In this document: one piece after another, positions 1 to 64,000 of the stretch
Layout of the letters: every line of letters begins with the position of its first letter
Position numbering within the stretch: position 1 is the first letter of the stretch
DNA from: Alphaproteobacteria bacterium
GTDB lineage: Bacteria; Pseudomonadota; Alphaproteobacteria; Micropepsales; Micropepsaceae
Reading direction: 5' to 3'
DNA length: 64,000 nt
NCBI GenBank assembly: GCA_003139615.1
Contig: PLJH01000027.1
Span: 64,267 to 128,266 of the forward strand
The notes under the pieces: model-generated
What the model was told of the DNA's origin: nothing
The model's database searches: none
What the model saw: only the letters and a program-made list of their open reading frames with translations
Position numbers and translations under genes: made by a program

Positions 1-340
1 CGCTGAAGTCGCAATCGTCGCGGACCTGCCGGAACTCGGCTTCGGCGCGCGCGCGAGTGGCCGCATCGACCGGCTGGCCGTGTCGGCGAACGAGGTTCTG
101 GCAATCGATTTCAAGACCAACCGGCCGCCTCCGGAGCGGGTCGAGGATGTCCCGGCGCTCTATCGCAGCCAAATGGCGCTCTACCGCGCCGCACTCGCCA
201 AGGTGTTTCCCGGGCGTCGAATCGCCTGCGCGCTGATCTGGACCGAAGGCCCCCGGCTGATGGCGCTTCCCGATGCCCTTCTCGACGCGGAAACAGCGCA
301 TATTCGCGCACGCCTTGACCCTGGGGGGCACGGTTCCTAG
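1..340 (+). CDS. addA: Double-strand break repair helicase AddA, C-terminal part (truncated by window start)
   Basis: Open frame from window start; nuclease-domain-like motif ...GRIDRLAV...VLAIDFKTNRPPP...YRSQMALYRAAL. Confidence 0.8.
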   Translation, partial: AEVAIVADLPELGFGARASGRIDRLAVSANEVLAIDFKTNRPPPERVEDVPALYRSQMALYRAALAKVFPGRRIACALIWTEGPRLMALPDALLDAETAHIRARLDPGGHGS

Positions 341-380
341 ATTCATTCGGACAAGGCACCTCGTTACCAAGGATCACTTC

Positions 381-740
381 ATGTCAGCGCCCATCAAGGT
401 CTCGGATGCGTCGTTCCAAGCCGACGTCCTCAACTCGAAAAATCCCGTCGTTGTGGATTTCTGGGCGGAATGGTGCGGACCCTGCCGCATGATTGCGCCC
501 GCGCTCGAGGAACTCGCAGGCGAACTCGAAGGCAAGGTGACGGTCGCCAAGGTCAATATCGACGAGAACCCGAATATCCCGACGAAATACGGCGTACGCG
601 GCGTGCCCACCTTGATGATTTTCCATCAGGGCCAGGTTGCCGCCACCAAGGTCGGCGCGCTGCCGAAGTCGAAAATCAAGGAATGGATCGAATCCTCGAT
701 CGATCAGCCGTTTTCGGCGAGAACAACTCCAGCAAGATAA
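381..740 (+). CDS. trxA: Thioredoxin
   Basis: WAEWCGPCRM active site; start taken at ATG 381 within ORF 273..740. Confidence 0.95.
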   Translation: MSAPIKVSDASFQADVLNSKNPVVVDFWAEWCGPCRMIAPALEELAGELEGKVTVAKVNIDENPNIPTKYGVRGVPTLMIFHQGQVAATKVGALPKSKIKEWIESSIDQPFSARTTPAR

Positions 741-2020
741 AGCGAGCCGCAGATCAGGATGCGTGGCGGCCCTTCGCCGGGTCTCGCGCGCGACCATGCT
801 GCCACCTGCATCATCGCATCTTCGAGATCGTCTGCCGGGCTCGCGTCGAGCCCACTTGCGCGCGCGGCGTCGTATAACCCGCCGGCGCCAAGGCTCGCCG
901 CTTCGCCTTCGATCGGCACCGTTGTCACGTGCCGCGCCAGGCCCTTGAACGACGACAGGAATCCAACTGCGTCTTTCGTCTTCAACATGCCGCAAATAAG
1001 ATAGAGCGGCTTCTCCGCCTTCTCCTCGAAATCGGCCATCGCGCGCGCGACGGCCGCACCGCCATGCGGATTGTGGCCGCCGTCGAGCCAGACTTCCGCG
1101 CCCTTGGGCGCCGCATCGATCAATGGCCCGTGCGAGAGGCGCTGCAGCCGCGCCGGCCATTCGACAGTCCTGAGACCGCGTTCGATGGCGTCATCCCTGC
1201 CCCAGCCGCCGCCCCCTCGCCGCAGCGCCGCAATTGCAACGGCGGCATTCTCGATCTGATGGCGGCCTGCAAGCCGCGGCATCGGCAAATCGAGCAAACT
1301 CTCGGTGTCCTGATAGACCAGCCGGCCGTGTTCCTGATGAGCGAAGAAATCCTGGCCGAACGCATAGAACGGAGCACTCAATGCGTCCGCACGTCGCGAG
1401 ATCACGTCGCCGGGAATATCTTCCTGGGGGCCGACAATGACAGGCACGCCGGATTTTATGATGCCGGCCTTTTCGGCCGCGATGTCGGCAATCGAGGTCC
1501 CGAGAAATTCCTGATGGTCGAGACCGACGGGCGTAATCACGGTCACGCGCGGCCGCGCGATCACGTTCGTCGCATCGTATTTGCCGCCGAGTCCCACTTC
1601 CAGCACGAGCGCATCGGCGGGATGACGCGAGAACGCGAGCAACGCAGCTGCCGTCGTGATCTCAAAAAAAGTGATCGGCGCGCCGTCATTGACTCGCTCA
1701 CATTCCGCGAGCGTGGCCGACAATTCGCCTTCACTGATCAACTGGCCCGCAAGCCGGATTCGCTCGTGATAATGGACGAGATGGGGTGACGTATACACAT
1801 GCACGCGCAGCCCCTGCGCCTCGAGGATGGCGCGCGAGAAGGCACACACCGATCCCTTGCCGTTCGTGCCCGCCACATGGATGACCGGCGGCAGTTTGCG
1901 TTCGGGATGACCAAGCTGTCCCAGCAGGCGCTCGATGCGGTCGAGCACAAGATCGATGCGCTTGGGATGGAGTGCCAGAAGCCGTTCGAGGATTGCGCCG
2001 CTTCTCGCGTCGACGCTCAT
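704..2020 (-). CDS. folC: Bifunctional folylpolyglutamate/dihydrofolate synthase
   Basis: [11 protein letters not shown] and LDGGHNPHG motifs. Confidence 0.93.
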
Positions 2021-2979
2021 GTACCTGTCTGTGCGCGGCCGTTGCCGCTGCCGTTCACTTTGGGCGCCGTGGGTCGCGTCGGATTGGCGCTGATTGTCAG
2101 CGGTGCAGAGCGCGTTTTAGGCCGAGGGCGCTTCATGATCAGGTGAAGCAGGCGTGACAGAGTTGCGCGCAATTCGTGGCGATGCACGACCATATCGACC
2201 ATGCCGTGATCGAGGAGATATTCCGCGCGCTGGAATCCGTCGGGAAGCCGCTCGCGAATCGTTTGCGCGATCACGCGCTGGCCGGTGAAGCCGATGAGCG
2301 CGCCCGGCTCCGCAATCTGCACATCGCCCAGCATCGCGTATGACGCGCTGACGCCGCCCGTTGTGGGATCGGTGAGGACGACGATGTAGGGCAATCCCGC
2401 TTCACGCAGCAGGTCCACGCCGATCGTCACGCGCGGCATCTGCATGAGCGACAGAATGCCTTCCTGCATGCGGGCGCCACCGGACGACACAAAAAGAATG
2501 AACGGACGGCGTTCGGCGACGGCCGCCTGCATGCCGAGCACGAGGGACTCGCCCACAGCCATTCCCAGCGAACCGCCAAGAAAATCGAAGGGCTGCACGG
2601 CGACCATCACAGGCAAGCCATCGATCGTGCCGCGCGCAACCGACAATGCTTCCTGTCGGCCCGTCTTGCTGCGAGCGTCCTTCAGACGGTCTGCATAGCG
2701 GCGTTCGTCGCGAAAGCGCAGGGGATCGGCGATCACTTCGGGCTGCGGCATTTCCTCGAACACGCCTGCATCGCAAATAGACGCGAACCGCTCCTTGGGG
2801 CCGATGCGCATGTGATAGCCGCATTGGGGGCACACATTCTGCGCCGCCTCGAGGTCGCGGTGGAACAGCATGTCTCCGCAGGCGGGACACTTCTTCCAGA
2901 GATTCTCGGGCGTGTCGGCACCGCGGCCTGCCATGAGGCTCTTGATGCGCGGCCGGACGAAATTGGCGATCCAATTCAT
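2017..2979 (-). CDS. accD: Acetyl-CoA carboxylase carboxyltransferase subunit beta
   Basis: Zn-ribbon [36 protein letters not shown]. Confidence 0.95.
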
Positions 2980-2983
2980 GAGT

Positions 2984-3820
2984 CTACTCTACCACGGGCT
3001 CGTGGCGGGCTGCATGCACTGAATCCGCCAATGACGCACAGAAATTCACCACGTTCTCCACCAAAGCGGCCTTTGCGGGACCGGAATGCACGGCTTCGGC
3101 CATCAGCGAGACGATGGCGGAACCCACCACCGCCCCATCGGCAAAATGCGCAATTTCCGCGGCTTGTTCCGGCGTTTTGATTCCGAAGCCAACCACGCAC
3201 GGTATCTGGGAATGCGCCTTCACTTTGGCAACTGCTTCGCGGACGGCGGCGGCCGAAAAGGTCTTGGTGCCCGTCACGCCCGCAATCGAGACATAATAGA
3301 GGAACCCGCTGGCGCCGTTGAGAATCGCGGGCAGGCGCCTGGCGTCGGTGGTCGGCGCAGCAAGCCGGACGACATCGAGCCCCTGGGCGGCGGCGGGCAC
3401 GCGCAACACCTCGTCTTCTTCCGGCGGCAGATCGACCGTGATCAGGCCGTCAACGCCCGCGGCTGCGGCATCCCTGGCAAAGCGTGCGGTGCCGTAGCGA
3501 TGGATCGGGTTGTAGTAGCCCATTAGCACTATCGGGGTCGTCGCGTTCTTGCGGCGGAAACGTTGCACCAGATCGAGCGTCTTCGAAAGCGTCATCCCCC
3601 CCTGCAGGGCACGCAGCGACGACGCCTGGATCGCAGGGCCGTCAGCCATCGGATCGGAGAACGGCACACCGAGTTCGATCAGGTCGGCGCCGGCTTTCGG
3701 CAATCTTTCGAGAATGGCGAATGTCGTATCCGCATCGGGATCCCCGGCGGTGATGAACGGCACAAAGGCCGCCCGATTGGCCTTGCGAAGTTCGGCGAAG
3801 CGGGCCGCGATCCGGCTCAT
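2984..3820 (-). CDS. trpA: Tryptophan synthase alpha subunit
   Basis: FITAGDPD...[16 protein letters not shown]. Confidence 0.96.
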
Positions 3821-5034
3821 AACTTTTCGCCCAAAGCAGCCGCGGCTGTGAACACATCCTTGTCGCCGCGACCCGAGAGCGTGACAACGATGATCTGATC
3901 CTTTGCCATGCGCGGTGCGACCCGCATGACATGTGCGATCGCATGCGACGGCTCCAGCGCTGGAATGATTCCCTCAAGCCGGCCCAACGCCATGAACGCT
4001 TCCATCGCATCGCGATCCGTTGCGGAGAAGTATTTCACACGTCCCTGATCTTTGAGCCAGGAATGTTCGGGGCCGACGCCCGGATAATCCAGACCGGCCG
4101 AAATCGAATGCGCTTCCAGAATCTGTCCGTCGCGGTCCTGCAGCAGATAACTGCGCGCGCCATGCAATACACCCGGCGAGCCCTTGGTGAGCGTCGCGGC
4201 ATGGCGTTGGGTTTCGACGCCATCGCCGGCGGCTTCCACACCGTGAATTTCGACATCCGGATCGTCGAGGAACGGATGGAACATGCCGATGGCATTAGAG
4301 CCGCCGCCCACGCAGGCCACGACCAGATCGGGCAAGCGCTTTTCCGCTTCGAGAATCTGCACGCGCGTCTCGTTGCCGATCACGGTCTGGAAATCGCGTA
4401 CGATCTGCGGATAGGGATGCGGGCCGGCTGCCGAGCCGATGATGTAAAACGTGTCTTCCACATTGGCGACCCAATCGCGCAACGCCTCGTTCATTGCATC
4501 CTTGAGCGTGCGCGAGCCCGATGTCACGGGTCGCACTTCCGCGCCCAGCAAATTCATGCGGAACACATTGGGTTTCTGCCGCTCGATATCGACTTCACCC
4601 ATATAAACGATGCAGGGAAGACCGAAGCGCGCAGCGACTGTCGCTGTCGCGACGCCGTGCTGGCCCGCACCCGTCTCCGCGATAATGCGCGTCTTGCCCA
4701 TGCGCCGCGCGAGCAGAATCTGCCCGAGGCAATTGTTGATCTTGTGCGCGCCGGTGTGATTGAGGTCTTCGCGCTTGAGATAAATTTTCGCGCCGCCGAG
4801 CTTTTCGGTGAGCCGCGCGGCGAAATAAAGCGCACTCGGGCGTCCGACGTAGTGCTTCAGAAGCCCGTCGAGCTCCGTCTTGAACGCATCGTCTTTCTTT
4901 GCCGCCTCGTAGGCCTTCTCGAGATCGAGCACGAGCGGCATCAATGTTTCGGCGACGAAGCGACCGCCATAGGCGCCGAAATGCCCCTCCATATCGGGCC
5001 CGGTGCGCCAGCTGTTGGGCGGAACGCCGCTCAT
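3817..5034 (-). CDS. trpB: Tryptophan synthase beta subunit
   Basis: [21 protein letters not shown]; adjacent to trpA. Confidence 0.97.
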
Positions 5035-5696
5035 GCCTGAGGTTCCTTAGCGAATTCTGCTGCGCGTACGGCCGCCACGAAATCCCGGATCATGTCTGAG
5101 CTCTTAATTCCGGGCGAAGTCTCCACGCCTGACGACACATCAACTCCCGGTGCTTCCGCTGCGCGGATCGCACGACCGACATTTTCCGCCGTGATGCCGC
5201 CGGCCAGCAGCCAGGGTCGCGTAAACGTCCGTCCGCGTAGCAATTGCCAATCGAATGCCGCGCCGTGACCGCCCGGGCGCGACGCGTTCGCAGGCGCCTT
5301 GGCGTCGAACAGCAGCATGTCGGCGACTTTCTCGAATGCAGAAACCTCCGCAAGATCGCCGGCGTCGGCTACGGAAATTGCTTTGATGACGGACACACCA
5401 AAACGCTGCTTCACCGCCGCAACACGCTCGGGCGTTTCGCGGCCATGGAGCTGAACGAAATCCGGTTTCACCGCGACTACCGCGATTGCGATATCTTCAT
5501 CGCGCGCATCGGAAAGCAGCACCGCCAGCCGGCTACGTCCACGGATACGCGCCGCAAGCGCGGAGGCCTGCTCGGGCTGCAGATACCTCGGCGATCCCGA
5601 ATGGAAGACCAGCCCGGCATAATCGGCACCTGCCCGCATCGCGGCGTCGGCCGCGTCGGCGCTGGTGATCCCGCAGATTTTGACCTGGATGCTCAT
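5031..5696 (-). CDS. trpF: Phosphoribosylanthranilate isomerase
   Basis: VKICGIT; FVQLHG; LAGGI; start MSIQVKICG inside ORF 5031..5738. Confidence 0.93.
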
Positions 5697-5766
5697 CGGC
5701 CGCCGCTTATGGCCACGCCGCGCCACGATTGCAAGCAACGCCTGAGTGACTTGCTAACGCCTTGTT

Positions 5767-6486
5767 CTATAACGCTTCTTCGAGGCGCAACGACTCTGTG
5801 ATCGCTTTTGCGGCCTGGGCGGGATTGGCTGCGCCAGTGATCGGCCGGCCGATCACAAGAATGTCTGCACCGGCGCGCACGGCCTCCGGAGGCGTGAGGA
5901 CACGCCGCTGGTCGGCGAGATCTGCGCCCGCGGGGCGAATGCCGGGCGTTACGATCAGGAATTCGGGACCGCAAGCGGCGCGCACCATCGCAATTTCCTG
6001 CGGGCTGCACACAACGCCGTCCAACCCCGAGGCCTTTGCGAGGCGCGCGAGTCGTACGACTTGCTCGGACGCAGGTGTGGACTGTCCGACCGATTCGAGA
6101 ACGGAATTGTCCAGGCTCGTGAGAACCGTCACGCCGATGATCTTCGGCCGCGAATTTGCGCCCGACACAGCGTCCACCGCTGCGCGCATCATCGCTTCGC
6201 CGCCAGACGCATGAATGTTGAAGATCGACGCCCCCAAAGTCGCGAGCGCTTTCGAAGCGCCCGCCACAGTGTTGGGAATGTCGTGGAATTTCACGTCGAC
6301 AAAAACCGGCCTGCCGAGCGCGACGATGGCACGGATGCCTTCAGGCCCATGTGCCGAAATGAATTCGAGCCCGATCTTGAAGCCACCCACATGCGGTCCG
6401 ACGGAACGCGCAAGCTCCAGCGCGCGGGACAAATCCTGCGTGTCCAAGGCGACGTAGATGGGATTTTCGAGTCGCGAGTTGCTCAT
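5767..6486 (-). CDS. pyrF: Orotidine-5'-phosphate decarboxylase
   Basis: VFVDVKFHDIPNTV; VTPGIRP. Confidence 0.95.
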   Translation of the reverse strand: MSNSRLENPIYVALDTQDLSRALELARSVGPHVGGFKIGLEFISAHGPEGIRAIVALGRPVFVDVKFHDIPNTVAGASKALATLGASIFNIHASGGEAMMRAAVDAVSGANSRPKIIGVTVLTSLDNSVLESVGQSTPASEQVVRLARLAKASGLDGVVCSPQEIAMVRAACGPEFLIVTPGIRPAGADLADQRRVLTPPEAVRAGADILVIGRPITGAANPAQAAKAITESLRLEEAL

Positions 6487-6788
6487 CGAGACGGCGTCTT
6501 AGACCCGGAACTGCGCCCCGGCAATAGGCCGAACTTCGATTTCTGATTGGCCACTCCGTCATCCGGCGAGGGCGGCTTGCGCGACAACAGGCTTGCCAAA
6601 CCGCCCAGCAAAACGCCCAGCCCGAGAATCAAAAATACCAGCAGGAAAAGCGGCAACCGCACCGCGAACGCCGGCGAGGTTTGCGAAAATGGATCGAGAC
6701 TGAAGATCACATTCCGGCGATTGGCGACGGCCACCACCACGGCGACAACGACCGCGGGAACCCCGATCACATAGGTCGACAGTCTCAC
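6483..6788 (-). CDS. LapA-like (DUF1049) small membrane protein
   Basis: Two TM segments; position next to ihfB. Confidence 0.6.
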
Positions 6789-7081
6789 GCGCCGGGTTGC
6801 GAGCCGCCGTTCAGCCGCTCGCGCAGTTCCTTGCCCGTGCGGAAGAAAGGCGCGCGCTTCTCGTCGACAACGACCGGATCGCCGGTGCGTGGATTGCGGC
6901 CCTGACGCGATGGACGGATTTTCACGGAAAAAGCGCCGAAACCGCGCAGCTCCACACGGTGTCCGTCGGACAAAGCTCTGATGATCTCATCCAGGACGGT
7001 CGAGACGATGCGCTCGACGTCGCGGTGGTAGAGATGCGGGTAGCGTTGCGCCAGCCGCGCAACCAGTTCCGATTTGATCAT
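6785..7081 (-). CDS. ihfB: Integration host factor subunit beta
   Basis: HU/IHF signature [24 protein letters not shown]. Confidence 0.92.
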
Positions 7082-7214
7082 CCCCCTGCCCCCAAGGGCA
7101 ATTCCCCGAAAACGGACGAAGCCGCTCCAACAGCGTTAACCTGTCAGAGCGGCTTCGACCCGTCAACGGGAAGTCACTGAAGAAACAGCGTTTTTTCCAG
7201 ACTGAGGCGTCCGG

Positions 7215-8951
7215 TCACTCCTCGTCGTCCTTGTCGTCGTCCTTGGCTCCGGCTTTCCGCTTCTTGAGCGCGGCGCCAAGGATATCGCCCAGCGAAGCGC
7301 CCGAATCGGACGAGCCGAACTGCGCCACAGCCTCTTTCTCCTCAGCCACTTCGCGGGCCTTGATGGAGAGCGAGATTTTACGGCTGGCCTTGTCCACATT
7401 CGTGACGATGGCGTCGACTTTATCGCCTACACCGAACCGCTCCGGACGCTGATCCGCACGGTCGCGCGCAAGGTCGGAACGGCGGATGAAGGCGCGTACG
7501 CCGTCGGCCAGACTCACTTCGATGCCGCCATCGTTCACTTCCGTAACGGTGCAGGTGACGATGTCGTTCTTCTTGAGCGGACCGACCTTGTCCATCGGAT
7601 CGCCCGTGAGCTGCTTGATGCCGAGGCTGATGCGCTCTTTCTCGACGTCGATGTCGAGCACCTTGGCCTTGACGATGTCACCCTTCTTGTAATCGGCAAC
7701 GGCCTGATCGCCCTGCTTGTCCCAGGAAAGATCGGACAGATGCACCATGCCGTCGATCTCGTTGTCGAGACCGACAAAGAGACCGAACTCCGTGATGCTC
7801 TTGATCTCGCCTTCGATGGTGCTGCCTTGCGGATGGGCCGTGACGAATGCCTGCCACGGATTGTCCATGCACTGCTTCAGGCCGAGGCTGATACGACGCT
7901 TATTGGAGTCGACTTCGAGAACCTGGACGTCGACTTCCTGTCCCGGCGTCACGATCTTCGACGGCGCCATGTTCTTCTTGACCCAACTCATTTCGGAGAC
8001 ATGGACCAGGCCTTCGACGCCCGGCTCCAACTCCACGAACGCGCCGTAATCGGTGACGTTCGTGACCTTGCCCTTGAAGCGGACGCCGGGCGGATATTTC
8101 ACCGCGACGCCTTCCCAGGGATCGGTCTGCAGCTGCTTCATGCCAAGGCTGATGCGCTGCGTGTCCTGGTTGATCTTGATGATCTGAACCGTGACCGTCT
8201 GGCCGACCGACAGGACTTCCGTCGGATGGCTGACTCGCCGCCAAGCGATGTCGGTGACGTGCAGAAGCCCGTCCACACCGCCCAGATCGACGAATGCGCC
8301 GTAATCGGTGATGTTCTTGACGACACCTTCGACAACCTGCTTCTCGACCAGGCTCGCCACGAGCGAAGAACGCTCTTCGGCGCGGCGCTCTTCGAGAACC
8401 GCTCTGCGCGACACGACGATGTTGCCGCGGCGGCGATCCATCTTGAGGATCTGGAACGGCTGCGGCTGGTTCATCAGCGGGCCGACATCTCGCATCGGCC
8501 GCACATCGACCTGGCTGCCCGGCAGGAATGCCACGGCGCCGTCGAGATCGACGGTGAACCCGCCTTTGACGCGGCCGAAGATCACGCCGGTGACGCGGGT
8601 CTGTTCGTTGAACGCGCGCTCCAGGCGGATCCAGCTTTCTTCGCGGCGTGCCTTGTCGCGCGAGAGCACCGCTTCGCCCATCGCATTCTCGACGCGCTCG
8701 AGATAAACCTCGACCTCATCGCCGATGGCGACCGTGGGCGGCTGCCCCGGCATCGCAAATTCTTTGAGGGATACGCGGCCCTCGGTCTTCAATCCAACAT
8801 CGACGACGGCGAAGTCGTTTTCGATTGCGATGATGGTACCGCGCACCACGGACCCTTCGGCGGGCGCGCGAATTTCAAAACTTGCTTCCAGCATGGCCGC
8901 GAAATCATCGCGGTTCGGGGTAGAAATGGACTCAACGGCAGCTCGTGCCAT
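7215..8951 (-). CDS. rpsA: 30S ribosomal protein S1
   Basis: Repeated S1 domains (NITDYGAFVDLGGVDGLLHVTDI etc.). Confidence 0.97.
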   Translation of the reverse strand: MARAAVESISTPNRDDFAAMLEASFEIRAPAEGSVVRGTIIAIENDFAVVDVGLKTEGRVSLKEFAMPGQPPTVAIGDEVEVYLERVENAMGEAVLSRDKARREESWIRLERAFNEQTRVTGVIFGRVKGGFTVDLDGAVAFLPGSQVDVRPMRDVGPLMNQPQPFQILKMDRRRGNIVVSRRAVLEERRAEERSSLVASLVEKQVVEGVVKNITDYGAFVDLGGVDGLLHVTDIAWRRVSHPTEVLSVGQTVTVQIIKINQDTQRISLGMKQLQTDPWEGVAVKYPPGVRFKGKVTNVTDYGAFVELEPGVEGLVHVSEMSWVKKNMAPSKIVTPGQEVDVQVLEVDSNKRRISLGLKQCMDNPWQAFVTAHPQGSTIEGEIKSITEFGLFVGLDNEIDGMVHLSDLSWDKQGDQAVADYKKGDIVKAKVLDIDVEKERISLGIKQLTGDPMDKVGPLKKNDIVTCTVTEVNDGGIEVSLADGVRAFIRRSDLARDRADQRPERFGVGDKVDAIVTNVDKASRKISLSIKAREVAEEKEAVAQFGSSDSGASLGDILGAALKKRKAGAKDDDKDDEE

Positions 8952-9087
8952 GAAAACTCCTGTTCAAACGGATTTTGCCGACCGGAAGAACCGGCGGTCT
9001 TCCCGCACGAAGGCTCAGCCTCCGCGAGGGCGGGTTGATTGCGTATCGGGATGCGCGGCTTGCCGGACAAGCGCCGCCGGGTCTCCT

Positions 9088-9762
9088 TTAACCCCTGGGG
9101 CGGGCTTCCAGCGCTTCCTCGACCCTAGCTTTGACCAGGGCAAGGGCGGCCGCGAACGCGGCGTCTATATCCAAATTGCTCGTATCGAGCAAGGCCGCAT
9201 CGGCGGCGGGTTTGAGGGGCGCCACCGCGCGTTGGCTGTCCCTGGCATCCCGCCGGCGTATATCGGCCAGGATGGCGGCTTCTTCGACGACTTGCCCCAG
9301 GGATTTGAGCTCCAGCCAGCGCCGATGCGCCCGGGCTTCGGGCCGCGCATCCACGAACAGCTTAGATGTGGCCTCCGGCCATACGACCGTGCCGATATCG
9401 CGTCCGTCGATCACCGCACCTTTGGCGCCGCCCGGAGGAGTTGCCGCAAAATTACGCTGGAATTCGAGCAGCCGGGCGCGCACCGCCGGAATGGCCGCAA
9501 CGACTGAGGCAGCCTCAGCGATCGGAGCCTGCCTGATGTCCGGGGTGTCGCTTTGAGCCGGATCGATGCGGCCGGCGGCGGCGACAGCATCTGCCTCATT
9601 CCCCGGGTCACCAGATGCGCGGATCACACCAAGCGCAGTCAGGCGATAAAGCGATCCGGAATCGAGATGCGCGAAACCGAAATGGCGCGCGAGCTTCTTA
9701 GCCAGCGTGCCTTTACCGGACGCTGCCGTGCCGTCCACGGCGATGACGATGGGTTTCGTCAT
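9088..9762 (-). CDS. cmk: Cytidylate kinase
   Basis: [19 protein letters not shown]; start MTKPIV at 9762. Confidence 0.95.
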
Positions 9763-11123
9763 CGATTGGGCGCTTTGAAATCCGCGCCGAGGCCGCGCAT
9801 CAAAGATTCGAATTCGGGAAAGCTCGTGGCGATCATAGACACATCGTCGACACTGATCGGTTCGCGCGATGCCATTCCGGCAACGAGGAACGACATCGCT
9901 ATCCGATGATCCATATGGGTCGCGACACGCGCACCTCCGGGCACACCATCGGCACCGCAACCTTCAACAACCAGACCGTCGGCCTGTTCCTCCACACGGA
10001 CACCGCACAATTTCAAGCCGACACAGATGGCGCTGAGTCGATCGCTTTCCTTGACCCGCAACTCTTCGAGTCCGCGCATTTCGGTGCGGCCCTCGGCGAA
10101 GGACGCAATGACGGCAAGGATCGGATATTCGTCGATCATCGAAGGCGCGCGCACGGCCGGCACGCGAACGCCTTTGAGCGAAGATGTCCGAACGACCAAA
10201 TCACCGATTTTCTCGCCACCGCTTTCGCGCACGTTCTCGATTTTGATGTCGGCGCCCATTTCCAGGAGTGTTTCGATCAATCCAGTCCGGCGGGGATTGA
10301 GGAGTATGCCGGGGATCGAAATGTGCGAGCCCGGCACGATCAGTGCCGCGGCAAGCGGAAACGCGGCCGACGACGGATCGCGAGGAACGTCGATCGCGAC
10401 AGGCTTGAGTTCCTTCTCGCCCACGATGCGGATTTCTTCGCCGCCGTCCGGCAGCGACGTGACTGCGATCTCTGCGCCGAAGGCCTTGAGCATGCGCTCG
10501 GTATGATCGCGCGTGAGCACGCGCTGCACGATCCGCGATTGTCCCGGTGCATTGAGCGCAGCCAGAAGCATCGCCGATTTCACTTGTGCGGATGCAACCC
10601 TGATTTCGCAATCGACGGAAATGGGCTCTGCCGCCCCCGTCAGCGCGATCGGCATAATACCGCCTTCGCGGGCCGTGAATTCCGCGCCGAACAGCGTGAG
10701 CGGCTCGAGCACGCGGCGCATCGGACGCCGGCTTAGCGACGCATCTCCTGTGAATACGACTTTTATCGGCGACGTGGCAACCGCACCCATCACGAGGCGA
10801 GAGCCTGTGCCGGAATTGCCAAAATCAAGCACGCCATCGGGTTCCGCGAAACCACCCACGCCGACCCCGTGCACGCGCCAGGCGCCAAGCCCATCATGCA
10901 GGACCTGGGCGCCGAGCCGTCGCATGGCCTCGGCGGTGTTGAGGACGTCGTCTGCCTCCAGCAACCCGGAGATGCGCGTTTCACCCACGGCCAAGGCGCC
11001 CAGGATCAGGGCGCGGTGGGAAATGGATTTATCCCCGGGAACGGCGGCAATTCCGCCCAGCGGGCCGGATCGACGCGCCTCCAGCGGTTTTGGGGATTCG
11101 GATGCGTGCATGAAGTTCCTCAA
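9759..11123 (-). CDS. aroA: 3-phosphoshikimate 1-carboxyvinyltransferase
   Basis: [29 protein letters not shown]. Confidence 0.96.
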
Positions 11124-11148
11124 GAAGCTTTGACAGGCCGGGGCAACC

Positions 11149-11706
11149 GTGGCAAACGACCCGACCTTCGAAACCAGACTTCACGCGGGAAGCACAATCT
11201 TGGTCAAGGCGGATCTCGGAATCAAGCGCGCATGCCCCAGCTGCGGCGCGCGGTTCTACGACCTACAGAAGCGGCCGATCGAATGCCCGAAATGCGCATT
11301 CAGCTTCGAGCCGGAGTCGCTCTACAAGCAGCGTCGTCCACGCCAGCCCGAGCCGGTCGCGGCCGAGCCGGTGCGCGTTGTGCGCGACGAAGACGACGAG
11401 GATGCCGAGGAGGAGACGGAGGACGCCGAAGTCGATGCCGAGGTCGCCGAGGAGGTGATCGAAGAGGAGCCCGTTCTCATCGTCGCTGACGACGAAGACG
11501 ATGACGCCGCGGCGGCTGCGGAAGAACCGACACCGGAAGACGCCGGCATGTCGGTTGTCGACGCAGATGCCGAAGGCGCGGAGCTCGAGGATATCGTCGC
11601 AGACGACGAAGACGAGGCCGACGACACTTTGCTGGCCGAAGTCGAGGAAGACGAAGAGGACGTCTCCGGCATCGTCGACGCAGACATCAAGGAAGACGAA
11701 CGCTAA
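11149..11706 (+). CDS. TIGR02300-type protein (Zn-ribbon N-terminus, very acidic tail)
   Basis: [33 protein letters not shown] followed by D/E-rich tail. Confidence 0.85.
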
Positions 11707-11777
11707 TTCGGCAGTAAACGCAGCCGAATATCTTTCGCGGAGTCCGAAATCCCAATTGCGGACTCCGATTTGGAAAT

Positions 11778-11853
<76 letters not shown>

Positions 11854-12056
11854 TCACCGGCCGCCAAGCCCGGCATTTACCTTGTAAGCTTGTGTTCCCA
11901 AAACCGGGCCACGAGCAGGCCCGCTGAAGAGTTGCAAAGCTGCAAACCTTCTCCGTGCGACCATTCATGACGAAGAATTCAGGTCAAAAATCGTCTCGCA
12001 TCGCACAACGCAGCGACACATTGACATAGCGTGCAACCCGTAGCTCCGTTCGGGCA

Positions 12057-13616
12057 TTGCGGACGATTGGGCAAGCCTCTAGTCATGCGGATGGCCATCG
12101 CGAAAGGCTCGGTTTGAAAGCGTTCCTCGACGCCCGCTCCATTCCCGCGGGTACAGTCCTCGACACCGATCTGGCGATCATCGGCGGCGGCCCCGCCGGG
12201 ATTGCACTCGCGCTCGCGCTCGCAAACACGCCGATCCGGGTTTTGTTGCTCGAAAGCGGCGGAGAGGCATTCGAGCCGCAAACGCAAGCTCTCTACGCCG
12301 GAAGTGAAACGGGCACGCCTTACCTTAAACTCGAAAATTCGCGGCTGCGTTATCTGGGCGGCAGCAGCAATCATTGGGGCGGATGGTGCCGGCCGCTCGA
12401 TGCGATCGATTTCGAACAACGCAGTTGGCTGCCGCATTCGGGGTGGCCATTTTCCCGCACGGAACTAGAGCCTTATTTCTCGCGCGCGCAATCGATGTGC
12501 GAGGCGGGCCCGTTCATCTACGACGATCCGGCGAAGTGGACGCAATCTTTCGGCGCCTCCATCCCGCTGGGCGAAGGCGGCGTCTACACGACCTATATGC
12601 AGTTCAGCAAAACGCGCGACAGCTATTTGCCCACGCATTTCGGCGAGCGTTACGGCGGTGATCTCAAGCGCGTGCCGAATCTGAGCGTGATGCTCCATGC
12701 GAACGTCACCGGATTGCGGCTGGCGACGAATGCCCGGAGCCTCGACCATCTCGACGTTGCGACGCTGCAAGGTGGCCGATTCACGGTGAGGCCGAAATAC
12801 ACCGTGCTGGCCGTGGGCGGTATCGAAAACGCGCGGCTGCTGCTCGCGTCCAACGACGTCGTGCAGGCTGGAGTGGGTAATGGCCACGATCTTGTCGGTC
12901 GCTTTTTCGCCGATCACCCGATCCCCGGCGATACCGCGACGATGGTTCTCTTCAACGGGGCGATTTCGAACTATTACCAGCAGCCTCAGCCGGCCTTTGG
13001 GGCTTATTTTCGCGCGGCACTGACACCACACGACGCCTTCAAGAATCGGCATGCCGTGCTGTGCTCGCTCGCGACGATCGAGGGCGAAGTACAGCTGGAC
13101 GGCCTTGGTCAATCGGCTGTCGCGGCAACGGCAAGTACGCTCGGAATCGATGCCGCCAATATGCGTGCATTCACGGTCGGCTGCGGAATGGAGCTCGCTC
13201 CAGATCCCGAGCGGCGATTGACGCTCTCCGATGAACGCGACGCGCTCGGTATGCCGCGCCTGAACCTCGATATGCGCATTTCGGATTCCGATTTCGCGCG
13301 CTATCGCGACACACTGAAAGAATTGGGCCGGCAACTGCTAGCTGCGCGAACGGGCATGATCCGCATCAACCACAAATCACGCGAAAGCTGGCTCAGCGTG
13401 ATGGACTGGGGCAACCACCACATGGGCACCACGCGTATGCACAACGATCCGCGCCAGGGCGTGGTCGATGCGAACTCGCAGGTGCATGGCGTTTCCAATC
13501 TTTACGTCGCCGGAAGTTCGGTGTTTCCCACTTACGGTGCCTCGAACCCGACCCTGAACCTCATCGCACTCACATTGCGGCTGGCAGATCGTCTGAAGAT
13601 GGTATTCAGGTCATGA
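12057..13616 (+). CDS. GMC-family FAD-dependent oxidoreductase
   Basis: LAIIGGGPAGIALALAL; NHWGGWC; NLYVAGSSVFPTYGASNPTLNLIALTLR. Confidence 0.85.
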   Translation: MRTIGQASSHADGHRERLGLKAFLDARSIPAGTVLDTDLAIIGGGPAGIALALALANTPIRVLLLESGGEAFEPQTQALYAGSETGTPYLKLENSRLRYLGGSSNHWGGWCRPLDAIDFEQRSWLPHSGWPFSRTELEPYFSRAQSMCEAGPFIYDDPAKWTQSFGASIPLGEGGVYTTYMQFSKTRDSYLPTHFGERYGGDLKRVPNLSVMLHANVTGLRLATNARSLDHLDVATLQGGRFTVRPKYTVLAVGGIENARLLLASNDVVQAGVGNGHDLVGRFFADHPIPGDTATMVLFNGAISNYYQQPQPAFGAYFRAALTPHDAFKNRHAVLCSLATIEGEVQLDGLGQSAVAATASTLGIDAANMRAFTVGCGMELAPDPERRLTLSDERDALGMPRLNLDMRISDSDFARYRDTLKELGRQLLAARTGMIRINHKSRESWLSVMDWGNHHMGTTRMHNDPRQGVVDANSQVHGVSNLYVAGSSVFPTYGASNPTLNLIALTLRLADRLKMVFRS

Positions 13617-13999
13617 CGCAGAGTTGGAAATCTGCGATTTCGCGTCGCCCCGTTTTGAGCGGGCTTATCGCCGCCCTGGGGTTGGCGATTGCGGGCGGCA
13701 TTGCCTTTGAAGTCCCCAAATTGTCGCGGCGGCGCTACAAGCCCAGTCCCTACGACGATCTGCTGGCGAACTTGCCGGATCGGGAGAACGCCGCCCGGAT
13801 AGGAGCAGCAGTCATCGCCGAATCTCCGGCATTTGATGCGAACCAGACGGCTCGGGCGCTGGTCAATAGTCTGGCCGACAATTCGCTTGCCGGGGTGGTG
13901 TCGGCCGATCTCGCTCAGGGGCGCATGGACGAAGTCCACGGCTGGCTCCTGCCACAGACACTGACCCAGCTCTGCGCACTCGCCGCCAAGGCCAGCTGA
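13613..13999 (+). CDS. Small protein with Tat-like N-terminus, probable accessory subunit of the upstream oxidoreductase
   Basis: Overlaps upstream stop (ATGA); SRRPVLSGLIAALGLAIAGG. Confidence 0.55.
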   Translation: MTQSWKSAISRRPVLSGLIAALGLAIAGGIAFEVPKLSRRRYKPSPYDDLLANLPDRENAARIGAAVIAESPAFDANQTARALVNSLADNSLAGVVSADLAQGRMDEVHGWLLPQTLTQLCALAAKAS

Positions 14000-14145
14000 C
14001 CGTTCCAGGTCAACACGGCATCGTGAACAAAAGGGAGACACTTGATCCGTCCGCCCAAATCCCCACATTCTCCATAGGCGCGGTGCCAAATTGGGCCGCG
14101 AATCCAGGATAGACCGGCAAAGCCGCTCAAGGAGGGCTTTGGACA

Positions 14146-14574
14146 ATGACGAGAAGTACGTATTTCAACAGCCCGTTTCTGCTGGGTTTCGAGCATCTGG
14201 AACGGCTTCTCGAACGGACCGCCAAGAGCGCCGGCGACGCTTATCCGCCCTACAACATTGAGGAATCAAGCGACGACAGACTTCGGATCACCCTCGCGGT
14301 GGCCGGATTCGACCGGAGCGAACTGAGTGTGACGGTCGAGGACAACCAGCTCGTGATCCGCGGGCGTCAAAGCGAATCGACCGATAAAACGTTTCTTCAT
14401 CGTGGGATCGCGGCGCGACAGTTTCAGCGCGCCTTTGTTCTTGCGGAAGGCATCGACGTGAAAGGCGCGGAATTGGAAAACGGATTGCTGTCCATCGAAC
14501 TGGTCCGGCCGAAGGCCGAAGCGGTCGTCCGGACAATCGACATCAAATCGAACTCAAACGGGAGCGGGCTCTAA
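14146..14574 (+). CDS. Hsp20/alpha-crystallin family heat shock protein
   Basis: YNIEESSDDRLRITLAVAGFDRSELSVTVEDNQLVIRGR. Confidence 0.92.
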   Translation: MTRSTYFNSPFLLGFEHLERLLERTAKSAGDAYPPYNIEESSDDRLRITLAVAGFDRSELSVTVEDNQLVIRGRQSESTDKTFLHRGIAARQFQRAFVLAEGIDVKGAELENGLLSIELVRPKAEAVVRTIDIKSNSNGSGL

Positions 14575-14603
14575 CACGAGGCGTAACCGGGAAGGAGAAC
14601 ATC

Positions 14604-14870
14604 ATGAGTGACTTTAACAACGAGAATTTCGAAGCAGACGGCGCGAGCTTCCGCCATATGAATCCCGCGCGCATCGCATACATCAAGCCGACGGGCCTTG
14701 AAGAGGCGCGCAAGCAGGGCATCATTCCCGAGGGAATCCAGCTGCCGGAAGGAACGCGGCTCTATGTGCTGCACGCCGTCGACGGTCGCGTGCTCGGTTT
14801 CACGGACGCCTGGGCCTCGGCCTACGGCGCCGCGCTGCAGAACGAGTTGACACCCGTCAGCGTGCATTGA
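14604..14870 (+). CDS. DUF1150 family protein
   Basis: YIKPTGLEEARKQGIIPEGIQLPEGTRLYVLHAVDGRVLGFTDAWASAYGAA. Confidence 0.75.
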   Translation: MSDFNNENFEADGASFRHMNPARIAYIKPTGLEEARKQGIIPEGIQLPEGTRLYVLHAVDGRVLGFTDAWASAYGAALQNELTPVSVH

Positions 14871-14917
14871 CGAGCCGCAAACACGGACCCTCGCGAATTT
14901 GGATTGCGATAAATCTT

Positions 14918-14952
14918 CGAAAGGCCGCCGCGAAACGCGTGGCGGCCTTTCG
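14918..14952. terminator. Bidirectional hairpin terminator between DUF1150 and ptsN
   Basis: CGAAAGGCCGCC...GGCGGCCTTTCG inverted repeat between convergent genes. Confidence 0.75.
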
Positions 14953-14957
14953 GCGTC

Positions 14958-15434
14958 TCAGGCGGCTTGCGAACTTGTCGTTCCGTTCGTCTTCTCGGTC
15001 AGAAGCGCGTAGAGCACTTCCGGCTTCGAAGCGGCGCGCAGCTTTTCGCATGTAGCCTGGTTGCGCAGAAGTCGCGACACGCGCGCGAGCGCTTTCAGAT
15101 GGTCGGCGCCGGCGCCTTCCGGCGCGAGCAGCAGAAATACGAGATCGACCGGCTGATTGTCGACGGCTTCATATGCGAGCGGCTGCTCCAATCGCGCGAA
15201 TAGCCCCACAATGCGCGGCAGGCCCGCGAGACGGCCATGCGGGATGGCGATGCCCTGCCCCATTCCCGTGCTGCCCAAGCGCTCACGCTCGATCAACGTC
15301 TCGAAAATGCGCCGCTCCGGCAGACCTGTGAGGCGTGCAGCATGATCCGCCAATTCCTGCAGAAGCTGCTTCTTGTTCTGGGCCTTGAGCGATGCGATCA
15401 CGGCTTCGGGCGCCAGGAGATCGACGATATCCAT
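14958..15434 (-). CDS. ptsN: PTS IIA-like nitrogen regulatory protein PtsN
   Basis: GMGQGIAIPHGRL; MDIVDLLAPEAVI start. Confidence 0.93.
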   Translation of the reverse strand: MDIVDLLAPEAVIASLKAQNKKQLLQELADHAARLTGLPERRIFETLIERERLGSTGMGQGIAIPHGRLAGLPRIVGLFARLEQPLAYEAVDNQPVDLVFLLLAPEGAGADHLKALARVSRLLRNQATCEKLRAASKPEVLYALLTEKTNGTTSSQAA

Positions 15435-15453
15435 GTGAACCTTCTGGTTGCGA

Positions 15454-15789
15454 TCAGGCTGGCGCGCTTTTGGGCGGCTTTGCCTTCTCGTGATGATTCT
15501 TGAGCTTGCGCTTGTAGCGGCGAATTTGTTTCTCGAGATGATCGAGCATTGCGTCGAATGCCCGATATGCATCCATTCCAGTCCCCTCGGCCCGAAACAC
15601 CACACCGCTGTCGAGGTGTGAGCTGCAGTCCACGCGAAACATCGAACCTTCTTTGGATATTACGACATTCGCTTCGGCGCCGCCATCGAAGTGTTTGGTT
15701 ACCGCGCTTTCAAGGCGCGCGCGCACCTGCTCCGGCAACGTCTCGCCGATCTCTACTTGCTTTCCTGAAACTCGAACTTTCATGGACAC
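15454..15789 (-). CDS. hpf: Ribosome hibernation promoting factor
   Basis: VRVSGKQVEIGETLPEQVRARLE...DAYRAFDAMLDHLEKQIRRYKRKLKNH. Confidence 0.9.
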   Translation of the reverse strand: MSMKVRVSGKQVEIGETLPEQVRARLESAVTKHFDGGAEANVVISKEGSMFRVDCSSHLDSGVVFRAEGTGMDAYRAFDAMLDHLEKQIRRYKRKLKNHHEKAKPPKSAPA

Positions 15790-15902
15790 TGCCTGCGTAG
15801 CCTAACGTACTCGCCGCGGCTTCGCTCCATGTTCCGAGCATAATCCGTTTGAAAAAGGCGGCGGAACATATGTCCGGGTACCCCCCCTGTCAATTGCGGA
15901 AT

Positions 15903-17417
15903 TTACCTTCCCGCAGCAGCCATATCCGGCTGCTTCTGCCTGCGCCGTTCCACGGAAGACGGGATGCGCATGGCTTCCCGATACTTCGCAACCGTGCGTC
16001 GCGCAATATTGACTCCGTCCGCGGTCAGGAGGGACACGATTCGATCATCCGACAACACTTCCATCCCGCCTTCGTTGTCGATCATCTCCCGGATGCGGTC
16101 GCGGACCGCTTCTGCGGAGTGGGATTCCGAACCGTTGACAGCCTGAATCGCGGCCGTGAAAAAATATTTCAATTCGAAGACGCCGCGCGGGGTTGAAATA
16201 TATTTGTTCGACGTGACGCGGCTCACGGTCGATTCATGCATCGTGATGGCGTCGGCGATCGTGCGCAGGTTGAGCGGACGCAAATGGCGCACGCCATATG
16301 TCAAAAATCCGTCCTGCTGCCGGACGATTTCGCTGGCGACTTTCAGAATCGTGCGCGCGCGCTGATCGAGGCTTTTCACCAGCCAGTTCGCATTGTTCAG
16401 GCAATCGGCGACATAATTCTTGGCATCCTTGTCGCGCGACGACGCCGATATCTTGGCCGAGTACCGGCTGTTGATCAGAAGCCGCGGCAAGGTGTCGGCA
16501 TTCAACTCGATATGCCACAAACCGTCGGGGCCTTCGCGCACGAAGACATCCGGAACGACGGGTTGAACGGGCTCCGCGCCGAATGCGAGCCCCGGCTTGG
16601 GCGTGAGCGCGCGGATTTCCGCGATCATGTCCGCAATGTCTTCCGAGTCGACACCGCACAGCGCGCAGAGACCGGCGGTGTCCCGGCGAGCCACAAGTTC
16701 GAGATTTGCCAGAAAAATTTCCATCACCGGATCGCACCGCCCCTGCTCGCGCAATTGCAACGCGAGACATTCGGCGAGGCTGCGGGCGGCAACGCCCGTC
16801 GGCTCAAAGCCTTGAACGACGCGCAGAACTTCGCAAACCTGCTGGGTCGTCGCACCGAGCCGGGCTGCCAGATCGTCGAGATCGCCGCGCAGATAACCTG
16901 CTTCGTCGATCGAATCGATCAATGCCGCGCCGATGAGGCGGCGCTCCGAATCGAGAGCCGCAATCGAAAGCTGATCGAGCAGATGGTCTTTAAGTGAAGC
17001 GGCCTGGGCGAGCGTCCCTTCCAGCGCATTTTCGTCGCCGTCGCCACCGGGGCCTGCGCGCAATGTCGTCCAGTCGGAAAGAGGCGTGCTTGATGGTCCG
17101 GATGTCGACGAATCCTCGGCATAGAGATCGACGCGCTCGGCGTCCATGTCCTCGCCTTTGGAAAAATCTTCGCGCGAAAGAGTCGTGTCGAGCGTTTCGC
17201 CTTCACTGACCGCGGTGGATTCCGGAGTATCGCGCTCTTCGCCCACGACAGCTTCGCTCTCGTCGCGTTCCAGCAACGGATTGCGCTCAAGCTCCTGTTC
17301 GACATATTGCGTGAGTTCGATATTGGAGAGTTGCAGCAGTTTGATCGCTTGCTGCAGTTGCGGCGTCATCACCAGCGACTGGCCCTGGCGAATCTCCAGC
17401 CTTTGCGACAGTGCCAT
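15903..17417 (-). CDS. rpoN: RNA polymerase sigma-54 factor
   Basis: QSLVMTPQLQQAIKLLQLSNIEL; RRTVAKYREAM RpoN box. Confidence 0.97.
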   Translation of the reverse strand: MALSQRLEIRQGQSLVMTPQLQQAIKLLQLSNIELTQYVEQELERNPLLERDESEAVVGEERDTPESTAVSEGETLDTTLSREDFSKGEDMDAERVDLYAEDSSTSGPSSTPLSDWTTLRAGPGGDGDENALEGTLAQAASLKDHLLDQLSIAALDSERRLIGAALIDSIDEAGYLRGDLDDLAARLGATTQQVCEVLRVVQGFEPTGVAARSLAECLALQLREQGRCDPVMEIFLANLELVARRDTAGLCALCGVDSEDIADMIAEIRALTPKPGLAFGAEPVQPVVPDVFVREGPDGLWHIELNADTLPRLLINSRYSAKISASSRDKDAKNYVADCLNNANWLVKSLDQRARTILKVASEIVRQQDGFLTYGVRHLRPLNLRTIADAITMHESTVSRVTSNKYISTPRGVFELKYFFTAAIQAVNGSESHSAEAVRDRIREMIDNEGGMEVLSDDRIVSLLTADGVNIARRTVAKYREAMRIPSSVERRRQKQPDMAAAGR

Positions 17418-17438
17418 GACCCGCGCCCCGCCCCGGCC

Positions 17439-18242
17439 CTATAGCGAGAAGCGTTCGCCGAGATAGACCCGGCGCACGTCGCGATCGCCGACGATTTCGC
17501 TCGGCAGCCCTTCTTTGAGCACCTGGCCCTCGTGGATGATGTAGGCGCGGTCGATGATATCGAGCGCGTCGCGCACGTTGTGATCCGTGATCAGAACGCC
17601 GATGCCGCGGTCCTTCAGATGGCGCACGAGATCGCGAATCTCCGACACCGCGATGGGATCGATCCCCGCGAGCGGCTCGTCGAGCAATATATAGGAAGGA
17701 TGCGTGGCCAGAGCGCGCGCAATCTCCACGCGCCGGCGTTCGCCGCCGGACAGCGCGATCGCAGGCGTGTCGCGCACATGGGTGATTCCGAACTCGGCCA
17801 TCAATTCTTCGACCATCGCCTCCAGCCGGCTCGAATCGGGCTCGACGAGTTCGGCCGTAGCGCGGATATTCTCTTCCGCCGTGAGCCCGCGGAAGATCGA
17901 GGCTTCCTGCGGCAGATAGCCGATGCCAAGCCGCGCGCGGCGATACATCGGCAATTTCGTGATGTCGTGGCCATCGAGCTCGATCGTGCCGTAATCGGCA
18001 GGAATGAGCCCGGTGATCATATAGAAGCAGGTCGTCTTGCCGGCGCCGTTGGGTCCCAGCAGCCCTACCACCTCGCCGCGCCTCAGCGTGAGGCTCATGG
18101 CGCGAACCACGGGTCGCTTGCGGAAACTCTTGCCGATGCGTGTCACCACAAGACCCTGGCTGCCTTCAACGACGCGCGGAATGGCGCGTTCGCTCTCGCG
18201 CTTGGCGTCATTCGCCGGAGGATTGTCCTGGGTCATTGTCAT
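17439..18242 (-). CDS. lptB: LPS export ABC transporter ATP-binding protein
   Basis: GLLGPNGAGKTT; LSGGERRRVEIARAL. Confidence 0.96.
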   Translation of the reverse strand: MTMTQDNPPANDAKRESERAIPRVVEGSQGLVVTRIGKSFRKRPVVRAMSLTLRRGEVVGLLGPNGAGKTTCFYMITGLIPADYGTIELDGHDITKLPMYRRARLGIGYLPQEASIFRGLTAEENIRATAELVEPDSSRLEAMVEELMAEFGITHVRDTPAIALSGGERRRVEIARALATHPSYILLDEPLAGIDPIAVSEIRDLVRHLKDRGIGVLITDHNVRDALDIIDRAYIIHEGQVLKEGLPSEIVGDRDVRRVYLGERFSL

Positions 18243-18308
18243 GGCAAGAACTGTGCCTATTCGTCTTTAAGGAATCGTGAAGGCTATTTCTCCGTACTAA
18301 CCCTGACT

Positions 18309-18908
18309 CTAGTTGTCCGTCGTTGACGGACCGCTAACGGAGGTTTTCTTGGGCTTGGCGTCCGGCTTTTGCGTGGGCTGCAGCGTCGACTCTACCCTTT
18401 TGCCCGGGGAAGTCAGATGGCCCACACCGGAATCGGTGTTCACCACCAGCACCGTGCCGCGCATCACGTTTTTTTCCTTCGTCAGAACGACTTTGCCCGT
18501 CAGCGTAATGGTGGGCGGGTCTTTTTCGAGTTCATAGACTCCGTGATCTCCGGTCGCAGTGCCCGACGGCGTTGCAAACACAACGTTGCCGTCCGCCGTG
18601 ATCTCGTCAGGCTTGCCCGAGACAATCTTCACATTGACCTTGTCGGCGCGCAGCCTGCAGACCGTCTGAATGATAATCACATTCCCCGTATAAATTCCGA
18701 CTTTGGTTTCGAGATCGCCCTCGAACGCATCGGACGTCACATTGAGCGGCGCTTTCGAATCGCACTTGCTCATCGTGCTTTGTGTCGCGGGCTGCGACGA
18801 ATGCGCCGCCCGGGGCGGCGGCGCTTGCAACTGCGTATCCTGCGCGTAGGTCAGGACCGGTGCGGCCAGGATTCCGATCGACGCCGCAAGTACCAGCATC
18901 GATCTCAT
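18309..18908 (-). CDS. lptA: LPS transport periplasmic protein LptA
   Basis: OstA-like repeats; position between lptB and lptC. Confidence 0.85.
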   Translation of the reverse strand: MRSMLVLAASIGILAAPVLTYAQDTQLQAPPPRAAHSSQPATQSTMSKCDSKAPLNVTSDAFEGDLETKVGIYTGNVIIIQTVCRLRADKVNVKIVSGKPDEITADGNVVFATPSGTATGDHGVYELEKDPPTITLTGKVVLTKEKNVMRGTVLVVNTDSGVGHLTSPGKRVESTLQPTQKPDAKPKKTSVSGPSTTDN

Positions 18909-19717
18909 GATTGCTTTATCCCATGCCCGTAAATCGTCATATGAACGTTTCCATATAGAAAGATTTTCTTCTCGGCGTTTGCCGAGGTTTTCACCGGTCG
19001 AGGCGTCTGACTTTTCGAACTGCCGGGCACATGTCCTTGAAATTTGAACACAAAACTGTCCGCGTAAAACGAACCCATCGGCCCCTGGCCCCGCACATAT
19101 TTGTTGCCGCGCACGATGCCGTTGCTCATGTCCACATGCGCAATCGTCGTATGAACTTCATAGCCGTTGTCGGAAAACACCGCGATGGGGCCCCACATGT
19201 CGAGCATCTGGTTTGCAGGACATGTCGTCTTGGCGCATTTCTGATTGGCCGGATGCGGCGCGTCCAGCAGACCATGGGGGGCGGTCGCATTGAGCCAGTT
19301 GCCGTCATGGAGCGTCAAATCGGCCTCGACATTGTCCAGCAACGCGCGATTCGGGCTGTGCGGGTATTGGTGAGCCTCGTCCGCAGTCACCACAAATGGG
19401 TTACCCGAGCTGTCCGTACCCGTGAGATTCGGTTTGATCATCGCAAGATCGTTCTTGTCGATTTTTAGCTCCTCGAAAGTCAGCGCCATCTTGGTCTGGT
19501 CCGGCTGTCGCGATTGCAGCGAGTACGCAACGACGGCGGCGATCAGAGCTGCCGCCGCAAGCGGCAATATGCGTTTCATGATCACGACGAAGCGCGAATA
19601 CCGCCGCACTTCCGTCGCGCTCGCGCGGCGCTGTGCGGCCCATTCCGTCCGCGAGCGCGTCGGCGCCGGCCCCAGCTCCTGGACCACGGCCTCGCTCGCT
19701 GTCCTCCGCCCGGCCAT
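18905..19717 (-). CDS. lptC: LPS export protein LptC
   Basis: N-terminal TM; gene order. Confidence 0.8.
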   Translation of the reverse strand: MAGRRTASEAVVQELGPAPTRSRTEWAAQRRASATEVRRYSRFVVIMKRILPLAAAALIAAVVAYSLQSRQPDQTKMALTFEELKIDKNDLAMIKPNLTGTDSSGNPFVVTADEAHQYPHSPNRALLDNVEADLTLHDGNWLNATAPHGLLDAPHPANQKCAKTTCPANQMLDMWGPIAVFSDNGYEVHTTIAHVDMSNGIVRGNKYVRGQGPMGSFYADSFVFKFQGHVPGSSKSQTPRPVKTSANAEKKIFLYGNVHMTIYGHGIKQS

Positions 19718-20749
19718 CTATTGCAGCCCCGCCTGAAGGCAATCGTGCATATGAAGAATTCCGATGGGCTTGCGGTGCCTGTCTGCCGAGTCGACGACAA
19801 AAAGCACGGTGATCTTCTTCTCGTTCATGATCGCGAGAGCCTCCGCCGCGAGCTGGCGCGGTCCGACGATCTTGGGCGAACTGGTCATCACTTCGCCGAT
19901 GGTGCGATCCAGAAGGCCTGGGTTCATGCAGCGCGCCAGATCGCCATCGGTGAAAATTCCAACCAGCGCACCATTGCGACCGACCACGCCGACGCAGCCG
20001 AAGCGGGCGCGCGCCAGCACGATGAGCGCTTGTCCCAGCGGCGTGTCTTCCGCGACGAGCGGCAATTCGTCGGCGCTGTGCATGATGTCGCAAACCCGGA
20101 TGAGAGCCTTGCCGAGAGAGCCGCCCGGGTGCAATTCGCGATATTGATCAGTGGTGAAGCCGCGGCGTTCCATCAGCGCAATGGCGAGCGCGTCGCCCAG
20201 CACAAGCTGCAATGTCGTCGACGTCGTGGGGGCAAGTCCCATCGGACATGCCTCGCGCGACTTCGGCAGCAGAAGCGGAACATCCGCCGCCTGCAGCAGC
20301 GTCGAGTCCGGATTGCTCGCGATGCCGATCAGCGGAATTGAAAAACGCTTCGCAAAGGTGATCAGATCGGAGAGTTCGCCGGTTTCCCCGGAGTTCGACA
20401 GCATCAGCAACGCGTCCGCGCGGGTCACGGCGCCGAGATCGCCATGGCTCGCTTCTGCAGGATGCACGAAATGCGCAGGCGTACCGGTGGACGCCAGCGT
20501 CGCCGCAATCTTGCGCGCGATGTGGCCCGATTTTCCCATTCCGCTGACGATAACCCGGCCTTTGACGGCCATGATCGTGTCGACGGCCCGGGAGAAATCT
20601 CCGTTTAGCGTCTCGCCCAGTGACTCGATTGCGGCGGACGCGTATTCCAGCACGCGCCGCGCGGCGGCGAGATCGCCTGAATGGCCTTTGGAGAACTTGC
20701 GCACGCCAACGGCGGACGCCGAAATGGGGTCGGCTGGACGCATCAACAC
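19718..20749 (-). CDS. kdsD: KpsF/GutQ arabinose-5-phosphate isomerase
   Basis: SIS domain GMGKSGHIARKIAATLASTGTPA plus two CBS domains. Confidence 0.94.
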   Translation of the reverse strand: MLMRPADPISASAVGVRKFSKGHSGDLAAARRVLEYASAAIESLGETLNGDFSRAVDTIMAVKGRVIVSGMGKSGHIARKIAATLASTGTPAHFVHPAEASHGDLGAVTRADALLMLSNSGETGELSDLITFAKRFSIPLIGIASNPDSTLLQAADVPLLLPKSREACPMGLAPTTSTTLQLVLGDALAIALMERRGFTTDQYRELHPGGSLGKALIRVCDIMHSADELPLVAEDTPLGQALIVLARARFGCVGVVGRNGALVGIFTDGDLARCMNPGLLDRTIGEVMTSSPKIVGPRQLAAEALAIMNEKKITVLFVVDSADRHRKPIGILHMHDCLQAGLQ

Positions 20750-20926
20750 ACCTTCATCAGATCGGCCCCAGCCCCGCCCCAGGCGCCGTACCTATTTCGC
20801 GGGCGCCATAGTAGCGCGACCCAGACGCGAAATTCATGCCAAAAATCCGTCTTCCGACTATGGGCGTGCGGTGGCCCCGGTTCAAGCACAGCCGTCGATG
20901 AACGTTAAGCTGCGGAAATCACGCAC

Positions 20927-21538
20927 TTAATGGGCGAATATGTCCACTTCGGCCCAACCCGCCAGATCCAGTTCGGCACGGATGGGAAGGAACTCGAAAC
21001 AGGCCTTGGCCACGCCCGCGCGCCCTTCGCGTACCAGCATCGAATCGAGCACTTCGCGGAGCTTGTGGAGGTGGGCGACATCGCTCGCGGCATAGGCCAG
21101 CTGCTTTTCCGACAAATCGGACGCGCCCCAGTCGGAACTCTGCTGCTCTTTGGAGAGGTCGACGCCCAGAAGGTCCTTCACGAGGTCCTTGAGCCCGTGC
21201 CTGTCCGTATAGGTGCGCACAAGTTTGGAGGCGATCTTGGTGCAATAGATGGGAGCCGTGACCACGCCCAGATAGCGCCGGAACATCGCAACATCGAAGC
21301 GCGCAAAGTGGAATATCTTCGTCACGTTCCGGTCGGCGAGCAGCCGTTTCAAGTTCGGGGCCTGGTACTGCCCCGCCGCGAATTGCACGGCATGGCAAAC
21401 ACCGTCGCCGGCCGAAAGCTGGGCGAGGCAGAGCCGGTCGCGAAAGGGATTGAGGCCAAGCGTCTCGGTATCGATGGCGACCGACGATCCCAGATCGAGC
21501 CCGTCCGGCAAGTCACCCTTGTGAAGCTGAACTTTCAA
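20927..21538 (-). CDS. rnd: Ribonuclease D (short form)
   Basis: VAIDTETLGLNPFRDRLCLAQLS; KIFHFARFDVAM; YAASDVAHLH. Confidence 0.9.
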   Translation of the reverse strand: MKVQLHKGDLPDGLDLGSSVAIDTETLGLNPFRDRLCLAQLSAGDGVCHAVQFAAGQYQAPNLKRLLADRNVTKIFHFARFDVAMFRRYLGVVTAPIYCTKIASKLVRTYTDRHGLKDLVKDLLGVDLSKEQQSSDWGASDLSEKQLAYAASDVAHLHKLREVLDSMLVREGRAGVAKACFEFLPIRAELDLAGWAEVDIFAH

Positions 21539-21599
21539 TGCGACCTGGCCTGTCTGAACACGAATGGACGGGCAGTTCGGCCCGTGTCTCGATAAAAGA

Positions 21600-21684
<85 letters not shown>

Positions 21685-21847
21685 CAAGACCCAAAAGCCT
21701 TGGGGCCGGGATGTTTACGGGCGGCCCCAAAGCCTGTCAACGCGAAGCAAGGGCATCGGCCCGGAGGCCCGGTGAACCCTCAAATTCCGGCCGTTTGGTT
21801 CCCATTTAAGGCAAGCTGGGAAAGCGAGTCGCAACAAGGAGCTTTCA

Positions 21848-22189
21848 ATGCTTGTGGCAACGACAGAACGCGTAGCCGGGTATCGGGTCCGCGAGACCCT
21901 TGGACAGACCTTCGGCGTGGTCGTGCGCTCGCGCGGCATCGGCGGCAACATCATGGCGGGCCTGCGCTCGATCGTGGGCGGCGAGATCACGGAATATACG
22001 CAGCTCCTTGAGGAAGCCCGCCGCCATGCCGTGGACCGGCTGGTGAAGAATGCAACGGCGATGGGCGCGAACGGGATCATCATGATGCGTTTCGATTCTT
22101 CCGAGATCGGCCAGACGATGAGCGAGATTGTCGCCTATGGCACCGCCGTGATTCTGGAGCCGGGCAATCCGGACGCCAATGTTGCGTAA
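21848..22189 (+). CDS. YbjQ/UPF0145 family protein
   Basis: GxNIMAGLRSIVGGEITEYTQLLEEARRHAVDRLV. Confidence 0.88.
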   Translation: MLVATTERVAGYRVRETLGQTFGVVVRSRGIGGNIMAGLRSIVGGEITEYTQLLEEARRHAVDRLVKNATAMGANGIIMMRFDSSEIGQTMSEIVAYGTAVILEPGNPDANVA

Positions 22190-22463
22190 CTGGCTCATCG
22201 GAATCGGCGTTGCCGGGATCGCAATCGGGATCGCGACAATCGCGACGACGGGCTTTCCGCCATCGATCGTCTTCCTGTGCTGGGGCGCAATGCTTGTTCT
22301 CGGCATCGTGTTCGAGCGCTTCCGCTACAAACCGCTGGAAGCACAGGCGCCGGGCGCGGGCTGGGAACGAACGACCGAACGGTTCATTGACGACGAAACC
22401 GGCAAGCCGGTGACGGTCTACATCCAGCCCCAGACGGGCGAGCGGAAATATGTGCAGGAGTGA
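22179..22463 (+). CDS. Small membrane protein
   Basis: Two TM helices; overlaps the YbjQ stop. Confidence 0.6.
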   Translation: MLRNWLIGIGVAGIAIGIATIATTGFPPSIVFLCWGAMLVLGIVFERFRYKPLEAQAPGAGWERTTERFIDDETGKPVTVYIQPQTGERKYVQE

Positions 22464-22547
22464 GCGGCGAATTGCGCGCTGTTCGCGGTCTTGCCGCGCG
22501 CGTATGAACTGCGGCAACTGACACGCCTTCATTTTGGAACGGGTTCC

Positions 22548-23519
22548 ATGGCCTCTCTTGTCACAGTCTTTGGCGGTTCCGGCTTCGTCGGCCGCCACAC
22601 GGTTCGCGCGCTCGCCAGGGCCGGCTATCGCATTCGTGTCGCCGTGCGGCATCCCAATCTCGGGAATTTCCTGCCGCCGATGGGCACAGTCGGGCAGATC
22701 CAGGTCGTCAAGGCGAATGTCGAGGATGCGGATCAGATTGCTGCAGCAGTTCGGGGCGCGGACATTGTCGTCAATCTCGTGGGCATCCTCTATCAGAGCG
22801 GACATCAGCGTTTCGAATCCATTCACGCGGAGGCCGCCGGCGCGATTGCAGCGGCCGCGAAATCCGCGGGCGCGCATTCCTTCATTCAGGTCTCCGCGAT
22901 CGGCGCCGACATCGAGTCCGAATCGGCTTATGCGCGCTCGAAGGCGGACGGCGAAACGCGTGTGCGCGCGGTGTTTCCGGATGCGACGATCCTCCGACCG
23001 TCTATCGTGTTCGGGCCGGAAGACAATTTCTTCAACCGTTTTGCGGCACTGGCGCGGATGCTCCCGTTCCTACCGTTGATTGGCGGGGGCACGACGAAAT
23101 TCCAGCCGGTCTATGTGAGCGATGTCGCTGCGGCCATCGTGAAATGCGCGCGGGATATCTCGACGCGCGGCCATATCTATGAATTGGGCGGACCCGGGAT
23201 TTACAGCTTCAAGGAACTGATGGAACTCATTCTGCGCGAGACCGGCCGCAAAAAACTTCTCGTGCCGGTGCCGCATTGGATTGCGATGTCGAAGGCGACG
23301 TTTCTTCAGATGCTGCCGAAGCCGCTTCTCACGCGCGATCAGGTCAAGCTTCTGAAATACGACAATGTCGTTTCGTCGGGCGCTCTCACCCTCGCCGATC
23401 TCGGCATTCAGCCGGACTCGGTCGAGGCGATTTTGCCTTCGTATCTGTGGCGTTTCCGCGCCGAAGGGCAGTTCGAGGAATCGACTCAGGACAAGATTGC
23501 TGCGGCCTCCAAATCCTGA
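22548..23519 (+). CDS. NAD(P)-binding complex I NDUFA9-like protein
   Basis: VTVFGGSGFVGRHTVRALARAGYRIRVAVR; HPxN. Confidence 0.88.
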   Translation: MASLVTVFGGSGFVGRHTVRALARAGYRIRVAVRHPNLGNFLPPMGTVGQIQVVKANVEDADQIAAAVRGADIVVNLVGILYQSGHQRFESIHAEAAGAIAAAAKSAGAHSFIQVSAIGADIESESAYARSKADGETRVRAVFPDATILRPSIVFGPEDNFFNRFAALARMLPFLPLIGGGTTKFQPVYVSDVAAAIVKCARDISTRGHIYELGGPGIYSFKELMELILRETGRKKLLVPVPHWIAMSKATFLQMLPKPLLTRDQVKLLKYDNVVSSGALTLADLGIQPDSVEAILPSYLWRFRAEGQFEESTQDKIAAASKS

Positions 23520-23534
23520 CTGCATCCTCGTCTC

Positions 23535-24434
23535 TTATGAAATCCATCCCATCGCGGCACCGGCGATCAGCACGAGACCGAAGGCTGCGCGGTAGATCAC
23601 AAGCGCCCATGTCGTCGAATGCCTGAGGAAGCGCATTAGTCCCCAGACTGCGACGAAGGCCGACGCGCTGGAGACCACCAAACCAATCGCAAGCATCTTC
23701 CACGCCGTGGGATCGATATGTGCCTGATGCAGCACCCACAGTTCCTTGCCGCCGGCAAGTGCGATTGCGGGCACACCCAACAGGAATGAAATGCGCGCCG
23801 CATCTTCGCGGTTGAAGCCGAGAAACATCGCGGCGGTGAAGGTCGAGCCGGAGCGCGAGACGCCGGGGATCAGCGCGCCCACCTGCGCGATGCCGATCAG
23901 CAATGCGTCGAGCAATGTCATGCGCTCGGCGGGGCGCGTGTGCCTGGCGAACAATTCCGCGGCACCCATCAACAACGCCATCACGAGGCACGCAATGCCG
24001 ACAACCATCGGCGTGCGCAGCGGCGAGCCGCAGGCGTTGATGATGTTCGCAAGTGACGCGCCGACGATCACGATGGGGATGGTCGCCACGATCACGCCGG
24101 CCGCGAAGATCAGGTCGCGGTTGCGCCATTGGCGGGCACCCAGTGCGCGTACCGAACCCGTGGTGACGGACAGGATTTCCGCGCCAAAGTAAGTGACGAC
24201 GGCCGCCAGGGCGGCAAGCTGCAGGGCTGCAGAGAAGGCAGCCCCCGGATCTGGCCAGCCCAGGAGGGCAGGAATCGCCCGCATATGGGCGCTGGAGGAG
24301 ACCGGCAGCAGCTCGGTGATTCCCTGGACGACACCCAGGAAGGCCACTTTGGTCGGCCCCAGCGCCGCAAAGCTGGTGTCCACGGCGCTATGGCAGTGCT
24401 GCGCAACCATCCCGATTTCCCCCTCAAATCCCAT
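23535..24434 (-). CDS. uppP: Undecaprenyl-diphosphatase
   Basis: VVQGITELLPVSSSAH; PGVSRSGSTF. Confidence 0.94.
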   Translation of the reverse strand: MGFEGEIGMVAQHCHSAVDTSFAALGPTKVAFLGVVQGITELLPVSSSAHMRAIPALLGWPDPGAAFSAALQLAALAAVVTYFGAEILSVTTGSVRALGARQWRNRDLIFAAGVIVATIPIVIVGASLANIINACGSPLRTPMVVGIACLVMALLMGAAELFARHTRPAERMTLLDALLIGIAQVGALIPGVSRSGSTFTAAMFLGFNREDAARISFLLGVPAIALAGGKELWVLHQAHIDPTAWKMLAIGLVVSSASAFVAVWGLMRFLRHSTTWALVIYRAAFGLVLIAGAAMGWIS

Positions 24435-24480
24435 TGGCAGTTAGCATAAGCGCCCGGAAAGGCACAAGAATTCCTATTAA

Positions 24481-24569
24481 GACAGTATTACTGTCAATAT
24501 ACTCGATACCAACAGAGCGCTTGATCGTCACTGTACGAGACACAAGATATATTAGACAGTGATACTGCC
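24481..24569. promoter_or_regulatory. Two operator-like inverted repeats upstream of gltD
   Basis: GACAGTATTACTGTC (24481-24495) and GACAGTGATACTGCC (24555-24569). Confidence 0.45.
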
Positions 24570-24651
24570 TTTCCATTCACTTTTCCCTAGCTCCGCCTGC
24601 GCAAATTCCGTATGCACGAAAGATGTGAAAGAGCATTGCGTGGAATTCGCC

Positions 24652-26097
24652 ATGGCCGATCAAATGTTGCGCTTCATTTCCCTCGACCAGGAGCTCCCCG
24701 AAAAGCGCTCCGCGCAAACGCGCGCGCAGGATTTCCATGAAATCTATGCGGAGTATCTGACCGAGAAGGCGGCCGCGCAGGCGTCCCGCTGCTCGCAATG
24801 CGGCGTGCCGTTCTGTCAGGTCCACTGCCCGCTTCACAACAACATCCCGGATTGGCTGAAGCTGACGGCGGAAGGCCGCCTCGAAGAGGCGTATGAGCTC
24901 GCCCAATCGACCAACAACATGCCGGAGATCTGCGGCCGCATCTGCCCGCAGGATCGTCTGTGCGAAGGCAATTGCGTCATCGAGCAATCGGGCCACGGCA
25001 CGGTCACCATCGGCGCGGTCGAGAAATACATAACCGATACCGCCTGGCAGCAGGGCTGGGTGAAACCGCTGAAGCCGCGCCGCCTGCGCCCCGAACATGT
25101 GGGCATCGTCGGCGCAGGTCCGGCGGGGCTCGCCGCCGCCGAGGAACTTCGCCGCAAAGGCTACAAAGTCACCGTCTATGATCGGCATGATCGCGCGGGC
25201 GGCCTCCTCATCTATGGGATTCCGAATTTCAAGCTGGAGAAGGATGTCGTCATCCGCCGCGTAAAACGCCTGGAAGACGGCGGCATCAAATTCCGACTCG
25301 GTTTCGAACTCGGCCGCGATTCCTCGCTTCCCGATTTTCGCGACGCGCATGACGCGGTGCTGCTCGCGACGGGCGCATACAAACCGCGCGAGATCGAAGC
25401 GCCGGGCGTGGGGCTTGGACGCATCGTGCCGGCGCTCGAATTCCTCATCGCCTCCAATCGCAAGGGCCTTGGCGATGACGTTCCGGAATTCGAGTCGGGC
25501 GCGCTCGATGCGAACGGCAAGAACGTCGCCGTCATCGGCGGCGGCGACACCGCGATGGATTGCGTGCGCACGGCCATGCGGCAAGGCGCCAAATCGGTGA
25601 GCTGCATATACCGCCGCGATCGCGACAACATGCCGGGCTCGTTGCGCGAAGTGGCGAATGCGGAAGAGGAAGGTATCGTCTTCGAATGGCTCACCTTGCC
25701 GAAAGCGTTTCTCGGCAATGACGCGGTCGAAGGCGTGCGCATATCGCGCATGCGGCTGGGCCTTCCCGACGCGACGGGCCGCAAGATGCCGGAGGAAGTC
25801 AAAGGCGCGGATTTCACCCTGCATGCCGATCTGGTGATCAAGGCACTGGGTTTCGATCCGGAAGATATGCCGGCGCTGTTTGCAGCACCCGATCTGGCGG
25901 TCACGCGCTGGGGCACCTTGAAGGCGAACCCGCCCTCGCTCGCGACCAATCTCGACGGCGTATACGCGGCGGGCGATGTCGTGCGCGGCGCATCGCTGGT
26001 CGTGTGGGCGATTAAGGACGGCCGCGATGCGGCAGCGTCGATCCACAAATATCTCGAGACGAAGGCCGCGACGGCCGCTCTGGAAGCGGCGGAGTGA
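24652..26097 (+). CDS. gltD: Glutamate synthase (NADPH) small subunit
   Basis: CSQCGVPFCQVHCPLHNNIPDWL; GxGPAGLAAAEELRRKGYKVTVYDR; start MADQML in ORF 24559..26097. Confidence 0.95.
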   Translation: MADQMLRFISLDQELPEKRSAQTRAQDFHEIYAEYLTEKAAAQASRCSQCGVPFCQVHCPLHNNIPDWLKLTAEGRLEEAYELAQSTNNMPEICGRICPQDRLCEGNCVIEQSGHGTVTIGAVEKYITDTAWQQGWVKPLKPRRLRPEHVGIVGAGPAGLAAAEELRRKGYKVTVYDRHDRAGGLLIYGIPNFKLEKDVVIRRVKRLEDGGIKFRLGFELGRDSSLPDFRDAHDAVLLATGAYKPREIEAPGVGLGRIVPALEFLIASNRKGLGDDVPEFESGALDANGKNVAVIGGGDTAMDCVRTAMRQGAKSVSCIYRRDRDNMPGSLREVANAEEEGIVFEWLTLPKAFLGNDAVEGVRISRMRLGLPDATGRKMPEEVKGADFTLHADLVIKALGFDPEDMPALFAAPDLAVTRWGTLKANPPSLATNLDGVYAAGDVVRGASLVVWAIKDGRDAAASIHKYLETKAATAALEAAE

Positions 26098-29000
26098 CGA
26101 CAATGAAAGCCACGCACCAGAACGACGGCGAAATCGAAATTGCCCGCTTCCGCGCCAATGCGAAGAAGCTGGAAGACGGTCACGCTTATTCGCCCGATCA
26201 GGAGCATGACGCGTGCGGCGTCGGCCTCGTCGCTGCCATCGACGGCAAGCCGCGGCGCGAAATCGTCACGCGCGCCATCGAAGCGCTCAAGGCCGTATGG
26301 CATCGCGGTGCGGTCGACGCCGACGGCAAGACCGGCGACGGCGCGGGCATCCATCTGCAAGTGCCGCAGGATTTCTTCCGCGCCCAGGTCGAGCAGACCG
26401 GCCACAAAATACGTTCGGGCCGCATCGCGGTCGGCCAGATATTTCTTCCGCGCACGGATTATAACGCGCAGGAGACCTGCCGCACGATCGTGGAATCCGA
26501 AATCCTCAATTTCGGCTTCTATCTTTACGGCTGGCGCCAGGTGCCGGTGGACATCTCCATCATCGGCGAGAAGGCGAACGCCACGCGGCCCGAAATCGAG
26601 CAGATCATGTTCGATCTGGGCGACACGAACATGGAGGCGCTCGAACGCCGGCTCTATCTGTGCCGCAGGCGTATCGAGAAGCGCGTGCGCGAAGCGGCCA
26701 TCCAGGATTTCTATGTCTGCTCGCTGTCGTCGCGTTCGCTGATCTACAAGGGCATGTTCCTGGCGGAACAGCTTTCGAATTTCTATCCCGACCTGAAGGA
26801 CCCGCGTTTCGTTTCGGCGTTTGCGATCTTCCACCAGCGCTATTCGACCAACACCTTCCCCACCTGGCGGCTCGCGCAACCCTTCCGCATGATCGCGCAC
26901 AATGGCGAGATCAATACGCTGAAGGGCAACGTCAACTGGATGAAGAACCACGAGTTCAAGATGGCGTCGCAGCTCTTCGGCGAACATGGCGACGACATCA
27001 AGCCGATCATCCAGCCCGGCAGTTCGGATTCCGCGGCGTTCGACGCCGTGTTCGAAGTGCTGGTGCGTGCGGGCCGCACCGCACCGCTCGCCAAGACGAT
27101 CCTCGTGCCGGAAGCGTGGTCGAAGAAAGCCTCGACCATGCCCGATGCGCATCGCGCGATGTATTCCTATGCGAATGCCGTGATGGAGCCGTGGGACGGG
27201 CCGGCAGCACTCGCCGCCACCGACGGCCGCTGGGTCATCGCCGGCATGGATCGCAACGGATTGCGTCCGCAGCGTTATGCGGTGACGGAAGACGGCTTGC
27301 TGTTCGTCGGCTCCGAAACCGGCATGGTGGTGCTCGACGAAGCGCGCATCACGCGCAAGGGCCGCGTCGGTCCGGGGCAGATGCTCGCGCTCGATCTTGA
27401 GGAAGGCCGTTTCTACGAAGACCGCGCGATCAAGGACAAGCTCGCGGGCGAATATCCTTATGAGGAATGGACGAAGAAGATCGTCGAGCTGGAGCCGATC
27501 ATCGGCCCGGGCGCCGAGCCGCGCTTGTTCGACAAAGAGACGTTGCGCCGCCGCCAGACTGCTGCCGGTTACACCATCGAAGATCTGGAACTGATCCTTC
27601 ATCCGATGGTGGAGGACGGCAAGGAAGCGATCGGCTCGATGGGCGACGACACGCCGCTGGCCGTTCTGTCGGAGCAATACCGCCCGCTGTCGCATTACTT
27701 CCGGCAGAATTTCAGCCAGGTGACGAACCCGCCCATCGACTCGCTGCGCGAAGGCCGCGTGATGAGCCTGAAGACGCGTTTCCGCAATCTCGGCAACGTG
27801 CTGGCGCAGGACGAATCCCAGGCGGAAGTGTTCGTGCTGGAAAGCCCCGTCATTTCCACGGGCATGTATGCCCGCATGAAGGATCATCTCGAAGGCCGCT
27901 TCTACGAGATCGATTGCGTGTTCCGGGTGAAGGACGGCGAACCGAAAGAAGGCGCGCTGCGCCAGGCGATCGAGCGCGTGCGCGCCGAAGCCGAAGATGC
28001 GGTGCGCGAAGGCTATAACCACCTGATCCTCACCGACGAGCGCGTGGATCGCGATCTGGCGCCCATGCCGATGATCCTGGCCACCGGCGCTGTCCACAGC
28101 CATCTCGTGCGCCAGGGCCTGCGCACCTACACCTCCATCAACGTGCGGTCTGCCGAATGTTTCGACACGCATTATTTCGCGGCGCTGATCGGCGTGGGCG
28201 CCACGACCGTCAATGCCTATCTCGCGCAGGAATGCATTGCAGATCGCCACGCACGCGGGCTGTTCGGTAAGCTCACCTTGGGCGAATGCGTGAAGCGCTA
28301 TCTCGATACTGTCAGCGCGGGCCTGCTCAAGATCATGTCCAAGATGGGCATTTCGGTGCTCTCGTCCTATCGGGGAGCGTACAACTTCGAAGCGGTGGGT
28401 CTTTCGCGCTCGATGGTGGCCGATATTTTCCCGGGCATGCCGAGCCGCATTTCCGGCATCGGGCTGAACGGTATCGCCACAAAAATCGCCCGCGTTCATG
28501 CGCGCGCCTTCGATGACGATGCGGCGGTGCTGCCTGTCGGCGGCTTCTACAAATCGCGCCAGGGCGGAGAGACGCACGCCCACGAAGCGAAGCTCATTCA
28601 CCTCTTGCAAAGCGCGGTCTCGAACGACTCCTACACGACGTTCAAGGAGTATTCGAAAGCGGTATGGTCGCTGCCGCCCGTTTCGCTGCGCCATCTGATG
28701 CAGTTCCGGCCGGGCGAAGCGATCCCGCAGGACGAAGTCGAATCCAGCACGGAAATCCGCAAACGCTTCGTCACACCCGGCATGTCGCTGGGTGCGCTGT
28801 CCCCCGAAGCGCATGAAGCGCTCAACATCGCGATGAACCGCATCGGCGCGAAATCCGATTCCGGCGAAGGCGGCGAGAACCCGGCCAACTTCCGCCCGAA
28901 ACCCAATGGCGACAATCCGAACTCCGCGATCAAGCAGGTAGCCTCGGGCCGCTTCGGCGTGACGGCCGAATATCTGAACCAATGCCGCGAACTTGAGATC

Positions 29001-30650
29001 AAGGTGGCGCAGGGCGCGAAGCCGGGAGAAGGCGGACAGCTGCCCGGCTTCAAGGTCACCGAAATGATCGCGAAGCTGCGCCATGCGACGCCCGGCGTGA
29101 TGTTGATCTCGCCGCCGCCCCATCACGACATCTATTCGATCGAAGACCTGGCCCAACTCATCTACGATCTCAAGCAGATCAATCCGGATGTGCGGGTTTG
29201 CGTGAAGTTGGTCGCGGCGACAGGCATCGGCACGATTGCGGCCGGTGTCGCGAAGGCCAAGGCCGATGTGATCCTGATCTCCGGCCACAGCGGCGGCACG
29301 GGCGCTTCGCCGCAAACCTCCATCAAATATGCGGGCGTGCCGTGGGAGATGGGGCTCACGGAAGCCAACCAGATTCTCACGCTGAACAATCTGCGCCACC
29401 GCGTGGTGCTGCGCACCGACGGCGGCATCCGAACGGGCCGCGACGTGGTGATGGCGGCCATGATGGGCGCGGAGGAATTCGGCGTCGGCACGGCCGCGCT
29501 GATCGCGATGGGCTGCATCATGGTGCGGCAATGCCATTCCAACACCTGCCCCGTCGGCGTCTGCACGCAGGATGAAAAGCTGCGCGCGAAGTTCGCGGGC
29601 AGTGCCGACAAGGTCGTGCATCTGTTCAGCTTTATCGCCGACGAAGTGCGCGAGATCCTGGCGTCGCTGGGCTTCCGCAAACTTGAAGAGGTGATCGGCC
29701 GCACCGACCTGCTCTACCAGATGAGCCGCGGCGCGGAAGACCTCGACGATCTCGATCTCAATCCGCTTCTCGTGCAGGCCGATCCCGGCGGCCACGCGCG
29801 CTTCTCGACCTTGAAGGGCCGCAACGAAGTGCCCGACACGCTGGATGCGCAGATCGAGAAGGACGCGGAGCCGTTCCTGCGCGACGGCGAGAAGATGCAA
29901 CTGGTCTATAGCGTGCGCAACACGATGCGCTCGATAGGAGCGCGCATCTCGTCGCGCATCGTGCGCAAATGGGGGATGACGGGCCTGCCGCCCGCGCATC
30001 TGACCTTGCGGCTGCGGGGGTCCTGCGGGCAATCGCTGGGCGCGTTCGCCGTGCAGGGATTGAAGATCGAAGTGTCCGGCGATTCCAACGACTATGTCGG
30101 CAAGGGACTTTCCGGCGCCACGATCATCGTGCGGCCTGCCACGTCGGCGAAGTTCGTCGCCAATGCGAACACGATCATCGGCAACACGGTGCTCTATGGT
30201 GCGACCGCCGGAAAATTGTTTGCGGTGGGACAGGCAGGCGAACGTTTCGCCGTGCGCAATTCGGGCGCCATCGCCGTGGTCGAAGGCTGCGGCTCCAACG
30301 GCTGCGAATATATGACGGGTGGGGTCGTCGCGATCCTGGGCCCCGTCGGCGACAATTTCGGCGCGGGCATGACGGGCGGCGTGGCATTTGTGTACGACGC
30401 CGACGGCCGCTTCGAAGAGCACGTCAATCCCGACACGATCGTGTGGCAACGCGTGGCGAGCGCGCATTGGGAAAGCGTGTTGCGCGGATTGATCGAAGAA
30501 CACCGCAAGGAATCGAGCTCGGTCTTCGCAGGCCAATTGCTCGCGCAATGGGAACTGGAACTTGGTCGCTTCTGGCAAGTGGTGCCGAAGGAAATGCTGA
30601 GCCGCATCGCGCATCCGCTCAGCGACGAACCTGCGGCGGCGAGGGCGTAG
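26094..30650 (+). CDS. gltB: Glutamate synthase (NADPH) large subunit
   Basis: CGVGLVAAIDG; SGHSGGTGASP; 1518 aa. Confidence 0.97.
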   Translation: MTTMKATHQNDGEIEIARFRANAKKLEDGHAYSPDQEHDACGVGLVAAIDGKPRREIVTRAIEALKAVWHRGAVDADGKTGDGAGIHLQVPQDFFRAQVEQTGHKIRSGRIAVGQIFLPRTDYNAQETCRTIVESEILNFGFYLYGWRQVPVDISIIGEKANATRPEIEQIMFDLGDTNMEALERRLYLCRRRIEKRVREAAIQDFYVCSLSSRSLIYKGMFLAEQLSNFYPDLKDPRFVSAFAIFHQRYSTNTFPTWRLAQPFRMIAHNGEINTLKGNVNWMKNHEFKMASQLFGEHGDDIKPIIQPGSSDSAAFDAVFEVLVRAGRTAPLAKTILVPEAWSKKASTMPDAHRAMYSYANAVMEPWDGPAALAATDGRWVIAGMDRNGLRPQRYAVTEDGLLFVGSETGMVVLDEARITRKGRVGPGQMLALDLEEGRFYEDRAIKDKLAGEYPYEEWTKKIVELEPIIGPGAEPRLFDKETLRRRQTAAGYTIEDLELILHPMVEDGKEAIGSMGDDTPLAVLSEQYRPLSHYFRQNFSQVTNPPIDSLREGRVMSLKTRFRNLGNVLAQDESQAEVFVLESPVISTGMYARMKDHLEGRFYEIDCVFRVKDGEPKEGALRQAIERVRAEAEDAVREGYNHLILTDERVDRDLAPMPMILATGAVHSHLVRQGLRTYTSINVRSAECFDTHYFAALIGVGATTVNAYLAQECIADRHARGLFGKLTLGECVKRYLDTVSAGLLKIMSKMGISVLSSYRGAYNFEAVGLSRSMVADIFPGMPSRISGIGLNGIATKIARVHARAFDDDAAVLPVGGFYKSRQGGETHAHEAKLIHLLQSAVSNDSYTTFKEYSKAVWSLPPVSLRHLMQFRPGEAIPQDEVESSTEIRKRFVTPGMSLGALSPEAHEALNIAMNRIGAKSDSGEGGENPANFRPKPNGDNPNSAIKQVASGRFGVTAEYLNQCRELEIKVAQGAKPGEGGQLPGFKVTEMIAKLRHATPGVMLISPPPHHDIYSIEDLAQLIYDLKQINPDVRVCVKLVAATGIGTIAAGVAKAKADVILISGHSGGTGASPQTSIKYAGVPWEMGLTEANQILTLNNLRHRVVLRTDGGIRTGRDVVMAAMMGAEEFGVGTAALIAMGCIMVRQCHSNTCPVGVCTQDEKLRAKFAGSADKVVHLFSFIADEVREILASLGFRKLEEVIGRTDLLYQMSRGAEDLDDLDLNPLLVQADPGGHARFSTLKGRNEVPDTLDAQIEKDAEPFLRDGEKMQLVYSVRNTMRSIGARISSRIVRKWGMTGLPPAHLTLRLRGSCGQSLGAFAVQGLKIEVSGDSNDYVGKGLSGATIIVRPATSAKFVANANTIIGNTVLYGATAGKLFAVGQAGERFAVRNSGAIAVVEGCGSNGCEYMTGGVVAILGPVGDNFGAGMTGGVAFVYDADGRFEEHVNPDTIVWQRVASAHWESVLRGLIEEHRKESSSVFAGQLLAQWELELGRFWQVVPKEMLSRIAHPLSDEPAAARA

Positions 30651-30975
30651 CCACTCGCCGATGGAGCGCGGGCGCTTGTGGCCGGGCGTTCGACCCGGCC
30701 ATCCAGCCCGCTCTTCTAAACTCATCGCCGCCCATGCGGGCTGGAAGCCCGCGCTCCAAACTTGCGCGATTTTTTTTGACCCAGAAAAACACAATAAAAA
30801 CAATGGCTTGAGTCCGCCGAGCAGGGCTTTAGAGGCCCTGCAAAAACCCAGCTCGAACCCTGTCGTTTGGCTGCTCGGAGAGGCTTCGCGACGTCCAGCC
30901 CGGCTTCCCGAACTCTTCCCCATCGATGCGACGAAGATGCCTGCACTCTTTTTCTTGCGTGGAAAAATTTTTCGT

Positions 30976-31311
30976 CCTGTTAATTCCAGAAAAATCCAAC
31001 GAAACAAAGGCCTTAGGAAAGGCATAACAAGCACTAACAGGCGCCTGTTATAGCCCTGTTCCACCCCCGGATTCTGCCTGCTCTGAAGAGCCCGGCGATT
31101 CGGCCATCGCCCAAGGTTTCCCCTGTTAAACAGGCGAAATAACAGGGGAGAATTTTTGCGCGCGGCAGACGCGTGCGAATTCCACCCGCCCCACGAGGGC
31201 GGGTCGAAATTGTCTTTGAGCGACAGCGAAAAGAGAATTTCGGGGCGGGGGACTTTGTCCGCATGACCTGCGCCAGGACCTTTCTCCCCTGATAAACACG
31301 AAAATAACAGG
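30976..31311. repeat. Cluster of CCTGTTA/TAACAGG heptamers, partly as inverted repeats
   Basis: Exact heptamers at 30976, 31035, 31044, 31122, 31140 and 31305. Confidence 0.6.
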
Positions 31312-31636
31312 ACCTGCCTCCCCAACGCGTCGACGCCGAATGTCGCCGACCCTTCGTTCGAGCAGTCCGAAGCGGCGCGCGCGGCACTACAACCCGCACG
31401 CGCACGAACGGGCCGGCCCTTCGGTTGACGAACCGGTGCCGACAAGTCGGGATTGACAATCATTCTTTTGTGTTCATGATATGTTCCTTTGGACAATAGC
31501 CCGCTGCCGGTTCATTTGTCAACCGCATCAGTTTCCATGGATGGAGGGCGACGCCGCACGTCACATTTCCTTGGAATCGCCGAAGACCAAGGAGATTGAA
31601 CATGAGCGGAGCCGGATTTAAACGTCCCGGAGTTGA

Positions 31637-31993
31637 GTGCCTGAACGTCTCCAACCGTACCACGGAGGGGATAACCCGACGCTCCTGCTCGCCCTTCACG
31701 ATATGGACAATGCCCGTAAGCATCGGCAACTGATTAAGTTCGAATCGTCGGCTCCCGGAATCGGCGTTTACAAATTCGGCGTCTGGCCCCGACTCGACGA
31801 GAAAATGCGGCGGCAACGCCCTGATAAGGGCTACGTTTTGGTTCGTGGAGTCGATAACCCTGACTACCAGATTCAAGTCAGAATTGAAGTAACGATCAGC
31901 GAAGCCGGAGTCCTGACAGGCAAGCCAATCATTCCGGCGCTTCGCCAACTCGCGAGCCTTACGGGCTCGATCACTACCATTTTCGATGAATGA
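31637..31993 (+). CDS. Hypothetical protein, possibly a 5'-decayed remnant
   Basis: GGDNPTLLLALHDMDNARKHRQLIKF; another frame opens at 31602 upstream. Confidence 0.35.
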   Translation: MPERLQPYHGGDNPTLLLALHDMDNARKHRQLIKFESSAPGIGVYKFGVWPRLDEKMRRQRPDKGYVLVRGVDNPDYQIQVRIEVTISEAGVLTGKPIIPALRQLASLTGSITTIFDE

Positions 31994-32119
31994 CAGAACC
32001 GAATTGAAAAGTTACGGCCACATGATATGGGTTCACCCTAAAGTCTAGCGAGCGTAAAACCGGCGATTAAGTATATCGTTGACCAATCTCTCCACGGCAG
32101 TTGTTGGGAGAAAAATTAG

Positions 32120-32416
32120 ATGCGTGCATCAAGAATGTTGTTGATCGCCACCGCTTTGACAGCGTTGGCTGCGTGCTCATCGTGCCAACCATCCGGCACA
32201 ACGACCTCGATCGAAACGATAGATATTCAGGATAGGTTCATTTCTTGCGTAAGTCCGACTTTGAAAGTCAGACCAATTGGAGCCAGTCAATGCCCGGACG
32301 GCGATCACGAAGGCGGCGTCTGCCATTTGCTAAATGGCACAGCAGAATTCGTTGAGGACACCGAGGCTGCCGTCGATTCGTGCAAGCAGCGTGGTGGAAC
32401 GCTTGAAGCGGGTTAG
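32120..32416 (+). CDS. Putative lipoprotein
   Basis: Lipobox-like LTALAAC; Cys-rich short protein. Confidence 0.5.
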   Translation: MRASRMLLIATALTALAACSSCQPSGTTTSIETIDIQDRFISCVSPTLKVRPIGASQCPDGDHEGGVCHLLNGTAEFVEDTEAAVDSCKQRGGTLEAG

Positions 32417-32502
32417 TTTGAAATGCTAAGGCGACGCCATACGGATTCAAACCCAGCGAGCGCACGTCTGGTAAGCGTCCGTCGATCAATCCCCCACCTC
32501 CA

Positions 32503-32991
32503 TCACCGCGCCGCGACCGGCGCGCTGAACTCCGACCATTCTTCCCGGATTTTGCCGCGGGCAAACCGCCAGATCGTGATGCCGCGCATGGTCATGCGCT
32601 TGCCGGTGGCGGACTTGCCGGTGCCGGTGTTCGTTCCCGTGCCGGTCCATAACACGGTGACGTAGTCGCCCTCTGCAATCTCATTGAGCACCGTCATCGC
32701 GAGATCGGGTGCTGCGTCCCGCCAGCCATGCACCGCCGCCTGATCCTGGGCCAGGTTTGCGTCGGTCGTGAGCCCGTGATTGACGAAATCCGGCGCATAG
32801 ATTTCACCCGCGACATCGTATTTTCCCTGGTTGAAGATTTCGAGAAACACGCGGCGCGCCGTCATCTTGTTCGCTTCGGCGTTTGAAATCCCGGAAGACG
32901 CCCCAATCGCCGTCGCGGCATTCGCGCCCGCGCTCACGGCGCAACTCAACATGACGATGAACAATACCAACAGCCTCGATACAACACCCCT
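32503..32991 (-). CDS. SnoaL/NTF2-like (ester cyclase type) protein with signal peptide; start approximate
   Basis: VFLEIFNQGKYDVAGEIYAPDFVNHG...ITIWRFARGKIREEWSEFS. Confidence 0.7.
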   Translation of the reverse strand, partial: RGVVSRLLVLFIVMLSCAVSAGANAATAIGASSGISNAEANKMTARRVFLEIFNQGKYDVAGEIYAPDFVNHGLTTDANLAQDQAAVHGWRDAAPDLAMTVLNEIAEGDYVTVLWTGTGTNTGTGKSATGKRMTMRGITIWRFARGKIREEWSEFSAPVAAR

Positions 32992-33224
32992 CCCATTGTC
33001 ATGGCCCGCGAATGCGGGCCACCCAGGTGGAGCTTGTTTACGGCGCCGATGATGCTCACACCGTTGCCCCCTCTTCGAGTTCAGAGACGCGTCAGCTGGG
33101 TCGCCCGCATTCGCGGCCGATGACACACAGGGGAAAAAACGAGTCCCTATTCGCGGCCATGGATACAAGGCGGCAGTTCTTCTCATGAGCCGTACTCCGG
33201 GTTTCGCGATTCCGAAGTTACGGT

Positions 33225-33240
33225 CTCTACCTAGGTAGAG
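33225..33240. promoter_or_regulatory. MerR-type operator/promoter candidate
   Basis: Perfect 16-bp palindrome CTCTACCTAGGTAGAG following TTGACC on the minus strand. Confidence 0.5.
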
Positions 33241-33242
33241 GG

Positions 33243-33653
33243 TCAAGAAACTTTTTGAGCGTCGCCGGCAATCGCCGTGCGAATTTGACGAAGCGTGCGG
33301 CGCAGTTCGTCTTTCGTCGCCGACAATTCGCGGATTCGCTCATCGAGCATGGCGAGTTTCTGCAGTCCGATCTGCTCGATCTCTTCGAGGCATTGACGGT
33401 CCCGGCCCGGGGAAAACAACCCGTCGCTCCGCCGGGTTTTTTCCAGGATGCGGGTGATGCGTTTGGTCTCCCCCAGCGTCAGTCCGAGACTTTGGCACCT
33501 CTTGATCGCCTTCAGAATTTCCAGATCGAGCGGCCGATACAGGCGATAGCCGCTGGCCGTGCGTTCGGGTTCGCGCATCAGGCCGCGGCGTTCATAGAGC
33601 CTGATCGCCTGAACGCTCGCGCCCGCCAGACGCGCCAGTTCGCCAATCAGCAT
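33243..33653 (-). CDS. MerR family transcriptional regulator
   Basis: MLIGELARLAGASVQAIRLYERRGLMREPERTASGYRLY. Confidence 0.9.
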   Translation of the reverse strand: MLIGELARLAGASVQAIRLYERRGLMREPERTASGYRLYRPLDLEILKAIKRCQSLGLTLGETKRITRILEKTRRSDGLFSPGRDRQCLEEIEQIGLQKLAMLDERIRELSATKDELRRTLRQIRTAIAGDAQKVS

Positions 33654-33702
33654 CGTCTTCGTCCTCTCGCCATATTCCGCAATCGCGCGGCCTTGGTCGT
33701 CG

Positions 33703-34215
33703 TCAGGGTGATGCCTTTGCTTTGCACCATAATCCCTCGCCCGCGAAGCTTGTAAAGTTGGGGTCGTGTTCGCGCTCTGTCGCTTTGACCGGCGTCTCCC
33801 GTCCCCCATCGTTCTCCGTGAGTGTCCATTGGCAATCCTGCCGATCACGGTCCAGCGTGTAATGAAGCCGATACTGCTTGCCTTTGTCCGGGTAAAAACT
33901 GAGGATTTCCTCGGGGCATGCTGCCAATAAATTATAAGGTCCCCCAAAGTAAAAAAACTTGAAGGCAAATTCCCTGTTCGCCGGAATCTTGTATGAGGTC
34001 GAACCCGGTTTCGGTTGAGGGACCTGAAGTGCATCCGTGCAGCGGGCTGCATCGCGAAAGAAGAGCAATGCCATCGGGCCGTCGGTCGAAACCAGAAGTT
34101 CGGCGGCCTGGTCGTCAGCCGGCTCGCTGTACTGGAGCGCATGGATGGCACATGCGGTTAGCCCCGCCACGCATGCGCCCGCGAGCACCAATCGAATAAC
34201 GCGTTTCCAGGACAT
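33703..34215 (-). CDS. Putative lipoprotein
   Basis: VLAGACVAGLTAC lipobox. Confidence 0.5.
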   Translation of the reverse strand: MSWKRVIRLVLAGACVAGLTACAIHALQYSEPADDQAAELLVSTDGPMALLFFRDAARCTDALQVPQPKPGSTSYKIPANREFAFKFFYFGGPYNLLAACPEEILSFYPDKGKQYRLHYTLDRDRQDCQWTLTENDGGRETPVKATEREHDPNFTSFAGEGLWCKAKASP

Positions 34216-34405
34216 GAGAGCCCCCTCTTCCGAACCGCGATACGCCGCTTCATTCTTCGCGACGTTTCCCGTCTCGGCACCGCCCACAGCCCGGCAAGAA
34301 TGGCACAAAATGCCGCCCGGAACACCCGCATCAGGATGTTGTAAGAGAGCTTCGTAGACTGAAAGTACCGCCCACCCTCCCCTTGCGGGGGCGATTTGAG
34401 TTGGT

Positions 34406-34932
34406 ATGAATCCGATGGAACGATTTCAGGTTTTTGCCCGTTCATTCGCAAACTGGATCTGGCGGGGCGACGGCGCGCATACGTCGTGGGTCCGGCGCGC
34501 GCTGGCGATTGTGTTCGCGTTCCTCGTGCCTATTCCGATTCTGCTGATCCTGCTGTTTCGCTTCGTGCCGGTGCCGGGCACGCCGCAGATGCTCACCTGG
34601 CTCATCGTCGGCGATCCGGTTCACTATCAATGGGTCGCCTATGAAGACATTTCGCCTGCGCTCGGGCGCGCGGTGATCGGTTCCGAAGACCAGAATTTCT
34701 GCAAGCATCATGGCTTCGACTGGAAGTCGATCGACAAGGCGCTCAAGGCGAACAAACGCGGACGTCCGCTGCGCGGCGCCAGCACCATCAGCCAGCAGGT
34801 CGCGCGCACGATGTTTCTGCTGCCGGTGCGAAGCTGGGTGCGCAAAGGCGCCGAGGCCTATCTCACCGTGCTACTCGAAGCGTTGTGGCCGAAGAAGCGC
34901 ATCCTCACGGCCTATCTCAATCTCGTCGATTG
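34406..34932 (+). pseudogene. mtgA: Chromosomal monofunctional peptidoglycan glycosyltransferase, N-terminal part, disrupted by island
   Basis: RAVIGSEDQNFCKHHGFDW...LRGASTISQQVARTMFLLPVRSW...AYLNLVD then frame diverges at att core; C-terminal part at 63213-63446. Confidence 0.93.
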
Positions 34933-36501
34933 CGTTGCCTTGTTGGCACGTCCTTCGGAAGCTTGAGAAGCTATTGATTGGATTGGAAAATCGGGAGGCA
35001 GTCCGGGCGACAGTCCGCTGTCGCCCGGGGCTTGTATGGCTTGGGGAAGGTAGTGAAGCCTGATTTCGACGTTGTCTGCACCGACGATAATCTTCTCGGT
35101 TATGGCTTCGACAATGCCCCTCTTTTCGTCCTGACCGAGCGACGGCCATCGGCCGTGCAGGTCTCGGGCTTCGGACAGAATTTGACTGCTCGAGAGGCGG
35201 TTGATCTTGAGCACGTCGAGAGCAGCTTGCTCGGCTGGTAGTTGCCGATCGAGCTGCTCGGCCCATTCTTCAAGCGGCCGATAACGGGCGCCGAAGCCGG
35301 TCGAACTAATCTGGCCTTCCTGGTAGAGGCGGAACGTCTGATCCATTTCCCGCTGAACGCTCTGCCGCTCGCGTTCGCAATGCCGGAGGGCTTCCTGCTT
35401 TTGCCCGATAATGTTGTCGGCAAGTTCGAGTTGTTCGGCGACCTGATCATCCGAGAACAGGAAGCCCTTGAGCTGGTCGTGATAGATCGCTTCAAGGTCG
35501 CCGACCGGAATACGGTTCTGGCAAGTCCAGCAGGTGTATTTCGGGCTGCGGGAGGGGACGTACATCTTTTGCCCGCATTCGCACGCGGCGACCCCGCTAA
35601 AGAGGTGTACGGGCTTCCTGCCTACCTTGGAGCCGCGCTTGCGGCCATCGAGGATCGCGTTGCACTGCTCCCATAATTCGACCGAAACAATAGGCTCAAC
35701 CTCATGGATGACCCATTCGGATTGGGGCTTGTGTTCGACCCAGCCGGGCCGTGTGGCGCTCGCGGTCGTGTAGTTGACGCGATACTGGCCCTTGGCCGTC
35801 GGGTCTTGTATGAGCCGGGATATGGTCGTGTCGCTCCACTTCGCCCCTCCCCTCGTGCGGAAGCCTCGGTCGTTCAAGATACGCATCACCGTCTTCTTGC
35901 GGCGGTGCTCTAGGAACAGCTCATAGATAAGTTTGCGGATGGATGCCTCGCCCGGGTGCGGAACGACCTTTCCGTCTTTGAGGTGGTAGCCGAATGAAGG
36001 ACGGCCACCGATGGGCGTCCCGCGCTTTGCGCGCATGGGGATCGATGCCGACACTCGGTCCGCGATCTCTTCCCGTTCCCACTGCGCCATTGCCGCGATC
36101 ATCGTATAGAACAGACGGCCCGCCGGAGTTGTCGTGTCGATGCTTTCTTGAAGCGATATCAGATCGGCGTTATTGGCTCGGAAGGTGTCGGACAGATCGA
36201 GCAGTTCGCGTGTGTTGCGCGCAAGTCGTGCCAGCTTCGAAAAAACCAGGCCGCTGATGCGTCCTCTCTCGACATCCGCGAGCATACGTTTGGCTTCTGG
36301 ATGGGAGGAGACGGATTTTCCGCTCACGCCTTCCAGATGATAGACATCGACGACCTTCCAACCCTTGGCGTCGGCATAGGCGCGGGCGCGGGCTTCGTGA
36401 TTTGCGGGGCTCTCGCCGCGGGCCTGATCGTCTGTGGAGACGCGTATCCAAATACCGACACGCTTCTGTCCCTGCTCAACTCCCGCAAGTTTGTTTCTCA
36501 T
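34912..36501 (-). CDS. Large serine integrase of the island; last three residues and stop encoded by chromosomal mtgA sequence
   Basis: GIWIRVSTDDQARGESPANHEARARAYADAKGW...RLARNTRELLDL; Zn-ribbon CECGQKMYV...YTCWTCQ; coiled-coil C-terminus. Confidence 0.93.
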   Translation of the reverse strand: MRNKLAGVEQGQKRVGIWIRVSTDDQARGESPANHEARARAYADAKGWKVVDVYHLEGVSGKSVSSHPEAKRMLADVERGRISGLVFSKLARLARNTRELLDLSDTFRANNADLISLQESIDTTTPAGRLFYTMIAAMAQWEREEIADRVSASIPMRAKRGTPIGGRPSFGYHLKDGKVVPHPGEASIRKLIYELFLEHRRKKTVMRILNDRGFRTRGGAKWSDTTISRLIQDPTAKGQYRVNYTTASATRPGWVEHKPQSEWVIHEVEPIVSVELWEQCNAILDGRKRGSKVGRKPVHLFSGVAACECGQKMYVPSRSPKYTCWTCQNRIPVGDLEAIYHDQLKGFLFSDDQVAEQLELADNIIGQKQEALRHCERERQSVQREMDQTFRLYQEGQISSTGFGARYRPLEEWAEQLDRQLPAEQAALDVLKINRLSSSQILSEARDLHGRWPSLGQDEKRGIVEAITEKIIVGADNVEIRLHYLPQAIQAPGDSGLSPGLPPDFPIQSIASQASEGRANKATQSTRLR

Positions 36502-36630
36502 GAGAAGCCCTCAATATCGCCGCCCAGAGTCTACCGCCTAAGATTTCTTTGGTTCAATAGTTGAGGTTCTTGTTTCCGCTGGAACGGCTACAATTAGGGG
36601 TTCGGCTCAACTCTTCCATCGTCTTCCGGC

Positions 36631-37416
36631 TCATGAGGCGCTCATTATTCGTTGAGCGACGCACAATGAACTCGCTGTGCGGCTTTTGGTTTGCACACGC
36701 CCAATTTCAATCATTTTTGCCAGCACTTCGGATGTTTCATCAACGCCGTAGCGGCACATCGCATCCACACAGGACAGATCGCTGACCATGCTATGGTCGA
36801 ACCCGACCTCTGCTGGGTTTGGACTTTTGACTACCTCAATACCGAACCGCGCGAACAACTCCAGAAAGCCGGTAGCCTCCATCGACTTCCACTCGACTTC
36901 GCCAGCGACATAAGTCGTGGCGCCGACAGCTCTAGATATCTCGAGGCGGTGGGCGGAAGAATGCTGCGCCACGAGCTCGCTCTCCAGCGTCAGGTGTTTA
37001 ACATGCTTAAGCTTTGAAAGCAGGAATGAATTGATCGCAGAATTCAGTGTCAAGAGGTTTGGTCGGTGGTTCGCAAGCTGCTCTTCCAGTGCGGCAACGA
37101 ATCCGGGTGCCGTACGCTCGTGTGCCGGGAAAAGGGCGCAAATCTTATCGATGTGTTCCTCTGACCATTGTGGCTCCCCCGGAGCGATAAGAACGTCGCT
37201 AATTCTTTGGCCGCGACCTCTCGCTATCGGGACGGTAAGCCAAGCTGCCCTGTCTCTCGTGCGATCAAAAATCCTATTGCGATTGACAAAAGAGTTTGCA
37301 TTTCGGTCTGGCAGCGGAGCGAGGTCTAGCAAGACCGCTACGTCTGCTTCATGCAGCCGAGCGAGATGCCGTAGATTTGGCAGATACCTAGTTGTGACGC
37401 AAGTAACTGATGTCAT
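36631..37416 (-). CDS. WbqC-like family protein
   Basis: HEADVAVLLDLAPL...NSFVNRNRI...AAWLTVPIARGRGQRISDV. Confidence 0.7.
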   Translation of the reverse strand: MTSVTCVTTRYLPNLRHLARLHEADVAVLLDLAPLPDRNANSFVNRNRIFDRTRDRAAWLTVPIARGRGQRISDVLIAPGEPQWSEEHIDKICALFPAHERTAPGFVAALEEQLANHRPNLLTLNSAINSFLLSKLKHVKHLTLESELVAQHSSAHRLEISRAVGATTYVAGEVEWKSMEATGFLELFARFGIEVVKSPNPAEVGFDHSMVSDLSCVDAMCRYGVDETSEVLAKMIEIGRVQTKSRTASSLCVAQRIMSAS

Positions 37417-37425
37417 TGTTCTGGT

Positions 37426-38088
37426 TCATACAACGTTGGGCTGCGCGACGGCGTAGGCCCAATCCGCATCGCCGGTTTCCCGGACATCGCGAAGTACCAT
37501 CACCACGTCAAATCCAGCTCGCTCAAGTTCAGCGCACCATTCTGAGATCGCTGATCGGTAAGTTGAGACAATAGCACCATGGTAATCTTCCTGGACGTAT
37601 CCAGCAGGTTGTCCACGGCGCGCTAAATGGGAAGAGCAAACCAGAATGCCGCGTTCGCTCAACGCCTCTCTGGCTAGGCTCAATGCCGCACTGCGTCTCT
37701 CCAACGGGTGAAGCATATCGATGACGTTGCGCAGCATCAATACGGCGTCGTAAGAGTGTCGAGTGACTTCCAATCGAAACATGTCGCCTTGCCTAAAGTC
37801 CGCGTTCGGAAAACGCGCTCTTGCTGCGCCGGTCATCGCTTCTGAGTTGTCTATACCCACATACGCTCGCCAGTTGCTGCCGGTCGCCGCTAGAAAGCGC
37901 CCAGCTCCACAGCCTAGGTCGAGAACCGAGAATTCGGGGCGGAGGAACCGCTCGAAGCAAAACCTTTCGGCAGCCGAAAGTTCTTCCCATCCTGCGTAGG
38001 CCTGCACCACAGAAGGCCTAGACAGCGCGGCCACGTAATCCGCCTCCAATCCATCCTGCTGAGGGATGGTCCCTTCTTGGTCACTCAC
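37426..38088 (-). CDS. Class I SAM-dependent methyltransferase
   Basis: FSVLDLGCGAGRFLA; GTG start overlapping upstream stop (GTGA). Confidence 0.85.
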   Translation of the reverse strand: MSDQEGTIPQQDGLEADYVAALSRPSVVQAYAGWEELSAAERFCFERFLRPEFSVLDLGCGAGRFLAATGSNWRAYVGIDNSEAMTGAARARFPNADFRQGDMFRLEVTRHSYDAVLMLRNVIDMLHPLERRSAALSLAREALSERGILVCSSHLARRGQPAGYVQEDYHGAIVSTYRSAISEWCAELERAGFDVVMVLRDVRETGDADWAYAVAQPNVV

Positions 38089-38840
38089 AGCGTCGCCGCC
38101 ATGAAGTCTGTGAGCGCGACTGCCATCAACTGCCACTCATCGCCTTCAGCGTACCAGTGATCTGCACCCTCGATTTCCAAGAGAGATGCATTGGGCATAA
38201 CCCGAACTAGATCGCGCGAGTGACGGATTGGAACTGCCGTGTCCGCTGTTCCGTGAACAATTCGGACTGCTGCGTTTATTTTTGAGGCCGCGGCGTAAGT
38301 GTTGTGGAAAAGGGCATCTATGACAGCACCGTATTCCAATTCCGCTTTGTCAGAGTACCAATCCTCTCCCCACTTTTTCATGTGTGCCGAGCCGTATTGA
38401 CGTTCGTATCCCTCAGGCAGAAAACTGCTGGGCGACTTTAAGCCGATAGCCTTGATGTTTGGGAAATTCGCCGCCTCTAAGAGCGCGACATTGCCGCCGT
38501 AGCTCGAACCGATTACGCCGATCCTGGAAATGTTATGCCGTCCGTTCTTCGAAATATATTCCATCACTCCGCGGAAGTTCTGGCATCCCCTGGTCAGTGT
38601 CAGGTCTTCATATTTTCCCGGTGAATAGCCGAGCCCCGTGAAATCGAACAGGAACGTCGCGATGCCACGCTCGAGGAGCATCGGAACTAGATTTTGCCAA
38701 GTTTGACCTTTGCTGCCGTTCCGGCCGTCGCCGGTCGCAAGCACCACAAGCGGACAACCCGCTGGCGAGGATGGGAGTGCCCAAGCCCCGAACAACGTGT
38801 GCTGACCATCGGAAAACTTTACGAGATTGGTTCCGGACAT
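38085..38840 (-). CDS. Alpha/beta hydrolase
   Basis: IGSSYGGN nucleophile elbow; HGTADTAVPIRHSRDL; EIEGADHWY. Confidence 0.85.
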   Translation of the reverse strand: MSGTNLVKFSDGQHTLFGAWALPSSPAGCPLVVLATGDGRNGSKGQTWQNLVPMLLERGIATFLFDFTGLGYSPGKYEDLTLTRGCQNFRGVMEYISKNGRHNISRIGVIGSSYGGNVALLEAANFPNIKAIGLKSPSSFLPEGYERQYGSAHMKKWGEDWYSDKAELEYGAVIDALFHNTYAAASKINAAVRIVHGTADTAVPIRHSRDLVRVMPNASLLEIEGADHWYAEGDEWQLMAVALTDFMAATL

Positions 38841-38848
38841 CTGGGGCC

Positions 38849-39688
38849 TCAAGAGTTAGATTGACTGGGTAAGGGTTCGGCTGATTTTTGTGTCAGGCGC
38901 GGCGCAGTCGAGGGCTCGACGTATTTCGTACTGGCGCGTTTGAGCGCCTCCATCGAGGGAGCCAATACAGTTCCATCAGAAATGTGGTGAGCCAAAAAAC
39001 TGTGGGCTCGCCGAAAATAGTATAACCCATAGTCGGCCAGCTTGAGTGCTACTGGAACGCTTACCAGCGTCGCCGCACCGATCCAATATGCGTTCCCACC
39101 AAGTGCGAATGAGGCGGCTACCGCGACCAAGGGCAAAATCAACGCTGATCCAAGTCTTAGCTCGCCCTCGGAACGGTATTGTTCGTACGGAGCCAACAGC
39201 GGAGTTCCGGCGAGCTTACCTTCCATCCACAATGTCTCGGCAATCACGCTATCGACGAAGCGAGATTGCTCTTCCGGGAAGGTAGGGGCGTCTTCGCAGG
39301 TTTCGGCGTATTGACGATAGAAGCGTGCGGCTTCGACTTTGATCCGGCGCCGTGCGGAATCGCTGAGCGGAGCGATAGACCGGAGAACCCAGCCTTTAGG
39401 TCCGGCCTTCAGGGCTGTGAAGTCCCTCAGGGCCATCTTCCTGTGGAGCCAGTCTACAATGCCTTCAAGACCGGTGATATAAAGCGATCCCACCAAAAAA
39501 CAAAAAGCCGCGAGCAATACTTGCGGCATGAATGGTTCAATCTCCAAGATTTGCTTGGCGGCAGGCAGGATCGAAATTCCGTGGGCTAGCCGGTAGCCGA
39601 ACAATATGTATAGCGAGCCGACAAGAAGTGCTCCCGCCATTATTGAGGATCGCAAACTTCTGAGACTTGGAAGGATCGTTTGAAGCAT
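38849..39688 (-). CDS. Membrane protein of unknown function
   Basis: Several hydrophobic segments; 279 aa; head of operon. Confidence 0.6.
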   Translation of the reverse strand: MLQTILPSLRSLRSSIMAGALLVGSLYILFGYRLAHGISILPAAKQILEIEPFMPQVLLAAFCFLVGSLYITGLEGIVDWLHRKMALRDFTALKAGPKGWVLRSIAPLSDSARRRIKVEAARFYRQYAETCEDAPTFPEEQSRFVDSVIAETLWMEGKLAGTPLLAPYEQYRSEGELRLGSALILPLVAVAASFALGGNAYWIGAATLVSVPVALKLADYGLYYFRRAHSFLAHHISDGTVLAPSMEALKRASTKYVEPSTAPRLTQKSAEPLPSQSNS

Positions 39689-39999
39689 CTGTCTTCCTAA
39701 GGAGCATTACGCGCTTGGTGCCGTTGGCCTCGGGCTTTCGGCAATCTGGCGTCGTGTGATGGCCCGCCCAATCCCGGCAACCAACGCTATTCATATCAAA
39801 TCGAATTCTTTCGATTTTTTTCAAGTGTCTGAACAGAAAAAACACAATAAAAGCAGATATTTACCCAGCCTCGTTGTCTGCGAGGCAAGAAGTACAGTTG
39901 TGCACAGCAATCGCACACTCCGATGATTTAATTCTTGCGGTCTTCTAGACTATTGATAAGTTTTCTTATCGCCTACAGCTGCTAATCGGGGGAAGTGAG

Positions 40000-40818
40000 A
40001 TGTCGGAGAAACGATCAAAGGGCCCGCTTGATGACTTCATACGTGCGCCTAAGGGAAAGGGGCTGGGGTTTGAGAGCGCCGCCGATCTAGCGAGGGAAAT
40101 TTGCAATCGTCGATCCCAGGCGCTGAGCGAAAAAACGCTAGCAGCGGACATTAGCAAGTTCCTGTCTTACGCGCGGCCACTTACAGCCGCATTCATCGAG
40201 CAGCTCTACGAGATAGCGGGTCGTACTTCGCGCAAAGAGTTGCAGCTCGCAATTGCCACCCACACCGAGGAGTTCGAAACGAGGCGTGACCCAATCGCAA
40301 GAATTACGGAACGATATACAAATGCCGAGCGTGTGATCTTTCTGGGGTTGCAACCAATCAGCGCTAACATGGAAACTGCGTCACCAGAACTTCTCGATCT
40401 TCTTAACTATTCGATTCGTCAGTTGATAGTTGAAGCCATCCGCACAACGATGGGGGTACCTAGCAAAGACCTCGCATGTGCTATCTGGAAGAACCTCTCA
40501 AGGCGGGCCGCAGAATGGTCAGAAAAAAATCCCGAGGATGGCACCGAGGAACAACTCCTGGCGCGCTTGGACGAGAGACTTACGGTACTTGTCCTGCCAC
40601 GACTGATGTGTGTTCACACCACTCTTGTCTTTGACCCACATAAGGAAAATTCGACTAGTTATGTATGGTATATGCCCTGGGATTGGCGAGCGCTTGCGAA
40701 AATGCCTGCTGCGGTGCTGGCGGCGTGGAAGCAGGAGTTCCTCACTCTTATCGAGGGCGAAGGCGCCAGTTCTTCGCAGAGAGAGGTTGTCGATCGACGA
40801 ACGGCGCTTGCGATATAA
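40000..40818 (+). CDS. Hypothetical protein, divergent to the WbqC operon
   Basis: 272 aa ORF in a non-overlapping location. Confidence 0.6.
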   Translation: MSEKRSKGPLDDFIRAPKGKGLGFESAADLAREICNRRSQALSEKTLAADISKFLSYARPLTAAFIEQLYEIAGRTSRKELQLAIATHTEEFETRRDPIARITERYTNAERVIFLGLQPISANMETASPELLDLLNYSIRQLIVEAIRTTMGVPSKDLACAIWKNLSRRAAEWSEKNPEDGTEEQLLARLDERLTVLVLPRLMCVHTTLVFDPHKENSTSYVWYMPWDWRALAKMPAAVLAAWKQEFLTLIEGEGASSSQREVVDRRTALAI

Positions 40819-41216
40819 TGAATAGCCTATTCTGGATAGCGCAATTGAAGCTTCTGTGAAATGGTGCTCATCGAAAAATGTTATTCCGTTCGCGCTAACA
40901 CGTTGGAGTGGCGGGGAGCAGGCGTCCGGTCTGCACCCAAAATTCTAGGCTTTTCCCAGAAATACTCGCGGAGTGGGACGTGAGAAATCGCGCGCTGAAT
41001 TGCCGAGGTCTATTCAGAAAGTATGAGAGCGGCGGCGCGAATTGAGACGAAATTGGTACCGGATGGCGAGCAGCGCCGCCACAACCAACCATTTTGCGTC
41101 ACAAACAATAGTCCGTATACTGTTGAAACACTATGGCCGATTTTGTTTCAAAGGCATTAGCAAAGTCAACGACAATTATTGGACTCATACTCGGCACGGA
41201 GCCGAAGAAGTCGGCT

Positions 41217-41822
41217 ATGTCATGGTCGTTGTATGATTCCCGCGGTCGAAGAAAGTATTTGGTTCCCGAGGAGCGTTGGGCCTTCCTGCGTATTGCGCGC
41301 AGAGTCGGAGGTGAGGTCGGGACGTTTTGCGCGGTGCTCGCGTATTGCGGACCGCGTATTTCCGAAGCTCTGGCGCTCACGCCCGAGCGCATCGATGACG
41401 GGGACTGCACCATCAATTTTGAGACGTTGAAGCGCCGAAAGCGTGGCGTCATTCGAACGATCCCCGTTCCTCGAAAGCTTCTGGAGGAGCTTGAGCGGGT
41501 GCATCGCTATCGAAGTGCACAACGCAACAAGAAGCTTGCTCACCAAAGGCTGTGGACGTGGAGCCGCACAACAGCCTGGAGGCGCGTGAAGGAGGTGGCG
41601 TTGCGTGCCGGGATACCGACGTACCTTTGCACACCCAAGGCGTTGCGGCACGCTTTTGGCGTCTTTGCGGAGCTTAGCAAGGTTGGTCTGACCCTAATCA
41701 AGAAGTGGATGGGGCACGCGAAGCTGGAAACGACGGAAATCTACACGACGGTCATAGGCGAAGAGGAGCGATTTCTCGCACGGTTGACATGGAAGCGGAG
41801 CCCGCCTGGGTATCGGCGGTAG
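41217..41822 (+). CDS. Tyrosine recombinase/phage integrase family protein (catalytic domain)
   Basis: CGPRISEALAL; TPKALRHAFGV; WMGHAKLETTEIYTTVIGEEE. Confidence 0.85.
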   Translation: MSWSLYDSRGRRKYLVPEERWAFLRIARRVGGEVGTFCAVLAYCGPRISEALALTPERIDDGDCTINFETLKRRKRGVIRTIPVPRKLLEELERVHRYRSAQRNKKLAHQRLWTWSRTTAWRRVKEVALRAGIPTYLCTPKALRHAFGVFAELSKVGLTLIKKWMGHAKLETTEIYTTVIGEEERFLARLTWKRSPPGYRR

Positions 41823-41843
41823 CTGTAGGAACTTCGAGAATTC

Positions 41844-42713
41844 TTACTGTTGATTAGTGGCAACCACCAAATTGACGCCGCTAGGACCGCCAGAATTCTC
41901 ATCATCCTGTCGGTCGATGTATACGCGCCACTGGTCATCATAGGCAACCAATTCCGTAGACGTGCCCTTCTTAGCGAATGGCCCGCTCGATCCTCCGCCA
42001 TAGGAAAGTTGCTGTACTGCCAATGTGCTTTCGATTTGTTCAATCGACGATTTCCAGTTGTTGTAGGCATCCGCGCAAAAACGGGAGAAGCTTGGACTAC
42101 ACGATTGCGAAATTACAACGCCAATGATTACGCCGTCCTTCTCCAGGAAGATGCGAGAACGATGAAACTGAGGATTATTTATCACCTCCCCAAGCCCTCT
42201 ATAACTTCCGCTCAAAACGGAAAAGCTCAAATTGATTGGATTTTGCATCGGATATACCGAAAAGCCTGAACTCAAAGCTGCGTCGGTGTAAGTTCTTCCG
42301 GGGATCGCCAAATGATTCGAAAGTAGAAATCCATTTAGCCGCCGGGCGATCTCCGTTTGATCGCGCGGGGGAGTAGGAAGTTTGGCCAAGAATACCGCAG
42401 TGAGCGTTTCTACGCAGTGGCGGTAGCTCGCGTTATCAGTGGCTTGATCCGCGGCAAGTACGGCTTGGACTCCTGACCACTCCTCGCGGGTGAAGCTAAA
42501 TTTCCCGGACTGCTGTGCGTTGCTCACTTGCACGTTGACCTGACCCTGTGCCGTGCCCGCGATAGACCAATGTTGCCCGGCCGTCGCTGGCTGCGTACAT
42601 ACTTCTTTGATATCCGCGCTAACAGCATCAAACCCTGTCGGATCAGAACTAACGTCGGAAGCAGCACAAACAACAATAGTTGCCAAAAATAGTCCAAGCC
42701 TGTAAGCGCGCAT
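41844..42713 (-). CDS. Secreted hypothetical protein (paralogue of 42767-43126)
   Basis: Signal peptide; IKEVCTQPATAGQHWSIAGTAQGQ...SFTREEWSGVQAVL. Confidence 0.6.
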   Translation of the reverse strand: MRAYRLGLFLATIVVCAASDVSSDPTGFDAVSADIKEVCTQPATAGQHWSIAGTAQGQVNVQVSNAQQSGKFSFTREEWSGVQAVLAADQATDNASYRHCVETLTAVFLAKLPTPPRDQTEIARRLNGFLLSNHLAIPGRTYTDAALSSGFSVYPMQNPINLSFSVLSGSYRGLGEVINNPQFHRSRIFLEKDGVIIGVVISQSCSPSFSRFCADAYNNWKSSIEQIESTLAVQQLSYGGGSSGPFAKKGTSTELVAYDDQWRVYIDRQDDENSGGPSGVNLVVATNQQ

Positions 42714-42766
42714 CTAAGTCTTCTCCTTGCAATGTCGCATCGCGTGCGTTCAAAACCGATAGACGC

Positions 42767-43126
42767 TTAATTTGATTGTGCAGGAACTTTCGACAGAAAT
42801 TGAGGAGACAAAGCTTGGACGCACATTCTGTAACTTGCATTGTCGCCCGCCTGAGCCGTGCTCAACACACGTTGGACGCCGGACCACTCTTCTTTTGTAA
42901 AATTTAAATTACCGCTCACGCTCGCGAGCTTCAGAAGCTTGATCTGTATACCCGCCTCTCCGTGAACACCTCCGACTACGGACCAATGTTCACCTGCCGT
43001 AGCAGGCTGGGTGCAAACCTCTTTTACGTCCCGAACAACATCGGCCAAGGAATTTGCACTAGCGATGGTCGAAGTTGCTGCTAAGGCGGTTCCAACCACA
43101 GCTGCCGCTTTAAGTGCCAATTTCAT
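42767..43126 (-). CDS. Secreted hypothetical protein (paralogue)
   Basis: Signal peptide; VKEVCTQPATAGEHWSVVGGVHGE...NFTKEEWSGVQRVL. Confidence 0.6.
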   Translation of the reverse strand: MKLALKAAAVVGTALAATSTIASANSLADVVRDVKEVCTQPATAGEHWSVVGGVHGEAGIQIKLLKLASVSGNLNFTKEEWSGVQRVLSTAQAGDNASYRMCVQALSPQFLSKVPAQSN

Positions 43127-43542
43127 GAGCCCCTCCAATTGCAAATTCTCGACAAATCACGGGCATTTTATATCAACATTCTAGTGCTGACTAGCGGAAT
43201 ACAGCTGTATTCAGCCTCTGGTCTATTCTCGGCCCGGAAATAGAATATCGACATAGAACAGGGGAGCATTGCGGGATTCCTCTCGGAAAGGTCACACACC
43301 AACGCGTCGGATTTCCGCGCCACTTATCTATCAATGGCAATATGGAAGCTTCAGCATTGTCGGCTGTTGGCGATGTTCCGCTCGATCAGCATTCGGCGAG
43401 GCTAGGCGGTGGCCGGACTTGAAACAAAATCGGCCAAATTGTTTCAAGCGGGGCGGCCAGCAGAGTCAGGAAGTAGGCCAATAGCGACCGGCGCCAGTTC
43501 CGGTCGCTTTCCCCGCCTTGCAACCAGCCACGCAAGGGGGAA

Positions 43543-46050
43543 TTGCTGATGTATTCCAATACCCGCGCCGTCCGCGCATTTCTGCTCGCTTCCGGAGCTA
43601 CCCTGGTCCTGCCAGTTGCGGCTTTCGCCAATCCTTCGGGCGGTACGGTCTCAACCGGCTCTGCTGCGATCAGCCAATCCTCCTCGGGCAAGACGACGAT
43701 CGATCAAAAGAGCGAGGGTGTCGTTATCGATTGGTCGAGCTTCAATGTAGGTACGGGACAGACCACTCAATTCGTGCAGCCCAATTCGACTGCCATAGCT
43801 GTCAACCGGATCGGCGGCACAAGCGCGTCCCAGATCCTCGGGACACTCGACGCGAACGGTCGCATCGTCCTTATCAACGGCAACGGACTGCTGTTCGGAA
43901 AGGGCGCGACCGTTAACGTGGGCTCGCTCATCGCAACCTCAACGGACGATACCGATTCCAATGTTCTCGCAGGTACGTTTTCCAAGGCTGGAAACCAGAA
44001 TGCGGCGGTCGTCAATCAAGGCCGGATCGATGCGGGGAGCGGCGGCGTTGTGGCGCTTGTTGCGCCGTCCGTGACGAATGCGGGGACTGTGAATGCGAAG
44101 CTCGGGACGGTCGCGCTCGGCGCGGCCAACAAGTTCACGGTCGACTTCTCTGGCGACGACCTCGTGTCGTTCGCCGCCCAGGGCGACGTGACCAGCTCGG
44201 CGCAAGCGACCAATACCGGACGCCTCGTGGGCGCGAACGTCTCGATGACGGCCCACGCGGCCGAGGTGCTCGCTACCGGCGTCGTCAATATGAGCGGCAC
44301 GATTACAGCCCAATCCGTCCATCAGGCCGGGGGCGTCATCGTTCTCGATGCGGGCAATGGTTCGCTCACGACCACAGGTACCCTCAACGCCGCAGGAGCC
44401 ACGGGCGGCGGACGCATCGAGACTTCGGGCAATACCGCCGCGATCTCGGGTAACATCACGGCCGGCGCGGGTGGACACTGGCTTGTCGATCCTGACAACC
44501 TCACGATCAAGGCTGCCGCAGCCAAAACGATCGATGCTTCCCTGCAAGCAGGCACCAACGTGGAGCTTCAAACGACGGCGAGCGGTGCCAGCGGGCCGGG
44601 CATCGTGTCTTCGGGCGAAGGCGACATCGACATTGCAAAGCAGATCGCCTGGTCAACCAGCGCGAAGCTCACTATCGACGCATACGACAACATCAACGTG
44701 CTCGCTCCGATCAAAGTAGAAGGTGCGGGAGCGCTTTCGCTTGTCGCGAACACGGAAATGGCAACCGGCACCGTCAACTTCAATGGTGGCTATGTCGCAT
44801 TCTCCGATGCGGTCGCTCGCAAGACGCAAGGCTCGCTTTCCATCAACGGGCATGCGTACGAGCTGGAAAACAGCTTGAGCTCGCTCGCTGCGGGAATTGC
44901 GGCCAACCCGTCAGGGTATTTCGCACTGGCAGACTCATACAACGCGAAGGCAGACGGCACCTATGCGTCGTCTCCCATAGAAACAGTCTTCCTGGGAACA
45001 TTCGACGGGCTCGGGAATAAACTTTCCGATGTGTCTATCAACGACCCGACGGACCTTAACGTCGGACTGTTCGCGACCAACAGCGGCACGATCCTGAACG
45101 CGGTCTTGGATGATGTGAAAATCATCGCTCTCGGTACGCAATCCGAAAATGGCTACTTGTCCGTGGGCGGGCTCGTAGGACAGAACAACGGAATGATTGC
45201 CGCTTCGTCGGTCGACGGCTCGATCTCCGGGAAGTATGCCTTTGACGGTCTGCTGGTTGGCACCAATCACGGCACGATTCTCGGTAGCCACACATCGGGC
45301 AGTATTCGCGGAGCGGATGATAGCAACGGCGGGCTCGTTGGCCACAATCAAACCGAGAATACCAATCTGCTCGGTTTGATATCGCTCAGTTATTCGAGCG
45401 CCGACATATCGGCATTGAAAGGCACCAGCGCTGGATTCGTGGCGCAGAACGAGGGAACCATCACCGCCTCATATGCGATCGGATCGGTTACCGGCAAAGG
45501 GGGCGGCTTTGCAGGTGGTTTCGTGGGCCAAACTGGATATGGCGGCACCATATCGTTGTCATACGCAACCGGGGCGGTGGAGTTGTTCGGCAAGTATGGC
45601 GAAGTGGGCGGCTTTGCCGGTTTCAACGATTGGGACGGAACTATCGAAAACTCGTATTCGACGGGGAGTGTCTTTGGAAGCGGCAAAGGCAGTGACGTGG
45701 GCGGTTTCGTCGGAGCCAACGGCCACGAGGGCGAGGGCGAGTCCTTCTTCATTAGTTCCAGCTATTCCACCGGCGCGGTCAGCGGCGCCCACGGAGCCAT
45801 TCTCGGCGGTTTCGCGGGGAGCGACCAGAGCAGCGGTGGTATCTCCTCTTGCTATTGGGATACCGCTACAAGCGGAATTGCAAATCTGTCGCAAGGTGCA
45901 GGCAGCATTGCAAACGACCCCGGCATCACCGGTCTTGCGACTGCGCAGTTGCAGTCCGGACTTCCTGCCGGCTTTTCAGCCGCAGACTGGGGCCTCTCGG
46001 CTTCGGTCAACGGCGGACTGCCGTATCTGCTCGTGATTCCACCGTCGTAG
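43543..46050 (+). CDS. Filamentous-haemagglutinin-type (TPS domain) adhesin with GLUG-like repeats
   Basis: TTIDQKSEGVVIDWSSFNVGTGQTTQFVQPNSTAIAVNRI; GGLVGQNNG, GGFVGQTGYGGTISLSYATG repeats. Confidence 0.85.
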   Translation: MLMYSNTRAVRAFLLASGATLVLPVAAFANPSGGTVSTGSAAISQSSSGKTTIDQKSEGVVIDWSSFNVGTGQTTQFVQPNSTAIAVNRIGGTSASQILGTLDANGRIVLINGNGLLFGKGATVNVGSLIATSTDDTDSNVLAGTFSKAGNQNAAVVNQGRIDAGSGGVVALVAPSVTNAGTVNAKLGTVALGAANKFTVDFSGDDLVSFAAQGDVTSSAQATNTGRLVGANVSMTAHAAEVLATGVVNMSGTITAQSVHQAGGVIVLDAGNGSLTTTGTLNAAGATGGGRIETSGNTAAISGNITAGAGGHWLVDPDNLTIKAAAAKTIDASLQAGTNVELQTTASGASGPGIVSSGEGDIDIAKQIAWSTSAKLTIDAYDNINVLAPIKVEGAGALSLVANTEMATGTVNFNGGYVAFSDAVARKTQGSLSINGHAYELENSLSSLAAGIAANPSGYFALADSYNAKADGTYASSPIETVFLGTFDGLGNKLSDVSINDPTDLNVGLFATNSGTILNAVLDDVKIIALGTQSENGYLSVGGLVGQNNGMIAASSVDGSISGKYAFDGLLVGTNHGTILGSHTSGSIRGADDSNGGLVGHNQTENTNLLGLISLSYSSADISALKGTSAGFVAQNEGTITASYAIGSVTGKGGGFAGGFVGQTGYGGTISLSYATGAVELFGKYGEVGGFAGFNDWDGTIENSYSTGSVFGSGKGSDVGGFVGANGHEGEGESFFISSSYSTGAVSGAHGAILGGFAGSDQSSGGISSCYWDTATSGIANLSQGAGSIANDPGITGLATAQLQSGLPAGFSAADWGLSASVNGGLPYLLVIPPS

Positions 46051-46062
46051 CGGCTCACGGCT

Positions 46063-46827
46063 ATGGCGACAATCCGGCTGCACATTCTTGCGAGCGTGGC
46101 GGGGGCGTTTCTCGCGCTATCGGGCTGCGATCAAAGCGGCAGTCCGTTCGGCGGCGGGGCGGACGAGCAAGCGGCTCTTGCCGATCCAAACTTCACCAAG
46201 CCGTTCATGCTTCATTTAGGCCAGGACACGTATGCGACCTCGTTGGCCGTCGCCTCGATGAACGGGGTTGACAATCGGCCAACCGACGGCGCGTTGCAGA
46301 GTGCCTCGAATTATCGCCCGTGCCACGTCACGACCGACCCTGAATTGTACTGGTACCTATTCGCGTCGGTTGACAGCTATCAATTTCAATCTCCCGTGCT
46401 CTCGAAGTGGCTAGTGGCGCGGCAACTCCTCGAATATCGAACGTATCGTATTCGCTACACGCATGTGAATTTTCCGGAGTATGGAACCGAGAGCATCGTC
46501 GTGTGCCCGGTCGTCTCGGAAGATGCGGCGCAGTACATGGCACCGGAGGATCGAGCGCGCGGCGTACACGGCGGGATCGTAGTGCCGTTCATGCACCGCA
46601 AGTTTGTGGAGTGGACGTATCGCAACCGATACGACGCCGACATGCCGGGAAGCGGTAAGGTCAAGATGTTCGCCGGCACCTACACCTATGAGATCGTGTC
46701 CGACTTCCCGGGTGCGATCCCCTCGTCACAAGGCGCCGCGACGGTGAAGCTGATGTTCAACCCCGATATCGGCCAGTGGCAGATGTTCAGCTGGCAGTAC
46801 CAAGACCCGCCGGTGTCCTTGCAGTAG
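46063..46827 (+). CDS. Putative lipoprotein
   Basis: Hydrophobic N-terminus with LSGC lipobox. Confidence 0.55.
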   Translation: MATIRLHILASVAGAFLALSGCDQSGSPFGGGADEQAALADPNFTKPFMLHLGQDTYATSLAVASMNGVDNRPTDGALQSASNYRPCHVTTDPELYWYLFASVDSYQFQSPVLSKWLVARQLLEYRTYRIRYTHVNFPEYGTESIVVCPVVSEDAAQYMAPEDRARGVHGGIVVPFMHRKFVEWTYRNRYDADMPGSGKVKMFAGTYTYEIVSDFPGAIPSSQGAATVKLMFNPDIGQWQMFSWQYQDPPVSLQ

Positions 46828-46833
46828 CGAGGG

Positions 46834-47280
46834 CTAACTGCGCTTGCGCTTCTTTGGCGCGCGATCCATGCGCCCCAGGCCGGTTTTCCTGGCGAGCATC
46901 GAGCGCGTCGCGGCGTAGTTGGGCGCCGTCATCGGATAGTCATGCGGCAAGCCCCACTTCGTCCGGTATTGCTCGGGCGAGAGGCTATAGCGCGACCGCA
47001 GATATCGCTTGAGCATCTTGAGCTTCTTGCCATCTTCAAGGCAGATCACGTAATCAGGCGTGATCGATTTCTTTATGGGAACGGCGGGCTTCTGCGTCAT
47101 GGGAGGAGCTTCGCCTCCCGACTGTGCGAGCCAAGCGAGCGTTGCGTGCACGTCCCTAACCAATCCCGATACTTCGCTCGCCGAGGCGCGATTATTGCCG
47201 ACATACGCTTGCACTATGATCGCTGCGTATTCGATCAGGTTCGTATTTGGCAAAACTGTTTGTTCGTTATCAAGCGCCAT
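46834..47280 (-). CDS. MucR/Ros family transcriptional regulator
   Basis: YVICLEDGKKLKMLKRYLRSRYSLSPEQYRTKWGLPHDYPMTAPNYAATRSMLARKTGLG. Confidence 0.93.
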   Translation of the reverse strand: MALDNEQTVLPNTNLIEYAAIIVQAYVGNNRASASEVSGLVRDVHATLAWLAQSGGEAPPMTQKPAVPIKKSITPDYVICLEDGKKLKMLKRYLRSRYSLSPEQYRTKWGLPHDYPMTAPNYAATRSMLARKTGLGRMDRAPKKRKRS

Positions 47281-47432
47281 TCATCTGCTCCGGGTGAAAG
47301 AAGCATATGAGAATACGTCTGCGCAGTTTGCAAATGGAGGACGCATGAGCAATTTTGAACACGTCTCGGACATCTGTTTGCAACTTGTGGTGTACTAATG
47401 GGACATAGCGACGTGTGTTGTCGTAAGGCGGA

Positions 47433-47595
47433 CTAAAATAATTCGGGCTGGGGCGAAGGCTTCTCGGATGGCGCTGGCTTCTTCTCCTGCTCGCGCATAT
47501 CCCAATCGCCTTCGACGGTTTGGAGCAGCGCCTTCACCTCGCTTTAGGGGCGCGCTCGTCTCACCAAGCCACGCCGCCCAATGCTCGGGCGGCAG
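47433..47595 (-). pseudogene. Decayed, frameshifted 3' remnant of a SRAP/YedK-like gene
   Basis: LPPEHWAAWLGETSAP in one frame and SEVKALLQTVEGDWDMREQEKKPAPSEKPSPQPELF* in the next. Confidence 0.5.
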
Positions 47596-47750
47596 AGTCG
47601 AGTCGAAAAAGAAATCCAGAGAGCCTCCGCAGCGCGGCTGCCCCTAATATATTGAATCAATTGACATATTCTGCGAAAACCTTCGGAAAAAATCGAACCC
47701 TGAAGGACATTGGGGTGCTCCCCGGCCCGCAATGCTTCGAACACAAGAAA

Positions 47751-47772
47751 GGCCCCCGCCGAAGCGGGGGCC
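47751..47772 (-). terminator. Hairpin terminator, minus-strand orientation
   Basis: GGCCCCCGC TTCG GCGGGGGCC followed by TTTCTT on minus strand. Confidence 0.65.
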
Positions 47773-48078
47773 ATATTCACTCGCCTAGGAGCGCTCCGAC
47801 CGTAGCCGTTGATCGGCTCTCGTGTCGGGGTGGTGCGCTTGGAGCCGGTGCTGCTTTGAACTTGGGCGATGTGGCATTCATCCCATGCAAGTACGCGGCG
47901 GTTGCTGTTATCACACGAAGTGCGCCGAGTGCCGGCAAGCACGGTTTTGCGACCGTGCGATCACTGACGAGGCAATGCCGTCGCTTCGCATAACGACAAG
48001 CGAACGACCTATCAGCGACATTCCGCGCCGGAACGGAAATCTCAGTGGTGAGGAATGAACAAGTGGGCTGTAAGTGAT

Positions 48079-49023
48079 CTACGCCGGGGTCGCTCGAAGT
48101 GGCGTGGCGGGAGCTGCTTCGAACCAGTGCAGCTTCTCGCCCGCAGTCGCAGCCAGGTATTCCATCGCTTCCTGCGCTTTGTGGGCGGCGGTGAAGATCG
48201 CACGCGGATCGTTGTTAAGGACTTCAAGCCACGTCGCGACGTATGCGGCGTGATCCTATCGTGGCTCATTTGCGATCCCGAACACGGCGCACATGAATGC
48301 GGCACCGAGTTCGGCAACAAGTTCCTCGAACGCATAGGCATGACTGCCGAAGCGATTGTTGAGGTCGCGGCCGATGCGATGCGAGGCACCGCTCCAGTGC
48401 GTGAGTTCGTGCAAAAGAAAAGAATGATAGCCTTCGGACGCTGTGCGGGTCTTCGTGTCATGGAACCATGACGGGCTTGGCATCTCGATTCGATCCAGAT
48501 CGATGCGGTACTGCGCCCGGGCGTACCCGTGATCGATACGAGCGCCGAGTGCTTCGACGAACGCGGTGATTTGTTCGTTGATCTCGACGGGCGATTGCCG
48601 GCAAGGCTCGGGCGGTTGCCAATTGTCGATCTGCGCCGCGTTGAAGACCCAATACGCGCGGCCTATCGATCGGGGCAGTTCGCCGGCTGCGATCTCCAGA
48701 TCGGTCTGCTCGATCCGCTTGTAGAAGACGATGATCGAGCCGTGCTCGCCGCGCCGGACCTGAGCGCCAAGCGATTGCCATTGCTTGTACGAGGCCCAAT
48801 GTCCGCTTTGATACTTTTTCGCGGACGCATCGAGCCAGAGCGAGAGGATGTTGACGCCGTGATACGGATTTTCCGTGACGGCGTTTGTCGGTATCGCGAA
48901 CGGCACATCGCCCGTATGCCACGGCATTTCATATTTGCCTTTGGCTTCCTGAATGCCGCGCGCGATTTTCGCCGTGATCGCGCCGTAGACGTTGAGCTGC
49001 TTGGAAGGAACTTCGCTTTGCAT
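48079..49023 (-). pseudogene. ArdC-like antirestriction protein interrupted by an in-frame amber codon at 48256-48258
   Basis: ORF from ATG 49023 ends GIANEPR*; same frame continues DHAAYVATWLEVLNNDPRAIFTAAHKAQEAMEYL... to TAG at 48079. Confidence 0.8.
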
Positions 49024-49096
49024 ATTTCTCTCCTGCGCATTGCAGGAGCCTCCGAAGGATTCAGAGGCTCCGAGGAGCGCGGGAGGCGGGAAGGGA

Positions 49097-49606
49097 CTAG
49101 AGCGAGCCCATTGCTCGGGCGAAATATGTGAGTGCGAGCGCGGCGGCGTCGAAGAGCGACTGTCGCGCGTCCTCGCTGTTCCAGCTCTTGCGCTTCTTCG
49201 GCAGGCGATGGGAGAGCGGGTCCAGATGCTTTGCGACGACCTCCGCGATCTCGTGACGTGTCGTCGCCCCGGAACCTGCGAAGGCCGACCTGACCGCAGT
49301 CCTGGGAAACACGACGGTGTCTGCGCCATGGAGGAGCGCGAGATGCGCCATCTCCCGGCAGAGTGCCTGGATGCGCTCCGTGCGGGGCTCGTGGCCTTCG
49401 AACTCTTCGAGCACGAAGACCGTAGGCTCATATCGCTTCAGCAATCGCTCAAAGCGGGCGATGAGGCGAGCATTCCGACCGGCCTTCGCACTTGCGATGC
49501 CCCAATCCAAGACTGAGAGAGGTGCTTCAAACAACACCCAGCCGAATCCGCGCGTTGTGGGGTGCGCCGCAAGCAGAAGACCCTTGTTGCGGGGACCCGC
49601 AGTCAT
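49097..49606 (-). CDS. RuvC-like (RNase H fold) resolvase/nuclease
   Basis: LAAHPTTRGFGWVLFE...VFVLEEFEG...NSEDARQSLFDAAALALTYF. Confidence 0.6.
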   Translation of the reverse strand: MTAGPRNKGLLLAAHPTTRGFGWVLFEAPLSVLDWGIASAKAGRNARLIARFERLLKRYEPTVFVLEEFEGHEPRTERIQALCREMAHLALLHGADTVVFPRTAVRSAFAGSGATTRHEIAEVVAKHLDPLSHRLPKKRKSWNSEDARQSLFDAAALALTYFARAMGSL

Positions 49607-49950
49607 ACCTCCGGGACGCCGATGGCGCGTTTCGCTATGTCGGATAAGAGTGCAAGTTTCTTCATTGAGGCTGGGTCAGTCTTGCCTCGTAGGCTCTCGT
49701 CGAGTTTGGCCGCCTGCCGGCCGATCTCATCCTGTATGTCTCTAACGGCTCCGGGGAAGAGTTCGGCGGCGGACTTTCCGAAGATGAACTCGCAGCCGAC
49801 CATGAACATGAGCGTCGGCGGGCGCTCGCCTTTCTCGCACTTGCGGACGTAATCGCCGCTAAGTCCAAGGAGCGAACCAAGCTCCTCTTGCGTGAGTGCC
49901 GACGATATGCGCGCGGTATGCAGATAGATGTCTAGTGCTGGTTGCTCCAT
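49603..49950 (-). CDS. XRE-family HTH regulator
   Basis: LTQEELGSLLGLSGDYVRKCEKGERPPTL; ATGA overlap with RuvC-like gene. Confidence 0.8.
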   Translation of the reverse strand: MEQPALDIYLHTARISSALTQEELGSLLGLSGDYVRKCEKGERPPTLMFMVGCEFIFGKSAAELFPGAVRDIQDEIGRQAAKLDESLRGKTDPASMKKLALLSDIAKRAIGVPEV

Positions 49951-50098
49951 GGACGAGAGCGATTGTCTCCCGCCAGAGGGCAGCAAAAAAGAAGGCACAA
50001 TCGGACTGTTAGTCCGGTCGGAATCGGTGGCTATTTCAATATGCCGTCAATCTAGCACGAGCCGATAAAATCTAGCTAGAATGCCGATCAAGCGCGGC

Positions 50099-50179
50099 TC
50101 AAACTGCGTTGAGGCCGTATCGAAGCGCAAGCGCCTCCAGCTTCGCACGCTCGGTCGCCGGCACGACGAATACGCCGCC
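50099..50179 (-). pseudogene. Vestigial duplicate of the AAA+ ATPase C-terminus
   Basis: Encodes GGVFVVPATERAKLEALALRYGLNAV*, cf. GGVFVVPATERAKLQALSHRYAIRDV* of the gene at 50793-52157. Confidence 0.75.
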
Positions 50180-50365
50180 GGAAATAATAATTAAACGCCC
50201 AGTGATCTTGCTGGGCGTCGAATACTGACGGTGCTCGCAACTTGCGATTTCTTGCACTATCTTCATAATGGAGGGTCTACGCCGATTCGTTTTCTGGCGC
50301 AGAAAAAGGCTTCCCTAGACGCTTTGGCTGGAACCCATCGCGTCAGGCTTACTGGGAGGACGCCA

Positions 50366-50746
50366 ATGAAGGATAGCTTCTCGCCCTCGGTTCAGCTTTT
50401 CGGGAACCCGAACCGCATTCGACTGAAGAATGCGGAAGCCGGAAAGAACTCATTTCTCGGTGATGATCAGGGTTTCGGTGCGAACTCTCATCCGCAGCTT
50501 TTTGATTTTTCTGAGCCTTCCTTTCGGCCCCGAAAGTCCCTGTTCAAAACCCCACGGAAAATCATAACGCCTCCAACTTCGAGCGCGCAAGACGATTTGT
50601 TCTCGATTTTGCCTACCCGCGATCTGAAAAGCTCAGAGGACTTCCGAACAATTGTGTCGCCAGATATTCGGTGCGTGCACGTGTGGCGCGTGGCTGACGA
50701 GGACTTGCTCTGGTGCTGCGTTCTCTGCGGGAACTTTCACGCGTGA
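50366..50746 (+). CDS. Hypothetical protein
   Basis: ORF with internal ATG MKDSFSPSVQ. Confidence 0.4.
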   Translation: MKDSFSPSVQLFGNPNRIRLKNAEAGKNSFLGDDQGFGANSHPQLFDFSEPSFRPRKSLFKTPRKIITPPTSSAQDDLFSILPTRDLKSSEDFRTIVSPDIRCVHVWRVADEDLLWCCVLCGNFHA

Positions 50747-50792
50747 CCGACCACCCCTTGTAGTATAACCCGCGGCGGGGCCCATAAGATGT

Positions 50793-52157
50793 TCAGACAT
50801 CCCTGATGGCATAGCGATGAGAAAGCGCCTGCAGCTTCGCGCGCTCTGTCGCCGGCACAACGAACACGCCGCCCGTCTTCTTCGTTTCGAGATTCAAACG
50901 GCCCCGAAGTACCGCGCCGATGCCGCGGTATGACATCGGTCCGAACCGGTCGGCGTTGTCGGCATTGAAGCGCTTCGTAACTAGGGCGACCGGTGCGGGA
51001 CCTCCAGCGTGCTCAGCAAAGGTTGCTATGACGGCGGCCAGGACACAGGCGTCCGGCGCCTCACGGCGGGTGCGGGCAAGATCGGCACTTTTGTCCTTGA
51101 GCCAGCTTTGTATCTCGGCACGGAGGGCTGGATCTTCGACCAGGCTGAGGAGCGCGAGCGCGGATTGATTGGCGCGGGACTCGACACCTTCGATGATTGC
51201 AGCGGGGTCGGTCTTGATGTGGAAGAACTCCGAGAACCGAAAATGCAGGAGGCGGTTTCGAAGAGCAAGAGCTTCGTCCTTCATACTGGCGGGCAAATGT
51301 ATGGGAATGTCCGGCCGGAGGGAGCGGGAATAGGTCTCTTCGGTGAAGAAGCGGCTTTCGAGCGCAATGTCCTGGAACGGCTCGCGGGTTGCGATGAGCT
51401 TCGGTCCATAGACCTTGAAGGCATATGGGTTGAACTCCTTGTATCGATTCTGGATCGTGCGCAGCACCGGCATGCCTTTGGCCGTGCCGTTGTTGAGTAT
51501 CTTGACCAAGTCCGCTTTCGCGTCGCTATAGGGCAAGTCGGCTTCGTCAAGAACGAGCGTGCCGCCGAAGCTGTCTAGTGTGTGGAAGATCGGGGAGACG
51601 GTCGAGGCGCCCGACGCGAAGAAGGGCCGATAGCAGAGCGAGCCGATAGTGTGGAGCGCCCGGGTCTTGCCGGTGCCGTAGTCGCCGCGAAGGCGAAGGT
51701 ATGGGAGTTCGCCGAAGGCGTCGTGCACCCACGAGAGAAGCACATAGTGCACGGCGATTTGCTCGAACAGCGGTGAGAGATCGACGTACCGATGCAGGAA
51801 CGCCCGAATGTCGGCAACCAGTTCATCCTTGAGCCCATATTCGAGCGGCATCGAGGGGAGGAGCACACAGCCGCTTGTTATGAGGTTGTTGGCGGGTGAA
51901 TACGGGACGAGGAGTTCACCCGTCCCAATGCTCACTTCCTGCTCGATGTTCCAAAGACCATCGAAGCGCGAAACGGCAAGCGCGGTCGTGTGCTTGGCAG
52001 CGTTGTATACGAGCTCCACCAACGTGTCTGAGGATACGCGCGAGACGGTCGGGATGCGGTTTGAATCTGGCATACGGTGCATTGTCGTATGCACGAGAGA
52101 GTTTTGCGCGACGGCACTTTCGGACAGCCGAATTACCGAGTCGCTGAGACTGGACAC
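50793..52157 (-). CDS. AAA+/P-loop ATPase, possibly replication-related
   Basis: Walker A LRGDYGTGKTRAL; Walker B TLVLDEADL. Confidence 0.65.
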   Translation of the reverse strand: MSSLSDSVIRLSESAVAQNSLVHTTMHRMPDSNRIPTVSRVSSDTLVELVYNAAKHTTALAVSRFDGLWNIEQEVSIGTGELLVPYSPANNLITSGCVLLPSMPLEYGLKDELVADIRAFLHRYVDLSPLFEQIAVHYVLLSWVHDAFGELPYLRLRGDYGTGKTRALHTIGSLCYRPFFASGASTVSPIFHTLDSFGGTLVLDEADLPYSDAKADLVKILNNGTAKGMPVLRTIQNRYKEFNPYAFKVYGPKLIATREPFQDIALESRFFTEETYSRSLRPDIPIHLPASMKDEALALRNRLLHFRFSEFFHIKTDPAAIIEGVESRANQSALALLSLVEDPALRAEIQSWLKDKSADLARTRREAPDACVLAAVIATFAEHAGGPAPVALVTKRFNADNADRFGPMSYRGIGAVLRGRLNLETKKTGGVFVVPATERAKLQALSHRYAIRDV

Positions 52158-52229
52158 GGGGGCAGTGGCGACCTGACCAGTCTCCCTAAGTTCGCTGTTG
52201 ATCTCGGGGACAAATGCTACAATCCAAAT

Positions 52230-52499
52230 ATGCCGGGTGAAGGTCCAAACGCCGATTTCGCACGCGATATTCTACTTCACGAATATGAGCGGATGTGTAC
52301 GGAGATACGTGCACTCGAAGGAAACAACGAGAAGGCAATAGCCTTTGGCCTGTCAATCATCACCGCTGCTCTTACGGTTGGCATTGCGCAGCACGTCCAT
52401 CAGATATTCTTTGTAGTTCCGATCGCCATCGTAGGCGTCTTTTTCTATCCCAAACCCCGATTTGTAGATAGCCACCGTGTCGCTGCCAATATCCACTGA
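52230..52499 (+). CDS. Small two-TM membrane protein
   Basis: LLHEYERMCTEIRALEGNNEKAIAFGLSIITAALTVGIAQHVHQIFFVVPIAIVGVFFY. Confidence 0.5.
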   Translation: MPGEGPNADFARDILLHEYERMCTEIRALEGNNEKAIAFGLSIITAALTVGIAQHVHQIFFVVPIAIVGVFFYPKPRFVDSHRVAANIH

Positions 52500-52631
52500 A
52501 ATTGACTGAAGGCCCACGCTTCATCGCAAGTGCTGCGACAGCGCGGGTCTGCGCGCCATCGTCGATGCGACGGTTGTCTTCTCTCAAAGCCGCTTATACC
52601 ATGGGCGGTATGTGGCGATGGTCGGCTCTGG

Positions 52632-53213
52632 TTAGGGCTCGCTGACGCCGGACGCCGCCATTGGAATCCAAACCATGATGCGGGCCGATGGATCTTTACA
52701 CCGAAGAAACATGACGCTTCGAAAGGTTCCTTCGAGAAGAAGTGGCCCGCGATGCTCCAAGTCGATGAAATCGGGCAGCACGATGATGGGTTCTATCTGC
52801 TGAATCTCTTGGTTCGAAGGAATCTCCTTCGCGGCAGCGCGAGGGTGCGAACGTTCGAACGGACCTCGCATTGAAACAAGATCAGCAAGGGGTATCCATT
52901 GGAGTCCTGGAACACAGATGGTCGCCAGAAGTTGTTCTCGTGTCCATGCAACGCAGATAAAACTCTCATGGGGGGCCAGTGCAGGCACAAGCCCGCATCG
53001 CCCTTTGTGCCTGTTGAGCGCTTCTATCAACTCGTTGCGATCGTTTTCCGACAGCTCGCCGAACGGCACGTTCCCCCGAGCCCGAGCAAAGAGACCGTCT
53101 GACACGAGGCCCGTGTAACTGTTGGCAAAACGGCTTGATGTAAGCTCCGCGTAGGCCCATCTCGCTTTGAGGGTGTCACGAGAGATTTTCTGACCGAGCT
53201 CTATTCGATTCAT
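52632..53213 (-). CDS. Hypothetical protein
   Basis: 193 aa ORF, no recognised motif. Confidence 0.45.
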   Translation of the reverse strand: MNRIELGQKISRDTLKARWAYAELTSSRFANSYTGLVSDGLFARARGNVPFGELSENDRNELIEALNRHKGRCGLVPALAPHESFICVAWTREQLLATICVPGLQWIPLADLVSMRGPFERSHPRAAAKEIPSNQEIQQIEPIIVLPDFIDLEHRGPLLLEGTFRSVMFLRCKDPSARIMVWIPMAASGVSEP

Positions 53214-53408
53214 AACCTACTCTACCAAGCCATTCCTAAGCTCTCCAGAGGTTCAGTGACGTAAGGACTTCGGGGACGTTGCAGACGACATATCTGAGCA
53301 TCGGCGACCCGGTGGTACGGCGCGGCTTTGCTTGACTGAAGTCGCGCCTAACCGAGCCGCCGTTGCTGATCGGGAGACGCCGGGACGATGGGGACGTTAT
53401 AACGTGTA

Positions 53409-54968
53409 CTAAGTTCTCCCATTCTCTGCTATATTCCTCAGTATGTTGAGTATGCTCCTTATTCGAACATTATCTCGATGACGAGCACATTCCTGGTCAG
53501 GTTCGAACTTTGTTCGAAGGTTGTCTCGACTAGGAGCACATTCCTCTAAATTTTCTAATTCCAATATCTCTCGATAAGGAGTCCGCAGCGTAAACGTTGA
53601 AGTTTCTCCGTGTACGGAGAAGTTCGAACATATGATATCGAGCAATTCGCGCTTTTCGTCATCAAGCAGCAATTCGTAGCGCAGAAGCTCACGATTGTTG
53701 CGTTCGAACTCTTCAAACAGTTCTTGGAGAGGCGACAGCCTGTCGGTGCGTGCCAGTTCTGCCAGGATGCCTTGGCGCTCCATGAGCAGCTTCTCCTTGC
53801 GCGCATTGAATGTGGCGCTATCGATGGTTTCGTCGACCAATAGGTCGGTGAGGCGCGTGAGGCGGTCGTCGAGATGGTGGAGTCGAAGGGTGAGGGCCGC
53901 TTTTAGGCGCTCCGTATTGCCTTCAAGGTCGGTACATTCATCCCGTACAACGTCCCTTAAGTCCTCAAGTCCCTGTTCGTCGATGCGTATGCGCTCAATG
54001 TGATCCAGTGCGACGCCTTCGAGCGCGTCGCTCTTCCACGAGACGCCTTGGCAATGCTCGCCATGGCAGCGGTAGTAGAGGCGGGACTTTTGGATTTCGC
54101 CGGTGAGATGGCGGCGCTCGCAATTATCGCATTTCACCATCTGGCGCAGCAGGTATCGATGCTTTTTCGCTTTGGGCACCGTCTTGCCGCGCAGGGTGGC
54201 TTGCACTCGATCAAACAGGGCTTTGGATATGAGCGGCTCATGCACGCCGGGGAACGTCTCGCCGGTCGTGCTGATGCGGATCACGCCCATATAGAAGGGA
54301 TTGTTGAGGACGGCAGTGAGTGTGTTGTCATAGAGGGGCTTGCCGGCGGCAGTGCGCAATCCCTTCTGCCACATCTCATGCCGCAATTCTTCGAAACCGA
54401 CGGTGCTCGTGGCATATCGTTCGAACAGATGGCGGATGAGCGGCCCTTTGACCGGGTCAATGACTTTCAGCTTGCCCTTGCCGCAGTTGAGATAGCCGAT
54501 TGGAGCCGCCCACGGATACAGGCCCTGCTTCAAGCGGCCATACATACCCTTCTTCACTTCCTCGCGTAGGTTGCGGATGTAGTCGGCAGCGACGACAGCC
54601 TGGATGTCAGCGGAGAGACGGCCGCCCCGCGAGAGTAGGTCGAAATTATCGCTCACGAAGCGAACATCGATGCCGCGGTCTATGAGGTCGCCGAGATCAG
54701 CCCAATCCCGAAGATTACGCGCGCTGCGGTCGATCTTGTGGATGATAAGGCCGTCAGCTTTTCCTGATCTGAGTTTCGAAAGCATCTCGGAAAACTGCCG
54801 ACGCCCTTGTTTCGCGGCCGTCTCCACCTCTTCGAACCAACCGGTGATCGTGAGTGCGTTGCGAGCGGCATACGCTTCGATGGCGCTCTTCTGTTCCTGA
54901 AGGGATGATCCGCGCTCGCCCTGCTTTACGGTTGAAACGCGGATGTATGCGAAATATGACTTGGTCAT
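53409..54968 (-). CDS. Second serine recombinase (resolvase N-terminus plus Zn-ribbon and C-terminal domain)
   Basis: YFAYIRVSTVKQGERGSSLQEQKSAIEAYAARN; IHKIDRSARNLRDWADL; CDNCERRHLTGEIQKSRLYYRCHGEHCQG. Confidence 0.92.
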   Translation of the reverse strand: MTKSYFAYIRVSTVKQGERGSSLQEQKSAIEAYAARNALTITGWFEEVETAAKQGRRQFSEMLSKLRSGKADGLIIHKIDRSARNLRDWADLGDLIDRGIDVRFVSDNFDLLSRGGRLSADIQAVVAADYIRNLREEVKKGMYGRLKQGLYPWAAPIGYLNCGKGKLKVIDPVKGPLIRHLFERYATSTVGFEELRHEMWQKGLRTAAGKPLYDNTLTAVLNNPFYMGVIRISTTGETFPGVHEPLISKALFDRVQATLRGKTVPKAKKHRYLLRQMVKCDNCERRHLTGEIQKSRLYYRCHGEHCQGVSWKSDALEGVALDHIERIRIDEQGLEDLRDVVRDECTDLEGNTERLKAALTLRLHHLDDRLTRLTDLLVDETIDSATFNARKEKLLMERQGILAELARTDRLSPLQELFEEFERNNRELLRYELLLDDEKRELLDIICSNFSVHGETSTFTLRTPYREILELENLEECAPSRDNLRTKFEPDQECARHRDNVRIRSILNILRNIAENGRT

Positions 54969-55177
54969 GGAGTTGTGGCGGGTAGCTCCGATTTTAGCCC
55001 GGAATCTGTAACAGCGCGAATCGCAGTATGTGAATTGTCAACCGCGAGCCTTTCATGGACGCGCAGAAGCAGTCGCGCGAGGCGTTTGAGACTTTCGCGT
55101 GCGAGCTCACGCTCCTCGTGCGAGGCATTCGGCATGTACTTATTGAGGATGATGTCGCCGGGACGATGCGTACGCAT
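54965..55177 (-). CDS. Small protein translationally coupled to the second recombinase
   Basis: ATGA overlap; MRTHRPGDIILNKYMPNASHEERELARESLKRLARLLLRVHERLA. Confidence 0.7.
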   Translation of the reverse strand: MRTHRPGDIILNKYMPNASHEERELARESLKRLARLLLRVHERLAVDNSHTAIRAVTDSGLKSELPATTP

Positions 55178-55326
55178 CGTTTAAGTCTCCAGAAATTGTA
55201 AGAGGCTGGTAGGCGTCACTTCGGGTCGGTACGTCTCGTTAGACCGCCTTGCGATGGTACAGATTGATGTTCAAATCAAATGACGCAATGACCGGACTGA
55301 GCTCCGCGCTGTGAATCAGCATCAAA

Positions 55327-56673
55327 GTGACCGCGTCATCGCCCCCAACGTCCCGACCTCCAGGCGCTACCGCTGTCCGCTATTGCCTTCTATTCGAGGA
55401 GGCATCGGCGTCCGAAGATTTGCCGATGATGCCGCAGGAAATTTCCTATTTCGCCCGAACCAACTTCCGCAACAGCGGTAAGCTCGTCGGCATCAAGCAG
55501 TCCGACCGCCTGTCGCATGTCTACGTCATCGGCAAGACAGGCGTCGGAAAGTCCACGCTCCTTGAAACTCTCGCCCTGCAAGACCTGAGCGCGGGTCGCG
55601 GATTCGCGTTCATAGACCCCCATGGAGATGCGGTCGAACGCGTCTTTGCGGCCGTTCCGGCTGAAGAGAAGGAACCGGTAAGCTATCTGAATGCGCCAGA
55701 TGGCGCCCAACCATTCGGATACAATCCTCTCCGGCGCGTGCGCGACGACAAGATACCGCTTGCCGTATCGGGTCTCATAGAAACGCTCAAGAAGCTCTGG
55801 CCCGATGCTTGGGGCGTGCGTATGGAGCATGTCCTCCGTAACTCACTGTACGCGCTCCTAGAGCGGGACGACGCTACGCTTCCCTCGATCCTTCGGCTCT
55901 ACGCCGACGAGAAATGGCGGAAGGATGTTACCAGAGGCATTCGCAACGAAACCGTCCGCCGCTTTTGGCGGCACGAATTCGAGCAGTACCACTTCCGCCA
56001 GAAAGCGGATGCCGTCGCGCCTATCCAGAACAAGCTCGGTGCGCTTCTGTCCGACCCGACGCTGTTTCGCATCCTAGTTGAGCCAAAACGCCCTATTCGC
56101 TTTCGGTCGCTCATGGACGAGGGGAGGGTGCTGCTCGTCAACCTGTCCAAGGGCCAGCTCGGCGAAGACAGCTCAGCGCTCCTCGGTGGCTTCATCGCCT
56201 CGACCATCGGTTTGGCCGCGTTCAGTCGCGCCGATAGCCAATCCAATACCCGCCGCCCCTTCTTCCTGTACATGGACGAATTCCAGTCCTTCACGACCCT
56301 CATGCTCGCCAACATGATGAGTGAGCTTAGGAAGTACGGCATCGGCCTTACGCTCGCGCATCAATACTTCCACCAGCTCGATCCGGACATCCGGCACGCG
56401 GTGCTGGGGAATGCGGGAACGATGATTTCATTTCGAGTGGGACCGGAGGATGCGTCGCTATTGGCGAAGGAGTTTCAGCCGACGTTTGAAGTTGAAGACC
56501 TGCTCAGTCTCCCGAACCACGATATCTACCTCAAGTTGATGGTCGACGGGACGCCGAGCAAAGCGTTCAGCGCCGAGACGCTAACCTCAGCAGAAATCGA
56601 AAGGACTGTCCGCGCAGCAGCTCGACCTACTGCCAAGAAACTATGTCGTTACGCTCACTCAGAATGGTTCTGA
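55327..56673 (+). CDS. VirD4/TraG/HerA-like ATPase 1
   Basis: VIGKTGVGKSTLLE; FAFIDPHGDAVE; FFLYMDEFQSF; GIGLTLAHQYFHQLD. Confidence 0.85.
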   Translation: MTASSPPTSRPPGATAVRYCLLFEEASASEDLPMMPQEISYFARTNFRNSGKLVGIKQSDRLSHVYVIGKTGVGKSTLLETLALQDLSAGRGFAFIDPHGDAVERVFAAVPAEEKEPVSYLNAPDGAQPFGYNPLRRVRDDKIPLAVSGLIETLKKLWPDAWGVRMEHVLRNSLYALLERDDATLPSILRLYADEKWRKDVTRGIRNETVRRFWRHEFEQYHFRQKADAVAPIQNKLGALLSDPTLFRILVEPKRPIRFRSLMDEGRVLLVNLSKGQLGEDSSALLGGFIASTIGLAAFSRADSQSNTRRPFFLYMDEFQSFTTLMLANMMSELRKYGIGLTLAHQYFHQLDPDIRHAVLGNAGTMISFRVGPEDASLLAKEFQPTFEVEDLLSLPNHDIYLKLMVDGTPSKAFSAETLTSAEIERTVRAAARPTAKKLCRYAHSEWF

Positions 56674-56780
56674 ATGGATGATGCTCCCGCGTGCGCCCGG
56701 ACTTGGGGATGTTCTCCCCATATCCTGCTTATCTCCCGTTTCGACCAAGCGTTGCCGCAACAATACCTGGGCGCAGAGTG

Positions 56781-57614
56781 CTACGAATGATTGAACCAAA
56801 CCGCTCCCCATGTCGTAAAGACTGTCTCAAACAATCCCATTATCAAGCCTACTATAAACCCGCGTCGTATTCCGATCACGATGGGTTGCCGTTTGTCTTC
56901 GGTGGAGTAACGGCCCGATGGGATGCGCCGCGTAATAAGTCTGCTCACATAGGCTTCAACACCGCCCTTCGTCATGCCCACGATGCCGAAAAGCAAAACG
57001 TGCAGGACGACGCCGACGACAACGGCGATGATGATAACCATGGCCAGCACAACGAAAAACAGAAATAGAGTGCCCCAAAACCCCAAACCACCGCTTCCGC
57101 CGAAACCGCCTGCGCCGCCACCGATAAATGCAACAAGTGGCATATTCGGATCAATCATAAGCGTTTGAGCCGACGACGCGACATCGGGCGGAAGGCTGAG
57201 GATGCCCGCTTCTCCGACGATCATTCCCACAATGAGCCCAATGAGTGCCCCGATCAGAGATTGTCCCCAAAACGCTGCACTGAAATTTGAGTGTTCCAAA
57301 TTCGAGTCAAACAGTCCGGACAGGAACGAGTTACGCACCTCGCCGGCTTGTCCTCGCCACGCCGCCACGAGACCAATCACAAGTCCCGCAAAGAGACCAA
57401 AGAAAGCGCCTTCGGCGATATTCGCGGCAAGTCCGGCGACACCCGACACGCCAGCCGCTGACACGGCAATTGAGAAGGCAGCAAAGAGCAATTGCGCGAT
57501 GCAAACCAAAGCCCAAATACCGAGTGCCGCGACGCCGAGCCCAAGAATGCCCACAATAGGATTGCCGTCAGATGTACCATTGGGACCTGAAATTCTTGGT
57601 CCTTGAATATTCAT
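56781..57614 (-). CDS. Gly/Ala-rich multi-TM membrane protein
   Basis: Multiple hydrophobic segments; 277 aa. Confidence 0.55.
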   Translation of the reverse strand: MNIQGPRISGPNGTSDGNPIVGILGLGVAALGIWALVCIAQLLFAAFSIAVSAAGVSGVAGLAANIAEGAFFGLFAGLVIGLVAAWRGQAGEVRNSFLSGLFDSNLEHSNFSAAFWGQSLIGALIGLIVGMIVGEAGILSLPPDVASSAQTLMIDPNMPLVAFIGGGAGGFGGSGGLGFWGTLFLFFVVLAMVIIIAVVVGVVLHVLLFGIVGMTKGGVEAYVSRLITRRIPSGRYSTEDKRQPIVIGIRRGFIVGLIMGLFETVFTTWGAVWFNHS

Positions 57615-57758
57615 AGCAGCCCCCTAAACTAAGTTCACTGGTGGACAGAAATAACAGTTCTACTTTTTCCTTGCAATTATTCCAGCGACTCAGGTTATCT
57701 CTTTCCCAAGTGTCGCCCATGCGTCCGATGGGTTTGATAGGGCTGCGGGGAATTCTCC

Positions 57759-58148
57759 ATGAAATTGGTGCTTCGGCGCGAACAGCGCCCGAATTTGCTT
57801 GGCCAGATCGTATTCAGTCTCGATGTTCGGGGCGATCTCTCAGGAGATGAACAAGACGCGATCAGGACGTATTCGCTCGGCGATAGACTGCTCTATGAGA
57901 AGTACACCCTTATCGCAAAGGGCTGGGGCGTCATCGGTTGGATTACCGCCGTCCTCGTTCGCGTTGCGCATTATGCGGTCAATACGACGATCAAGGGGCG
58001 AGACCTGATTGAGGGGAAGCGGGTCCAGTGCAGCAGCATTGCCGAAATGGTCGTTGTCGAGACGATCATTAAGGAAGAAGCGGCGACGTTCGGGATGCTC
58101 CTCAAAGCAGCCATGACGTTTCGCGGCGAAGAAGCGATCCCGATCTAG
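57759..58148 (+). CDS. Hypothetical protein coupled to ATPase 2
   Basis: Ends 3 bp before the GTG start of the next ORF. Confidence 0.5.
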   Translation: MKLVLRREQRPNLLGQIVFSLDVRGDLSGDEQDAIRTYSLGDRLLYEKYTLIAKGWGVIGWITAVLVRVAHYAVNTTIKGRDLIEGKRVQCSSIAEMVVVETIIKEEAATFGMLLKAAMTFRGEEAIPI

Positions 58149-58151
58149 TCG

Positions 58152-60899
58152 GTGTTCAAGACCACGAACTTCGGCCAATTTCTGCTTGGCGGCACCAAGC
58201 AGCGCGAGCTACGCGAAACCGAGGCCGCCTGGGACGAGACCCAATCGCTCTGGCGCCGGTCGCCGGCTGCCGAAGGCATCCCGGAATTGGCCGTTGCCCT
58301 AACTGCCGATCTTCGTGAACGGATTGATCGGGTTCCCGCGTTCCCCCTGCAACTATCGATCGCGTACGCTCTCGAACAATTGCTAGAGGCGGAAAGCATC
58401 TGCCCCATCGAGCCCATATGGCGCGCGATCGAATACGACATCAACGCGGCTATGGAATTCCGCGAGATGCTTGTGCGCCGAAGGCGCTGGTCCGTCGATT
58501 TCGACCGACTGTTCGATACCTTCCGCTCGGCGGCTTTCGCGAGCCTCGTTCCTGTCATCGACGCGTTACCCGAGTGCTGCTTCGGGGAGTGGGAGGGCGA
58601 GCGGCCAGACACCTTCGAGGTTACGCTTGTCGATCTTCTTGACGATCCCGCTCGCACCGTCGAACGACTATTCATGCTGCCCTATGACGACGATGCGTTT
58701 CGCTACGAGGTGTTCGCGCGCCTGCGAGAAGTGTGCGCGACCAACCTCCTGATCGCGTCCGGATTTCGGGGAGACGACGATCCGCGCCGGCACGAGGGTA
58801 AACTCGTTCTCCCGAGCGCGCATAAGGCCACGACTGGCAGCGAACTGGCCGAGCTGTATCTGCGTGGTTCGCCCCTCAAGTCGCTGCTCGATATTCCTGT
58901 GCCGTTCCATATCCCCGCCGAGGCGCGGTTCGAGCATTGCCACATCGTGGGCGGTACGGGGCATGGCAAGACACAGCTCATGCAGAAGTTGATCCATGCC
59001 GATCTTCTGGCGAGCCGAGAGGACGGGCGGTCGGTTATCGTCATCGACAGCCAGGGCGATCTCATCAACAAGCTCGTCCGGCTGGAGCTGTTCGCTCCCG
59101 GCGCCAAAGACAGCCTCGCGGATAGGCTCATTCTCATCGATCCGGCGGATGTGGAGTTTCCTGCCGCTCTCAATCTCTTCGACGCGCATCTGGACCGCGT
59201 CCGCTCCTATTCTGCCGCGGACAAGGAACGGGTGCTGAATGGCGTTATCGAACTCTATGAGCTGTTCTTTGGCGCGTTCCTCGGGGCCGAACTGACGCAG
59301 AAGCAGGGCGTAATCTTCAAGTACCTCGCCCGCCTCATGCTCGCCATTCCCGGCGCCACGATACACACGCTCATGCGGATCATGGAGGACGGAAAACCAT
59401 TCAAGCCGTACATGGATCAACTCGACGGCTCGGCCCGCTACTTCTTCGAGACCGAGTTTTTTCATCCATCGTTCGCCGCGACTAAGAAGCAGGTGTTGCG
59501 GCGTCTGTGGGGAGTACTAGCAACGCCTGCCTTCGAGCGCATGTTCACGCAGAAAGAGAACAAGCTCGACATCTTCGAGGCGATGAACGAGGGCAAGATC
59601 ATCCTCGTATCGACAGCCAAGGACTTGCTAAAACGCGAAGGCTCCCAACTACTCGGCCGCTTCTTCATCGCGATGATCTCCCAAGCTGCACTTGAGCGTT
59701 CAACTCTTCCCGACCGGCTACGCAGACCGTGTTTCGTGTATGTGGACGAGGCGCAGGAGTATTTTGACGACTCGGTCGAGACGATCCTGAACCAGGCGCG
59801 CAAGTATCGCGTCGGGCTTACACTCGCGCATCAAACGCTCGATCAGCTATCCCCTCGCCTCCGATCTGCGATTCTCTCGAACACGTCGATGAAGTGTGCA
59901 GGCGGCGTCTCGGCCAAGGATGCCCGAGCGCTTGCGGACGAACTTCGGACAACATCCGATTTCGTAGAGGGTATGAAGCGCAAAGGGCCGCGAAGCGAGT
60001 TCGCGGTGTGGGTGAAGCAGCTCACGGGCCACGCGATACGGCTTTCGGTCCCGCTCGGCTTCTTGGAGAAGCAGCCGACGCTTGACGACGAAGACTATGT
60101 TGCGCTCGTGGCACTCAATCGCTGCCGGTATTGCGGGACACTCGCCGATATTCCAGAGCATGCCGCGCCTGATGGGCCGCCCGATGCACCAACACCAGAG
60201 GCACCCCCGAGTCCCCCAACGCCCAGCGCAACGAGTGCCGAACCGCCCGCAGCATCCGAAGCTCCGGGCACGCCTGTCCGGCCCGGCCAGCCCGCCGATC
60301 TCAGAAAGCCAGTACACCCAACCGCACAGACGGATGCACCACATTTCGCGAGGCCTCCAGTCGAGGAAAGAGAGCTAGGCAAGGGCGGCAAGCAACATCG
60401 CTATTTGCAATCGCTCATCAAGGAGCTTGCGGATCAGCAGGGCCTCAAAGCGACCATCGAGGCACCGCTTGCCAACGGTAACGGGCAAGTGGACGTGCTC
60501 ATCGAGCGCGACGGCGTGCTAGCCGCAATTGAAGTGTCCGTTACTACCCCCGTCGAACATGAACGGGAAAACCTGCGGAAATGCCTCGCGTGCGCATATC
60601 CGCGGATCGCAGTCGTCCTTGCCAAGTCGAGAACCGTCCAATCCAACTACCGCGCTGCACTTAGAGAAGGATTGAACGAACCCGATCTCGCGCGCGTGTC
60701 GTTCCTAACTCCCGAAGAACTCCCGAGCTTCATAGCATCGCTCGCGCCTCCTCCCGAACCCACGGAACGGATTGTCCGCGGATACAAAGTGAAAGCCTCG
60801 CGCGTACCAACTTCACCAGAAGATGCCAAAAGCCGACAAGACACGGTCGCTCGGCTGATTGCCAAATCGCTCATCAGCCAAAAGGACAAGGATCGCTGA
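58152..60899 (+). CDS. VirD4/HerA-like ATPase 2 with C-terminal nuclease-fold-like domain
   Basis: IVGGTGHGKTQLMQ; VIVIDSQGDLI; CFVYVDEAQEYF; VGLTLAHQTLDQLS; C-terminal NGQVDVLIERDGVLAAIEVS. Confidence 0.85.
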   Translation: MFKTTNFGQFLLGGTKQRELRETEAAWDETQSLWRRSPAAEGIPELAVALTADLRERIDRVPAFPLQLSIAYALEQLLEAESICPIEPIWRAIEYDINAAMEFREMLVRRRRWSVDFDRLFDTFRSAAFASLVPVIDALPECCFGEWEGERPDTFEVTLVDLLDDPARTVERLFMLPYDDDAFRYEVFARLREVCATNLLIASGFRGDDDPRRHEGKLVLPSAHKATTGSELAELYLRGSPLKSLLDIPVPFHIPAEARFEHCHIVGGTGHGKTQLMQKLIHADLLASREDGRSVIVIDSQGDLINKLVRLELFAPGAKDSLADRLILIDPADVEFPAALNLFDAHLDRVRSYSAADKERVLNGVIELYELFFGAFLGAELTQKQGVIFKYLARLMLAIPGATIHTLMRIMEDGKPFKPYMDQLDGSARYFFETEFFHPSFAATKKQVLRRLWGVLATPAFERMFTQKENKLDIFEAMNEGKIILVSTAKDLLKREGSQLLGRFFIAMISQAALERSTLPDRLRRPCFVYVDEAQEYFDDSVETILNQARKYRVGLTLAHQTLDQLSPRLRSAILSNTSMKCAGGVSAKDARALADELRTTSDFVEGMKRKGPRSEFAVWVKQLTGHAIRLSVPLGFLEKQPTLDDEDYVALVALNRCRYCGTLADIPEHAAPDGPPDAPTPEAPPSPPTPSATSAEPPAASEAPGTPVRPGQPADLRKPVHPTAQTDAPHFARPPVEERELGKGGKQHRYLQSLIKELADQQGLKATIEAPLANGNGQVDVLIERDGVLAAIEVSVTTPVEHERENLRKCLACAYPRIAVVLAKSRTVQSNYRAALREGLNEPDLARVSFLTPEELPSFIASLAPPPEPTERIVRGYKVKASRVPTSPEDAKSRQDTVARLIAKSLISQKDKDR

Positions 60900-60944
60900 G
60901 CCCTTTTCCTCGAAACGGCCGCCGGCCGCTGCTATAAGCGATCA

Positions 60945-61703
60945 ATGGATTTGGGGCAGCGACTTTTTGGCATGACTGCGGGTGCCCGTCGCTATTGGTA
61001 CGGCGATGGTGAACGAACGCCTTGGGTCAGGCGTGCGCTCGCAGTCGTCTTCGCGCTCCTCGTCCCTGCCCCGATCATTTTAATTCTCATATTCCGCTTC
61101 GTGCCGATACCCGGAACGCCGCAAATGCTGTTCTCACTCGTAACCGGACACGGCGCGCATTACGCGTGGCGCGGTAGCGACAGCATTTCACCGGCCCTCG
61201 GTAGGGCAGTTATCAGTTCGGAAGATCAGCGGTTCTGCTCCCATCATGGCTTCGATTGGAAGAACATCGATGAAGCCGTGCGCCAGCACGAGCGCCACCC
61301 GCGCAAGCAGCTGCGAGGGGCGAGCACGATCAGCCAGCAGACCGCACGAAGTTTGTTCCTGTTGCCGGTGCGAAGCTGGATACGAAAAGGTATGGAGGCC
61401 TATTTAACGGTCCTGCTCGAAGCCCTCTGGCCTAAGGAGCGTATTTTGACCGTCTACCTAAACGTCGTTGATTGGGGCAACGGTAACTTTGGAGCCGAGG
61501 CGGCAGCGCAGGCCTATTTCCATGAGCCCGCGGCGGCGATCTCGCGCACGCAGGCCGCTCGCCTTGCCGCCGTATTGCCCGACCCCAGCCGGTGGCAGGC
61601 GGCGCGCCCGGGGCCATACGTGGCCGCGCGAACACATGCCTTGGGCACGCAAATGCAAGACGTTGCCGCCGGTGGCTTGGATTGGTGTGTGAGGCGCAAG
61701 TAG
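60945..61703 (+). CDS. mtgA: Complete island-encoded monofunctional peptidoglycan glycosyltransferase
   Basis: Co-linear with the disrupted chromosomal copy: SEDQRFCSHHGFDW, GASTISQQTARSLFLLPVRSW, AYLNVVDWGNGNFGAEAAAQAYF. Confidence 0.95.
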   Translation: MDLGQRLFGMTAGARRYWYGDGERTPWVRRALAVVFALLVPAPIILILIFRFVPIPGTPQMLFSLVTGHGAHYAWRGSDSISPALGRAVISSEDQRFCSHHGFDWKNIDEAVRQHERHPRKQLRGASTISQQTARSLFLLPVRSWIRKGMEAYLTVLLEALWPKERILTVYLNVVDWGNGNFGAEAAAQAYFHEPAAAISRTQAARLAAVLPDPSRWQAARPGPYVAARTHALGTQMQDVAAGGLDWCVRRK

Positions 61704-61811
61704 GGCTGGCGGAGAATTTAAGCACCATTATGCAGTAGTCGCTTCGGTCCCGGTTTGGAGCGTGGCGGTCGTGATGCCAGTCTAGCTAGGTAGCGCCAAC
61801 CAGAGGCACCC

Positions 61812-62036
61812 ATGACTTGCGACCTGTTCACCCAAGTAGAAGCACTGATACGAGACCCCGCTATCCGATCCAAACCGAGTTACGTTTTGAGCTACGGAGC
61901 GTTGCTGGCGTCGGAGGCCGAATGTGCCCGATCTCAGGCAGATCGGATGCGGGCGAAAGAATTGATTGTGGAATTGAAAACGGCAGCCGAGCCTCCGCGC
62001 GCCCATCCCGGCTCGACCGTGTGGGATGGCTTCTAA
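61812..62036 (+). CDS. Hypothetical short protein
   Basis: 74 aa ORF. Confidence 0.35.
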   Translation: MTCDLFTQVEALIRDPAIRSKPSYVLSYGALLASEAECARSQADRMRAKELIVELKTAAEPPRAHPGSTVWDGF

Positions 62037-62104
62037 GACGCTGCCAACCGCTTGAAGCACATCCGGCGTGCTAATCTTCACGCCCTCGTGCCCGATTCGG
62101 ACGC

Positions 62105-62710
62105 ATGGCTACGGAGATTGAAATGGCAGCGGCGGCTGGACAAACGCTGAGAAGTTACTATGAGGCCCAAGTACGGGAATGGCTGGACCTGAAAATGGTG
62201 ACCGGTCGCTATTCGTCGATATTGGTCGGCCAGCTTGCCCAGCACATCGAACAGCGCACGGTGAACGTCTTCGCAATCTATGACGAGGTTGAAGCCTTAG
62301 AGAGGCCAGACATCCCCCGTGCAACTCGTACGAAGCCAGCCGCTCCGCTGAAGGGTGCGCTCCTTCGGGGACTTTGGCATAAGCATCACTTCCAAGCCGC
62401 TTACCTCTTACAAAACCTTCGCAATCAATGGCCCGAAGCGAAAGTGGCTGTGCTCGTTGAGACCGTAGCAGCCGATGCAACCATGTCGGATGATGTTAAG
62501 GCCGGGCGCATCGCACACGAAATCGTACTGGGCGGATATCAGGCACAAGCTCAAGCCAGAAAAATCACAGGCGAATGGATCATCTACGCAAAGCACAGTG
62601 ACAGGAACTATTACCTTACTCTGGGAGACCATGGAGAGGACGCCGCTATCGCTAGTCGGGCTCTGGCATGCAACGCCGAATTCCCAGAGCTTCAAGGAAC
62701 GTGGGGATGA
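62105..62710 (+). CDS. Hypothetical protein
   Basis: 201 aa ORF; LLRGLWHKHHFQAAYLLQNL. Confidence 0.55.
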   Translation: MATEIEMAAAAGQTLRSYYEAQVREWLDLKMVTGRYSSILVGQLAQHIEQRTVNVFAIYDEVEALERPDIPRATRTKPAAPLKGALLRGLWHKHHFQAAYLLQNLRNQWPEAKVAVLVETVAADATMSDDVKAGRIAHEIVLGGYQAQAQARKITGEWIIYAKHSDRNYYLTLGDHGEDAAIASRALACNAEFPELQGTWG

Positions 62711-62764
62711 GTAGCTGCCACGACGAGTGCCAGCGCGTTGCGCCGCGTGATAGGTATAGTTCGC

Positions 62765-63235
62765 CTAACGCTGTAACGATGCGCGGTCAGCGAGATCGCG
62801 CAATCGACTTAGAATGCGTCCCCTGGGGTATCGCCGCCCAGTTTCCCAAGCGCGCACCGTCAGCTTGTAGACGCCCAGGAGCTTTCCCAATTCCTCCGCT
62901 GTAAGGCCCCTTCGACGCCTCACCGTAGAGACCATCTCAGGGACGGTTGCGGGGGTTGCGGCGACTGGATCGACGCCGAGGTAGGCGATGACGGCCGGCC
63001 AGTTGTGGCTACCTGGACAGGTCCCGTTGGTCTCCCATGCCTTGTACGTCTTGAGGTCCACACCGATGGCGGCAGCAGCATCGCTCTGCCGTAACTTCCT
63101 GACCTGCCGCGCCCTCAGTAGGTGCTCAGCCAGTCCTACGGGCGCAGTATGCGTTTCGATATGCCTTGAGACACAAAGCCTTAGGTCGGTGACAGGGAAA
63201 AAGGCAACGCAACTCGTCGATTGGGGCCACGGCAA
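62765..63235 (-). CDS. Tandem XRE-like HTH ORF; predicted C-terminal extension of the island integrase in the circular form
   Basis: Two HTH units (KLRQSDAAAAIGVDLKTYKAWETNG; LTAEELGKLLGVYKLTVRAWETGRRYP); only in-frame ATG/GTG/TTG upstream of the first HTH is a TTG in chromosomal mtgA. Confidence 0.7.
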   Translation of the reverse strand: MPWPQSTSCVAFFPVTDLRLCVSRHIETHTAPVGLAEHLLRARQVRKLRQSDAAAAIGVDLKTYKAWETNGTCPGSHNWPAVIAYLGVDPVAATPATVPEMVSTVRRRRGLTAEELGKLLGVYKLTVRAWETGRRYPRGRILSRLRDLADRASLQR

Positions 63236-63446
63236 TTTCGGCGCGGAGGCGGCGTCGCAGGCCTATTTCCACAAATCCGCGTCGCAACTGACGCGCGCCG
63301 AAGCCGCGCGGCTCGCGGCCGTGCTGCCCGATCCGGAGAAATGGCATGCCGACAGGCCCGGCCCCTATGTCGCCGGGCGGACCGGCACGATCGTTTCGCG
63401 GGCCGGCGAAGTCACCCGCGACGATCTCGATGCCTGCGTGCGTTAG
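63213..63446 (+). pseudogene. mtgA: Chromosomal mtgA C-terminal part, separated by the island
   Basis: LVDWGHGNFGAEAASQAYFHKSASQLTRAEAARLAAVLPDPEKWHADRPGPYVAGRT...CVR*. Confidence 0.93.
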
Positions 63447-63601
63447 CGGCGCGCCTGCAAAATCAGCGTTACCGAATCCTTGCATCAATCGACAAATGCG
63501 CGCCGGCCTGCGTGTAAGACCGGCTTAACGCGCATCGCGTATCCTGTTGCCGCTCGGGGAATCGCAGGCGGGCCGCACGAGATGCGGCGGGGGTCAGGGA
63601 G

Positions 63602-64000
63602 TTGCGCGAGGACGGACAAGCGCAGACGGGATATGCGGCGATCGTTCTGGATGAGAACGGTTCGGTTCTGCATGCCGATGGCGACAATCTCGGCCAACGC
63701 TTCGTCCAATATCTGGTCGTCGGCGAAAATGTCCTGATCCATATCCATCCCGAAGACGCAGACATCTTCGAACTCCTGCTGAAGCTCGCCCCTTCGCGGG
63801 GCGAACGCTCCGCCAGCGTCGAAATCCGCTGGGCGCGCGGCCCCGACCGCTGGGCAAAACTCTTCGCAACCATCGGCCTGCAGGACGACGGCAATATCCG
63901 GCTTGTGCTCATGGGCGACGAGGCGACGGTTGCCCGCCGCTCCGAGGCACAGATGCGCCGCGTCGTCGAAGGTTCCGCGCAGGGCATCATCGTGCGCACG
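63602..64000 (+). CDS. Probable PAS-domain sensor/signalling protein, N-terminal part (runs off window; start uncertain)
   Basis: GYAAIVLDENGSVLHADGDNLGQ...IHPEDADIFELLLKLA...RSEAQMRRVVEGSAQGIIVR. Confidence 0.55.
   Translation, partial: MREDGQAQTGYAAIVLDENGSVLHADGDNLGQRFVQYLVVGENVLIHIHPEDADIFELLLKLAPSRGERSASVEIRWARGPDRWAKLFATIGLQDDGNIRLVLMGDEATVARRSEAQMRRVVEGSAQGIIVRT

Follow-up and report, generated by a model that had tools for sequence, protein, structure and literature searches.

Insertion of the element in host mtgA

The window, which is the whole stretch of 64,000 nucleotides that was analysed, contains a host mtgA gene that is split by an element. The features at both junctions are listed below.

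34406..34921, plus strand: 5' part of host mtgA (codons 1-172), which joins in frame with 63213-63446
34922..34932, no strand: attL core CTCGTCGATTG, exact direct repeat, with the central dinucleotide GT at 34925-34926
34930..34941, plus strand: left attP arm TTGCGTTGCCTT, which forms a perfect inverted repeat with 63201-63212
63201..63212, plus strand: right attP arm AAGGCAACGCAA, which forms a perfect inverted repeat with 34930-34941
63213..63223, no strand: attR core CTCGTCGATTG, exact direct repeat
63213..63446, plus strand: 3' part of host mtgA, open to the stop, with an in-frame join at the repeat

The 11-bp repeat CTCGTCGATTG that was claimed in the initial annotation is present at 34922-34932 and 63213-63223, and these are its only two copies when either strand of the window is searched. 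The expected number of chance copies of a given 11-mer in 64 kb is about 0.03. The flanks that were joined at the repeat in silico encode an uninterrupted MtgA of 249 aa, which bears out the claimed in-frame split, and the conceptual excised circle has the predicted size of 28,291 bp. The paralogue that had been described within the element was also recovered at 60945-61703, where 252 aa are encoded that match the monofunctional transglycosylase family TIGR02070. The att core of the window consists of 11 bp with the non-palindromic dinucleotide GT, and attB in mtgA corresponds to the codons for NLVDWG. The conceptual attP (AAGGCAACGCAA-CTCGTCGA-TTGCGTTGCCTT) exhibits a perfect 12-bp inverted repeat that flanks an 8-bp centre. 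Similar arms are found at the ends of elements of the same family elsewhere.

Uninterrupted mtgA was also sought in the relatives, as had been suggested. One mtgA match was identified in 53 of the 59 same-genus genomes, and nearly all of these matches are full length in a single frame. The split mtgA pair together with an island copy is found only in the window's genome among the same-genus genomes compared. The mtgA neighbourhood within 1.5 kb gave no synteny match in the relatives. The genome is a draft of 142 contigs, where a misassembly could have put unrelated DNA between two mtgA halves. This explanation is extremely improbable, since the mtgA frame is restored exactly on joining and both junctions exhibit family-typical att arms with the large serine recombinase (LSR) at the same offset. 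The insertion in the window is genuine and belongs to an ordinary class. The split of mtgA is precise and site-specific as claimed, but its position in the middle of a gene is less notable than had been supposed, because LSRs commonly integrate inside protein-coding genes (PMC10083194).

Gene contents of the element

The element includes the following genes.

34912..36501, minus strand: LSR1, large serine integrase in its post-integration form, 529 aa (Resolvase 1e-34, Recombinase 1e-18)
36631..39688, minus strand: cargo (WbqC-like, methyltransferase, alpha/beta hydrolase and one unknown)
41133..41822, plus strand: tyrosine recombinase, common to same-genus elements
43543..46050, plus strand: cargo, TPS-domain filamentous-haemagglutinin-like adhesin
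46834..47280, minus strand: cargo, Ros/MucR regulator
48256..49431, minus strand: ArdC-like antirestriction protein (ArdcN and MPTase-PolyVal), also in several relatives
50793..52157, minus strand: g50793, conserved AAA+ protein, the model of which resembles MCM-like and SCCmec Cch helicases
53409..54968, minus strand: LSR2, second large serine recombinase, conserved in the family
55327..56673, plus strand: ATP1, VirD4/HerA-like ATPase, family backbone
57759..58148, plus strand: g57759, small conserved protein 5' of ATP2
58152..60899, plus strand: ATP2, VirD4/HerA-like ATPase, family backbone
60945..61703, plus strand: island mtgA, full length, proposed substitute (Transgly 2e-45, TIGR02070 4e-74)
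62765..63211, minus strand: probable C-terminal tail that integration cuts off LSR1, an Xre-like double HTH with two HTH_3 stretches

LSR1 is a large serine recombinase, as it consists of a Resolvase N-terminal domain that is followed by a Recombinase domain. Its Zn ribbon was matched only below the cut-off, and its structure matches include TP901-1 and other LSR structures. The LSR1 gene abuts attL, and its final codons and stop are supplied by host mtgA DNA. The element does not classify as an ICE, since no relaxase or T4SS Pfam match was identified among the element ORFs searched, several of which have no Pfam match at all; its conjugation-related Pfam content comprises only the VirD4/HerA-like ATPases. 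It does not classify as a prophage either, since the element ORFs searched gave no capsid, tail or terminase Pfam match. Matches to defence systems (mad8 and HerA) were rejected because they reflect the generic ATPase fold only.

The attachment site within the integrase gene

On the minus strand of the translated circle, the LSR1 frame runs through attP into the HTH gene at 62765-63211 and forms one ORF of 675 aa. The crossover corresponds to residue 526 of the 529 residues in the integrated LSR1 of the window. Since the LSR1 frame continues through att into the HTH gene in the circle, attP is placed inside the element's own integrase gene, and integration would thus truncate LSR1 as well as mtgA. 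Judged from the sequence, it is very likely that attP sits within a single LSR-HTH gene that is cut by integration. Integration is predicted to swap the integrase tail for a few host-encoded codons while all catalytic domains stay.

The relatives of LSR1 exhibit the same arrangement. Among the 62 loci with a recognised target, 58 have an LSR frame that reads through att without a stop; for the other two forward frames of these loci, 20 of 124 are open across the final 40 codons. The comM C-terminal side was read in 30 loci, most of which have an ORF that continues through attR and codes for a conserved double HTH. The phases of LSR and HTH were compared in the comM elements whose two ends lie on a single contig and whose core is unambiguous (n = 11). 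Both phases agree in all 11 elements, which fall into two registers (7 and 4), and the chance of such agreement is about 6e-6 if the phases are independent. The cores of comM elements were placed by the comM codon motif, which replaced a search for the longest repeat; the shared core is only 2-5 bp. The in silico joins of comM elements yield single ORFs of 601-676 aa, and comM is restored each time.

Four loci (L075, L081, L111, and L114) have natural uncut LSR-HTH ORFs where Resolvase, Recombinase, and HTH_3 are found in one ORF. The genomes of L075, L081, and L111 have intact comM, and the genome of L114 is uninformative because its comM is split over contigs. No terminal overlap was found in the contigs of L081 and L111, so these two are no proof of a circle. 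The elements with uncut fusions may be integrated through another recombinase.

The element could alternatively be an ordinary LSR island in a coding gene, with the HTH as an independent regulator gene that only happens to start close to the opposite end and an in-frame join that arose by coincidence. In favour of this reading, LSR islands are often found in coding genes (PMC10083194) and HTH regulators are frequent on islands. Such an island would not account for the frame matches of all 11 elements in two registers, the four single-ORF fusions in nature, and the LSR frames without a stop across att in 58 of 62 loci, and we regard it as improbable.

Purifying selection acts on the tails: the three pairs compared have dN/dS of 0.17, 0.21, and 0.11. 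The length of some tails is only 82-90 aa, and others are frameshifted in second copies of the element (G148a). An internal start could allow the HTH to be translated on its own. The AlphaFold2 model of the uncut fusion of L111 has a mean pLDDT of 86. In the model, the LSR body ends at about residue 480 and is followed by a linker of low confidence (residues 483-509), in which residue 502 marks the att site. Residues 530-646 form two HTH domains, where the confidence is mostly high. In one element that is inserted in comM in the flipped orientation (G042), LSR1 is fused in frame to the C-terminal half of ComM, and the N-terminal half of ComM is joined to the HTH. The location of attP inside the element's own integrase gene had been missed in the initial annotation.

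Distribution and targets of the element family

The relatives of LSR1 were identified in eight other genomes of the genus with 54-64% identity when 96 genomes of the family were searched. The same-genus loci share a backbone that consists of LSR1, the tyrosine recombinase, ArdC, g50793, LSR2, ATP1, g57759, ATP2, and the HTH protein at the far end. Five of the same-genus insertions are in a GT2 glycosyltransferase gene at TKP(N) codons and two are in comM. A wider scan with one genome per species identified 343 relatives of LSR1. The best 80 of these 343 relatives have 52-65% identity and, judged by their record titles, belong to many phyla; 58 of the best 80 abut a split comM, all at one site, 4 abut GT2, and 18 are without a resolved target. 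The N-terminal half of comM is mostly on the LSR1 side of the loci that abut comM.

The element of the window is inserted in mtgA and not in comM at AMNP|C, and comM is intact in the window's genome; the protein family and the backbone are the same as in the comM elements. Since comM is the main target of LSR1 relatives, the window element belongs to a family that chiefly targets comM and has itself switched to another target. The central dinucleotide also varies with the target: it is TG for comM (46 loci), AA for GT2, and GT for mtgA. The GT of the window is at positions 6-7 of the 12-bp centre, which is the same place as TG in comM and AA in GT2. The reverse-orientation insertion in comM (G042) has the central dinucleotide CA.

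LSR1 has zero matches in 72,556 plasmid records and no close relative in 50,697 phage records, where only two matches with less than 30% identity were found. Three viral contigs with LSR1 matches are without the HTH tail. Neither the family, which mostly targets comM, nor the target switch of the window element had been noticed in the initial annotation.

Target-gene copies carried by the elements

The island mtgA starts 45 bp after ATP2. The island copy has 66% identity with host mtgA over the joined protein and retains the conserved motifs, and 20 of the 75 positions around attB are mismatched between both copies. The MtgA tree, whose deep forks are unresolved, places the island copy within the diversity of the genus. 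Two comM elements (G160 and G143) also contain intact comM copies. The copy in G143 has AMNSC at the core, not AMNPC, and the copy in G160 is altered on the left side (GSMNPC for AAMNPC). Target copies were thus found in 3 of the 17 elements examined, of which G143 is only partly spanned; no target-gene copy was seen in the others.

We infer that the island mtgA, with its diverged att region, replaces the interrupted gene. The target copies resemble a substitute gene with which the element cannot recombine, and their numbers are small. It is also conceivable, but in our view rather unlikely, that the island mtgA is chance cargo that does not substitute for the split gene. Only three elements have such copies, many related elements carry none, and comM is not generally essential, all of which fit with chance cargo. 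Chance cargo would not explain why the copies are full length, altered near the att core, and found only in elements that target that very gene (comM in comM elements and mtgA in the mtgA element).

Comparison with known systems

The targeting of comM by LSRs and the splitting of their own gene by archaeal tyrosine integrases are known. Among the predicted site-specific LSRs of Durrant et al. (2022, PMC10083194), 12.4% target Mg-chelatase/comM, and variants of phage WO sr1 are comM/Mg-chelatase-targeting LSRs (PMC9203015). The window element is similar to the Mg-chelatase (comM/yifB)-targeting LSRs as it has an LSR and is integrated inside a conserved coding gene, but it differs from them in using mtgA with the centre GT in place of TG. 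The text searched in PMC10083194 and PMC9203015 contains no mention of attP inside the LSR gene. A literature search that covered few subscription papers found no report of mtgA as an integration site, of attP inside a serine integrase gene, or of suicidal serine integrases.

The splitting of their own gene has been described as exclusive to archaea for the suicidal (SSV-type) tyrosine integrases (PMC8371274). The window element is similar to them in that attP appears to lie in the integrase gene, which would be split on integration and restored by excision. However, LSR1 is a serine recombinase and not a tyrosine recombinase of archaeal elements, its family is mainly bacterial, and its catalytic body is left whole with the HTH tail alone cut off. 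The arrangement of the integrase gene is a new form of own-gene-splitting integration that the sequences support well.

The staphylococcal SCC elements (Ccr and Cch helicase) exhibit a distant LSR similarity (LSR1 matches CcrB with 2e-38). Since the model of g50793 resembles MCM-like helicases and SCCmec Cch, LSR2 beside this helicase-like AAA+ gene recalls the ccr-cch module; the likeness to Cch is a fold resemblance at low TM-scores and not membership. The window element is not an SCC element, as CcrB scores 132 bits against the NCBIfam cut-off of 900 and the target is mtgA, not rlmH. We know of no attP inside ccr. In the integration-dependent immunity of mycobacteriophages BPs and Brujita, attP is in a coding gene and integration changes the length of the protein. 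The gene that is cut is the repressor in those phages, whereas it would be the integrase in the window element.

Proposed role of the HTH tail

In the circle, the gene would encode a protein of 675 aa with the LSR body, a flexible linker, and the double HTH. The integrase gene would be opened within the linker when attP recombines at its central dinucleotide GT with attB in mtgA. The integrated element would then have a full catalytic LSR without HTH at one end and an orphan HTH tail at the other end, with mtgA split, and excision would restore both the integrase gene and mtgA at once. The tail may report the circle state to the enzyme by binding the att arms or the LSR promoter, so that its role would be in directionality or autoregulation. 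The full-length enzyme, made from the free circle only, would promote integration or regulate the promoter of its own gene. The tail-less enzyme would no longer do so, and the integrated state would be stable until an excision factor acts. The loss of the tail may lock the integrated state, or it may allow the enzyme to carry out excision together with a cofactor. We tentatively propose that the tail acts as such a state switch.

The tail-less LSR could instead be inactive, so that the integrase disables itself and exit needs a related full-length integrase. This follows the same logic as the archaeal suicidal integrases (PMC8371274), and related elements as well as tandem copies at one site exist (G147, G148, and G139). 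However, the truncated LSR retains every Pfam domain of the catalytic body, the body is complete in the model, and known LSRs work without such a tail. We consider a self-disabling integrase unlikely. It is possible, at a similarly tentative level to the switch itself, that integration in this widespread, mainly bacterial family of serine integrases is a protein-level switch that amputates the double HTH without a separate control gene, with some members bringing a recombination-proof copy of the target.

Integrases that disrupt their own gene, once called exclusive to archaeal tyrosine integrases (PMC8371274), would now extend to serine integrases of many bacterial phyla. The arrangement would offer a simple answer to how an LSR could sense its integration state, and in this family the full-length and the truncated enzyme form natural pairs for which the att sites are defined. 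LSRs are used as tools in genome engineering, and those that are annotated from integrated members of this family would miss a native domain. The switch from comM to GT2 or mtgA and the matching change of the dinucleotide would be useful for studies of specificity.

Backbone genes and cargo of the element

The genes of the element that are considered here are as follows.
43543-46050: TPS-domain adhesin-like gene, island cargo
50793-52157: conserved AAA+ protein (g50793), which adjoins LSR2
53409-54968, minus strand: LSR2, the second large serine recombinase
55327-56673 and 58152-60899: two VirD4/HerA-like ATPases

The pair of VirD4/HerA-like ATPases is found alongside relatives of LSR1, the large serine integrase of the element, across many phyla. 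No recognisable relaxase or secretion system accompanies the pair in those relatives. The model of the AAA+ protein (50793-52157) resembles MCM-like helicases, NrS-1, and SCCmec Cch, suggesting that the element, once excised, goes through a replication step.

LSR2 is located on the plus strand in most related elements (e.g., G020 and G142) when these are placed in the same relative orientation. In the window element it is located on the opposite strand, so the LSR2 segment may be inverted there.

The LSR-HTH gene is uncut in a 63 kb Yonathbacteria contig (G167, L207-L210). The backbone gene order of this element is circularly permuted (LSR2, g50793, LSR1-HTH, and ATPases). The element may be free or integrated via LSR2.

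Insertions at comM

Three genomes exhibit a tandem pair of comM C-terminal copies at one comM site, each with its own HTH tail (G147, L182; G148, L187-L190; G139, L193-L194), an arrangement that looks as though elements build up or their ends remain. The comM insertion of G042 (L049/L050) is in reverse orientation with the central dinucleotide CA, and that locus exhibits two in-frame fusions, which are LSR1 with the ComM C-half and the ComM N-half with the HTH tail.

What the first reader, a model, noticed from the sequence alone, without database searches (positions are those of the whole stretch)
60945..61703. Island carries a full replacement copy of the gene it destroys
The ORF at 60945-61703 is a complete MtgA-type glycosyltransferase, co-linear with and clearly diverged from the interrupted host gene (e.g. 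AYLTVLLEALWPKERILTVYLNVVDWGNGNFGAEAAAQAYFHEP versus AYLTVLLEALWPKKRILTAYLNLVD|WGHGNFGAEAASQAYFHKS). Supplying a whole diverged orthologue goes beyond the usual regeneration of a gene's 3' end and suggests a host-fitness-compensating or addictive strategy.
Basis: partly seen in the sequence, partly recalled or inferred. Interest (0 to 1): 0.85.

Follow-up and report, generated by a model that had tools for sequence, protein, structure and literature searches.

The report
Island brings spare of disrupted gene
A 28-kb mobile DNA island has landed inside a bacterium's cell-wall gene mtgA and carries its own complete, clearly different version of that gene, which probably makes good the damage; none of 12 related islands checked does this for its own target gene.

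Summary
Window 60945-61703 encodes an intact 252-aa MtgA. The native mtgA is split into 34406-34932 and 63213-63446 by a 28,291-bp serine-integrase island. Both ends share an 11-bp core, the restored attP is a perfect 12+12 inverted repeat, and joining the flanks gives one uninterrupted 249-aa MtgA.

The split gene is the native copy: it lies beside gltB, as in 21 of 30 relatives. The island copy is 68% identical to it, falls within the same genus-level clade, keeps 72 of 73 conserved residues, has dN/dS of about 0.1, and has the codon usage of the island's backbone genes. It looks like a maintained functional gene, not a 3'-end patch.

Among 96 genomes of the order, only this one has more than one MtgA. 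Twelve related islands (9 in comM, 2 in a glycosyltransferase-like gene, 1 unassigned) carry no detectable copy of their target.

Best explanation: whole-gene functional replacement of the disrupted target (about 0.55). Main rival: coincidental cargo (about 0.3). 'Addiction' is not supported: precise excision would restore the host gene, and some near-complete relatives lack mtgA. Expression and activity are untested.

In passing: integration also splits an integrase-Xre fusion ORF.

The parts
60945..61703 (+). Complete island-borne mtgA (252 aa), co-directional with the host gene
   Evidence: 72 of 73 near-invariant positions kept
34406..34932 (+). 5' part of the native mtgA up to and including the att core; as it stands it reads on into the island for a 186-aa product
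   Evidence: lies 3.8 kb from gltB as in relatives
63213..63446 (+). 3' part of the native mtgA, from the att core to the stop codon
34922..34932 (.). attL core CTCGTCGATTG; central dinucleotide GT
63213..63223 (.). attR core CTCGTCGATTG
34930..34941 (-). attP half-site AAGGCAACGCAA at the left end
63201..63212 (+). attP half-site AAGGCAACGCAA at the right end
34922..63223 (.). The island: 28,291 bp from core to core
34912..36501 (-). Large serine integrase abutting attL; its last codons after integration are host mtgA sequence read in antisense
   Evidence: Resolvase, Recombinase and weak Zn_ribbon_recom Pfam matches
58152..60899 (+). TraD/HerA-like ATPase directly upstream of the island mtgA (45-bp gap)
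   Evidence: orthologues in all 12 related islands
62765..63235 (-). Double helix-turn-helix (Xre-type) gene at the right end
   Evidence: related genes near the right end of G063, G044, G023, G491, G487, G497, G494
53409..54968 (-). Second large serine recombinase of the island backbone
55327..56673 (+). TrwB-like ATPase of the island backbone
26094..30650 (+). gltB, synteny anchor next to native mtgA

Best explanation
A 28.3-kb serine-integrase island, related to islands that mostly sit in comM, uses mtgA as its attB. Integration at a core inside the gene splits the native mtgA and separates its last ~75 residues (shown). The island carries a complete mtgA of the same genus-level lineage in the variable slot between traD and xre, co-directional with the host gene (shown). 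This copy is conserved and has the island's codon usage (shown). Most likely it is expressed from the island, with traD or from its own promoter, and supplies the monofunctional peptidoglycan glycosyltransferase activity that integration abolishes, so that integration is nearly neutral for the host (inferred). This would be gene restoration by a whole separate orthologue instead of the usual replacement of one gene end.
For: Intact MtgA above the family cut-off; 1 of 73 near-invariant positions changed, conservatively, and dN/dS about 0.12; the catalytic-glutamate motifs of the GT51 family (SSEDQRF and RKGMEAYLTVLLE) align with the solved PBP1A domain. Native copy provably split, with a clean empty site, at the conserved gltB locus. 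Only genome of 96 in the order with more than one MtgA. Codon usage like the island backbone: 0.068 against 0.066 for traD, native mtgA -0.103. mtgA is rare on mobile DNA: no close relative in viral contigs and 37 of 72,556 plasmid records, all below 60% identity, several of chromosome size.
Against: No expression or activity data. No sigma-70-type promoter match near the gene. The need may be small: 8 of 60 near-complete relatives have no MtgA match and six other GT51 matches are in the genome. One instance only; 12 related islands have no target copy, and no second island of this family in mtgA was found.
Confidence: 0.55

Rival explanations
1. Coincidental cargo: the variable slot between traD and xre picked up an mtgA in an earlier host for unrelated reasons, and its match to the target gene is chance.
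For: The slot holds unrelated, varied genes in related islands; related islands carry no target copies; only one instance is known. Rough odds: about 22 other genes against about 4,500 genes gives 0.5% for this island and about 6% over 13 islands, and a genome scan looks at many islands.
Against: mtgA is rarely mobile; the gene is conserved and island-like in codon usage, so it has been kept.
Confidence: 0.3
2. Protected rescue allele: the island copy is diverged at the att site so that the integrase cannot enter it, and each integration swaps the host allele for the island's, much like a homing element that carries a recoded target.
For: The island copy has 7 differences in the 32 bp around the crossover, although the central GT is kept.
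Against: Ordinary orthologues of similar divergence also show 7 or more differences, so no special recoding is needed; integrase tolerance is unknown.
Confidence: 0.08
3. Addiction: the cell becomes dependent on the island because the island holds the only working mtgA.
For: While integrated, the island copy is the only intact MtgA.
Against: Precise excision restores the native gene; MtgA is missing from several near-complete relatives.
Confidence: 0.04
4. Assembly error: the apparent insertion or duplicate is a misjoin in a draft genome.
For: The genome is a draft in 142 contigs; reads were not available.
Against: Both junctions lie inside one contig and give a perfect attP and an intact reading frame; gltB synteny is normal.
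Confidence: 0.03

Closest known systems
Target-gene-restoring genomic islands, e.g. dusA islands and prophages (PMC4482086); [quoted passage not shown]
   Same: Site-specific insertion inside a conserved protein gene, with the island supplying sequence that keeps the gene product.
   Different: There the island replaces one end of the gene and the rest stays native. Here neither junction restores the gene, and a separate, complete, diverged orthologue sits 1.5 kb inside the island.
[quoted passage not shown]
   Same: The closest relatives of this island's integrase mostly sit in comM and share its backbone genes.
   Different: This member is in mtgA and carries a copy of its target; the comM members carry none.
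Serine-recombinase integrative and mobilizable elements that disrupt dispensable genes (PMC5704250)
   Same: Serine integrase, short direct repeats, insertion in a conserved gene, coupling-protein-like ATPases.
   Different: No replacement of the disrupted gene is described there; no relaxase or mating apparatus was recognised among the island ORFs scanned here.

Membership tests
MtgA (monofunctional GT51 glycosyltransferase) | Equivalog profile above its curated cut-off | tested here: met
   TIGR02070, 248.9 bits against 182.65
MtgA (monofunctional GT51 glycosyltransferase) | Both catalytic-glutamate motifs of GT51 present | tested here: met
   SSEDQRF and RKGMEAYLTVLLE align with PBP1A 2oqo; which residues are catalytic is from general knowledge
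MtgA (monofunctional GT51 glycosyltransferase) | Glycosyltransferase activity | not testable with these tools
   Needs an in vitro lipid II assay
Serine-integrase island | Large serine recombinase with Resolvase and Recombinase domains next to an att site | tested here: met
   abuts attL
Serine-integrase island | Short shared core, inverted-repeat attP, intact empty site on joining the flanks | tested here: met
Serine-integrase island | Excision as a circle | not testable with these tools
   Needs PCR across the circle junction
Target-restoring island (gene-end replacement) | Junction with the host rebuilds a full-length reading frame of the target | tested here: not met
   5' part ends 11 codons into the island; 3' part is joined to unrelated island sequence
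Target-restoring island (gene-end replacement) | The cell keeps a functional product of the target after integration | tested here: inconclusive
   Intact conserved island copy present; activity not tested
Addiction module | Loss of the element harms the cell | tested here: inconclusive
   Precise excision is predicted to restore native mtgA, which argues against it; no fitness test

The most novel reading that the evidence does not exclude
Mobile islands can evolve to bring their own target: a conserved chromosomal gene is the landing site while a whole, integrase-resistant orthologue travels as cargo, so that an otherwise costly site becomes free to use and each integration swaps the host's allele for the island's.
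Probability: 0.15. Interest if true: 0.75.

Novelty: new variant of a known kind. Interest (0 to 1): 0.5.

Why it matters
Islands are thought to tolerate protein-coding sites by choosing dispensable genes or by rebuilding one gene end. A whole diverged orthologue as cargo would be a third route: it would widen the set of usable sites and would replace a chromosomal allele by horizontal transfer in one step. It is directly testable by deletion and complementation, and by a survey of islands with mapped att sites.

Tried and rejected
Addiction: rejected as the main reading, because precise excision restores the gene. Family-wide strategy: rejected, because 12 related islands lack target copies by the same search that detects the window's copy. 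Recent duplication of the host gene: the tree puts the island copy away from the host copy (host pairs with G040 at 90/95, the island copy branches earlier at 96/91), but an AU test does not exclude a sister relation (p 0.197), so this is unlikely, not ruled out. Special recoding of the att site: not needed. A second island of this family in mtgA: none among 395 class genomes or viral contigs by an exact degenerate junction pattern. Viral contigs gave no MtgA relative; phage and plasmid database hits are below 60% identity and several lie in chromosome-sized or unannotated records. Structure prediction of the single sequence was uninformative (pLDDT 38.7). An early synteny test printed nothing, probably because tblastx was missing, and was replaced. 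The automated att search located the att sites of the window only, not of the related islands. Literature searches for a whole-gene precedent found none, in a library of open-licence papers only.

Full report
WHAT IS THERE. The ORF at 60945-61703 is a complete 252-aa MtgA. The window also holds two pieces of another mtgA, at 34406-34932 and 63213-63446. An 11-bp core, CTCGTCGATTG, sits at 34922 and 63213. Joining the flanks at this core gives an uninterrupted 249-aa MtgA. Joining the island ends gives AAGGCAACGCAA-CTCGTCGA-TTGCGTTGCCTT, a perfect inverted repeat with a central GT, as expected of a serine-integrase attP. The same automated search on 12 related islands found nothing better than 3 mismatches, so the match is not a product of the method. 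The island is 28,291 bp, and its integrase (34912-36501, minus strand) abuts attL.

WHICH COPY IS NATIVE. In 21 of 30 relatives compared, mtgA lies within 0.1-6.3 kb of gltB (in the other 9 the two are on different contigs); in the window the split gene lies 3.8 kb from gltB. G040 has the highest-scoring gltB match, and the split mtgA groups with G040 in the tree (90/95). The split gene is therefore the native copy. It has no changes at 73 near-invariant positions, so the insertion is recent or the fragments have not yet decayed.

THE ISLAND COPY. It is 68% identical to the native protein and lies inside the same genus-level clade as an early branch (96/91). The best match outside the order in a 395-genome sample of the class is 56%. 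An AU test does not formally exclude a sister relation to the host gene (p 0.197). It departs from consensus at 1 of 73 near-invariant positions (L to I), and dN/dS is about 0.12 (dS is near saturation, so this is rough). Its synonymous codon usage matches the island backbone (0.068, against traD 0.066 and int 0.058) and not the host (native mtgA -0.103). So it does not look like a pseudogene, and it probably was not picked up recently from this host.

HOW UNUSUAL. Of 96 genomes of the order, 81 have an MtgA at E up to 1e-40 and only this one has more than one. Eighty loci with related integrases show no MtgA in their fetched flanks. For 12 related islands the element and its flanks were fetched. 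They share the integrase, the TraD-like ATPase and most of the second serine recombinase, second ATPase, ArdC-like and small-ORF genes. Nine are in comM at the site ...RFQLVAAMNPC or its equivalent (in G023 only the right end shows this), G063 and G044 are in a glycosyltransferase-like gene, and G502 is unassigned; these target names rest on reading the sequence motifs, not on a profile search. None carries a detectable copy of its target, by a test that does find the window's copy. For G496, and possibly others, the right end is cut by the contig or the fetched stretch. The slot between traD and the right end, where mtgA sits in the window, holds unrelated genes in the others. comM as a favourite target of large serine recombinases is known (PMC10083194).

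MECHANISM. Shown: integration at a core inside mtgA, separation of the C-terminal ~75 residues from the host protein, and an intact conserved orthologue in the island, in the same direction as the host gene and 45 bp after traD. Inferred: it is expressed and restores MtgA activity. A consensus scan found no sigma-70-type promoter nearby, so expression would depend on the traD transcript or on another kind of promoter. The need for restoration may be modest: 8 of 60 near-complete relatives have no MtgA match, and the genome has six other GT51 matches.

RIVALS. Coincidence is the serious one: about 22 other genes in a genome of about 4,500 gives roughly 0.5% for this island and about 6% over 13 islands, before allowing for how many islands a genome scan inspects. 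Addiction is contradicted by the restoration of the native gene on precise excision. A protected rescue allele is possible (7 of 32 differences at the att site), but ordinary orthologues reach the same number.

COMPARISON. Restoration of a target by replacing one gene end is documented (dusA islands, PMC4482086; general statement in PMC12884075). In the papers found here no case of a separate whole orthologue carried as cargo was described, but the library holds only open-licence papers and the search was limited. It is best called a new variant of a known kind: target compensation by a whole xenologous gene, with compensation itself unproven.

A SECOND OBSERVATION. In the excised circle the integrase ORF would run in frame through attP into the Xre ORF, giving one 675-aa protein. 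Single ORFs in L023, L029 and L049 align collinearly with this predicted fusion across the junction at about 50% identity, so the joined form exists in nature. Integration therefore splits an integrase-Xre fusion gene and leaves the catalytic part nearly intact. Artificial fusion of a serine integrase to its directionality factor is known to control reaction direction (title and abstract of PMC5737554), so a role in direction control is an obvious hypothesis, untested here.

Noticed in passing
34912-36501(-) with 62765-63235(-); L023 9968-11911, L029 9935-11782, L049 9878-11941: In the excised circle the integrase and the Xre gene form one in-frame 675-aa ORF with attP inside it; integration splits it. 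Three distant relatives have the joined ORF, collinear across the junction at about 50% identity. It may control recombination direction.
   Followed up: partly
G023, G063, G044, G487, G489, G491, G494, G496, G497, G500, G502, G504 (loci L147-L159, L164-L183): A widespread family of serine-integrase islands with a shared backbone (integrase, TraD-like ATPase, and in most a second serine recombinase, a TrwB-like ATPase, ArdC-like and Xre genes), mostly in comM, with varied cargo between traD and the right end.
   Followed up: partly
34406-34966: The truncated host mtgA still encodes a 186-aa protein that keeps the N-terminal membrane segment and the glutamate motifs but ends 11 residues into the island; it could be inactive or interfering.
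   Followed up: no
43543-46050: Island ORF of 835 aa with a TPS secretion domain and a weak GLUG-repeat match, probably a secreted adhesin-like protein.
   Followed up: no
36631-38852: Island cargo of a WbqC-like protein, a methyltransferase and an alpha/beta hydrolase in a row, possibly a surface-polysaccharide or small-molecule modification set.
   Followed up: no
L154 (G042): G042 has a related integrase (61%) but no MtgA match at E up to 1e-40; no mtgA fragment was recognised beside its integrase locus L061, so the two facts are probably unrelated.
   Followed up: partly
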